64,000 nucleotides of DNA from Nemania diffusa (taxonomy: Eukaryota; Ascomycota; Sordariomycetes; Xylariales; Xylariaceae): positions 4,975,001-5,039,000 of the forward strand of contig JBBPUQ010000002.1 in NCBI GenBank assembly GCA_038501195.1. Direction: 5' to 3'. Position 1 is the first letter of the stretch. Each line of letters begins with the position of its first letter. Below, piece after piece: positions 1 through 64,000 of this stretch. Under the pieces are notes generated by a model, which saw only the letters and a program-made list of their open reading frames with translations, was not told the DNA's origin and did no database searches. A program made the translations under genes and the position numbers.

Positions 1-432
1 GAAAAGCAAAGGGCTTACGCTGGAAACCTGTTTGCTCCCGCATACCTCGAAATTATTCAGAAGATCGACTCACCGTTCGTGCACTTAATCACGGACTTTT
101 ACTCACCACGGGTGGTCTTTGCTGGCGGTAGGGTTCTACTGGTTGGAGATGCGTCCACACATTTACGCCCTCACATTGGCTTTTCAACGAACCAAGCTGC
201 ATATCATACTCTTCTAACTCAGAAGCTTCTCACTGGAATAATGACAACAGAAGAATGGGAATACCAAACTACTGTGGCTGCCTACCTGCACTGGAAGAGA
301 AGCATTTGGTTTAGCGAATTCTTTCAGCGGCCACTTCATATTTCGATAGTAAGCGCGGTCTCGTTTTGGGCTACATCTGCACTAGCCAAAGTGAGGACAT
401 GGATGGGGTGGCTTCCAGAACAAGCAGTCTAG
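1..432 (+). CDS. FAD-dependent monooxygenase, C-terminal part (5' end outside window)
   Basis: The frame is open from base 1 and ends at TAG 430-432, giving 143 residues of a protein whose start lies upstream; the GTG at 79 is internal, not a start. Residues 49-51 read Gly-Asp-Ala, followed by R-P-H and S-T-N-Q-A-A. This is the second FAD-contacting GD motif of aromatic-hydroxylase-type flavoprotein monooxygenases (PF01494 fold), in the form seen in relatives of 2,6-dihydroxypyridine 3-monooxygenase. Such enzymes use NAD(P)H, FAD and O2 to hydroxylate small aromatic or heterocyclic substrates; the substrate here cannot be told. The C-terminus has a short hydrophobic stretch (about residues 112-130) that might associate with a membrane. 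Base composition is balanced and no RIP stops are visible, so this part of the gene looks functional although mutated repeats begin about 450 bases downstream. The family is fairly sure; the precise role is unknown. Confidence 0.85.
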   Translation, partial: EKQRAYAGNLFAPAYLEIIQKIDSPFVHLITDFYSPRVVFAGGRVLLVGDASTHLRPHIGFSTNQAAYHTLLTQKLLTGIMTTEEWEYQTTVAAYLHWKRSIWFSEFFQRPLHISIVSAVSFWATSALAKVRTWMGWLPEQAV

Positions 433-847
433 ACAATAACGCTAAAGCAGGTAATTGGTATTGCTAATTTAATGGGAAAATTATTTGTTTCTTTTTTGTC
501 AAAGTTATTAATTTTTTTAACGTGGCATATCCAGCTTAATACAGCTCCTTCCTTTTAGAAAGCCTAGTCTAACAGTTCCATATATATTTCTAAAGATCGG
601 ATGGTTCCTTATTGTGGTGTGTCCGGTCTTTTTCGAAATAAAGTGACTAGAATTTATATCTATGGTTTTTGACTATATATAGTACCTCTGGTCCTTTTAA
701 AAAGCTAAATGTTGGAATACTGGTATTAGTTATAACTGTATGTTGTAGTTTGTATGCTGTAGTACTTGTATTACAGTTGTACAAACAGGTATATAGTTAT
801 ATAAGCAAGTATTTATTTTGTATACTAGCAGAGATTTTATTTACAAT
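433..847. other. 3' flank of the monooxygenase gene, no gene seen
   Basis: This spacer separates the monooxygenase stop from the first retrotransposon. It is moderately A+T-rich but keeps CpA and TpG dinucleotides (for example around 775-790), so it is not heavily RIP-mutated. It probably holds the 3' UTR and terminator of the upstream gene. An open frame crosses 669-983, but it runs into the LTR and the A+T repeat and its product is low-complexity, so I do not call it a gene. The last five bases (843-847, acaat) are the left target duplication of element A. Confidence 0.6.
637..642 (+). terminator. Possible polyadenylation signal AATAAA
   Basis: A canonical AATAAA hexamer lies 205 bases after the monooxygenase stop codon, a reasonable distance for a fungal 3' UTR, and T-rich tracts precede it. 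It sits in non-RIP sequence, so it is not simply a product of A+T bias as similar hexamers further right would be. No transcript evidence is available. Confidence 0.35.
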
Positions 848-1084
848 TGTTGCACAAGGCTCACAAAAAAGGGAGAGCTTTAAGCAAATAAAGCTATATT
901 ATATGAAAAATCTATATATAAAAAGAAAAAAAAAAAAGTTAGAAATTTTTTTGCACAAAAATTGCTTATATATATATATATAAAGCAGTTTAAAGCAATA
1001 ATAAATAAAACTATTTATTTAATTATATAATAAAACTATTTAATTTATTTAAATAATTAAATTAATATTAATTAATTTATAATT
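848..1084 (-). repeat. LTR of element A, left (3' LTR in coding sense)
   Basis: This 237-bp LTR matches D's LTRs from its TGTTGCAC edge to its end. Its first 60 or so bases still carry CA, GG and GC dinucleotides, while the inner part is fully RIP-converted, so the RIP boundary lies inside this LTR. It contains the family's poly-A tract and a TA-repeat, which in the coding sense reads as a TATA-like box. Confidence 0.85.
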
Positions 1085-2470
1085 ATTTTTTTTTTAAAAA
1101 AATAACTTATTTACAAATTATAAAAATTAAATATATAAATTTTAATTAATTATTTTTTAATAAAAAAAAAATCGTTTTAAATATTTATTATATTATTAAT
1201 TATTAAATTTTGTTTTTTTTAAGTTATAATATAATTTTTTTATATATTAATATTATTATTTTAAATATATTTTTTATATATATATTTTTTTTTTTTATAA
1301 AATTAATAAATTATTATTTTTATAAAGTTTTTTAATTATATTATTTTAAATTATTTATAACTAACTTTTTAATTTTAATAATAGTTTTATTATATTTAAA
1401 TTATTATTATAAAACTTTTTTAATAATATAAAATTATTTTAAAAGTTTTTAATATAATATTATTTATTATTAATATTTTAGCTTTTTTAATTAATTTAAT
1501 ATTATAACTTTTAATAATATAAATATATTATATATATTTTTTTTATTTTAAATTTTTTTTTATTTTTAAATTTAAATATTTTATTTTTAAAGTTATTGTT
1601 TTTTTAATTTATTAATAAATTATTAAAATATTTTTATAAATAATTAATATAATATTAATTTATAAATTTTTAAAATAAAAAAATTTATAATATAAATATA
1701 TTATTATTTTTTTTTTAAATTTTATATATTTGTTATATTATTAAATAATTAAATTTATTTAAAAATTTATTAATTATTTAAAATTGTTATTTTTTTAATA
1801 TAAATATATAATTATTTATATTAAAATTAAAATTTTAATATTTTTTATTAATTTATATAATTATATAATATTATATATATTTTAATTTTTTTTTAATAAA
1901 ATTTATAAATTATATAATTTTTTATATTTTGTTTTAAATTTTAAGTTATAATATTTTTTTAGCTATTAATAAATTTTTCAGTTTTTTTTAAATTATATAA
2001 TTTTTTTAATTAAAATAAAATAATATTAAAAAATTTATTTTAATTTTATAAAAAAACAATTTAATAAATTTATAAAATATTAATATTTATATATAATTTA
2101 AAATTAAAATTTATTTAAATTAATTATTTTAATAATAATTAATATAAAACTAAAATTATTAATTTAAATATTTATTTATAATTTTAGTTTATTTTATAGT
2201 TTTATAATAATTTATAAATATTAAAATATATTAAACTTTTATAATTTTATATAATTTATTTATAAAAGTAAATATAAATTAAAACTTTTTATTAAAAATT
2301 AATATAATTAATATTTTAAAAATTTAAAAAAAACTTTTATAATATATTTATATAATATTTTTTATAGTTATTTATATAATATATAATATAATTTAAACTT
2401 TTTTTTTAATTAATTTATTATAATTAATATATTATTATAATTATATTTATTTTTAAATATTTATTTAAAG
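1085..2470 (-). pseudogene. Element A body, first segment (3' end of pol in coding sense)
   Basis: This segment aligns with 47197-48610 of D, the part just inside D's 3' LTR (coding minus). It corresponds to the region after RNase H, where Ty3/gypsy elements carry integrase and its C-terminal extension. No integrase motif can be read because almost all codons are A/T only and stops are dense in all frames. The segment ends at the target duplication of F (2471-2475, tttat). Confidence 0.65.
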
Positions 2471-2475
2471 TTTAT

Positions 2476-2708
2476 AGTTATAATTAATTAATATTAGTTT
2501 AATTATTTAAATAAAGTAAATAGCTTTATAATTTAGTTAAATAAATAACTTTATTTATTATTATTTTAAACTATTTTATATATATATATATAAATAATCT
2601 TTTTATAAAAAAATTTTTAACTTTTTTTTTTTTTTTATTTATAGATTTTTTATATAATATAGCTTTATTTATTTAAAACTTTGCTTTTTTTATAAGCTTT
2701 ATTTAATA
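2476..2708 (+). repeat. 5' LTR of element F
   Basis: This LTR is the reverse complement of the family 1 LTR as seen in A and D. It starts agttat, carries a TA-repeat resembling a TATA box about mid-length, then a T-tract, and ends with the RIP-converted form of GTGCAACA. It keeps more AGCT and AACT sites than F's 3' LTR at 15334-15565. Confidence 0.85.
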
Positions 2709-5379
2709 ATTTATAAATTATTTATATTTATAAAATATAAAAACTATTTTTAAATATTTTTTATAAAAAAATTAAACTATAATTAATTATTATAATAATA
2801 TTAATATTTAAAAAGTATATTATTTTTAAATAATAAATTAAAAAATAAATTAATTTAATTTTTAATAAATTATAACTATTTATAATTATAAATAATAAAT
2901 AGCTTTTTTTAATTTTTTATATAAAAACTAATATTTAAATATATTTTAAAAAATTTAATTAAAATATTTTAATTATTATAAAAGTTAAAAATAATAATAA
3001 ATTAATTATTTTAGCTTTTTTAATAAAAAACTTTTAAAATAAAAATTAAATCTTTAATAATAATAATATATTAATAATAAATTAAAAATTTATATAATTT
3101 AATTATATTATTTATTTAATATATAAAAACTTTTATTAATTAAATTAAAAAATTTAATAAAATTATAATTAATAAAAAAAAAACAATTAAATTATTTAAT
3201 AAAAAATAATAAAAAAAAATTTATTTTTAATTTTTATTTTAAATAAATTATTAATTATTTATTTTAAAAATTAAAAATAATTATTATTAAATATAATTAT
3301 ATTTAAAAATTATTAAATAAAACTAATTAATATATTATTAATTTATTTTTTTATAAAAATAATATTTTAAAATTTATTTAAATAAATAAAAAATTTTATA
3401 AATTAATTAAAATATTTATATTTATTTTTTATAATAATAAAAATAAAAATAATATTAAGTTTAAAATATAATTATATATTATAAAAAATAAATTAGTTAT
3501 TAATAAAAATTAATTTATTAATAATATTATAAAAATAATTAATATTAAAATTTATATTAATAATAAAATTATTAAATATTTATTTTTATATTTAATTAAA
3601 AGTTATTTTAATTAATTAATTATAATTAAAATATTTTTTAATTATTTAAAAAAAAACTATAAAAATATAAATATTAATAAAAAATTTAAATTAAAATAAA
3701 AATTTTTTAATTTTAATAATTATATTTTAGTTATTTTTTTTAATTTTAAAATTAATTTTATTTAATTAATTAAAAAAACTAAATTAAAAAATAAAAAATA
3801 AAAAAAATATTTTAAAAATAAATTATTTAATAAATTATTAAATATTTTTTTTATTTATTTAAATAATAATATTTTTTTTAATTAATATATTAAATTTTAT
3901 ATTTAATTAATTTATTAAATATATATAAATAATAAAAAATATAATATTAAATATAAAATTAATTAATTAATTTTTTTTAATAATATAAATAAATTTAATT
4001 AATATATTATTTATTATAATATTAATAATAAAAACAATAATATTAAAATTAATAATAAAAATATTAAAATTTTAATAATTAAAAGCTATAATATTTTAAA
4101 TAATTTTAAATTATTAAAGCTAATAAAAAAAAGCAAATATTTTAATTATTAATAAAAAAAATATATTTTAAAAAATTATTTGTTAAATAATATTAAAAAA
4201 AAAATATGTTTATAAAATATTATAGTTATATTTATTACTTTTTATAATAAAATAAAAGTTTTAAAAAATATTATAAAAAAAATTAAAAAAAATAAAACAT
4301 TAAAAAAATAACTTTAAATAAACTAAATTTTTATTTAAAAAAAATATTATAAAAAAATTATATAAATAATAAATTAAATTTAATAAATAAATATTTAAAA
4401 AAATAATTTTTATTATATATATATATTATAAATAATAATAAATTTTTATTAATTATTAAAGATTTTTTTAAAAATATAAAAATAAATATATATATAAATG
4501 TAAATATATTATTTATAAAAAAAATTATTAAAATATTAAACTTTTTTATAATTATTTAATTTTATTTTTAATTAATTTTTAAAAATAATTATAAAAAAAA
4601 ATAAAATATTAAAATTATTTTATTAATATTTTTATAAATATAAAAAAAAAAATTTAAAAATATATTTTTAATAGCAATATTTTTTTAAATATATAAAATA
4701 ATTATTAAAAAATTTTAATTAATATTTTTATTTAATTATTTTTTTAATTAATATTTTAATAAAAATTTAAATATAAATTAAATAAAAATATAATTTATAA
4801 ATTTTAAATATTAAATAAATATAAATTATAAAAATATAAAGTTTTTTTTAAAAAAAAAAATAATTATATTAATAAAAAAATATTAAAAAAAATTAAATAA
4901 TATTTTAAATTTTAATTATAAAATAATTTAATTTTATTAAAAAAATTATAATTAAAATATAATATAATTTAAATAATAGTTTAATTTTTTTTATAAAATA
5001 AAAAAAAAAAAAAATTTGAAAAAAAAAACAAAAAAATTATTTTATGTTAAAAAATTAACAATTTAAATTTTTATAAAATATAATAAAATAAATTAAAATA
5101 ATATAAAATTAAAATTTTAATAAAAATAGTTAATATTATTATAACTGTTTTTAATATAATAATTTTATATAATAATTTTATATAAAAAATATAAATTATA
5201 ATTATTTATAAAATTAATAAATTTATTAATAATAAAAAAAAAAACTTTTTTTAATAAAAAAAAAAAAAACTTTATAAAAAAACTTTATAAATAATTTTTA
5301 AAAAATATTATAATTTATTATATATATTTAATAAAATAAATTTTAATAATTTTTAATATAATTTTTTATATAAAATATT

Positions 5380-6530
5380 ATTAAATAAATTAAAAATAAT
5401 TTATAAATATTTAATTAATAATTTATATAAAAAATTTATTAAATTTAATAATATATTTTATATTTTTTTTTATATTATTTATAAAAAAATAAAAAAAAAA
5501 ATTTAAATTTTATATAAATTATTAAAAATTTAATAAATTAATAAAAAAAAATAAAAATTTTTTATTTTTAATTAAAAAAATATTATTATAATTTTTTAAA
5601 ATTAATATATTTATTAAATTAAATATAAAATAAATATTTAATTAAATATATATAAAATTTAAATAAAAAAATTTAATAACTTTTTATATTTATTATAAAT
5701 TTTTTAAATATAAAATATTTTTATTTAATTTTATTAATAATTTTATTATATTTTAAAAATATATTAATAATATATTATTTAATTATTTAAATAATTTTTA
5801 TAATATATATATAAATAATATATTTATTTATTTAATTAATTTAAAAAATTATTAAAAATATATATAAATAATATTATAATAATTATATATTATTAAATTT
5901 TAAATAAATTTAAAAAAATTTAAATTTTATATTATAAAAATTAAATTTTTAAAATATATTATTAATATAAATAATATTTAAATTAATTTAATTAAAATAA
6001 AAATAATAAAAAATTAAAAAACTTTTATAACTATAAAAAAAATATAATTTTTTTTAAAAATTTATAATTTTTATAAAAAATTTATAAAAAATTATAATTA
6101 AATTATTAATTTTATAATATAATTAATAAAAAAAAAAAATAATTTTTTTATAAATTAATAAATATAATTAAATATTTTTATAATTATAAAAAGTTTTTAT
6201 ATTTTATTTAATATTATAATATTATAAATATAATTTATTTATTAAAATTAAAATTAATATTTTTAATAATATAATTATAAAAGTTTTATTTTAAAAATAT
6301 AAAAATAATTAATATTTTATTATATATTATTTTAAAATTTTATATAATATTAAATTAAATTATAAAACTTTTAATAAAAAAATATTTATAATATTTTTAA
6401 TTTTTAAAAAATAACAATTTAAATTAATTAATAATTATATTAAATTTTTTTTAATAATAATAAATTATTAAATTTTAAAATATTTTAATTAAAAATAATA
6501 TTTAAATTTATAATAAATAAAATAAATAAA
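5380..6530 (+). pseudogene. Element F reverse transcriptase/RNase H remnant
   Basis: This stretch aligns with the minus-strand reverse-transcriptase and RNase H region of D (50390-49250) after reverse complementation. The segment around 5401-5450 corresponds to D's block that leads into the reverse transcriptase. Saturated RIP leaves only A/T-type codons and many stops. The assignment rests on alignment to D, not on motifs readable here. Confidence 0.6.
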
Positions 6531-8549
6531 ACTATTTATAAAATATAATTTTTATATTATTTATTATTTTAAAAAAAAAAATATATTAATTAATATTTTA
6601 ATAAAAAAATATAAAAATTTTATTATATATAAAAAAAAAAAAAATATATAAAAATATTAAATAATTTTTTAATTAATAAATAATATAGTTTATAATATAT
6701 TTATATAAATAACTTTTTTAAATTAAATTATTTATTATAAAAATATAAAAAAATATAAAAGTTTTATTAAATTTTTAATTAATTATAAAAATATTTAAAA
6801 AAAACAAAAAAAACTTTAATATAAAAATTTATTATAAAAAAATTTTTATTAATAAAAATAATTTATAATAATTAATTAAAAATTTAATTATTTATAATAA
6901 AAAATTTATAATTTTTAATTTTTTATATTTATATATTTAATTTATTTAAAAAATATATAATAAAATATTTATTATATATTTAAAAAAAAAAAGAAATATA
7001 TAAACTTTTTATAAAATATTATTAATAATTTAAATTTAAAAAAAATTATAATATATATATTTTTAATTATATAATATATTATTTTATAAAAATTTTATAT
7101 AATAAAATATTTAATAAATTTTTTTTTTTTTTATTTTAAATTATATTTAAAAATATTTAATTATAAATTTTAAATAAATATTTAAAAATAAATATAGTTA
7201 TAATAATATATTAATTATAATAAATTAATTAAAAAAAAATATAAATTATATTATATATTATATAAATAATTATAAAAAATGCTATATAAATCTATTATAA
7301 AAATTTTTTTAAAATTTTTAAAATATTAATTATATTAACTTTTAATAAAAAACTTTAGTTTATATTTACTTTTATAAATAAATTATATAAAATTATAAAA
7401 ATTTATTATATTTTAATATTTATAAATTATTATAAAACTATAAAATAAATTAAAATTATAAATAAATATTTAAATTAATAATTTTAATTTTATATTAATT
7501 ATTATTAAAATAATTAATTTAAATAATTTTTTATAATAAATTATATATAAATATTATTATTTTATAAATTTATAAAATTATTTTTTTATAAAATTAAAAT
7601 AAATTTTTTAATATTATTTTATTTTTATTAAAAAAATTATATAATTTAAAAAAAATTAAAAAATATATTAATAATTAAAAAAATATTATAATTTAATATT
7701 TAAAATAAAATATATAAAATTATATAATTTATAAATTTTATAAAAAAAAAGTTAAAATATATATAACATTATATAATTATATAAATTAATAAAAAATATT
7801 AAAACTTTAATTTTAATATAAATAATTATATATTTATATTAAAAAAAATAATAGTTTTAAATAATTAATAAATTTTTAAATAAACTTAATTATTTAATAA
7901 TATAATAAATATATAAAATTTTTAAAAAAAATAATAATATATTTATATTATAAGTTTTTTTTTTATAAAAAATAATTAATTAATATTATATTAATTAATT
8001 ATAAAAATATTTTAATAATTTATTAATAAATTAAAAAAGTAATAATTTTAAAAATAAAAAATTTAAATTTAAAAATAAAAAAAAATTTAAAATAAAAAAA
8101 ATATATATAATATAATTATATTATTAAAAGTTATAATATTAAATTAATTAAAAAAGCTAAAATATTAATAATAAATAATATTATATTAAAAATTTTTAAA
8201 ATAATTTTATATTATTAAAAAGATTTTACAATAATAATTTAAATATAATTAAATTTTTATTAAAATTAAATAATTAATTATAAATAATTTAAAATAATAT
8301 TATTAAAAAATTTTATAAAAATAATAATTTATTAATTTTATATAAAAAAAAAATATATATATATAAAAAATATATTTAAAATATAATATTAAAAAAAAAC
8401 AATAATATTAATATATAAAAAAACTATATTATAACTTAAAAAAAAAAAGTTTAATAATTAATAATATAATAAATATTTAAAGCAATTTTTTTTTATTTAA
8501 AAGTAATGAATTAAAATTTATATATTTAATTTTTATAATTTATAAATAA

Positions 8550-8795
8550 TATTATATATTAATATTTATAAAAAACAAAGCTATTAATTAAATAATTTAA
8601 TTATATATAAAAATTTAAATATAAAAAAAAAAAAAACAAAAAATTTAATTAATATAAAATAATAAAAATAAATAATATATAAATTATTTAAAATAATAAA
8701 TTTTAATAATAAATAAGTTTTATAAAAAAAGTGAAAAAATTATAATATATAATTAAAATAATTATATAATTTATATTAGTTATTATATTATAATT
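8550..8795 (-). repeat. LTR of element C, left (3' LTR)
   Basis: This family 2 LTR has its leading TGTT converted to TATT. Almost every AGC and AAC retained in the partner LTR at 15057-15305 is converted to A/T here, so the pair differs by transitions. Confidence 0.85.
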
Positions 8796-11700
8796 ATTTT
8801 TTTTTAAAAAAAAAAAAAAAAATTTTATATAAATAATAATTAAATTAAATATTTTTTAATAAAAAAAAAATTTATTTTAAATATTTATTTATAAGTTTTA
8901 TTTTAAATTTTTTATTTTTTATATTATTTTATAAATTTTTTTATATTTAATTATTAAATAATAATTTATTAAAATTTATTTTATATATATTAAATTTTAT
9001 ATGTTTTTTTTTTATATAATTATTTAATATTTTTTTTAATAATTTTATTATTATTAAAATATAGTTTTATAAATTTATTTTTTATTTTTATTTTTAGTTA
9101 TTTTTTTAAATATATTAAAAATTTTATTATATTTAAATAGTTTTAATAAAATTAATATAAAAATAATATATTATTTTTAAAATTTTTAATTAAATATTAT
9201 TTATTATTAATATTTTAATTTTATTATATAATTTAATATTAAAGTTTTTTATAATATAATTATAAAATTTAAATTTTTTTAATAATAAACTTTTTTTTTT
9301 TTTTAATTTAATTAATTTTTTAATAAAATTTTTTTATTTTTGTTTAAATAAAAAATTATTAAAATATTTTTATAGTTTATTTATATAATATTTATTAATT
9401 ACTTTTTAAAAATTTAAAATTTTTAATATTTATATATTTTTTTTATATATTAAAATTTTAAAAAATTATTAAATTATTAAAAGATTTAATTTATTAAAAA
9501 GTTTATTTATAATTTATAATTATTGTTTTTTTAAAATAAATATATAATTATTTATATTAAAATTATTTTTTTTTTTTTTTATTTATTTAATAAATTATTT
9601 TTTTTTAAATTTTTTATATATTTATTTTTATAATTATAATATAATTTGCTATAATTTAAACTTTTTTTTGTTTTTATTTTTAAATATATTATTTATATAT
9701 AATTATTTTTTTTAATTTTTTAATAATAATTTAATAATTTTAATTAAAATAAAAAAATATAAAAAAATTTATTTTTATTTTATAAAAAAATAACTTTATT
9801 AATTTATATAATATAAATATTTAAATATAATTTATAATAAAAATTTAATTTAATTAATTATTTTAAAAATAATTTATATAAAATTATAACTTTTAATTTA
9901 AATATTTATTTATAATTTTTATTTAATTTATTATTTTATAATAATTTAATAATATAAAAATATAAATAACTTTTATTAATTTATTTACTTTATTTATAAA
10001 AGTTAAAATAAATTAAAATTTTTTATTAAAAATTAAAGTTTTAAATATATTAAATATTTAAAAAAAACTTTTATAATATATTTTTATAATATTTTTTATT
10101 ATTATTTTTATTATATAAAATATTGTTTATATTTTTTTATTTAATTAATTTATTATAATTAATATATTATTATATTTTTTATAATTTTTTAATATTTATT
10201 TAAAATTTATAATTAAATATTTTTATATTTAATTTAATATTAATAATAGTTATAATTTTTTTAAAATTTTATTTTTTAAAACTTTAATAAATTAATATTT
10301 TAAATAATTTAATATATAAATTTAATAATTTTTAAATAGTTTAAACTATTAATATTATTTATATATTAATTGTTTTATTTTTTTTATATTTAAATAAATT
10401 ATAACTATATAGTTATAAATTTTAAAAATTAATTAAATATATAAATTTATATAATTAAATATAATTAGTTTTATTTAATAAAATATAAGTTTTTTTTTTA
10501 AAGTTTATAAATTATTTAATTTTTTATTTTTTGTTTTTTAATAATATATTTTTATAGCAAAATTAATATAGTTTTATTTAAAAATATAATTAATAAATTA
10601 ATAATTTATTAATTATTTCAAATTTTTTTTTAAATTGTTTTAAATAATAATAATAATAATAATTATATTATTTATTATTTATTTTAAATATTTTTTATTA
10701 AAAAATATAAATATAATTAAATATTATTATATATATTTTTTATTTTTTTAAATAATTAAATTTTTTTATTTATAAAATAAAACATTTATAATAATGTTTT
10801 TTTTTTTAAATAATAAATAATTATAAAATTATATTTTAAAAAAAATATTATTTAATTAATTTATTTTAAATTAAAATATTATTTTTAATTAAAATATTTT
10901 AATATTTTATAATTTATAATAATAAAAAACAGTTTTTTTTATTAATTATTTATTAGTTTTAGTTTTTATTTTTTTAATATTAATATTATTATTAATAATT
11001 TTTTATTATAAATATTATAATTTAATTTTATATTATATAAAATTTTAAAATAATAAATTATTAAATATTATTTTTTTTTATAAAACTAAAATATTATTTT
11101 TATAATTATTTTATTAAAAATATTAATTTTTATTTTAATAAATAAATTATAATTATAATAACTTAAAATAAAAAATATAATTAAGTTTTTTTTTAAAAAT
11201 TTAAAAGTTTTTTTATATTAAAAAGTTTATATAAAAACAACTTTTTTTTTTATTAATTAATTTAATAATTTAGCTATTTTATTATAATTTTTTATAAATT
11301 TTTAATAAAAGTTATAAAAATTTAAAAAAAATTATATATTTTTAATAATAATAAAAAATTTTTATTTATATATTATTTTAACTTTATTAAAATTTATTTA
11401 TATTTTATTTATATTAATAATATAATTTAAAAATTTAATTTCGATTATATAAAATTTTAATTTTTTTAAATTAGTTTATAAATTAATATTTTTTAATTAT
11501 TATAATATTTTTTTTATATATTTTTTATATTTAATTAAATTATTAAAATAAATAAAAATATTATTTATATAAATATTATAAAAATTATTTAAATAATTAA
11601 ACAAAATATTATTTATATATTTTTAAAATATAAAAAATTTATTAATAAATTTAAAAAATAATATTTTATATTAATAAATTTTATAATAAATATAAAAAAT

Positions 11701-14700
11701 AATTAAATTTTTTTTTTTTAAATTTATATAAATTTAATAAAATATTTATTTTATATTAATTTTTATAAAAATTTTTATTTTAAAAATTTAAAACAATATT
11801 TTTTTAATTAATAATAATAAATAATAAGTTTTTTTTATAAAAATATTAAATTTTTAATAATTAATATAAAATTATAATTTATTATATAATTTATTTATAA
11901 ATAAAATAAAAAATATAAATAAAATATTATTTAATTTAATAAATTTTTTTTATAAATTATTTATTAAATATTCTTTTATAACTTTTAATTTATTTATAAA
12001 TATTTTATATAAAAATAAATATTTTAAATTTTTTAATTTTTTATTATTTATAAATTTAATATAATAGTTTATTTATAAATAATATAAAAATAAAATATTA
12101 AAATTTATTTTATTAAATATTTAAAATAAATTATAATATTTATTAAAAATAACTTTAAAAGTTTTTTATTATAATTTATTGTTTTTTTTTATAAAAAAAC
12201 TTTCGATTTTTTTATTAATAATAATTTTATTAATTTTATAAATATTAATAATATAAATATTTTTAACTAGTTTATTTTATTTTATTAAAAATTAAAAAAT
12301 TATAATATTTATATTAATTATATTAATATTTAATTGTTTTTTATATTATTTAATTTTATTTTTTTATATATAATATAAATTTTAAATATTAATTTTTTAT
12401 TTTTTTAATATATTAAAATTAACTTTTTTAATTAATATATATTATTGTTTTTTTTTTTTTTTAATAAATTTTTTTTTATATAAAAAATAGTTTTTTTTTT
12501 AAAATATAGTTTATTTTTTTTAAATCTTTTTTTTTAAAATTTTTTTATTTTAATATTTATATAAAAGTTTTAAATTTTATATTATTAACTTTAGTTGCTT
12601 TTTTTTAAAATTTATGTTTTTTTTTGTTTTTTTTTTAAATTTATATTTTTTTATATTATATTTTAATTATAATTAAAATATTATAATTATATATTAATTT
12701 AATTTATATTAATAATATATTTTATATTATAATTAATAAATAAAATAAATAAAAATAAAAGTTAATTTTTTTAATAATTAAAAAAAATATTATATTTTTA
12801 AAACTATAACTTTTTTAAAATAAAGTTATTTTATATATTAATAATATATAAAAATATTTTTTAAAATATATATTTTTTTATTTTTATAATAATTTTAAAA
12901 ATTTAACTAATTTTTTATTTATTTTATTTGTTATATTTTATTATATTTTAAAATATAAATTAAATTAAAAATAAATTTAAATATTTTATAATTTATTTAA
13001 TAAAAATAATATTTATATATATATATATATTTATTTTTATATTTTTAAAAATATTTTTAATAGTTAATAATAATTTATTATAGTTTATAATATAAATATA
13101 TAAAAAAAGCTTTTTTTTTTAAATATTTATTTATAATATTTAATTTATTAATAAACTTTAAAAATATTTTTTTTAAAAAAAAAATTATTTTTTTTAAAAT
13201 TAATTTTTTATTTATATAATATTTTATTTAAATATATTATTTTTTTTAACTTTTTATTTAGTTAAATTATTAAAAAAAGATTAATTTATAATAATATTAA
13301 AATAAACTTTTTTATTAACATTGTTTTTTTTTTAAAATATTTATAAAATTAATATTTAATTTATTTATAATTAAAACATTTTTTTTTTATTAATAACTTA
13401 TATATTTTTTTTTTTTTTTATATTTATATTTAAAATATAAACTATTTATTTAAATAATTATTATTATAAAATTTTTTATTTATATTTATAATTAAAGTTT
13501 TATTTTAAAATATAACTGCTGTTTTTTTATTTTTATATAAAATATTACATTTTTTATTTTTTATATTAAAAATATATACAATTTATATATAATAACAAAT
13601 ATAAAACTTAAATATTTTATTTAATTTTAAATATTTAAATATAATATTAATAATTATATAAATATTAAAATAGTTTTTAAAACTATTTTTTTATTAATTT
13701 TTTATTAATTTAGTTTTATTTATAAAATAAATAAAGTTATTTTTAAATTTAATAAATTTATTAAAAAAATATTTAATAAAACTATTTTTTATATATAAAG
13801 TTTTAAATTTTATTTTAAATTTATTAAAAATATTAATATTATAATATTATTTATATAAATATATAAATAATATATATAATAAAATTAAAGCTTTAAAATA
13901 TATATTATTTAAATAAAGCTATAAATATTTAACTATTTTTTTATTTAAATAAAACTTAATATTTATTATTTTAATAATATTATTAATAAATTAATTTTTA
14001 TTAATTATTAAATAATTTTTTATATTATAATATTATATTTTAAATTTTATATTATTTTTATTAAAGTTATTATAAAAAATAAAAATTAAAATTTTAATTA
14101 ATTTATAAGTTTTTTTTTAATTTAATTTAATAATATATTAGTTTTATATTTTTTAATTAATAAATTTATTATTTATTAATTAATTTTATTAATTTAATTT
14201 TAAAACTAAAACTTTTTTAATTTTAAATTTATTAATTTAATAAAAAAACAATTTAATATAATTTAATTAATAAATATAAAATAATTAAAATTTATAATTA
14301 ATATTTTTATTTTTAATTAATTAATAATTATTAAAATTTATTTTTTATTAATAAAAAAGTTATATTATTTAATTAAATTATTAAATTAGTTTTTACTTTT
14401 TTATAAAAGTTTATAAAAGTTATTTATTTATTAATATATAACAAAAAATACAAATAAATAAAATTTAAATTTAATTTATAAAATTTTAAACTTTTTAAAT
14501 AATTATTTAAAATTAATATAATTTATTAATTTATTAAATTAAAAAATAGCTATTTAAACTTTATTAATAATATTATAATAAAAAAATATAAAATTATTAT
14601 TTTTTATATATATATTAATAAAATTAATAATTAATTTTTATTAATTTTTTTTTAGTTTATTTATAAAGTTTATATATTATTTATTTATAAAGCTAGATTT

Positions 14701-15056
14701 TTTATATTATTTATAAAATTTATTAATTATTTTATTAAAAACTTTATATAAATTTTTTTTTTTATTATTTTTTACAATATAAATATAAGTTTTTATATTT
14801 TAAAAATTAAAGTTAATTAATAAATTATATTAAACTTTGTTTTAAAAAGTTTTATTAAGTTTAAAAAACAATTTTTTTAAGTTATTTAGTTCAAAATAAA
14901 CTTTTTTACAAATTTAAAACTTGTTATTTATATTTTTTATTATAATATTATTATATTAATATTTATTTTATAAATTTATAATTTTTTGTTTTTTTTTTTT
15001 AAAATAAAAATATATTTAAAAGCAATTTTTATGTTTTATATAAATAATATTTAAAT

Positions 15057-15305
15057 TGTTATATATTAATATTTATAAAAAACAAAGCTATTAATTAAAT
15101 AACTTAATTATATATAAAAATTTAAGTATAAAAAAAAAAAAAAAAAAAAAAAATTTAGCTAATATAAAATAATAAAAATAAATAGTATATAAGCTGCTTA
15201 AAGTAGTAAACTTTAGTAATAAATAAATTTTGTAAAAAAAACGAAAAAATTGCAATATATAGCTAAAGTAACTATATAGCTTATACTAGCTACTATACTA
15301 TAACT
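15057..15305 (-). repeat. LTR of element C, right (5' LTR)
   Basis: This family 2 LTR starts tgttat and ends ctataact. Several AGCT and ACT sites survive, for instance around 15190-15305, which are lost in the left copy. It abuts the right target duplication aataa. Confidence 0.87.
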
Positions 15306-15333
15306 AATAAATTATTTTTTAAAAAAAAAAAAT

Positions 15334-15565
15334 AATTATAATTAATTAATATTATTTTAATTATTTAAATAAATTAAATAATTTTATTATTTAATTAAAT
15401 AAATAATTTTATTTATTATTATTTTAAATTGTTTTATATATATATATAAATAATTTTTTTATAAAAAAATTTTTAATTTTTTTTTTTTTTTTTATTTATA
15501 AATTTTTTATAAAATATAGCTTTATTTATTTAAAACTTTGTTTTTTTTATAAATTTTATATAATA
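15334..15565 (+). repeat. 3' LTR of element F
   Basis: This is the same LTR as 2476-2708, in the same orientation. It lies 24 bases after C's right target duplication and is preceded by a poly-A run fitting a polypurine tract. It is more heavily RIP-converted than its partner. Confidence 0.85.
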
Positions 15566-16195
15566 TTTATAATTAAATATTTTTAAATATAATTTAAAAT
15601 AAAAAAAAAATAAATTTATTAAATATTTTATTATATAAAACTTTTATAAAATAATATTTTATATAATTAAAAATATATATATTATAATTTTTTTTAAATT
15701 TAAATTATTAATAATATTTTATAAAAAATTTATATATATATATATTTTTTTTTAAATATATAATAAATATTTTATTATATATTTTTTAAATAAATTATAT
15801 ATATAAATATAAAAAATTAAAAATTATAAATTTTTTATTATAAATAATTAAATTATTAATTAATTATTATAAATTATTATTATAAAAAAAGATTTTTTTA
15901 TAATAAATTTTTATATTAAAGTTTTTTTTATTTTTTTTAAATATTTTTATAATTAATTAAAAACTTAATAAAACTATTATATTTTTTTATAATTTTAAAA
16001 TAAATAGTTTAATTTAATATATTATTTATATAAATATATTATAAATAATATTATTTATAAATTAAAAAATTATTAAATATTTTTATGTTTTTTTTTTTTA
16101 TATATAATAAAGTTTTTATATTTTTTTATTAAAATATTAATTAATATATTTTTTTTTTAAAATAATTAATAATATAAAAATTATATTTTATAAAT
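15566..16195 (-). pseudogene. Element A body, middle segment
   Basis: After the F duplication (15566-15570) the sequence resumes the order of D from about 48610 to 49240. This corresponds in D to the part downstream of RNase H in coding sense, where integrase is expected. It is saturated with A/T codons. It ends at the left target duplication of H (16191-16195, taaat). Confidence 0.65.
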
Positions 16196-16506
16196 TATTA
16201 AATTAATAATTTAATAAAGCTTATATATATATATATTTAAATATATATAATGAAAATTTAAACTAAAACTTTTATTAAATAATTAAATAAATAAAAAATA
16301 TATAAATTTATTAAAATTTATAAAACTTATAAGTTTTATATATATATATATATAAATAACTTATATATAATATTTTTAATTATAGTTTATTTTATAAAAT
16401 ATATATATAAATTAATATAAAACTTTAAAACTTAAAAATAAACTTTAAATTTTATAAATTATTTCAAATTTTTATATATATATATATATAAAAAGTTTTA
16501 TTAATA
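16196..16506 (+). repeat. 5' LTR of element H
   Basis: This 311-bp LTR contains TA-repeats at about 16333-16355 and 16477-16490, the first possibly a TATA-like box. It is the reverse complement of the LTRs of I and about 97 bp longer than H's right LTR. Confidence 0.82.
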
Positions 16507-16795
16507 TTAATTAATAATTATAAAATATAATTATAAATTAATAAAATAAAAAAACAAAGTGTAATTATAAAATAGTTTTTATATTTGATTTTTTATTTTT
16601 TATATAAAAAATAAACTATTATTTATATTAATTAAAAAAAAAAAATTAAATTAATTATTAAATAAAAAAAACTTAAATATTATAAAATTAAAATAATTTT
16701 TTATATAATAATTTAGTTATTTTTATATAAAAGTTAATAAAACTATAAACTATTTTATATATTTAATTTTTTAATTATTTTATTTATTTATTTAT

Positions 16796-16978
16796 TTGTT
16801 TATTTTTATATTTTTTTTTTTTTTCTTTATAATTATATTAAAACTTATAATAAAATTAGCTATAATAGCTATAACTACAATAGTTAAAGCTAATTATTTT
16901 AAATCTTTAAATAAAAAATTATATTTATTTTTATATAAAAATATAACTAAAAAAAGCAGTATTAATATTTTTAAATAA
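16796..16978 (+). pseudogene. Remnant frame in the gag region of element H
   Basis: An open stretch of about 60 codons lies roughly 290 bases inside H's 5' LTR, where gag is expected. From about 16855 it keeps AGC, ACT and GTT codons (A-I-I-A-I-T-T-I-V-K-A), unlike most of H. The matching part of I (about 45880-46000, minus strand) also keeps GCT/GCA codons. I recognise no gag motif. It is a relic of the copia polyprotein, not a free gene. Confidence 0.5.
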
Positions 16979-19900
16979 AAAAGCAAAACTAACTTTAAAT
17001 ATTAAAATATTATAATTAATTTAAATAATATAATTATTTTAATATAATTATTAATATATTTTATATAATATTTAAAAAAATATATATAATTAAAAATCGA
17101 AAATAAATAATTTATATAAATATTTATAATAAATTTTAATAATTAAATAAAATTTATATTTATAAATATTAATTATATATTTAAATGAATATTTATTATA
17201 ATAATTAAATATAATAAAAATATTAAAGTATATAAAAAAATGCTAAATAATTAATTTATATATATTTTTAAAAAATTCAATAAAAATAACAATAAAAAAT
17301 CAAATAATAATATATTTATATAAATAGTTTTAATATTTATATTAATAAATATATTAAAATTAACAATTATATAAATAAATTTTTTAATATTATAACTAAT
17401 TATATTAAAATTAATAATATTAATATATTATATAATATTTAATATTAATAATTAAATATTTAGTTTTTTTATATAAATAAAAACTTAAAAATTTATATTT
17501 ATTTTTAAAATTTTTATTATATATTTTATATTTTTATTTATATATAAAAATTAATTATATAAATTTTTTTTTATTTAAATTATTTATAATAATTTAATTA
17601 AAATAGTTTAATTTATTATATTTATTAAAATATAACGATTTAATTAAAACTATAATAATAAATTATATAATATATTATATAATAAAGTTTAAATTTTTAT
17701 TTTAATATATTATTGATTTAAAATTATTAAAAAATAATATTATATAATATTTTTTTTTATATTAAAAAAAAAAACTAAATAATATTATTTTAATTATATT
17801 AGTTTAATATATAAATAAAATAAAATTTATATAATATTTAATAATTATTTTAATATAATAATTAATTATAATTAATATTAAATTAATTAAATTATTATTA
17901 TTTTTATATAAATAATATAAAACAATTTAATAAAAATAATATTTAAAATATTAAAAACTATAATTAATAAATTTTAATTTATATAATATATTTTAAAATT
18001 TATTTATTATAAAAAAATATTATTTTATATAATAGTTATATAAATATATTTTAATATATTTAAATTTAAATTTATTTTAATTAATTAAAAATTTATATAT
18101 AAAGTTTTATTTTTTAATTTATAAATAATATTATAAGTTTTTTATAATTAAAAAATAAATTATTATTATATAATAAATATTTATTTTATTAATAAATAAT
18201 ATAATATTAAATATTTAAAATAATTATATAATTATAGTTTTAAAAAAAACTTTTGTTAAAAATTACAATAATTATATAATAAAAATAATAAAAATAACAA
18301 AAAATATTTTATTTATAAAAAGTTTAATTATTAATTTATTAATTATAATTAATAAAAAAAAATAAAAATAAAAAAGTAATATTTTATTATATATAATATT
18401 TTAAAATAAAAAATTTTATTATATAAAAAATATAATATATTTATATTAAATTATAAAAATAATAAAAATTTATTATATAATAATAAATTTAATAATAATT
18501 TAAATTTTAAAATTAAAAATAAAATAGTTTAATTTTTAATAAATTTAATATATTTTTATTATATAATAAAAAAAATATATATATTTAAAACTAAATATTA
18601 ATATTAAATAATTTTTATTTAAATAATTAATATAATATAAAATATTAAAAAATTTTATAAAATATAAATATAGTTAAAATTTTAATTATTAAAAAAGTTT
18701 AAATTAAAACTTTTATATAAAAAAACTTTTTTATATAAATAAATTAAACTTTAAATAATATAATAATTTAATTTAATAATATTAAAAATTTTAAAATTAT
18801 AAATATTATAATAATTTTAATATTAATTAAATTAATTAAATTTTATATTTTAAATATATTAATTTTATTTTTATTATTATTATAAAATATAAATTAATTA
18901 TATATTTATTTTAATAATATATAAAATATAATTATATAACAAAATAATATAATAATATTAATTATATAAAAATAAAAATATTTATTTTTTAATATTAACT
19001 AATTAAAAATTATAAATTATTTTATAAAATAAAATTTTTAAAAATTATATTGTTAATTTAAATATTTTTATATTAAAAAATTTATAAAATTATTATAAAA
19101 AATTAAATATAATAATATTAATATTTTAATATTTTAAAAAATTAAAAAATTTTATTATTATTATTAATTATATAATTAAACTTTAAAAAAATTTAAATTT
19201 TTATTAAAAAATAAATATAATTTTAATTATAAAATTATTATTAATATTATATAAATTAATAAATAATTAATTTTATATATAATTAATATAAATATTTTAT
19301 TTTAAATAATTAAATTTTTAAAGCTTTTAAATATATATAATATTTAAAATATATTATATTAATATTAAATTTTAATATATTAAAAATTATTTAATTATAT
19401 TATATATAATTTTAATATAAATTTTTTATTTAAAAAATTTTGCTATAATATATAATTAATTAAAAATTTATATAAAAAAATATTTATTAAAATATATTAA
19501 ATTATTAAAAAAATTAAATAAATATATATATTATTTTATTATATATTTAATATTTTATATAAAAAAATTAATTATTATATAAATAAAAAAATAATATTAT
19601 AAATAGTTATAAAAATTTTAAATAATATAATTAAATTAAATAGTTTTATATTTATTTTATTAATTTTTAAAGTTTATTTTAAAATTAATAATAATTTATT
19701 TTTTTTATTAAAAATTATTTAAAAAATAAAAGTTATATAAAAAATTATAAAAATATTAAAAAATATTTATATAAAAATTAATATTAATTAAGCTATATAA
19801 ATTAAAAATAAATTAATATTATTATATAAAATATTTTTTTTATTTTTTTAAAATAAAATTATAATATAAAAAAAACAAAAAAATTAAATAAAACTATATA

Positions 19901-20836
19901 AAATTTTTATAATTAAAAATTATAATATTATAATTAATATAATAAATAAATTAATTAATTAATATATTATATATAAATTAAATTATATTATTAATAAAAA
20001 ACTATATTTAATTTATTATATAAAAAAAATAATTTTTTATATAATTTTTTTTAAACTATTAAATAATTATAATTTTAATATAAAAATAAATTAAAAAAGT
20101 TATTTATATTTATTAATAATTAATATTTTATATTAAAAAAAATTAATAATAATATTTTAATTATATAATTAAAATAAAATAATATAATTATTATATTTAA
20201 TATATGTTTTAAATAATTAAATATAATTAAAATAAATATATTAATAATTTAAAATATATTTTAATTTATATAATATAATTTAAATAAATATAATTAAATA
20301 AAAAATTTTTAAATTAAATTTATATAAAAAGTTAAAAATAAAATAATTAAATTATATTAAAAATTTAAATTAATTATATAAAATTATAAAAATAATAATA
20401 AAATTTAATTTTTATATAAATATTAATAATTTAATATATAAATTAATAATTTATTATAGTTTTAAAACTATTATTAATTTAAAACTATAATATATATATA
20501 AAATTATAAAATATTTTTTAAATATATATATAATTATATAATAAATTAAATTAAAAAATTTATATTTATTTATTAAAAAAATTAAAAAATAAATATTTAA
20601 TAAATATTATATTTTAAATTATATAATTATTATATAAATTAATTAAATTAAAATTATATTAATATAAAATTTATTATAAATATTATTATTAAAAATTAAA
20701 TATAAAAATATTTATATATAATTTATATTTATTATATATTAAAAAAAAACTTAATAAATTTATAATTATAAAATTTTAAATAAATAATATTTTTAATATT
20801 ATATTTAAAAAATTTTTATATAAAAAAAAAATCAAA

Positions 20837-21072
20837 AGTTATAATTAATTAATATTAGCTTAATTATTTAAATAAATTAAATAATTTTATTATTTAATTA
20901 AATAAATAACTTTATTTATTACTACTTTAAACTGCTTTATATATATATATATAAGTAATTTTTTTATAAAAAAATTTTTAATTTTTTTTTTTTTTTTTTT
21001 ATTTGTAGATTTTTTATATAATATAGTTTTATTTATTTAAAGTTTTATTTTTTTTATAAGCTTTATATAACA
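20837..21072 (+). repeat. 5' LTR of element G
   Basis: This 236-bp family 1 LTR runs from agttat to ataaca. The sequence after it matches the equivalent position after D's 5' LTR, where the primer-binding site should be. Confidence 0.86.
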
Positions 21073-24000
21073 ATTTATAAATTATTTATATTTATAAAAT
21101 ATAAAAACTACTTTTAAATATTTTTTATAAAAAAATTAAACTATAATTAATTGCTGCAATAATATTAATATTTAAAAAATATATTATTTTTAAATAATAA
21201 ATTAAAAAACAAATTAATTTAACTTTTAATAAATTATAACTATTTATAATTATAAATAATAAATAGTTTTTTTTAATTTTTTATATAAAAATTAATATTT
21301 AAATATATTTTAAAAAATTTAGTTAAAATGTTTTAATTATTATAAAAGTTAAAAATAATAATAAATTAATTATTTTAACTTTTTTAATAAAAAGTTTTTA
21401 AAATTAAATATAAAACTTTTTTTTTATATATAAATATTATATTTTAAACTAAAAAAACTTTTTTTAAAAAATTAATTATTTGTTAAAAAAATATATTATT
21501 AAATTATATAAACTTAATAAAATTACTTTTTTTTTTATTTTTATTATTTTATTAAAAAAAAAAACTTAGTTTAAATTTAATAAATTAGTTAATAAAAATC
21601 CTTTTATTAACTTAATTAAATATTTTAATATTTTGTTTTAAAAAATAAAAATTAAATCTTTAATAATAATAATATATTAATAATAAATTAAAAATTTATA
21701 TAATTTAATTATATTATTTATTTAATATATATAAACTTTTATTAATTAAACTAAAAAGTTTAATAAAATTATAATTAATAAAAAAAAACAATTAAACTAT
21801 TTAATAAAAAATAATAAAAAAAAACTTATTTTTAATTTTTATTTTAAATAAACTATTAATTATTTATTTTAAAAATTAAAAATAGTTATTATTAAATATA
21901 ATTATATTTAAAAACTATTAAATAAAATTAACTAATATATTATTAATTTATTTTTTTATAAAAATAATATTTTAAAATTTATATAAACAAATAAAAAATT
22001 TTATAAATCAATTAAAATATTTATATTTGTTTTTTATAATAATAAAAACAAAAATAATATTAAATTTAAAATATAATTATATATTATAAAAAATTAACTA
22101 ATTATTAATAAAAATTAATTTATTAATAATATTATAAAAATAATTAATATTAAAACTTATATTAATAACAAAGTTATTAAATATTTATTTTTATATTTAA
22201 TTAAAAGTTATTTTAATTAATTAATTATTAATAAAGTATTTTTTAACTATTTAAAAAAAAGTTATAAAAATATAAATATTAATAAAAAATTAAAATTAAA
22301 ATAGAAATTTTTTAACTTTAATAATTAAATTTTAGTTATTTTTTTTAATTTTAAAATTAATTTTATTTAATTAGTTAAAAAAACTAAATTAAAAAAAAAA
22401 AAAATAAAAAAAATATTTTAAAAATAAATTATTTAATAAACTATTAAATATTTTTTTTAATTAATATATTAAACTTTATATTTAATTAGTTTATTAAATA
22501 TATATAAATAATAAAAAATATAATATTAAATATAAAATTAATTAATTAATTTTTTTTAATAATATAAATAAGTTTAATTAATATATTATTTATAGTAATA
22601 TTAATAATTTTTTAAAAAATATTACTAGTAATAAAAACAATAATATTAAAGTTAATAATAATAATATTAAAACTTTAATAATTTAAAGTTATAACATTTT
22701 AAATAATTTTAAATTATTAAAGTTAATAAAAAAAAGCAAATATTTTAACTGTTAGTAAAAAAAATATATTTTAAAAAACTAGTTATTAAATAATGTTAAA
22801 AAAAAATACATTTATAAAATATTATAACTATATTTATTAGTTTTTATAATAAAACAAAAGTTTTAAAAAGTATTATAAAAAAAACTAAAAAAAATAAAAT
22901 ATTAAAAAAGTAATTTTAAATAAATTAAACTTTTATTTCAAAAAAAATATTATAAAAAAATTATATAAATAATAAATTAAACTAAATAAATAAATATTTA
23001 AAAAAATAACTTTTATTATATATATATATTATAAATAGTAATAAATTTTTATTAATTATTGAAAATTTTTTTAAAAATATAAAAGCAAATATATATATAA
23101 ACATATATATATTATTTATAAAAAAAATTATAAAAATATTAAATTTTTTTATAATTATTTAATTTTGTTTTTAATTAATTTTTAAATATAATAATAAAAA
23201 AAACCAAAATATTAAAATTATTTTATTAATATTTTTATAAATATAAAAAAAAAGTTTAAAAATATATTTTTAACAGTAATATTTTTTTAAATATATAAAA
23301 TAATTATTAAAAAACTTTAGTTTTAAAAATATAATATATTTTTTAATTGTTAAAAATATAAACTAATATTTTTATTTAATTATTTTTTTAATTAATATTT
23401 TAATTAAAATTTAAATATAAATTAAATAAAAATATATTTTATAAATTTTAAATATTAAATAAATATTAACTATTAAAATATAAAATTTTTTTAAAAAAAA
23501 AAATAATAATTATATTAAAAAAAAAATATTAAAAAAAATTAAATAATATTTTAAATTTTAATTATTAAATGATTTAATTTTATTAAAAAAAATATAGTTA
23601 AAATATAATATAATTTAAATAATAGTTTGATTTTTTTTATAAAATTAAAAAAAAAAAAACTTAAAAAAAAAACAAAAAAATTGCTTTATATTAAAAAGTT
23701 AATAGTTTAAATTTTTACAAAATATAATAAAATAAATTAAAATAATATAAAATTAAACTTTTAATAAAAATAGCTAATATTATTATAGTTATATTTAATA
23801 TAATAATTTTATATAATAATTTTATATAAAAAATATAAATTATAACTATTTATAAAATCGATAAATTTATTAATAATAAAAAAAAAGTTTTTTTTAATAA
23901 AAAAAAAAAAAAGCTTTATAAAAAAACTTTATAAATAATTTTTAAAAAATATTATAACTTGTTATATATATTTAATAAAATAAATTTTAATATTTTTTTT

Positions 24001-24084
24001 TTTATTAGTTTAAAATAAATTATAAAATAAAATTTATTAAAAATAAAACTTTTAATAATTTTTAATATAGCTTTTTATATAAAA

Positions 24085-25240
24085 TATTATTAAATAAATT
24101 AAAAACTATTTATAAATATTTAATTAATAATTTATATAAAAAATTTATTAAATTTAATAATATATTTTATATTTTTTTTATATTATTTATAAAAAAATTA
24201 AAAAAAAAGTTTAAATTTTATATAAATTATTAAAAATTTAACAAATTAATAAAAAAAAAAAAAAAATTTTTATTTTTAATTAAAAAAATATTATTATAAT
24301 TTTTTAAAATTAATATATTTATTAAATTAAATATAAAATAAACATTTAATTAAATATATATAAAGTTTAAATAAAAAAATTTAATAATTTTTTATATTTA
24401 TTATAAATTTTTTAAATATAAAATATTTTTATTTAGTTTTATTAATAGTTTTATTATATTTTAAAAATATATTAATAATATATTATTTAATTATTTAAAT
24501 AATTTTTATAATATATATATAAACAATATATTTATTTATTTAATTAATTTAAAAAATTATTAAAAATATATATAAATAATACTATAATAATTATATATTA
24601 TAAAATTTTAAATAAATTTAAAAAAGTTTAAATTTTATATTATAAAAATTAAATTTTTAAAATATATTATTAATATAAATAATATTTAAATTAATTTAGC
24701 TAAAATAAAAATAATAAAAAATTAAAAAGTTTTTATAACTATAAAAAAAATATAGTTTTTTTTAAAATTTTATAATTTTTATAAAAAGTTTATAAAAAAT
24801 TATAATTAAATTATTAATTTTATAATATAATTAATAATAAAAAAAGTAGCTTTTTTATAAATTAATAAATATAACTAAATATTTTTATAATTAAAAAAAG
24901 TTTTTATATTTTATTTAATATTATAATATTATAAATATAATTTATTTATTAAAATTAAAACTAATATTTTTAATAATATAATTATAAATATTTTATTTTA
25001 AAAATATAAAAATAACTAATATTTTATTATATATTATTTTAAAACTTTATATAATATTAAATTAAATTATAAAATTTTTAATAAAAAATGTTTATAATAT
25101 TTTTAACTTTTAAAAAATAATAATTTAAATTAATTAATAGCTATATTAAGTTTTTTTTAATAATAATAAATTATTAAATTTTAAAATATTTTAGTTAAAA
25201 ATAATATTTAAATTTATAATAAATAAAATAAATAAACTTA
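24085..25240 (+). pseudogene. Element G reverse transcriptase/RNase H remnant
   Basis: This stretch aligns by eye with F 5380-6530 and, reverse complemented, with D 50390-49250. B is inserted downstream of it at 25491. Stops are dense and no catalytic motif survives in readable form. Confidence 0.55.
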
Positions 25241-25491
25241 TTTATAAAATATAACTTTTATATTATTTATTATTTTAAAAAAAAAAACATATTAATTAAT
25301 ATTTTAATAAAAAAATATAAAAATTTTATTATATAAAAAAATAAAAAAAAAATATAAAAATATTTAATAATTTTTTAATTATTAAATAATATAGTTTATA
25401 ATATATTTATATAAATAATATTTTAAATTAAATTATTTATTATAAAATTATAAAAAAATATAAAAATTTTATTAAATTTTTAATTAATTAT

Positions 25492-25750
25492 TGTTATATG
25501 TTAATATTTGTAAAAAACAGAGCTATTGATTAAATAACTTAATTATATATAAAAATTTAAGTATAAAAAAAAAAAAAAAAAACAAAAAATCTAGCTAATA
25601 TAAAATAATAGAAATAAATAGTATATAAGCTGTTTAAAACAATAAGCTTTAGCAATAAATAAATTTTGTAAAAAAAAAAAAAAAAAAAAAAAAATTGCAA
25701 TATATAGCTAAAATAACTATATAGCTTATACTAGCTATTATATTATAACT
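25492..25750 (-). repeat. LTR of element B, left (3' LTR)
   Basis: This family 2 LTR starts TGTTATATG and ends ATAACT. Compared with the right LTR it is strongly RIP-converted; for example a GAAGAAGAAG-type stretch in the right copy is a pure A run here. Confidence 0.9.
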
Positions 25751-28479
25751 ACTTTTTTTAAAAAAAAAAATAAACTTTTATACAAACAATAATTAAATTA
25801 AATACTTTTTAATAAAAAAAAAAATTATTTTAAGTATTTATTTATAAGTTTTGTTTTAAACTTTTTATTTATTATATTATTTTATAAGTTTTTTTATATT
25901 TAATTATTAAATAATAATTTATTAAAATTTATTTTATATAAATTAAATTTTATATGTTTTTTTTTTTATATAATTATTTAATATTTTTTTTAATAGTTTT
26001 ATTATTATTAAAATATAACTTTATAAATTTATTTTTTATTTTTGTTTTTAATTATTTTTTTAAATATATTAAAAGTTTTATTATATTTAAATAGTTTTAA
26101 TAAAATTAATATAAAAATAATATATTATTTTTAAAGTTTTTAATTAAATATTATTTATTGTTAATATTTTAGTTTTATTATATAATTTAATATTGAAGCT
26201 TTTTATAATATAATTGTAAAATTTAAATTTTTTTAACAATAAACTTTTTTTTTTTTTTTAATTTAATTAATTTTTTAGCAAAATTTTTTAACTTTTGTTT
26301 AAATAAAAAATTATTAAAATATTTTTGTAATTTATTTATATAATATTTATTAATTATTTTTTAAAAATTTAGAACTTTTAATATATATATATTTTTTTTA
26401 TATATTAAAATTTTAAAAAATTATTAAATTATTAAAAAGTTTAATTTATTAAAAAGTTTATTTATAATTTATAACTGTTATTTTTTTAAAATAAATATAT
26501 AATTGTTTATATTAAAGTTAAGTTTTTTTTTTTTTTTATTTGTTTAATAAACTATTTTTTTTTGAATTTTTTATATATTTGTTTTTATAATTACAATATA
26601 ATCTACTATAGTTCAAACTTTCTTTTATTTTTATTTTTAAATATATTGTTTTTATATAGTTATTTTTTTTAATTTTTTATTAATAGTTTAATAATTTTAA
26701 TCAAAATAAAAAAATATAAAAAAGCTTATTTTTATTTTATAAAAAAACAACTTTGTTAATTTATATAATATAAATGTTTAAATATAATTTATAACAAAAA
26801 TTCGATTTAATTAATTGTTTTAAAAGTAATTTATATAAAGTTATAACTTTTAGTTTAAATATTTATTTATAATTTTTATTTAGTTTATTATTTTATAATA
26901 GTTTAATAATATAAAAATATAAATAATTTTTATTAGTTTATTTAATTTATTTATAAAAGCTAAAATAAATTAGAATTTTTTATTAATAGTTATAATAATA
27001 AATATATTAAATATTTAAAAAAAATTTTTATAATATATTTTTATAATATTTTTTACTATTGTTTTTATTATATAAAATATTATTTATGTTTTTTTATTTA
27101 ATTGATTTATTATAATTAATATATTATTATATTTTTTGTAATTTTTTAGCATTTATTTAAAGTTTATAACTAAATGTTTTTATACTTAGTTTAATATTAG
27201 CAATAGTTGTAGTTTTTTTGAAATTTTGTTTTTTAATACTTTAACAAATTAATATTTTAAATAGTTTAATATATAAATTTAATAATTTTTAAACAGTTTA
27301 AACTATTAATATTGTTTATATATTAATTGTTTTATTTTTTTTATACTTAAATAAATTATAATTATATAGTTATAAATTTTAAAAATTAATTAAATATATA
27401 AGTTTATATAATTAAATATAACTAGTTTTTTTTAATAAAAAATAAGTTTTTTTTTTAAAGTTTATAAGTTGTTTAGTTTTTTGTTTTTTATTTTTTAATA
27501 ATATATTTTTATAACAAAGTTAATATAGTTTTACTTAAAAATATAATTAATAAACTAATAACTTATTAACTATTTCAAGTTTTTTTTTAAGTTGTTTTAA
27601 ATAATAATAATAACAACAGTTATACTATTTGTTATTTATTTTAAATATTTTTTATTAAAAAATATAAATATAATTAAATATTATTATATATTTTTTTTAT
27701 TTTTTTAAATAACTAAATCTTTTTATTTATAAAATAAAACGTTTATAATAATATTTTTTTTATTTAAGCAATAAATAATTATAAAATTATATTTTAAAAA
27801 AAATGTTGCTTAATTAGCTTATTTTAAATTAAAGTATTACTTTTAACTGAAATATTTTAATATTTTATAATTTGTAATAATAAAAAACAGCTTTTTTTAT
27901 TAATTACTTATTAGTTTTAGTTTTTATTTTTTTAGTGCTAGTATTATTGCTAGCAGTTTTTTGTTATAAATGTTATAATTTAATTTTATATTATATAAAG
28001 TTTTAAAATAATAAACTATTAAATATTATTTTTTTTTATAAAACTAAAATATTACTTTTGTAACTATTTTATTAAAAACATTAGTTTTTATTTTAATAAA
28101 TAAACTATAGTTATAGTAGTTTAAAATAAAAAATATAATTAAGCTTTTTTTTAAAAATTTAAAAGCTTTTTTATATTAAAAAGTTTATATAAAAAAAACT
28201 TTTTTTTTTATTAATTAGTTTAGTAATTTAGTTATTTTGCTATAGTTTTTTATAAATTTTTAATAAAAGTTATAAAAACTTAAAAAAAACTATATATTTT
28301 TAATAATAGTAAAAAATTTTTATTTATATATTATTTTAATTTTGTTAAAATTTATTTATATTTTATTTATACTAATAATATAACTTAAAAATTTAGTTTT
28401 AGTTATATAAAATTTCGATTTTTTTAAATCAGTTTATAAACTAGTATTTTTTAATTGTTATAATACTTTTTTTATATGT

Positions 28480-28990
28480 TTTTTATATTTAATTAAGTTG
28501 TTAAAATAAATAAAAATGTTATTTATATAAATATTGTAAAAATTATTTAAATAATTAAACAAAATATTGTTTATATATTTTTAAAATATAAAAAATCTAT
28601 TAATAAGCTTAAAAAGTAATATTTTATACTAATAAACTTTATAACAAATATAAAAAATAGTTAAGTTTTTTTTATTTAGATTTATATAAATTTAGTAAAA
28701 TATTTATTTTATATTGATTTTTGTAAAAATTTTTGTTTTAAAAATTTAAAATAATATTTTTTTAATTAATAGTAATAAATAGCGATTTTTTTTTATAAAA
28801 GTATTAAACTTTTAATAATTAATATAAAATTGCAATTTATTATATAGTTTATTTATAAATAAAACAAAAAATATAAACAAAGTATTGTTTAATTTAATAA
28901 ATTTTTTTTATAAATTGTTTATTAAATATTTTTTTATAACTTTTAATTTATTTATAAATATTTTATATAAAAACAAGTATTTTAAGTTTT
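28480..28990 (-). pseudogene. Element B Ty3/gypsy reverse transcriptase remnant
   Basis: On the minus strand, one main frame read through TAA stops gives the ordered blocks of a Ty3/gypsy reverse transcriptase. A K-Y-L...N-L...F-I block comes first, then I-N-Y-x-K-F-N followed by K-K-N-R-Y (family: DYRxLNxxTxKNRYPLP), a F-K-L block (family: PFGLTNAP) with K-Y-I-N-N-I-L after it, and Y-I-N-N-I-F-I-Y (family: YLDDILIYS) near 28535-28505. Both catalytic aspartates of YxDD are asparagine, as expected from TpG-to-TpA changes in the coding strand. Many glutamine and tryptophan positions are stops. The enzyme would copy the element's RNA into DNA; here it is dead. Confidence 0.82.
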
Positions 28991-29948
28991 TTAGTTTTTT
29001 GTTGTTTATAAATTTAATATAATAATTTATTTATAAATAATATAAAAATAAAATATTAAAATCTACTTTATTAAACATTTAAAATAAGTTATAATATTTA
29101 TTAAAAATAACTTTAAAAGTTTTTTATTATAGCTTGTTGTTTTTTTTTATAAAAAGATTTTTAACTTTTTTATTAGCAATAATTTTATTAATTTTATAAA
29201 TATTAATAATACAAATATTTTTAACTAGTTTGTTTTATTTTATTAAAAATTAAAAAGCTATAATATTTATATTAATTATATTAATATTTAATTATTTTTT
29301 ATATTATTTAATTTTATTTTTTTATATATAATATAAGCTTTAAATATTAGCTTTTTATTTTTTTAATATATTAAAGTTAGCTTTTTTAATTAATATATAC
29401 TGTTGTTTTTTTTTTTTTTAATAAGTTTTTTTTTATATAAAAAATAGCTCTTTTTTAAAAATACAGTTTATTTTTTTTAAACTTTTTTTTTTAAAATTTT
29501 TTCGTTTTAGTATTTATATAAAAGCTTTAAGCTTTATATTGTTAGTTTTAGCTGTTTTTTTTTAAAACTTGCATTTTTTTTCGTTTTTTTTTAAGTTTAT
29601 ATTTTTTTATACTATATTTTAATTATAACTAAAATGTTGTAACTATATATTAGCTTAATTTATATTAATAGTATATTTTATGTTATAGTTAGTAAATAAA
29701 ATAAACAAAAATAAAAGTTAATTTTTTTAACAATTAAAAAAAATATTATATTTTTAAAATTATAACTTTTTTAAAATAAAGTTGTTTTATATATTAATAA
29801 TATATAAAAATATTTTCTAAAATATATGTTTTTTTATTTTTATAATAACTTTAAAAGTTTAATTAATTTTTTGTTTATTTTGTTTGTTATATTTTATTAT
29901 ATTTTAAAGTATAAATTAAATTAAAAATAAGTTTAAATATTTTATAAT

Positions 29949-30143
29949 TTATTTAATAAAAGTAATATTTATATATATATATATACTTGCTTTTATATTT
30001 TTAAAAATATTTTTAATAATTAATAATAGTTTATTATAACTTATAATATAAATATATAAAAAAAACTTTTTTTTTAAATATTTATTTATAGTGTTTAGTT
30101 TATTAATAAGTTTTAAAAATATTTTCTTTAAAAAAAAAATCAT
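29949..30143 (-). pseudogene. Pol/protease-region remnant of element B
   Basis: A 64-codon open stretch on the minus strand lies about 1 kb upstream of B's reverse transcriptase in coding sense. It is clearly homologous to the stretch at 51317-51529 in D: both share I-N-K-Y-L-K-K, a following L-Y-I block, and F-K-N-I plus S-I-Y-I blocks in order. Position suggests the linker or protease part of gag-pol, but I see no aspartic protease D-S/T-G triad. Confidence 0.55.
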
Positions 30144-32018
30144 TTTTTTTAAAGTTAATTTTTTATTTATATAATGTTTTATTTAAACAAATTATTTTTT
30201 TTAGTTTTTTATTTGCTTAAGTTATTAAAAAAACATTGATTTATAATAATGTTGAAATAAACTTTTTTATTAACGCTGTTTTTTTTTTTAAAATATTTAC
30301 AAAATTAATATTTAGTTTATTTATAATTAAAACATTTTCTTTTTATTAATAGCATATATATTTTTTTTTTTTTTTATATTTATATTTAAAATATAAACTG
30401 TTTATTTAAATAGTTATTATTATAAAGTTTTTTATTTATGTTTATAGTCGAAGTTTTATTTTAAAATATAGCTATTACTTTTTTATTTTTATATAAAATA
30501 TTGCACTTTTTGTTTTTTATATTAAAAATATATACAATTTATATATAGTATTAAATATAAAATTTAAATATTTTATTTAATTTTAAATATTTAAATGTAG
30601 TATTAGCAATTATATAAATATTAAAGCAGTTTTTAAAACTGTTTTTTTATTAATTTTTTATTAGTTTAGTTTTATTTATAAAACAAACAAAATTATTTTT
30701 AAATTTAACAAATTTATTAAAAAAGTATTTAATAGAACTATTTTTTATATATAAAGTTTTAAATTTTATTTTAAATTTATTAAAAACATTAACATTATAA
30801 TAATATTTATATAAATATATAAATAATATATATAATAAAGTTAAAACTTTAAAATATATATTATTTAAATAAAATTATAAATATTTAGCTATTTTTTTAT
30901 TTAAATAAAACTTAATATTTGTTATTTTAGTAATATTATTAGCAAATTAATTTTTATTAATTATTAAACAATTTTTTATATTGTAATATTATATTTTGAA
31001 TTTTATGTTATTTTTATCGGAGTTATTATAAAAAGTAGAAACTAAAATTTTAACTAATTTGCAAGTTTTTTTTTCAGTTTAATTTAACAATATATTAATT
31101 TTACAACTTTTAGTTAATAAATTTATTACTTATTAATTAGTTTTATTAACTTAGTTTTAAAACTAAAATTTTTTTAATTTTAAATTTACTAACTTAATAA
31201 AAAAATAATTTAATATAGTTTAATTATTAAATATAAAACAGTTAAAATTTACAATTAATACTTTTATTTTTAATTAGTTAATAGCTATTAAAACTTATTT
31301 TTTATTAATAAAAAAGTTATATTATTTAATTAAATTGTTAAATTAATTTTTACTTTTTTATAAAAGTTTATAAAAATTATTTATTTGCTAATATATAACA
31401 AAAAGTATAAATAAACAAAATTTAAATTTAGTTTATAAAACTTTAAACTTTTTAAATAATTATTTAAAGTTAATATAATTTATTAATTTGTTAAAATAAA
31501 AAATAGCTATTTAAGCTTTATTAATAATATTATAGTAAAAAAATATAAAGTTATTATTTTTTATATATATATTAGCAAAACTAGCAACTAATTTTTGTTA
31601 ATTTTTTTTAAATTTATTTATAAAATTTATATATTGTTTATTTATAAAATTAAGTTTTTTATATTATTTATAAAATTTATTAATTGCTTTATTAAAAACT
31701 TTATACAAGTTTTTTTTTTTATTATTTTTTGCAATATAAATTTAAGTTTTTATACTTTAAAAATTAAAGTTAATTAATAAATTATAGTAAGTTTTGCTTT
31801 AAAAAATTTTATTAAATTTAAAAAATAACTTTTTTAAGTTATTTAGTTTAAAGTAAACTTTTTTATAAGTTTATAGCTTATTATTTATATTTTTTACTAT
31901 AGTATTGTTGTATTAATGTTTTATTTTATAAGTTTATAGCTTTTTGTTTTTTTTTTTTTTTTAAAGTAAAAATATATTTAAAAGCAGTCTTTATACTTTA
32001 TATAAATAATATTTAAAT

Positions 32019-32277
32019 TGTTATATGTTAATATTCGTAAAAAATAAAGCTACTAATTAAATAACTCAATTGTATATAAAAATCTAAATATAAAAAAGAA
32101 AAAAAAAAACAAAAAATCTAGCTAATACAGAGTAATAGAAATAAGTAGTGTATAAGCTGCTTAAAGCAGTAAGCTTTAGCAGTAAGTAGGTTTTATAGAA
32201 GAAGAAGAAAAAGCGAGAAAATTGCAGTATGTGGCTAAAGTAACTGCACAGCTTGCACCAGCCACTATACCGTAACT
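32019..32277 (-). repeat. LTR of element B, right (5' LTR)
   Basis: This 259-bp LTR keeps CA, GC and CC dinucleotides densely over 32190-32277, unlike any other LTR of this family here. It is thus the best guide to the family 2 ancestral LTR sequence. It is followed by the target duplication attat. Confidence 0.9.
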
Positions 32278-34070
32278 ATTATAAAAATATTTAAAAAAAA
32301 ACAAAAAAAATTTTAATATAAAAATTTATTGTAAAAAAACTTTTATTAATAAAAATAACTTATAGTAATTAATTAATAATTTAATTATTTATAATAAAAA
32401 ATTTGTAATTTTTAACTTTTTATATTTATATATTTAATTTATTTAAAAAATATATAATAAAATATTTACTATATATTTAAAAAAAAAAAAAAACATATAA
32501 ATTTTTTATATAATATTATTAATAATTTAAATTTAGAAAATATTATAATATATATATTTTTAATTATATAAAATGTTATTTTATAAAAGTTTTATATAAT
32601 AAAATATTTAATAAGTTTATTTTTTATTTTATTTTAAATTATATTTAAAAATATTTAATTATAAATTTTAAATAAATATTTAAAAATAAATATAGTTATA
32701 ATAATATATTAATTATAATAAATTAATTAAAAAAAATTATATAAATTATATTATATATTTTATAAACAATTATAAAAAATGCTATATAAATATATTACAA
32801 AAGTTTTTTTAAAGTTTTTAAAATATTAATTATAATAACTTTTAATAAAAAACTTTAGTTTATATTTGTTTTTATAAATAAACTATATAAAATTATAAAA
32901 ATTTAATATATTTTAATATTTATAAATTATTATAAAATTATAAAACAAACTAAAATTATAAATAAATATTTAAATTAATAGTTTTAATTTTAAATTAACT
33001 ATTACTAAAATGATTAATTTAAGCAAATTTTTATAATAAATTATATATAAATATTATTATTTTATAAATTTATAAACTTATTTTTTTATAAAGTTAAAAT
33101 AAATTTTTTAATATTATTTTATTTTAACTAAAAGAATTATATAGTTTAAAAAAAACTGAAAAATTTACTAATAGCTAAAAAAATATTATAATTTAATATT
33201 TAAAATAAAATATAAAAAATTATATAGTTTGTAAATTTTGCAAAAAAAAAACTAAAATATATATAATATTATATAATTATATAAACTAATAAAAAGCATT
33301 AAAATTTCAATTTTGATATAAATAACTATATATTTATATTAAAAAAACAACAGTTTTAAATAACTAATAAACTTTTAAACAAATTTAATTATTTAATAAT
33401 ATAATAAATATATAAAATTTTAAAAAAAAATAACGATATATTTATATTATAAGCTTTTTTTTTATAAAAAGTAATTAATTAATATTATATTAATTAATTA
33501 TAAAAATATTTCAACAATTTGTTAATAAATTAAAAAAGCAATAATTTTAAAAATAAAATATTTAAACTTAAAAATAAAAAAAAATTTAAAGTAAAAAAAA
33601 TATATATAATATAATTATATTATTAAAAACTATAATATTAAATTAATTAAAAAAATTAAAATATTAATAATAAATAATATTATATTAAAAATTTTTAAAA
33701 TAGTTTTATATTATTAAAAAAATTTTATAATAACAATTTAAATATAACTAGATTTTTATTAAAATTAAATAATTAATTATAAACAGTTTAAAATAATATT
33801 ATTAAAGAATTTTATAAAAACAATAATTTGTTAACTTTATAAAAAAAAAACAAAGTATATAAAAAATATATTTAAAATATAATATTAAAAAAAACAGCAA
33901 TATTAATATATAAAAAAGCTATATTATAATTTAAAAAAAAAAAAGTTTAGTAATTAATAATATAGTAAATATTTAAAGTAATTTTTTTTTTCGCTAAAAA
34001 GTAGTTAATTAAAGCTTGTATATTTAATTTTTATAATTTATAAACAAGTTATTTTTTTTAAAAAAAAAAT

Positions 34071-34306
34071 AATTATAGTTAATTAATATTAGTTTAATTA
34101 TTTAAATAAATTAAATAGTTTTATTGTTTAATTAAATAAATAATTTTATTTACTGCTATTTTAAACTGTTTTATATATATATATATAAACAATTTTTTTA
34201 CAAAAAAATTTTTAATTTTTTTTTTTTTTTTTTTATTTGTAAATTTTTTATATAATATAGTTTTATTTATTTAAAGCTTTGCTTTTTTTATAAACTTTAT
34301 ATAACA
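34071..34306 (+). repeat. 3' LTR of element G
   Basis: Same LTR and orientation as 20837-21072, preceded by an A-run resembling a polypurine tract and followed by the target duplication ttaag. Confidence 0.85.
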
Positions 34307-34643
34307 TTAAGCTATTACTTTATATAAAATTAAAAATAAAATTAACATTTAAATATTTTATTAAATTTAATAAAAATAAAATTTAAATAAATAAATAAAA
34401 TAATTATATATTATTAACTTTTATATAAAAAATTATTTTTAATAATATATTATTTAATAAATTTAAAAAATATATATTATATTTATATATTAATTAAAAA
34501 TATTATATAATTTATTAATTATTATATAAATTTAAAAACTATTAAAAAATAATATTAAAATATTAAATATATAAATATAATAATAAATTAATAATATATA
34601 ATAAAAACTATATTATATATTTTTAAATTTTAATTATATAAAA

Positions 34644-35102
34644 ATTTTTATTTTTATTAATAAAATATTTATAAATAATAAAAATTTTAATTTTTAAATT
34701 AAATTTATAATTATATTAGTTAATAAAAACTATATAAAAAACATTTTTAAAATTAAAAATAATATTATTTATTAAATTTTAATTAAATATAAATCAATTA
34801 TATATAATATATTAATAAATAAATTATATAATATAATTAATAAATTTAATTATATTATTTTATTTAATATAATTTTTTAAAAAATTATTTATATAATAAA
34901 ATTATTAATTATATTATTAATTATATATATTAATTTTAAATTTTTATATAAATTTTTAATTAAATTAAAAATTATATAAAAAAAACAATATGAAATTAAT
35001 ATTATATTTTTTTAAAAAATATATAAAAATTATAAAATTATAAAAATATATTAAATTAATAATAAAAATAATTTAATAAATATTTATATAAAAAAAATAT
35101 TT
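34644..35102 (+). pseudogene. Ty1/copia RNase H domain remnant of element H
   Basis: One frame, read through about seven stops, follows the C-terminal RNase H of fungal Ty1/copia polyproteins over some 150 codons. It starts with an F-I-N...F-I-N-N-K block (family: FxDASFANNKD). Next come a G-N-I-I-x-x-S-S-x-K-C-K-R-V-T-R-type block seen as N-N-I-I-Y...K-Y-K-S, then N-I-L-I-N-K-L-Y-N (family: SxLASELYAM) and Y-I-N-F-K-F-L-Y-K-F-L-I-K-L (family: xxTDSxSLYExLxKL). It closes with an E-I-N-I block ahead of the terminal W-I-N-x-x-x-N-P-A-D region. The family's catalytic TDS aspartate is asparagine here. This fixes the superfamily and coding strand of family 3. RNase H would remove the RNA strand during reverse transcription. 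Confidence 0.8.
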
Positions 35103-35247
35103 AATTAAATATTAAAAAAACTAGTTAATATAAATAAATTAATTATATAAATAAAAATATATATAAATTAATTAAATAATAAAAAAAATAATAAAAAATT
35201 AATTAATATTAAAATTAAAATTATTATATAAAAAAAAAATTTTTTAA

Positions 35248-35461
35248 TATTAAATTAATAATTTAATAAAATTTATAAAATTTATAAATTTTATATATAT
35301 ATATATATAAATAATTTATATATAATATTTTTAATTATATATTTTTTTATAAAATATATATATAAATTAATATAAAATGTTAAAATTTAAAAATAAATTT
35401 TAAATTTTATAAATTATTTTAAATTTTTATATATATATATATATAAAAAATTTTATTAATA
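35248..35461 (+). repeat. 3' LTR of element H, internally deleted
   Basis: This copy is 214 bp against 311 bp for the left LTR. Both ends match, but about 97 bp are missing soon after the first 25 bases, between two similar taataaaattta-like stretches, which suggests slippage or microhomology deletion. Confidence 0.8.
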
Positions 35462-38400
35462 TAAATAGTTTTATTTATTTTATTTATTATAAATTTAAAT
35501 ATTATTTTTAATTAAAATATTTTAAAATTTAATAATTAATTATTATTAAAAATAATTTAATATAATTATTAATTAATATAAATTTTTATTTTTTAAAAAT
35601 TAAAAATATTATAAATATTTTTTTATTAAAAATTTTATAATTTAATTTAATATTATATAATATTTTAAAATAATATATAATTAAATATTAATTATTTTTA
35701 TATTTTTAAAATAAAATATTTATAATTATATTATTAAAAATATTAATTTTAATTTTAATAAATAAATTATATTTATAATATTATAATATTAAATAAAATA
35801 TTAAAGTTTTTTTTAATTATAAAAATATTTAATTATATTTATTAATTTATAAAAAAAGTATTTTTTTTTTATTAATTATATTATAAATTTAATAATTTAA
35901 TTATAATTTTTTATAAATTTTTTATAAAAATTATAAAATTTTAAAAAAAATTATATATTTTTTATAATTATAAAAAATTTTTAATTTTTTATTATTTTTA
36001 TTTTAATTAAATTAATTTAAATATTATTTATATTAATAATATATTTTAAAAATTTAATTTTTATAATATAAAATATAAATTTTTTTAAATTTATTTAAAA
36101 TTTAATAATATATAATTACTATAATATTAATTATATATATTTTTAATAATTTTTTAAATTAATTAAATAAATAAAAATATTATTTATATATATATTATAA
36201 AAATTATTTAAATAATTAAATAATATATTATTAATATATTTTTAAAATATAATAAAATTATTAATTAAATTAAATAAAAATATTTTATATTTAAAAAATT
36301 TATAATATATATAAAAAATTATTAAACTTTTTTTATTTAAATTTTATATATATTTAATTAAATATTTATTTTATATTTAATTTAATAAATATATTAATTT
36401 TAAAAAATTATAATAATATTTTTTTAATTAAAAATAAAAAATATTAATTTTTTTTTATTAATTTATTAAATTTTTAATAGTTTATATAAAATTTTAATTT
36501 TTTTTTTAATTTTTTTATAAATAATATTAATAAAATATAAAATATATTATTAAATTTAATAAATTTTTTTTATAAATTATTAATTAAATATTTATAAATT
36601 ATTTTTAATTTATTTAATAATATTTTATATAAAAAATTATAATAAAAATTATTAAAAGTTTTATTTTTAAAAAATTTTAATTTATAATTTATTTTAAATT
36701 AATAAAATAAAAAAATATTAAAGTTTATTTTATTAAATATATATAATAAATTATAATATTTTTTAAAAATTATTTATAAAATTTTTATATAAAAGTTTTT
36801 TTTTTATTATTAAAAAAAACTTTTTTTTTATTTTTAATAAATTTATTAATTTTATAAATAATAATAATTTATATTTTTTATATAAAATTATTATATAAAA
36901 TTAATATATTAAAAATAGTTATAATAATATTAATTAATTTTATTAAAAATTTAATTTTATATTATTTTAATTTATTGTTTTATATTTTATAAAAAATTAA
37001 ATTATTAATTTTTTATTATAAAATAATTTTTTTATTTTTTTTTAAGTTTTTTTTTTTTTTAATTTTATAAAAAAAATTAAATTATTATTTAAATTATATT
37101 ATATTTTAATAATATTTTTTTTAATAAAATTAAATTATTTCATAATTAAAATTTAAAATATTATTTAATTTTTTTTAATATTTTTTTATTAATATAATTA
37201 TTATTTTTTTTTTTAAAAAATTTTATATTTTAATAATTAATATTTAATTAATATTTAAAATTTATAAATTATATTTTTATTTAATTTATATTTAAATTTT
37301 AATTAAAATATTAATTAAAAAAATAATTAAATAAAAATATTAATTTATATTTTTAATAATTATTTTATAAATTTAAAAAAATATTATTATTAAAAATATA
37401 TTTTTAAAACTTTTTTTTTATATTTATATAAATATTAATAAAATAATTTTAATATTTTTTTTTATTTTTATTATTATATTTAAAAATTAATTAAAAATAA
37501 AATTAAACAATTATAAAAAAATTTAATATTTTTATAATTTTTTTTATAAATAATATATTTATATTTATATATATATTTATTTATATATTTTTAAAAAAAA
37601 TTTTAATAGTTAATAAAAATTTATTATTATTTATAATATATATATATAATAAAAATTATTTTTTTAAATATTTATTTATTAAATTTAATTTATTAATTAT
37701 ATAATTTTTTTATAATATTTTTTTTAAATAAAAATTTAATTTATTTAAAACTATTTTTTTAATATTTTAATTTTTTTAATTTTTTTTATAATAATATTTT
37801 ATAAATATATATTTTTTTTTAATATTATTTAATAAATAATCTTTTAAAATATATTTTTTTTATTAATAATTAAAATATTTTTTTTTTTTTATTAATTTTA
37901 ATAATTTAAAATTATTTAAAATATTATAACTTTAAATTATTAAAGTTTTAATATTATTATTATTAATTTTAATATTATTATTTTTATTATTAATAATATT
38001 TTTTAAAATATTATTAATATTATTATATATAATTTATTAAATAAATTTATTTATATTATTAAAAAAAATTAATTACTTAATTTTATATTTAATATTATAT
38101 TTTTTTTTATTTATATATATTTAATAATTTAATAAAATATAAAATTTAATATATTAATTAAAAAAAATATTATTATTTAAATAAATAAAAAAAATATTTA
38201 ATAATTTATTAAATAATTTATTTTTAAAATATTTTTTTTATTTTCTTTTTTAATTTAATTTTTTTAATTAATTAAACAAAATTAATTTTAAAATTAAAAA
38301 AAATAACTAAAATATAATTATTAAAATTAAACAATTTTTATTTTAATTTAAATTTTTTAATAATATTTATATTTTTATAGCTTTTTTTTAAATAATTAAA

Positions 38401-39517
38401 AAATATTTTAATAATAATTAATTAATTAAAATAATTTTTAATTAAATATAAAAATAAATATTTAATAATTTTATTATTAATATAAGTTTTAATATTAATT
38501 ATTTTTATAATATTATTAATAAATTAATTTTTATTAATAATTAATTAATTTTTTATAATATATAATTATATTTTAAATTTAATATTATTTTTATTTTTAT
38601 TATTATAAAAAATAAATATAAATATTTTAATTAATTTATAAAGTTTTTTATTTATTTAAATAAATTTTAAAATATTATTTTTATAAAAAAATAAATTAAT
38701 AATATATTAATTAATTTTATTTAATAATTTTTAAATATAATTATATTTAATAATAATTATTTTTAATTTTTAAAATAAATAATTAATAATTTATTTAAAA
38801 TAAAAATTAAAAATAAATTTTTTTTTATTATTTTTTATTAAATAATTTAAATTTTTTGTTTTATTAATTATAATTTTATTAAACTTTTTAATTTAATTAA
38901 TAAAAGTTTTTATATATTAAATAAATAATATAATTAAATTATATAAATTTTTAATTTAATATTAATATATTATTATTATTAAAAATTTAATTTTTATTTT
39001 TTAAAATAAAATATTAAAATATTTTAATTAATTAATTTATTAAATTTAAACTAAATTATTTTTTTTAATAAAATAATAAAAAAAAAAAAATTTTATTAAA
39101 CTTATATAATTTAATAATATATTTTTTTAATAAATAATTAATTTTTTAAAAAAAGTTTTTTTAATTTAAAATATAATATTTATATATAAAAAAAAAGTTT
39201 TATATTTAATTTTAAAAACTTTTTATTAAAAAAACTAAAATAATTAACTTATTATTATTTTTAACTTTTATAATAATTAAAATATATTTAAATATTAATT
39301 TTTATATAAAAAATTAAAAAAAACTATTTATTATTAATAATTATAAATAATTATAATTTATTAAAAATTAAATTAATTTATTTTTTAATTTATTATTTCA
39401 AAATAATATATTTTTTAAATATTAATATTATTATAATAATTAATTATAATTTAGTTTTTTTATAAAAAATATTTAAAAATAATTTTTATATTTTATAAAT
39501 ATAAATAATTTATAAAT
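35462..39517 (-). pseudogene. Element A body, last segment (gag and pol in coding sense)
   Basis: This resumes A after the H target duplication and is collinear with D from about 49240 to 53436. By alignment it contains the reverse transcriptase/RNase H counterpart (about 36620-35480, minus strand) and, to the right, the gag-side region up to A's 5' LTR. RIP is saturated: long runs have no G or C. No motif can be read directly. Confidence 0.65.
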
Positions 39518-39755
39518 TATTATATAAAATTTATAAAAAAAACAAAGCTTTAAATAAATAAAACTATATTATATAAAAAATCTATAAAAAAAAAAAATAA
39601 AAAAAACAGTTAAAGATTTTTTTATAAAAAAATTACTTATATATATATATATAAAATAATTTAAAGCAATAATAAATAAAACTATTTATTTAATTATATA
39701 ATAAAATTATTTAATTTATTTAAATAATTAAGTTAATATTAATTAATTTATAATT
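39518..39755 (-). repeat. LTR of element A, right (5' LTR)
   Basis: This LTR aligns base for base with D's LTRs apart from transitions; the leading TGTTGCACG is converted to TATTATATA. It is followed by the target duplication ataat (39756-39760). Confidence 0.87.
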
Positions 39756-39760
39756 ATAAT

Positions 39761-40668
39761 AAAATTTTTAATTATATAATAAAACTTTTTTTTAAAATTA
39801 ATTATTAATATAAATATAATATAATTAATTTTATATTTTATTTATATATAATTTATAAATAATTTATATATATTATTATATATATATAATTTATTAATAT
39901 TAATTAATAATTATAAAATATATTATAAATTAATAAAAATAAAATTAAAATTAATTTAAAGTTTAATTAAATTTAATAACTTTTTATATTGTAATAATTT
40001 ATATAAACAATTAACTTTTATATTTATTTTATTAATTATAAACTAAGATTTATATATTTTGTTATAATATAACTTCGCAATTTTTACTAATTTATAAAAA
40101 CTACAATTTTTAAAATAACTTGCTTTAAAAAATCTATTTTATAAAACTTACTTTGGAAAAACTTTAGCTAAATTTTACAACTTTATTAACAACTTTATTT
40201 GCAGTTTTATACACTTATATATTTTATATAATATATATATATAATTTAATTTCTTTTTTTTTTTTTTTAAAAAAAAATCTTTAGTTAATAAAATCAATAA
40301 ATTAGCTTTTATATTTTTTATAATTGTAATATTATTTTAAAATCATTTTTTATTTATTAATAAATATTTAATTTAAATATATAATTATTATTTATTTTAT
40401 ATAGTTTATATATAATAAATAAATTATTTTAATTATATATTTAAAATAAAACTATTAATATAATATATTATTTATATTTTTAAAAAAAATATTATTATTT
40501 AAAAACTTAAAGTTAAATTTAAAAGTTAATTAAGTTTATTTAATTAATTTATTATAATTTTAATTATTATTTTATTTATTATTTTATTATTTATAAAATT
40601 TATTAATAATAAAAATAAATTTTATAAATTAATTTTATATTAATAATTTAAAATAATTAACTAAAATA
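39761..40668. other. RIP-degraded sequence between elements A and I, identity unknown
   Basis: No LTR, gene or recognisable domain is visible. About 40050-40320 keeps noticeably more C and G (ACT, AAC, GCT sites) than its surroundings, with short repeats such as caactttatt/caactttattt near 40180-40200. It continues beyond I at 46573-46954 and beyond D at 53679-56019, so these three pieces were one stretch before I, D and J inserted. It may be an older unclassified transposon or mutated unique DNA. Confidence 0.4.
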
Positions 40669-40673
40669 ATAGC

Positions 40674-40981
40674 TATTAATAAAACTTTTTATTTATATAT
40701 ATATAAAAAAATTTAAAATAATTTATAAAGTTTAAAATTTATTTTTAAATTTTAAAGTTTTATATTAATTTATATATATATTTTATAAAAAAAAATATAA
40801 TTAAAAAAATTATATATTAATTATTTATATATATATATTTATAAAACTTATAAATTTTATAAATTTTAATAAATTTTTATATTTTTTATTTATTTAATTA
40901 TTTAATAAAAGTTTTAATTTAAGTTTTAATTATATATATTTAATATATATATATAAATTTTATTAAATTATTAATTTAATA
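40674..40981 (-). repeat. LTR of element I, left (3' LTR)
   Basis: This 308-bp family 3 LTR contains about 20 bp, near 40737-40760, absent from the right LTR and flanked by short aaagttt-like repeats. The T-run just inside it, 40990-41000, is a poly-A (polypurine-like) tract in coding sense. Confidence 0.83.
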
Positions 40982-41129
40982 TTAAAGATTTTTTTTTTAA
41001 TATAATAAATTTAGTTTTAATTTTAATTAATTTTTTATTATTTTTTTTATTATTTAATTAATTTATATATATTTTTATTTATATAATTAATTTATTTATA
41101 TTAATTAATTTTTTTAATATTTAATTAAA

Positions 41130-41588
41130 TGTTTTTTTTATATAAATATTTATTAAATTGTTTTTATTATTAATTTAATATATTTTTGTAATTTTATAAT
41201 TTTTATATATTTTTTAAAATAATATAATATTAATTATAAATTTTTTTTTTTATATAATTTTTAATTTAATTAAATATTTATATAAAAATTTAAAATTAAT
41301 ATATATAATTAATAATATAATTAATAATTTTATTATATAAATAATTTTTTAAAAAGTTATATTAAATATAATAATATAATTAAATTTATTAATTATATTA
41401 TATAATTTATTTATTAATATATTATATATAATTTATTTATATTTAATTAAATTTTAATAAATAATATTATTTTTAATTATAAATATATTTTTTATATAGT
41501 TTTTATTAATTAATATAAATATAAATTTAATTTAAAATTTTAAATTTTTATTATTTATAAATGTTTTATTAATAAAAATAAAAATTTT
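41130..41588 (-). pseudogene. Ty1/copia RNase H remnant of element I
   Basis: Reverse complemented, this matches 34644-35102 of H nearly base for base, differing mostly by transitions, so the same fungal copia RNase H applies. Stops interrupt the frame. Confidence 0.7.
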
Positions 41589-44500
41589 TATATAATTAAA
41601 ATTGAAAAATATATAATATAGTTTTTATTATATATTATTAATTTATTATTATATTTATATATTTAATATTTTAATATTATTTTTTAATAATTTTTAAATT
41701 TATATAATAATTAATAAATTATATAATATTTTTAATTAATATATTAATATAATATATATTTTTTAAATTTATTAAATAATATATTATTAAAAATAATTTT
41801 TTATATAAAAATTAATAATATATAATTGTTTAATTTATTTTTATTAAATAAAAAAAAAATTCTATTTATTTATTTAAATTTTATTTTTATTAAATTTAAT
41901 AAAATATTTAAATATTAATTTTGTTTTTAATTTTATATAAAATAATAATTTAATTTTTTTTTTATATAAAAACTTTTTAAATATAATATTAAAAATATTA
42001 TTTATTTAAAGTTTTATAATTATAAATTTATTAAGTTTTTTTTTAATATATAATAAATATAAATTATATATAAATATTTTTATATTTAATTATTAATAAT
42101 AATATTTATAATAAACTTTATATTAATATAATTTTAATTTAATTAATTTATATAATAATTATATAATTTAAAATATAATATTTATTAAATATTTATTTTT
42201 TAGCTTTTTTAATAAATAAATATAAATTTTTTAATTTAATTTATTATATAATTATATATATATTTAAAAAATATTTTATAATTTTATATATATATTATAG
42301 TTTTAAATTAATAATAGTTTTAAAATTATAATAAATTATTAATTTATATATTAAATAATTAATATTTATATAAAAATTTAAATTTTATTATTATTTTTAT
42401 AATTTTAAATAATTAATTTAAACTTTTTATATAATTTAATTATTTTATTTTTAATTTTTTATATAAATTTAGTTTAAAAAATTTTTATTTAATTATATTA
42501 ATTTAAATTATATTATATAAATTAAAATATATTTTAAATTATTAATATATTTATTTTAATTATATTTAATTATTTAAAAAATATATTAAATATAATAATT
42601 ATATTATTTTATTTTAATTATATAATTAAAATATAATTATTAATTTTTTTTAATATAAAATATTAATTGTTAATAAATATAAATAACTTTTTTTGTTTAT
42701 TTTTATATTAAAGTTATATTTATTTAATAATTTAAAAAAAATTATATAAAAAATTATTTTTTTTATATAATAAATTAAATATAGTTTTTTATTAATAATA
42801 TAATTTAATTTATATATAATAAAATTTAATTAGTTTATTTATTATATTAATTATAATATTATAATTTTTAATTATAAAAATTTTATATAATTTTATTTAA
42901 TTTTTATTTTTTTTTTATATTATAATTTTATTTTAAAAAAATAAAAAAAATATTTTATATAATAATATTAGTTTATTTTTAATTTATATAGCTTAGTTAA
43001 TATTAATTTTTATATAAATATTTTTTAATATTTTTATAGCTTTTTATATAGTTTTTATTTTTTAAATAATTTTTAATAAAAAAAATAAATCGCTATTAAT
43101 TTTAAAATAAATTTTAAAAATTAATAAAATAAATATAAAATTATTTAATTTAGTTATATTATTTAAAACTTTTATAATTATTTATAATATTATTTTTTTA
43201 TTTATATAATAATTAATTTCTTTATATAAAATATTAAATATATAACAAAATAATATATATATTTATTTAATTTTTTTAATAGTTTAATATATTTTAATAA
43301 ATATTTTTTTATATAAAGTTTTAATTAATTATATATTATTATAAAATTTTTTAAATAAAAAATTTATATTAAAATTATATATAATATAATCAAATAATTT
43401 TTAATATATTAAAATTTAATATTAATATAATATATTTTAAATATTATATATATTTAAAAACTTTAAAAATTTAATTATTTAAAATAAAATATTAATATTA
43501 ATTATATATAAAATTAATTATTTATTAATTTATATAATATTAATGATAATTTTATAATTAAAATTATATTTATTTTTTAATAAAAATTTAAATTTTTTTA
43601 AAACTTAATTATATAATTAATAATAATAATAAAACTTTTTAATTTTTTAAAATATTAAAATATTAATATTATTATATTTAATTTTTTATAATAATTTTAT
43701 AAATTTTTTTATATAAAAATATTTAAATTAATAATATAATTTTTAAAGTTTTTATTTTATAAAATAACTTATAATTTTTAATTAAGTAATATTAAAAAAT
43801 AAATATTTTTATTTTTATATAATTAATATTATTATATTATTTTATTATATAATTATATTTTATATATTATTAAAATAAATATATAATTAATTTATATTTT
43901 ATAATAATAATAAAAATAAAATTAATATATTTAAAATATAAAATTTAATTAATTTAATTAATATTAAAATTATTATAATATTTATAATTTTAAAACTTTT
44001 AATATTATTAAATTAAATTATTATATTATTTAAAATTTAATTTATTTATATAAAAAAGTTTTTTTATATAAAAGTTTTAATTTAAATTTTTTTAATAATT
44101 AAAACTTTAATTATATTAATATTTTATAAAATAGTTTAATATTTTATATTATATTAACTATTTAAATAAAAATTATTTAATATTAATGTTTAATTTTAAA
44201 TATATATATTTTTTTTTATTATATAATAAAAATATATTAAATTTATTAAAAATTAAATCGTTTTATTTTTAGTTTTAAAATTTAAATTATTATTAAATTT
44301 ATTATTATATAAAAAGCTTTTATTATTTTTATAATTTAATATAAATATATTATATTTTTTATATAATAAAACTTTTTATTTTAAAATATTATATATAATA
44401 AAATATTATTTTTTTATTTTTAATTTTTTTTATTAGTTATAATTAATAAATTAATAACTAAATATTTTATAAATAAAACATTTTTTATTATTTTTATTAT

Positions 44501-46279
44501 TTTTATTATATAATTGTTATAGTTTTTAATAAAAACTTTTTTTAAAGCTATAATTATATAATTATTTTAAATATTTAATATAATATTATTTATTAACAAA
44601 ATAAATATTTATTATATAATAATAGTTTATTTTTTAATTAAAAAAAACTTGCAATATTATTTATAAATTAAAAAATAAAGTTTTATATATAAATTTTTAA
44701 TTAATTAAAACAAGTTTAAATTTAAATATATTAAAATATATTTATATAACTATTATATAAAATAATATTTTTTTATAATAATTAAATTTTAAAATATATT
44801 ATATAAGTTAAAATTTATTAATTATAATTTTTAATATTTTAAATATTGTTTTTATTAAATTATTTTGTTTTATTTATATAAAAATAATAATAATTTAATT
44901 AATTTAATATTAATTATAATTAACTATTATATTAAAATAATTATTAAATATTATATAAATTTTATTTTATTTATATATTAAATTAATATAATTAAAATAA
45001 TATTATTTAGTTTTTTTTTTTAATATAAAAAAAAATATTATATAATATTATTTTTTAATAATTTTAAATTAATAATATATCGAAATAAAAATTTAAACTT
45101 TATTATATAATATATTATATAATTTATTGTTATAATTTTAGTTAAATTGTTATATTTTAATAAATATAATAAATTAAGCTATTTTTATTAAATTATTATA
45201 AATAATTTAAATAAAAAAAATTTTATATAATTGATTTTTATATATAAATAAAAATATAAAATATATAATAAAAATTTTAAAAGCAAATATAAATTTTTAT
45301 ATTTTTATTTATATAAAAAAAAAAATATTTAATTATTTATATTAAATATTAAAATATATATTAATATTATTAGTTTTAATATAACTAGTTATAATATTAA
45401 AACATTTATTTATATAATAAAAAGTTTTAATATATTTGTTAATATAAATATTAAAATTAATATTATTTATATAAATATATTATTATTTAATTTATTATTA
45501 TTTTTATTTTTATATTTTTTAACAATATAAATAAACTTATTATTATATATTATATTATATAATTAAATATTTAAATTATATTTAATTATAATATTAAATC
45601 TTTATTTAAATATATAATTAATATTTATAAATATAAGTTTTGTTTATATATTAAAATTTATTATAAATATTTATATAAGCTATTTATTTTCAACTTTTAA
45701 TTATATATAATTATATAAATATTATATAAAATATATTATTAATTTTATAAATTTTAAAAAAATATTAAAATTAATAGTTATATTTTAATATTTTAGATTT
45801 ATTTTTTTTTTTTAAAGTTTTATTTAAATGTTATTATTTTTAATTATATTTTTATATATAAAATTAGTTTTATTATATAAAACTATTAAAGTATTGTTTT
45901 AAATTTATTTAATTTTTATAGCTATTACTACTATTGCTGCTTTTATTAATAATATTAATATAATTATAAAAAATAAAAAAATAAAAGTTGTAAAATAAAT
46001 AAAATAGTTAAAAAAGTAAATATATAAAATAATTTATAGTTTTGTTAATTTTTATATAAAAATTAATTAAACTATTATAAAAAAAACTTTAATTTTATAA
46101 TAGTTAAATTTTATTTATTTAATAGTTAATTTAATATATTTTTAATTAATTGATAAAAATAATAATTTATTTTTTATATAAAAAAAAAAAAATATAATAT
46201 AAAAGTTATTTTTAATAATAACTAGTTTTTGCTTTTTTATTTTGTTAATTTATAATTATATTTTATAACTATTAATTAA

Positions 46280-46567
46280 TATTAATAAAACTTTATATAT
46301 ATATATATATATAAAAATTTAAAATAATTTATAAAGTTTAAAGTTTTATATTAATTTATATATATATTTTATAAAAAAAAATATAACTAAAAAAGTTATT
46401 TATAAATTATTTATATATATATATAAAAAAAATTTATAAATTTTATAAATTTTAATAAATCTTTGTATTTTTTATTTATTTAATTATTTAATAAAAGTTT
46501 TAGTTTAAGTTTTAATTATATATATTTAATATATATATATAAATTTTATTAAATTATTAATTTAACA
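46280..46567 (-). repeat. LTR of element I, right (5' LTR)
   Basis: This 288-bp copy of the family 3 LTR ends with unconverted AACA and is followed by target duplication atagt. TA-repeats occur near 46295-46312 and 46410-46425. Confidence 0.84.
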
Positions 46568-46572
46568 ATAGT

Positions 46573-46954
46573 AATAATTTTAAATAAAAAAAAAACTTTT
46601 TATTAAATAAAATATAATTATTATTTAAAAAATTTAAATTAATTTTTTTTATTAATAAATAATTATATTATAAAAATAAATTAATTTAATTATATTTTTT
46701 AAATATAAATATAAATGTAATATTTTTAAAAAAGTTTTAAATATTATTTTTTAATTTTATAATATAGCTATATAGTTTATATTTAAAAAATTTTCAATTA
46801 AATTTAATAGTTAATATATTATTTATTAAAATAAAGTTAAAAGAAAAATTAAATATTTTATAAAGTTTATTAATAATAAAAATAAAACTATTTTTTATAA
46901 TAAAAAAAATTAAATATATTATTTATTTTTTTAATTTAAAAAATTTATTTTATA
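46573..46954. other. RIP-degraded sequence between elements I and D, identity unknown
   Basis: This is the continuation of 39761-40668 across I. It is A/T-saturated with a few AGCT and AAAG remnants. I see no gene or repeat end in it. Confidence 0.4.
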
Positions 46955-46959
46955 ATTAA

Positions 46960-47196
46960 TGTTGCACGAAGCTTACGAAGAAAGCAGAGCTTTAAGCAAA
47001 TGAAGCTATATTGTACGAAAAATCTACAGATAAAAAAAAAAAAAAGAAAGTTAGAAATTCTTTTGCGTAAAAATTGCTTATGTATATATATAAAGCAGTT
47101 TAAAGCAGCAGTAAATGGGTTATTTATTTAGCTATATAGTAAAGCTATTTATTTATTTAAACGATTAACAGTTTTAGTATTAACTGACTTATAATT
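46960..47196 (-). repeat. LTR of element D, left (3' LTR)
   Basis: This LTR starts TGTTGCACGAAGC. It is about as little mutated as the right LTR and differs from it mainly by transitions. In coding sense it holds a TATA-like box (RC of about 47077-47095). Confidence 0.9.
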
Positions 47197-49249
47197 ACTT
47201 TTTTTTTTAAAAAAAATGGCTCGTTTGTAAATTATAAAATTTGAACATGCAAGTTTTGATTAAGTATTTTTTAGCGAAAAAAAAGATTGTTTTGAATATT
47301 TACTGCATTGCTAATTGCTAAGTTCTTTTTTTATTGAATTATAATATAGCTTTTCTACAATCAATGTTGTTAAATTTTAGTAGTAATATGCTTTAAGCGT
47401 GTTTTTTACGCGTTTTTTTTTTTTTTTGCGTAATTAGCAAGTTGTTGTTAATATAAAAGCTTTTAATAGTGTTGTTTTGTGTTGCTTGCAGCTATTGATT
47501 TAGCTTCAAAAAAAGTTTTGTTGTATTTAAATTGTTATTATAGAAATTTTTCAGTAATATAAAGCTATTTTTAAAATTTTTAGTATAATACTACTTGTTA
47601 TTAGCATTTTATTTTTTTTAGTTAATTTAATATTGTAACTTTTAGTAGTATAGTTATGCTACGTATATTTTTTTTATTTTAAATTTTTTTTTGCTTTTTG
47701 GTTTAAATATTTTGCTTTTAAAATTATTAGCTTTTTGGCTTATTAGTAAGTTATTGGAGTACTTTTGTAAACAGTTAATATAATATCGGTTTGTTGATTG
47801 TTATAACAATAGAACTTGTAATATAAACGTATTATTATTTCTTTTTAATATTTCGTATATTTGCTATATTATTAAATAATTGAGCTTATTTAAAAGTTTA
47901 TTAGTAATTTAAAATTGTTGTTTTTTTAATATAAACATATGATTATTTATGTCGAAGTTAAAGTTATAACGTTTTCGGTTAACTTGTTTAGTTATACAGT
48001 TTTAAACGTGTTTTAAACCTTTTTTAGCAGAATTAACAAACTGTACAATTTTTTATGTTTTGTTTTATACGTTTATTTGTAGTGTTTTTTTTACTATTAG
48101 TAAATCTTTCAATTTTTTTTAAGCAGTGCAGTTTTTTTAGTCGAAATAAAACAGCATAAAAAATCCCATTTTAATTTTGTAAAGTAACAGTTTTGTTAAC
48201 TTGTAAAATAAAAAAGCTTGTATATAATTTATTGTAGAAATTTATTTAAACTAGTCATTTTAGTAATAACTAACGTAAAGTTAAAATCATTAGTTCAAAT
48301 ATTTATTTATAATTTTAGTTTGTTTAATAGTTTTATAATAGTTTACAAATATTAAAGTATATTTAATTTTTATAATTTTATATAGCTTATTTATAAACGT
48401 AGATATAAACTAAAGTTTTTTGTTAAATGTTATTGTAATTAATACTTTGAAAACTTTAAAAGAACTTTTGTAATATATTTGCGTAGTATTTTTTGTAGTT
48501 GCTTTTATAGTATAAAGTACAGTTTATGCTTTTTTTTTTAACTAGTTTACTATAACTAGCGCGTTGTTAAAACTATGTTTGTTTTTAAGTATTTGCTTAA
48601 AATTGATAACTAAGTGTTTTTATATGCGATTTAGAATAAAAAGTGGCGTAAGTTTGCTAAGTGTTTTATTGTACGGGACTTTTACAAAGTAACATTTTAT
48701 ACAATTAAAAACGTATGTATTATAATTGTTTTCAAAGTTGAGCTATTAATAACATTCTGTGAAAAGTTTGCGTATTTTTTTTTTTTTTAAGTGTATTGTA
48801 AGCATTTTATTATGTACTTTTTAAATAAGTCGGGTATAAAAATATAAGAAGTTAAAAACTATAAGTTTTCTATTAAAAATAGTTAAACTATTAGTTATTT
48901 GCTACAAGTTGTTTTTATTGAAAGTAGTTTTTTTGCAATATATTTTTATATTAAAGTTTTTTTTATTTTTTTTAAATACTTTTATAATCAATTGAAAATT
49001 TAACAAAGCTTTTATATCTTTTTGTAATTTTATAATAAACAGTTTAATTTGTTTAGTTATTTATGCAGATATATTACGTGTTGAGTTATTTATTAGCTAA
49101 AAAATCGTCAAGTATTTTTGTATTTTTTTTTTCTTTTTTTATATAACAAAGTTTTTATGTTTTTTTGTTAATGTATTAGCTAATATGTTTTTTTTTTTAA
49201 GCTAGTATATAATGTAAAAGTTATATTTTATAAATAGTTCAATTTATTT

Positions 49250-50390
49250 TGCTTGTTATAAGTTTAAGTATTGCTTTTAAAAAAAGTGTTTTAAAGCTTA
49301 GTAATTAGTTACTATTAAAAATAGTTCAGATTGTTTACTGATTAATTCGAGTCGCTATTTTTTGAAAGCTAGTAATATTACAAACATTTTTTTATTAAAA
49401 ATCCTATAATTTAGCTCAGCATTTTGTAAAATTTTAAAATAATAAACAACTAAATGCTAATTATTATCGTATTTTTGTAATAATATACTAGCTGCTACAC
49501 TATCGAAAGCGTTTGTTTTGATTTTTATAAGTAAGCTGTACTTGTAGTATTGTAGTATCAGATAAAACGTTAATGCTTTTTTTAGTTGTATAAAAGCTTA
49601 GTTGTACTTTTGAATCTATGAAAAAACTACGTTTTTTTTAGTTAGTTGTATTATAAAAATAGCGATTCTGCTGTAATTTTTAACAAACTTTTTATAGAAG
49701 TTACAAAATCTTAAAAAAAATTGCATTTTTTTTACAGTAGTAAAAGCTTTTCAATTTTTTATTACATTTATTTTAGCTGAATTAATTTAAATGTTATTTG
49801 TATTAACAATATATTTTAAAAACTTAGTTTTTATAACGTAAAATTTAGATTTTTTTAAATTTATTTAAAGTTTTATAGCGCGTAGTTGTTGCAACACTAT
49901 TTGTATATGCTTTTTATAATCTTTTATGTTGCTTGAATAAATAAAAATGTTGTTTATATATATATTGCAAAAATTGTTTAAGTAATTAAACAGTATGTCG
50001 TTGATATACTTTTAAAACGTAGCAGGTTTATTAGTTAAACTGAATAGAAATATTTTGTATTTGAAAAATTTATAATGTGTACAAAAAGTTGTTAAATCTT
50101 TTTATTTAAGTTTTATATATATTTGATTAAATATTTGCTGCATGTTTAATTTAGTAAATATATTAGCTTTAAATAGTTGCGATAGTATTTTTTCGATCAA
50201 AAGTAAAAAGTACTTATTTTTTTTCGTTAATTTATTAAGTTTGCAGTAGTTTATACAAAACTTTAATTTTTTGCTAAGCTTTTTTACAAATAATATTAGT
50301 AATATATAAAAAACATCGCTAAGTTCAATAAATCTTTTATATAAATTATCAACTAAGTATTTATGAACCGTTTTTAGCTCGTTTAAAAAT
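49250..50390 (-). pseudogene. Ty3/gypsy reverse transcriptase and RNase H of element D
   Basis: On the minus strand the conserved blocks read in order: K-Y-L-V-D-N-L...F-I-E-L, then I-L-F-V-K-K, F-C-I-N-Y-C-K-L-N-K-L-T (family: CVDYRxLNxxT), K-Y-I-N-D-I-L, and Y-I-N-N-I-F-I-Y-S (family: YLDDILIYS) near 49965-49930. Then comes RNase H: a D-S-V-A-A-S-I-L-L-Q block (family: DASxxAxGAVLxQ) near 49530-49465 and a N-Y-R-I-F-N-K-K-M block (family: NYxxxxKELLAI) near 49425-49355. Stops replace several glutamine and tryptophan codons, and both YxDD aspartates are asparagine. The enzyme would make the cDNA copy; this one is inactivated. Assignment to Ty3/gypsy is firm. Confidence 0.88.
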
Positions 50391-51316
50391 ATCTTATATA
50401 AAAAGCTATGTTAAAAGTTGCTAAAAGCTTTGTTTTTTGCAAACTTAATTTTGTAGTTTATTTCTGGCTTATAAAGCAGTAAAGTATTAGAGTTGATTTT
50501 ACTGAATGTATATAATAAGTTATAGTATTTTTAAAGAATTACTTGTAAAGTTTTTTTTTGGAAGTTTTTTTTTTTTTCGTTGAGAAAGTTTTTTTTTTTG
50601 TTTTTAATAAGCTTGTTGATTTTGTAAAAAGTAATAATTCGTACTTGTTGTACAAAATTATTTCGAAAAACTAGCATATTAAAAGCAGTTGTGTTAAAAT
50701 TAGCTATTTTTATAAATAGCTTAGCTTTATACTATTTTAGCTCATTTTTTTACATTTTATAAAGTTTTATATTGTTTGTTTTTTATTGCGATATAATTTT
50801 TTCGTTTTTTTTTTGAACTTTTTTTTTTTTCGTTTTTGCTAAAAAGCAAAAGTCATTATTTAAGTTGCGCTACATTTTGTTTAAACTTTTTTTAACAAAG
50901 TCTAGTCGTTTAATAATAAAGATTTGAAATATTACTTAACTTTTTTTAGCATTTTTCTGCTATTGTAAACATTTCTGTTTTTTTTTAACGAATTTTGTAT
51001 TTTGTTAGTTTGTATTAGTTTAGTATTTTAAACTTTCAAGCTATATTTTTGTTTGATTTATGCTTAAATTTCGATTAGAATATTAATTGAAAAAATAGCT
51101 AAGTAGAAATACTATTTAGTATTTACAGCAGTTAAAATATATATTGTATTTTTAAAACTAGAGCTTTTTGATAATAATTTTATAAACTTGCAAAAGTATT
51201 ATTGCTAAAAGTATATTTTTGAAGTTTTTTTTTTGTATTTGTAAAAACATTAATAAAGCAGCTTTAATATTTTGTTTTTTTTTTCTGTTGTAGCTAAATA
51301 TAAGTTGCAAGTAAAA

Positions 51317-51529
51317 TTAAGTAATAAAAAAAAAGTTTAGTGTTTTTATAATTTTTTTAGCAAATAACGCGTTTATATTTATGTATATACTTGTTTCTAT
51401 ATTTTTAAAAAAGTCTTTAGTAGTTAACGAAAGTTTATTGCTGTTTATAATACATATATACAATAAAAACTGTTTTTTTAAATATTTATTTATCAAGTTT
51501 AATTTATTATTTATAAAATTTTTTTGCAA
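51317..51529 (-). pseudogene. Pol/protease-region remnant of element D
   Basis: A 70-codon open stretch on the minus strand lies about 0.9 kb upstream of the reverse transcriptase in coding sense. It is homologous to 29949-30143 in B, sharing I-N-K-Y-L-K-K, L-Y-I, F-K-N-I and S-I-Y-I blocks. It probably belongs to the protease or spacer part of the polyprotein. No D-[ST]-G active site is visible, so the subdomain is unsure. The overlapping plus-strand frame at 51381-51593 is a shadow. Confidence 0.5.
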
Positions 51530-51739
51530 TACTTTTTTTAAGCAAAAGTTTAATCTGCTTAAAGTTACTTTTTTAGTGTTTTTGTTTTTTTAGTTTCTTT
51601 TATAATAACATTTTCTAAAGCTTTTGCTTTATTGCAAGAACTAATGAATGTAGCTACAATAGTTTATAAACGTGCTTTTTTTTTAGCGCTGTTTAAAAAA
51701 CAGTTTTTTAACACATATTTTTTTTGCTAGTAGTTAAAG

Positions 51740-53400
51740 CACTTGCTTTTTTTAGCTAGTTTTAACAGTTTAGAACTATTCAAAAAGTTACAACTTTTTG
51801 CAACTGAAGTTTTATTAGTGTTGTTATTTGTTCTAACGTTACTGTTTCTGTTATTTCTAGCTCTGTTTAAAGTATTGCTAGTATTATTGCAAGTATTACA
51901 TAGAACTAACTTAGCTGTACTGCTAAAAAAAGTTAACTAGTTAATTTTTTATTTAACGTTGCGTTTTTTGTTATTTATATGTATTTAGTAAACTAATTAA
52001 ATATAAAGTTTAATATATTAGTTAAATAAAACATTGTTATTAAAATATGCGAGTAAAATATTTAGCAGTTTGCTAGATAGCTTATTTTTGAAGTATTTTT
52101 TCTACTTTTTTTTTTTTAATTTAGTTTTTTTAGCTAAACGAACAAAATCTGTTTTAAAGTTGAAAAAAGTAGCAAAAGTATAATTATTAAAATCGAAGAA
52201 CTTTTACTTTAATTTAAACTTTTCGCTTATATTAATATTTTTGTAACTTTTTTTTAAGTAGTTAAAAAAAGCTTTAACAGTAGTTAATTAGTTAAAATAA
52301 CTTTTAGTTAAATACAGAAATAAGTGTTTAGCAATTTTGCTATTAACATAAGTTTTAATATTAGTTATTTTTACAGCTTTGCTAGCAAACCAGTTTTTGT
52401 TAACAATTAGTCGGCTTTTTATAGCATATAGCTACACTTCGAACTTAATATCGTTTTTATTTTTGTTATTATAAAAAATAAGTACAAATATTTTAGCTGA
52501 TTTGCAAAATTTTCTATTTGTTCAAATAAATTTCGAAGTATTACTTCTACGAAAAAGTAAATCAATAATGTACTAATTAGTTTCATTTAGCAGTTTTTAA
52601 ATATAGTTACGTTTAGTAGTAACTGCTTTTAACTTTTAAAGTAAATAATTAATAGTTTGTTCAAAATAAAAGTTAAAAGCGGGTTTTTTTTTATTGTTTT
52701 TTATTAAACAGTTTAGTTATTTTTTTTTATTAACTGCAATTTTGCTAAACTTTTTAGTTCAATTGACAAAAGTTTTTACGCATTAAATAAATAATACAGC
52801 TAAGTTATATAAATTTTTAGCTTGTTGTTAATACACTATTATTATTAAAAACTTAGCTTTTATTTTTTAAAATAGCGCATTGAAGTGTTTAATTAAATTA
52901 ACAAAAGCTTTTTTGTTAATTAGTTTATTGAACTTAGTTCAGATCTTTTTGCTTAATGTAATAACAAAAATAAAAAAGAATGCAATCTTGTTAAGCTTAT
53001 ACAATTTAGCAGCGTATTTTTTTAACAAGTAGTTTGTTTTTTAGTAAAAGTTTTTCTAGTTAAAAACGTAGTATTTGTGTACGAAAAAAAAGTTTCGAAT
53101 TTAGTTATAAAAACTTTTTACTAAAGTAATTAAAATAATCAGTTTATTGTTGTTTTTAGCTTTTATAATAACTAAAACATTTTAGTTAAGTTTTTTAAAG
53201 TATATTTAAGCATTAGTTTTTATATAAAAAGTTAAAAAAAGTTGCTTGTTACTTGTAATTGCAAGCAGTTACAATTCGTTGAAAGTTAAGTTAACTTGTT
53301 TTTTAGTTTGCTGTTTAAAAGCAGCGCGCTTTTCAGGTGTTAGTGCTATAATAGCAACTTGTTGTAATTCGGTTTTTTTTTAAGAAATATTTGAAAGCAG
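51740..53400 (-). pseudogene. gag-side region of element D
   Basis: In coding sense this follows the 5' LTR. About 53366-53273 reads as a normal-looking frame (A-I-I-A-L-T-P-E-K-R-A-A-F-K-Q-Q) before a stop. At about 51930-51750 the minus strand has a long stop-free stretch rich in Asn, Ser and Thr with a C-x2-C near its start. Position and composition suit gag (capsid/nucleocapsid), but a full CCHC knuckle is not readable. The plus-strand Leu-rich frame at 51743-51940 is its complement and not a gene. Confidence 0.5.
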
Positions 53401-53436
53401 TTCTTATGCTTTGTAATTTATAAGTGATCTGTAAAT

Positions 53437-53673
53437 TGTTGCACGAAGCTTACAAAGAAAGCAGAGCTTTAAGCAAATGAAGCTATATTGTACGAAAAAT
53501 CTACAAATAAAAAAAAAAAAGAAAAAGTTAAGAATTTTTCTGCGCAAAAATTGCTTATATGTATATACAAAACAGTTTAAAGCAGCAGTAAGTAAGTTAT
53601 TTATTTAGCTGTATAATAGAGCTACTTATTTATTTAAACAATCAACAGTTCTAGTACTAATTAACCCGTAACT
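53437..53673 (-). repeat. LTR of element D, right (5' LTR)
   Basis: This 237-bp LTR starts TGTTGCACGAAGC and ends CCCGTAACT, the least mutated family 1 LTR end in the window. In coding sense it therefore begins AGTTACGGG and ends GCAACA. Confidence 0.9.
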
Positions 53674-53678
53674 ATTAA

Positions 53679-56019
53679 TAAAAATTTATTATTAATTTAT
53701 TATTTAATTATTTAATAATATAATTAAAATAATTTAAATATTAACTATTATTTATTATAATTTAAATTAAATTATAATAGTTTAATAAATTTTTATTAAA
53801 TATTATTATAAATTTTTTAAATAAATAAATATTTATTAATTTATTTTATATTTTAATAGTTTTATTTAAAAAATAAAAATATTTAAATTAAAATAAATTT
53901 AATTTTTATAAAAATATTTAAATGTTAATTTTAATAACAAAATTTTTAAAATTAATATTAATTTAAACTTTATATATAAAAGATTTTATAATAAAATTAT
54001 TAAAATTATTTATAATTATTAATAATTAAAAAAAAAATATATTAAAATAATAATATTTGTTTTAATTATAAAAAAAAAAAATATATAATTAAAAAATATT
54101 TTAAAAAAAATAATATATTAATTATTTAAAAACTAAAAAATTATAATAAATTAAAATTTAATAAACTTTTTAATTTTAAAAATTTAAAAAATAAATAAAA
54201 TTAATAAAAGTATTTATATTAATTTAAATATTTATTATAACTAGTTTAAATAATTTAAATCATTTATTAAAATTTTTTTAAATTATATAAATATAAATTA
54301 ATAAAATTAATATTATAATTATTATTTTATATAATATTAAAGTTTAAATCGATTTATTAATTAATTAATAATTAATTAAAAAAATTAAATATTAATTTAA
54401 AATTAAAATTATTAAATTAAAAAAATTAATATTATTAATTAATTATTATAATAAAACAATTAATAAAATAAATTAAATATTAAAAATTATTTTAAAAATA
54501 AATAAATATTGTTTTTTTAATTAAAAGTTTAAAATTATTAATATTAATGATTAAATAATAATTAATTTATATTAATTATTAAAATAAAATATTTTAATAA
54601 ATTATTAATATAAATAATTTATATAATTTAATAATATTTTAACTTTTATATAATTTTTTTTTATAATTATTATTTTATTAAAAATTAAAACTAAATAAAT
54701 TATTAATTTAAAAGTTTAATAAAATATAAACTAATATAATAAAACAATTAAAAAATAATATTATATTTTATAATAAAATAAAATAAATTTAAAAATAAAA
54801 GTTAAAATAAAAAAAAATAATTTTAAATATTATTATAAAATATTATAAAATAATATATTAATTAATAATATAATTTAAAATTTTAAAATTTAAGTTATTA
54901 ATATAAAAATTATTATTTAATTAAAATAAAATTATATAAATAATTTAAATTAAGTTTTTTAAAAAAAACTTTATATATTTAATAAATTAATTTTAATTTA
55001 ATATATTATAAAAATATTTAATATTAATTAAATAATTAATATTAATATTTTATATAAAAAATAATAAAAAACTTTTAATAATAAATTAATATTGTTTTTT
55101 TTAATAAAAACTTAAAATATATTAAATTAATAAAATAATTAATATTTAAAAAATTAATTTATTTAAAAATTTTTTTTTTAAAATTTAATTAATTAAAATA
55201 TTATTATTTTAATTTAATTATAATATAATTTTAAAATTTAATAATAAATTTAAAAATAATAGCTTTTTATAATATTATATATTAATTTAATATATTTTTT
55301 TTTAAAAAAAAAAATAAAAAAAAAATAAAAACTAAAATTTATTAAATTAAATATAAACTTAAATATAATATTTATTTTATTTATATTTAAATTTATTTAA
55401 TTAATAAAAGATTTTATTTTAATTTTTAATTAAAAAACTAGTTTTTAAAAAATTAAATTATTTAAATTTTTAATTTTAAAAATATATTATTTAATTATTA
55501 TAAATTAAAAATATATTTAAAATTTAATATTATTAAAATTTTTAATTAATTATTATTAATAATTAAATTTTATGTTTTAATTATATTTTAAATTAAATTA
55601 AAAATTTTTTATTAAATAATTTTATTATTTAATTTAAAAATAAAACTTATATAATAATAAAATTTTATTAATATTTAATTAATTTATTAATATATATATT
55701 AATAATATTTTAATTTATTTTAATAAAGTTTTAAAATATTAAAAATAATATAAAAAAATAATATATTATTTATATAAAGTTAATTTTTAAAAAAATATTT
55801 ATAAATTTTATTTTAAAGTTATTATAATTAATTATTTAAATATAATTTTAAAAATTAATTAAAATATTAAAATAAATTTAAAAAAAATTAAACTAATTTT
55901 AAATTAAAAATTTAAAAATTTTAAAACTATAATATTAATTTAATTATTTTTAAAATTTTAAAATTTTATAAAAATATTTATTTATTATATTAATAATATT
56001 TTTAAATTATTTATATAAT
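53679..56019. other. RIP-degraded sequence between elements D and J, identity unknown
   Basis: These 2.3 kb of almost pure A/T continue the substrate seen at 39761-40668 and 46573-46954. I tried to read transposase, LINE and retrotransposon motifs in several frames and found none I could defend. It lacks the LTRs of families 1-3. It may be an older transposon saturated by RIP. J inserted at its right end. Confidence 0.4.
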
Positions 56020-56270
56020 TGTAATATATTAATATTTATAAAAAATAAAACTATTAATTAAATAATTTAATTATATATTAAAATTTAAATATAAAAAAAA
56101 AAAAAAAAAAAAAAAAGATTTAATTAATATAAAATAATAAAAATAAATAATATATAAACTATTTAAAATAATAAACTTTAATAATAAATAAATTTTATAA
56201 AAAAAATTAAAAAATTATAATATATAATTAAAATAATTATATAATTTATATTAATTATTATATTATAATT
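56020..56270 (-). repeat. LTR of element J, left (3' LTR)
   Basis: This 251-bp family 2 LTR matches 25492-25750 of B apart from transitions and a few length changes in the A-runs. It is preceded by ataat (56015-56019), the presumed target duplication. Confidence 0.85.
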
Positions 56271-59200
56271 ATTTTTTAATAAAAAAAAAAATATTTTAAA
56301 TATTTATTTATAAGTTTTATTTTAAACTTTTTATTTATTATATTATTTTATAAGTTTTTTTATATTTAATTATTAAATAATAATTTATTAAAATTTATTT
56401 TATATAAATTAAATTTTATATATTTTTTTTTTATATAATAATTTAATATTTTTTTTAATAATTTTATTATTATTAAAATATAATTTTATAAATTTATTTT
56501 TTATTTTTATTTTTAATTATTTTTTAAAATATATTAAAAGTTTTATTATATTTAAATAATTTTAATAAAATTAATATAAAAATAATATATTATTTTTAAA
56601 AATTTTAATTAAATATTATTTATTATTAATATTTTAATTTTATTATATAATTTAATATTAAAGTTTTTTATAAAATAATTATAAAATTTAAATTTTTTTA
56701 ATAATTTTTTTTTTTTTTTTTTTTTTTTAATTTAATTAATTTTTTAATAAAATTTTCTAATTTTTATTTAAATAAAAAATTATTAAAATATTTTTATAGT
56801 TTATTTATATAATATTTATTAATTATTTTTTAAAAATTTAAAATTTTTAATATATATATATTTTTTTTATATATTAAAATTTTAAAAAGTTATTAAATTA
56901 TTAAAAAACTTAATTTATTAAAAAATTTATTTATAATTTATAATTATTACTTTTTTAAAATAAATATATAATTATTTATATTAAAATTAAATTTTTTTTT
57001 TTTTTATTTATTTAATAAATTATTTTTTTTTAAATTTTTTATATATTTATTTTTATAGTTATAATATAATTTATTATAATTTAAACTTTTTTTTATTTTT
57101 ATTTTTAAATATATTATTTTTATATAATTATTTTTTTTAATTTTTTAATAATAATTTAATAATTTTAATTAAAATAAAAAAATATAAAACAATTTATTTT
57201 AATTTTATAAAAAAAAAACTTTATTAATTTATATAATATAAATATTTAAATATAATTTATAATAAAAATTTAATTTAATTAATTATTTTAATAATAATTT
57301 ATATAAAATTATAATTTTTAATTTAAATATTTATTTATAATTTTTATTTAATTTATTATTTTATAATAATTTAATAATATAAAAATATAAATAACTTTTA
57401 TTAATTTATTTAATTTATTTATAAAAATTAAAATAAATTAAAATTTTTTATTAATAATTAAAATTATAAATATATTAAATATTTAAAAAAAACTTTTATA
57501 ATATATTTTTATAATATTTTTTATTATTATTTTTATTATATAAAATATTATTTATATTTTTTTATTTAATTAATTTATTATAATTAATATATTATTATAT
57601 TTTTTATAGTTTTTTAATATTTGTTTAAAATTTATAATTAAATATTTTTATATTTAATTTAATATTAATAATAATTATAATTTTTTTAAAATTTTATTTT
57701 TTAATATTTTAATAAATTAATATTTTAAATAATTTAATATATAAATTTAATAATTTTTAAATAATTTAAATTATTAATATTATTTATATATTAATTATTT
57801 TATTTTTTTTATATTTAAATAAATTATAATTATATAATTAAAAATTTTAAAAATTAATTAAATATATAAATTTATATAATTAAATATAATTAATTTTTTT
57901 TAACAAAATATAAATTTTTTTTTTAAAATTTATAAATTATTTAATTTTTTACTTTTTATTTTTTAATAATATATTTTTATAATAAAATTAATATAATTTT
58001 ATTTAAAAATATAATTAATAAATTAATAATTTATTAATTATTTTAAATTTTTTTTTAAATTATTTTAAATAATAATAATAATAAAAATTATATTATTTAT
58101 TATTTATTTTAAATTTTTTTTATTAAAAAATATAAATATAATTAAATATTATTATATATTTTTTTTATTTTTTTAAATAATTAAATTTTTTTATTTATAA
58201 AATAAAACATTTATAATAATATTTTTTTTATTTAAATAATAAATAATTATAAAATTATATTTTAAAAAAAATATTATTTAATTAATTTATTTTAAATTAA
58301 AATATTATTTTTAATTAAAATATTTTAATATTTTATAATTTATAATAATAAAAAATAGCTTTTTTTATTAATTATTTATTAATTTTAATTTTTATTTTTT
58401 TAATATTAATATTATTATTAATAATTTTTTATTATAAATATTATAATTTAATTTTATATTATATAAAATTTTAAAATAATAAATTATTAAATGTTATTTT
58501 TTTTTATAAAATTAAAATATTATTTTTATAACTATTTTATTAAAAATATTAGTTTTTATTTTAATAAATAAAATATAATTATAATAATTTAAAATAAAAA
58601 ATATAATTAAATTTTTTTTTTAAAATTTAAAAGTTTTTTTATATTAATAAATTTATATAAAAAAGTTTTTTTTTTTATTAATTAATTTAATAATTTAACT
58701 ATATTATTATAATTTTTTATAAATTTTTAATAAAAGTTATAAAAATTTTAAAAAAACTATATATTTTTAATAATAATAAAAAAATTTTATTTATATATTA
58801 TTTAAATTTTATTAAAATTTATTTATATTTTATTTATATTAATAATATAATTTAAAAATTTAATTTTAATTATATAAAATTTTAATTTTTTTAAATTAAT
58901 TTATAAATTAATATTTTTTAATTATTATAATATTTTTTTTATATATTTTTTATATTTAATTAAATTATTAAAATAAATAAAAATATTATTTATATAAATA
59001 TTATAAAAATTATTTAAATAATTAAATAAAATATTATTTATATATTTTTAAAATATAAAAAATTTATTAATAAATTTAAAAAATAATATTTTATATTAAT
59101 AAATTTTATAATAAATATAAAAAATAATTAAACTTTTTTTATTTAAATTTATATAAATTTAATAAAATATTTATTTTATATTAATTTTTATAAAAATTTT

Positions 59201-60499
59201 TACTTTAAAAATTTAAAACAATATTTTTTTAATTAATAATAATAAATAATAATTTTTTTTTATAAAAATATTAAATTTTTAATAATTAATATAAAATTAT
59301 AATTTATTATATAGTTTATTTATAAATAAAATAAAAAATATAAATAAAATATTATTTAATTTAATAAATTTTTTTTATATATTATTTATTAAATATTTTT
59401 TTATAACTTTTAATTTATTTATAAATATTTTATATAAATATAAATGTTTTAAATTTTTTAATTTTTTATTATTTATAAATAATATAAAAATAAAATATTA
59501 AAATTTATTTTATTAAATATTTAAAAAAAATTATAATATTTATTAAAAATAACTTTAAAAACTTTTTATTATAATTTATTATTTTTTTTTATAAAAAAGT
59601 TTTTAATTTTTTTATTAACAATAATTTTATTAATTTTATAAATATTAATAATATAAATATTTTTAAATAGTTTATTTTATTTTATTAAAAATTAAAAAGT
59701 TATAATATTTATATTAATTATATTAATATTTAATTATTTTTTATATTATTTAATTTTATTTTTTTATATATAATATAAACTTTAAATATTAATTTATTAC
59801 TTTTTTAATATATTAAAGTTAGTTTTTATTATAAGCTATATAAGCTATTAAATTTAGCTTATAAATATAGTTTTAAATAATTGCTAAAACTATATTAGCT
59901 ATATATACTAAGCTATTTAGCTGCTTTAAAACATAGTATATATATCGAAAAAACTCTTTTTTTTTTTTTTTTAAGCTAAATTATAAACAGTATATATTTA
60001 CAACTACTAAACTTTAGCTTATTATATATAATTTAACTTTATTTACTTAAATAGTAAATATATAGTTATTTAGCTATATAGCACTAAAAACTTATAAAAA
60101 AACAACTTTTATTATAAAAACAAAAAAGCAAAAATAAAATAAAGCAACTAAATATATAAAACATCGTTTTTAAATTATTTGCTGCTATAAAAAAAAAATA
60201 AAAAAATAGCTAAATATAATAAATATATTTTTAAATTTTTTAGTTGTTAATATTTAATATAAACTATATTATTGTTTAAATAGTTTATAAGCAGTAAATA
60301 AACAGCTTAAAATCGAAACTTTAACTTTAATATTAACTTTAATATTAACTTTTAATTTTTTTTTTCTAACTTTAATAGTAAATATATTTAATATATCAAC
60401 TAAATAAAAAAAAAACAGCTTAAATATAAATAATTATAAAAACATTAAAAAAAAACTTTTTGTTTAGCTAAAAAAATTTTTAAAAAATTAAACTAAATT

Positions 60500-61900
60500 T
60501 TTTATATAAAAATTAGTTATTAAATATAAACTAAATAAAAATACTAAAGTTATTAATAATAACTAAAATAAGTTTTATACTATTAATAAATTATTTAATA
60601 ATATAGCAAAAGCAACAGTAATGCTGTTTTTTATTATAAAAAAATATATTAGCAACTATAACTTAGCAAAGTTTTTAAATTATTTTTATAATTATTACTT
60701 CGATATAAACTATTTAAAAAAAACAGTATAAAAGCTGCTAAAGCTTTGCTAAAAAAAAAAACAACTTTTTTTAAAGTTTTTTTCTAGCTAAAAAAAAATT
60801 CTAGCTAATATAAAAAATATGCTATAAAACGATTTTGCTAAACTAATTATATTAAAAAAAACTATTTGCTTTTTTTTAATAAATAAACTAATATTTATTT
60901 TATTTTTTTTTAGCTATATAAATTAAATATATAAAATTATAACTATTGCTAAAAAGTTAAAAAATTACAATTATATTATATATATATAAAACTTTAGCTA
61001 AAAAAATATAAGTTTTTATTTAAATATAAAGTTAAAAAAAGTAAATATAAAAAAAAACATTTTAATAATAAGTATAAATAGTATTAACTTTTAAGTTATT
61101 AATAAACAACTAAAAATTTAATAAATATTTGAAAAAAAAAAAAAAAAAACAAAAAAAAAAAAAAAAATTGCTTATGCTATAAAAAAAGCAGCTACTTTAT
61201 AATTTAATATTTGCTAGTGCTTTTTGTATATAATATTAACATAAAAGCTACTAATATACTAAAAAAAATAAAAAAACTTAAAAAAAAAGATTAAAAAAAA
61301 AAAAAAAAATAATTTTTAACTATAAACACAGTTAAAAGCAAATTTATAAATTGATTTCTATAAGTTTTAAAGTAAAAATTTAACAATATATAAACAATAT
61401 ATTTTTTATAATAAATTTTATTTACAATAAAATTTCAGTTGTTAAAACTTTAATTAATTAAAATTATAAATATATATATATTATAAATAGTTTTTTTATT
61501 AAACATTTGCAATTATTATACATTTTTATTACTTTTTATTATTTAAAAAAAGTAATAATAAAACATATATAAATCAAAAAAATAGCATATATTAAAATAA
61601 ATATAAATAAATTTTAATAAAAAATACTAGTTTATATAATTTTATAACTAAAATATAATATTATTTTAAACAAGCTATAAATAAAAAAGTTAAAAATAAT
61701 TTATTTTATTTATAAATATATAATTAATATTAATAAAATAAAAAGTTTTAAAATATAAACAAATAGTTTTATACTTTAAATTAAAAATATTATATAAATA
61801 AAAAAAGTTTAATAATTAATTGAAATAGCATTTAATATAAAAATATAATAACTACGTTACTTAAAAACAAATAAATTTTTAATTTTTGCTATTATATTTG
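60500..61900 (+). pseudogene. gag/protease-side region of element K
   Basis: This precedes the reverse transcriptase on the same strand. Stretches such as 60590-60720 read in one frame with Ala, Asn, Lys and Thr codons (N-N-I-A-K-A-T-V-M-L) between RIP stops. No zinc knuckle or protease triad is readable. The call rests on position within a gag-pol order. Confidence 0.4.
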
Positions 61901-62059
61901 CAAATATTACTAAAGTTTTAATATTTTTTATAATTAATACAATTAAAAATCGACTTTTTAAAAAATTAATACTATAAAAAGATCTATTTAACAAAAAATA
62001 AAAAAATAAACTATTACTATATTATAAAAAAGCAAATTATAAAATACTTTTATTTAAAA

Positions 62060-63450
62060 ATAAAAAAAGCAAAAAACTAATAGCTTTATAAAAGCTTTTT
62101 TATAAAATATTTAAAAATAAACTAATTGTTTTAAAAAAAACATTAATAAAATTATTTAATAAAAGCTATATTTATACTAGTAATTTATTAGTAAAAGCTT
62201 TTATATTATTTATAAAAAAGCTAAAAAATAGTTTATAATTTTATATTAATTATAAAACATTTAATACTATAACTAAAACAAATAAATATTTATTTTTATT
62301 AATAAAAAAAATTTTAATAAATTTTTTAAAAATTAAATAGTTTATTAAATTAAATATATAAACTATTTTTTATAAATTTAAAAAAAAAAAAAAAAACAAA
62401 TAAAAAATAATATTTTAAACTAAGTTTGGATTTTTTAAATAGTTAATTATACTATTTAAACTTTTTAAAGCTTTAACAATGTTTTAATGTTATATTAACG
62501 CTATTTTATATTAATATTTAAATATTTTTATATTTATATATATAAATAATATATTTATATAATTAAATAATTTAAAAAAAAACTATATAAAAAAAATAAA
62601 ATAAATATTTAACTTTTTAAAAGCTATAAAATTATATTTTAATATTAATAAGTATAAATTTATTATTACAAAAACTAAATATTTAAGTTTTATTATAAAA
62701 GTAAAAAAAAAATTAAAAATAAACTTTAAAAAAGTATATATTATTTATAAATAAAAAGCTTTTAAATCGCTTAAAAATATATATAGCTTTTTAAAATTTA
62801 CAAATTTTTACTAGCAGTTTATTAAAAATTATTTAAATTTTACTGCTTTTTTTTTTACTTTAATTAAAAAAGTATACTATTTTAATAAAAAAACAAAAAA
62901 AAAAACACTTTTGAAAAATTTAAAAGCTTTTTTATATTAAACCTAATATTAGTTTAATATAACTTAAATAAAGCAATAGTTTTAAAAACAAATTATTTAA
63001 AAACAGTATATAAAAAGTATTTATTTTAATATAATAAACAAAGATTTTTTTATTTAATAGTTTATTATTTATAAAAGTTATTAAAAATTAAAAACAATTA
63101 TAAAATCTATAATAAAAAACTATTAATAATAATATATTATATAAAAATATAAAATAACAAACTATATAACTTAAAAAAACTATTTTAAATATTATTTAAT
63201 TATAAAAATTTTAAATATTTTATAATAATTAAATAGTTTATAAAATAATAAATTAAATAGTTAAAATTTTTAACTAATTTTTAATTTATATTTATTTATA
63301 AAGCAAAAATTAATAATAAATAGCTAAATATTTTATTAAAACAAAAGCAAAACTTATTTTTAAAAACAAATAAATAAATTTTTAAAAAAAAACTTATATT
63401 TTTATACTATAAATAGCTAGCTTTTAAACTAAAAAAATACTGCAATATTA
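62060..63450 (+). pseudogene. Ty3/gypsy reverse transcriptase and RNase H of element K
   Basis: Read through stops on the plus strand, the blocks appear in order. First come I-L-F-I-K-K and Y-I-N-Y-K-T-F-N-T-I-T with K-T-N-K-Y (family: CVDYRxLNxxTxKNRYPLP), then T-K-F-G-F-F-K (family: TxxGxxEY) near 62415-62440 and F-K-L-F-K-A-L-T-M-F (family: FGLxNAPxTF). Y-I-N-N-I-F-I follows at about 62540-62560 (family: YLDDILI), then K-S-L-K-N-I-Y-S-F-L-K-F-T-N-F-Y (family: PxxxxxxxSFLGxxNFYRRFI) near 62770-62820. An RNase H region follows with a K-N-Y-F-K-Y block (family: DHKNLEYF) around 63165-63190. The YxDD aspartates are both asparagine. This is a defective copy of a Ty3/gypsy pol. Confidence 0.85.
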
Positions 63451-63719
63451 ACATATTAAATAATATAATAAATAATTTATTGCTTAATTGTTATATTTTT
63501 ATAAATAGTAATTTATAAATAGTATAAAATACTGCTTTAAAAAAAGTTTTAAGTTATAAATTAACAGTATAAATAATATAAAAAAACAAAAAAGAATTTT
63601 TGCAAAAACTTAAAATAAACAATAAAGCTTTAAATGTTTTTATTACAAAATATAAATTAAAATTAAACAAAATTTTCTACTATAAAAAATATATATAAAT
63701 ATTAAATTAAAAGCTACTT

Positions 63720-64000
63720 TAAACTAATTTAATATAAAACTATTATAATTTTTTATTAATTAAATATTTAAGTTATAACAGTATAATAATTATATTAAAT
63801 AAAAGTTATTTTTAGTTTAAAATATATTAAATAATATATTATTTTATAATAAATTGCGATATATATAGTAAAAAAAATATTTAAAAACAACAAAAAAAAA
63901 AGCTTTTTAAACTTTTATTTATTTTAAAATAGTTTTAAAATAAGCTTTTAATAAATTTTATAATAGATTTTTTTATTATAACTTTTAAAGATTTTTTATT
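63720..64000 (+). pseudogene. Integrase zinc-finger start of element K (continues past window)
   Basis: Downstream of RNase H the same strand reads N-C-D-I-Y-S-K-K-N-I at about 63852-63882, matching the NCDxCxRxK end of the retroviral-type HHCC integrase zinc finger with the second cysteine changed to tyrosine (TGY to TAY, a RIP-type change). It continues with Q-K-K-K-L-F-K-L-L-F-I-L and, at 63950-63975, a F-I-I-D-F-F block where the family has the first catalytic aspartate (SxDFITDLP). Integrase after RNase H confirms the Ty3/gypsy order. The rest lies outside the window. Confidence 0.72.

Follow-up and report, generated by a model that had tools for sequence, protein, structure and literature searches.

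RIP is a premeiotic, homology-triggered process. In most fungi, Neurospora among them, CpA has been named as the preferred site, with preferences for CpT or CpG elsewhere (PMC6180176). Retrotransposons that are both nested and mutated by RIP are already known as a kind: in Mycosphaerella graminicola (Zymoseptoria tritici), 78 nested clusters of 7.5-63 kb were reported, one of them (47 kb) was figured, and GC content falls across a nested cluster (PMC4522978). RIP is said in that report to spoil LTR dating, and the word 'transversion' is absent from the part of it that was available (PMC4522978). Eight of the fungi in Table 2 of another survey have large RIP-affected regions, whose mean GC content was given as 14.9-33.0% (PMC7882544).

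The locus analyzed here lies in a 64,000-nucleotide stretch of the Nemania diffusa genome (the window). A first-pass annotation had described positions 848 to 39,755 as a nest of six LTR elements, and this was borne out by self-BLAST, LTR pairs and the joining of flanks. Self-BLAST and LTR alignment showed that A encloses F and H, that C lies in F and G in H, and that B lies in G. The annotated coordinates were right to within a few bases, with the end of F corrected to 15565, and the net lengths agreed, as claimed, with those of the uninterrupted copies D and I (Table 1). The proposed order of insertion (A, then F and H, then C and G, then B) stands as a nested order; because C and G/B sit in separate branches, nesting leaves C unordered against G and against B. 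A tRNA scan of the window found none.

Table 1. Elements and other features of the window (positions are those of the window; length is net of insertions where own pieces are given)
Feature	Coordinates	Own pieces	Strand	Length (bp)	GC (%)	Target duplication	Remarks
A (family 1)	848..39755	848-2475, 15571-16195, 35462-39755	-	6547	2.09	ACAAT/ATAAT	outermost; strand by alignment to D
F (family 1)	2476..15565	2476-8549, 15306-15565	+	6334	1.89	TTTAT/TTTAT	in A, opposite orientation to A
C (family 2)	8550..15305		-	6756	3.15	AATAA/AATAA	in F; strand inferred
H (family 3)	16196..35461	16196-20836, 34307-35461	.	5796	2.23	TAAAT/TAAAT	in A; 3' LTR shortened
G (family 1)	20837..34306	20837-25491, 32278-34306	+	6684	4.61	TCAAA/TTAAG	in H; two transitions in duplication
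B (family 2)	25492..32277		-	6786	9.12	ATTAT/ATTAT	innermost, in G; strand inferred
I (family 3)	40674..46567		.	5894	2.80	ATAGC/ATAGT	uninterrupted sister of H, opposite orientation
D (family 1)	46960..53673		-	6714	20.5	ATTAA/ATTAA	uninterrupted relative of A, F and G
RVT_1 (PF00078) in D	49817..50281		-				profile match, E 1.5e-10; frame broken by 3 stop codons
Family-2 fragment	56020..59827		-		~1.3		ends approximate; strand inferred; a different repeat starts at ~59827

The self-alignment that had been suggested as a check was run as a self-BLAST of the window with 28-base words, only matches of at least 90 bits being tabulated, and the expected blocks were found. Positions 848-2476 paired with 46960-48608 of D, 16194-20836 paired in reverse with 41949-46569 of I, and 20863-25491 and 32278-34310 both paired in reverse with D, while C and B (8552-15329 and 25494-32301) were 90.8% identical over 6.8 kb. 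No chance self-match in reversed, complemented and three Markov-shuffled windows exceeded 79.5 bits, whereas matches in the real window reached 9385 bits. Paired LTRs, as previously described, were present in all eight elements (A, F, H, C, G, B, D and I). The ends of the LTR-LTR alignments were sharp with the exception of H, which was ragged on the 5' side; at its shortened 3' LTR, BLAST joined 34389-35277 and 35256-35461 to I and skipped part of the LTR of I.

The grouping of elements into three families also held, although two of these, A/F/G/D and B/C, are related to each other (about 80% alike across some 3.2 kb in self-BLAST); the third is H/I. Families 1 and 2 are predicted to be of the Ty3/gypsy type, by the RVT_1 match in D and by RVT_1 matches (E 1.0e-6 and 2.0e-5) in a pair of family-2 copies elsewhere in the genome (C1:2638438+ and C4:4716190+), where the domain lies on the minus strand about 2.89 kb from the start of the copy, close to the 2.86 kb of D. 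A, F and G were placed in family 1 by their alignment to D. The two families resemble Ty3/gypsy elements (Metaviridae) in their LTRs of about 230-270 bp, their 5-bp duplications and the RVT_1 of D; unlike them, the RVT_1 frame of D is interrupted by stops, and the other window elements (A, B, C, F, G, H and I) had no reverse-transcriptase match among the matches listed. In H and I neither RVT_1 nor RVT_2 was among the matches listed, and since at 2-3% GC loss of signal is indistinguishable from absence of a domain, family 3, without a recognised domain, is called LTR-type only. The families are multicopy in the genome (40 family-1 candidates scored of 281, and 41 family-3 places).

Five-base-pair target duplications had been given for each element. 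Five of the eight were exact and the other three differed by transitions only (one in A, one in I and two in G), but each duplication alone is weaker evidence than had been assumed, because in AT-only DNA any one pair of 5-bp sequences matches with a chance of 2.0%, which rises to 12.5% when 1 bp of slack is allowed at both ends. The probability of at least five exact duplications among eight was 1.2e-3 with this slack and 1.9e-7 without it, the former being the fairer figure because the LTR ends and the duplications were both known when the right-hand boundaries of F, C, B and D were set. A reading in which the family-1 termini lie a base later and the duplication is 4 bp long is also conceivable; G favours 5 bp instead. 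The continuity of the interrupted hosts was examined by joining only the 90-bp flanks of each insertion, in eight comparisons spanning all five interruptions. As the annotation had claimed, all five closed in register against another copy, and its excision check, run in this form, restored register in H-G against I and in the comparisons against D. Seven of the eight joined comparisons had no gap within 10 columns of the junction, and F-C against D had one gap column there. Identity was 162-176 of 180-182 columns for A-F against G, A-H against F, H-G against I, G-B against F and F-C against G, and 130/181, 145/179 and 137/185 in the comparisons against D.

The most telling feature of the stack, absent from the first-pass annotation, is a GC content of a few percent; the lowest 1-kb window had 0.5%. 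GC content climbed with nesting depth, from 2.1% in A, 1.9% in F and 2.2% in H to 3.2% in C, 4.6% in G and 9.1% in B. The older element was lower in GC in eight of nine nested relations, the exception being A and F; as 50 of 720 permutations reach this, the ordering of just these six elements by GC is weak evidence by itself. RIP cannot make transversions, which therefore form a clock immune to it. Transversions between the paired LTRs numbered 5/222 in A, 5/231 in F, 2/200 in H, 1/246 in C, 0/236 in G, 1/259 in B, 0/237 in D and 8/288 in I, or 12/653 in layers 1-2 (A, F and H) against 2/741 in layers 3-4 (C, G and B) (Fisher p = 0.005). The LTR transversion clock agrees with the nesting order, likewise ordering eight of the nine nested relations (50/720 permutations).

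The loss of GC was strongly directional. From D to A there were 578 GC-losing transitions against 19 GC-gaining ones, with 96% of C and 97% of G lost, and 1272 of 3294 columns (38.6%) in an alignment of 22 copies had G or C in one copy or more. Directional change of C to T (and G to A) is what is expected of RIP. The sequence context departs from classic RIP, in that a 5' pyrimidine outweighs a 3' A. Retention of C was 0.12 after a pyrimidine and 0.33-0.39 after a purine, and ranged from 0.21 to 0.35 by 3' base; mean retention in 15 copies was 0.28 at CpA, 0.35 at CpT and 0.21 at Cp(G/A-variable). Loss was greater at CpA than at CpT beyond 5000 of 5000 shuffles, and yet the strong CpA preference associated with RIP was not seen in the 15 copies, where the 5' effect exceeded the 3' effect. 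In family 2 the 5' effect was small (0.47 vs 0.55; three copies, 15 TpC sites). Because CpA is not strongly preferred, we label the process RIP-like, most likely RIP.

The genome also holds candidate genes for such a process. One open reading frame, whose first match was a Hypoxylon argillaceum protein at 97% identity, had two entries named 'RIP defective' among the 120 matches listed, and a second was 39% identical to the first; going by the names of homologues, both loci are predicted to be RID-like. The matches of the first, a single methyltransferase gene, also point to a xylarialean ascomycete as the source of the genome. A further open reading frame combines BAH and DNA_methylase domains, and we take it to be DIM-2-like.

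The locus is very probably a nest of insertions with RIP as the main cause of its GC loss. An AT-rich block received LTR retrotransposons repeatedly, each landing in what was left of its predecessors, and the copies then underwent C-to-T change on both strands. We infer that RIP, rather than another C-to-T process, was responsible; its enzyme would most likely be a RID-like methyltransferase, with DIM-2 possibly contributing. RIP would have been fast at first, as copies with zero LTR transversions are already at 4.6-20.5% GC, and then slow down to about 2% GC. Because a fast start would be followed by a slow, continuing loss, nesting depth would read as age and residual GC as a rough clock.

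RIP might account for the first step only, to about 5-20% GC, the slow fall to about 2% being ordinary decay by deamination of DIM-2-methylated cytosines or by AT-biased mutation in heterochromatin during vegetative growth. This reading of the last step is compatible with nesting and RIP as the main cause, and we consider it unlikely, if with an appreciable chance of being right. A slow, clock-like second phase would give what is seen, a GC content of 4.6-20.5% before any LTR transversion and the lowest GC with more transversions, and Dim2-dependent mitotic C-to-T mutation has been reported in Zymoseptoria (PMC8016269). However, over 98% of C-to-T changes in Zymoseptoria strain Zt10 were at CpA (PMC8016269), whereas CpT, CpG and CpA have all been lost here, and elements of 20% and of 2% GC share one direction of context bias. 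In vegetatively growing Neurospora, A:T to G:C changes were commoner than C:G to T:A (PMC10234303), which would not reach 2% GC.

The gradient might otherwise follow position or family, inner elements having begun richer in GC or been spared. B/C, H and A/F/G do belong to different families, between which raw GC is not strictly comparable, but within family 1 GC went in step with transversions (A 2.1%, F 1.9%, G 4.6% and D 20.5%), and within family 2 C (3.2%) was lower than B (9.1%). The same relation was found in dispersed copies. Twenty family-1 genome copies were taken by similarity to D, of which L028 and L034 were left out of the clock as no second LTR was found, and in the other 18 GC followed LTR transversions (rho -0.65, p 0.004). 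In three internal tiles, private transversions numbered 31/3218 in A, 24/3225 in F, 9/3262 in G and 2/3294 in D, and their correlation with GC was -0.77 (rho) over 22 copies and -0.70 over the 18 genome copies alone; these counts may include branches that precede insertion, since likeness to D was the basis on which the 20 copies were picked, and A, F and G show transversion differences of 4-5% from D. There are exceptions to the clock: genome copy L031 had 28 private transversions and yet 6.3% GC, and G had no LTR transversion at 4.6% GC. Overall, an effect of position or family is very improbable. That the stack is in part an assembly artefact is the least probable reading, since, although multicopy families are the usual setting for collapse and misjoining of similar repeats, register is restored at all five interruptions, which carry target duplications, the two LTRs of each element match, the separate transversion clock follows the inferred order, and the assembly comprises 16 contigs for 55.6 Mb.

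With thresholds of product >1.1, substrate <0.75 and composite >0 (PMC6714961), 52 of 125 1-kb windows passed all three RIP indices and the composite was >0 in all 125; 52 of the 67 windows at or above 3% GC passed, against none of the 58 below 3%. The stack forms a natural time series, in which relative age along each branch is fixed by insertion order without any clock, and it suggests that the C-to-T process is quick early, continues to about 2% GC and then falls below detection by index thresholds. Purine/pyrimidine differences alone offer a dating method untouched by RIP. More tentatively, and with the balance somewhat against it, RIP here may be a near-complete variant independent of CpA, in which C after pyrimidines is removed first and then almost all C. 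If so, saturated copies would stay alike and might go on triggering each other. With nesting and transversions as its calibration, residual GC would then be a usable clock of transposon age in genomes with RIP, in which LTR dating is spoiled otherwise, and the most heavily mutated DNA would be missed by standard index thresholds.

Blocks of about 2% GC attributed to RIP, or a 5'-pyrimidine rule, were not found in the available parts of the open-access ascomycete RIP literature (including PMC7296669, PMC4858203 and PMC10787394). The process resembles RIP of Neurospora crassa in that repeats change directionally from C to T, on both strands, and in the predicted RID-like genes of the genome; unlike the CpA preference of the Neurospora type (PMC6180176), retention of C is set more by the 5' than by the 3' base. 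The locus shares with the large RIP-affected regions of Ascomycota (PMC7882544) long GC-poor stretches of repeats and a genome that has homologues of RID and DIM-2, but windows here below 3% GC fail the index test of that survey's tool. A close likeness is to the clusters of Mycosphaerella graminicola (PMC4522978), an ascomycete with RIP-like mutation in which LTR elements likewise lie inside LTR elements and have 5-bp duplications, although the RIP-affected regions of Zymoseptoria tritici have a mean of 15.2% GC (PMC7882544), much more than the 2% found in the outer elements of this nest. What is less usual at this locus is the depth of decay and a pattern of C loss in which a 5' pyrimidine counts for more than a 3' A.

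The repeat relations behind the nest of LTR retrotransposons, as proposed in the first-pass annotation, were reproduced by self-BLAST of the window, and reversed, complemented, and shuffled controls gave self-matches of at most 79.5 bits. The LTR alignments had sharp ends. Target duplications were present in all eight elements, five of them exact and three (A, G, and I) with transitions only, which are the expected product of C-to-T mutation in one copy. A chance 5-base match is expected in 2% of pairs in such GC-poor DNA, or in 12.5% with 1 bp of slack at both ends. Because chance matches are common, weight was placed on all elements jointly and on an empty-site test, in which 90-bp flanks were joined and one duplication was removed. 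The interrupted hosts were restored in register in all five cases (A interrupted by F and by H, H by G, G by B, and F by C). The observation of the nest therefore holds. The insertion order had also been described as fixed; nesting does show that A preceded F and H, that F preceded C, and that H preceded G, which in turn preceded B, but it leaves F and H, C and G, and C and B unordered relative to each other.

Elements and other features, in window coordinates unless a contig is named (G000, the N. diffusa genome)
Feature	Position	Strand	GC (%)	LTR transversions	Remarks
A	848-39755		2.09	5/222	family 1, layers 1-2
F	2476-15565		1.89	5/231	family 1, layers 1-2, within A
H	16196-35461		2.23	2/200	family 3, layers 1-2, within A
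C	8550-15305		3.15	1/246	family 2, layers 3-4, within F
G	20837-34306		4.61	0/236	family 1, layers 3-4, within H
B	25492-32277		9.12	1/259	family 2, layers 3-4, within G
D	46960-53673			0/237	family 1, uninterrupted
I	40674-46567			8/288	family 3, uninterrupted
RVT_1 in D	49817-50281	minus			E 1.5e-10; three stops break the frame
Family-2 fragment	56.0-59.8 kb		1.3		third family-2 member in the window, with B and C
Different repeat	59828-64000		10.4		starts abruptly at end of family-2 fragment; runs past window
Open frame, 3' end	1-432		normal		stops only ~415 bp before left edge of A
L002, second RID-like methyltransferase ORF	G000:C6:3190244-3191125				39% identical to the first (L003)

All three families are multicopy. 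The genome held at least 40 candidate copies of family 1 (D and G included; 40 scored of 281 candidates), at least 12 of family 2 (B included; 12 scored of 2505), and at least 41 places with family 3 at 95-100% identity over 1.1 kb (H and I included; 40 scored of 5078). Among the family 1 elements A, F, G, and D, a Ty3/gypsy-like reverse transcriptase was detected in D only. Family 2 was about 80% like family 1 over about 3.2 kb. RVT_1 was also present in two genome copies of family 2, at nearly the same offset as in D. Family 3 (H and I) had LTRs and duplications, and the matches listed for it included neither RVT_1 nor RVT_2; it represents a large burst in which no domain was recognised. Family 3 copies were 95-100% identical over 1.1 kb, yet had only 2-3% GC in the window. 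Several reverse-transcriptase matches with in-frame TGA lay on contigs C12 and C13, which we would guess to be mitochondrial contigs carrying group II intron proteins.

The window (G000:C2:4975001-5039000, in a genome of 55.6 Mb and 16 contigs) had 1-4% GC across most of its length past about position 848, with GC-richer stretches at about 26-34, 46-54, and 60-64 kb. Changes from D to A comprised 578 GC-losing and 19 GC-gaining transitions, and both strands were alike. G or C was left in at least one of 22 copies at 1272 of 3294 aligned columns (38.6%), which shows that family 1 was formerly far GC-richer. RIP, the C-to-T mutation of repeats, would be the obvious cause of the GC poverty. Loci matching the DNA-methylase profile included two RID-like loci, one with BAH and DNA_methylase, presumably DIM-2-like, and a fourth at C5:3725599. 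A 763-aa cytosine methyltransferase-like frame best matched a Hypoxylon argillaceum protein (97% identical), followed by Nemania (79% and 75%) and Xylaria (73%) proteins; this single gene points to a xylarialean ascomycete. A separate ORF just upstream of L002 resembled, by eye, the N-terminal part of L002.

RIP makes transitions only, and purine/pyrimidine differences are therefore unaffected by it. LTR transversions numbered 12/653 in layers 1-2 and 2/741 in layers 3-4 (p = 0.005). Residual GC was lower in the older element in eight of nine nested relations, and LTR transversions followed nesting in likewise eight of nine; each result was equalled by 50 of 720 permutations, and these six elements by themselves are thus no proof of a GC-age order. 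Twenty further family-1 copies were fetched, 18 of which had two LTRs. In these, GC was correlated with LTR transversions (rho -0.65, p 0.004), and any LTR transversion was found in 4/6 copies under 6.5% GC and 0/12 over 9%, with cut-offs chosen post hoc. Private (copy-specific) transversions, counted in three internal tiles with about 3200-3300 sites per element, numbered 31 in A, 24 in F, 9 in G, and 2 in D. A and F did not differ significantly (p 0.35), but A and F together differed from G (p 0.0005), and G from D (p 0.04). Private transversions were also correlated with GC (rho -0.77 in 22 copies; -0.70 in the 18 genome copies alone). Two copies were exceptions: L031 (G000:C9:3519110-3529100), whose 28/3262 private transversions at 6.3% GC suggest that it is older than its GC implies, and L037, a divergent copy with 297.

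The repeat at the right end of the window had at least 29 other strong genome matches (E 8e-135 or better; 40 scored of 1370 candidates) and is probably one more nested insertion, GC-richer than its host as before. At the left end, the open frame resembled by eye what we take to be a fungal FAD-dependent monooxygenase.

By the usual RIP index thresholds, taken from PMC6714961, 52 of 67 1-kb windows at GC of 3% or more scored as affected and 0 of 58 below 3%. The latter, saturated windows miss the product-index threshold because TpA/ApT returns to about 1.05 after C is gone. The composite index was positive in 125/125 windows. The most heavily mutated DNA would thus score as non-RIP-affected unless the composite index were used alone.

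The context of C loss was analyzed in 15 close copies by scoring mean retention at sites where C survived in at least one copy. Retention was 12% when the preceding base was T or a variable pyrimidine and 33-39% when it was A or a variable purine. The 3' base had a smaller effect (A 28%, T 35%, G/A-variable 21%, C/T-variable 29%). The ApC-TpC and CpT-CpA differences each lay beyond 5000/5000 shuffles. The ApC/TpC bias of residual C (2.9-12.3) exceeded the CpT/CpA bias (1.3-4.0) in 8/8 elements, counted with slightly provisional element ends. The family-2 test had the same direction but was weak (three copies, 15 TpC sites). CpA is the usual RIP site, with CpT-led families reported in Colletotrichum truncatum (PMC6180176), and over 98% of mitotic Dim2-dependent changes in Zymoseptoria are at CpA (PMC8016269). 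Since loss here is led by the 5' base, the loss context of N. diffusa may differ, judging mainly from one family in one genome.

Taken by itself, the nest belongs to a known kind and is an ordinary case of it. M. graminicola, a RIP-affected ascomycete, for example, has 78 nested LTR clusters with 5-bp duplications (PMC4522978). Large RIP-affected regions have a mean GC of 14.9-33.0% in one published table (PMC7882544). What is unusual in the nest is how deep the decay has gone, that an age gradient is legible in one stack, and the loss context.
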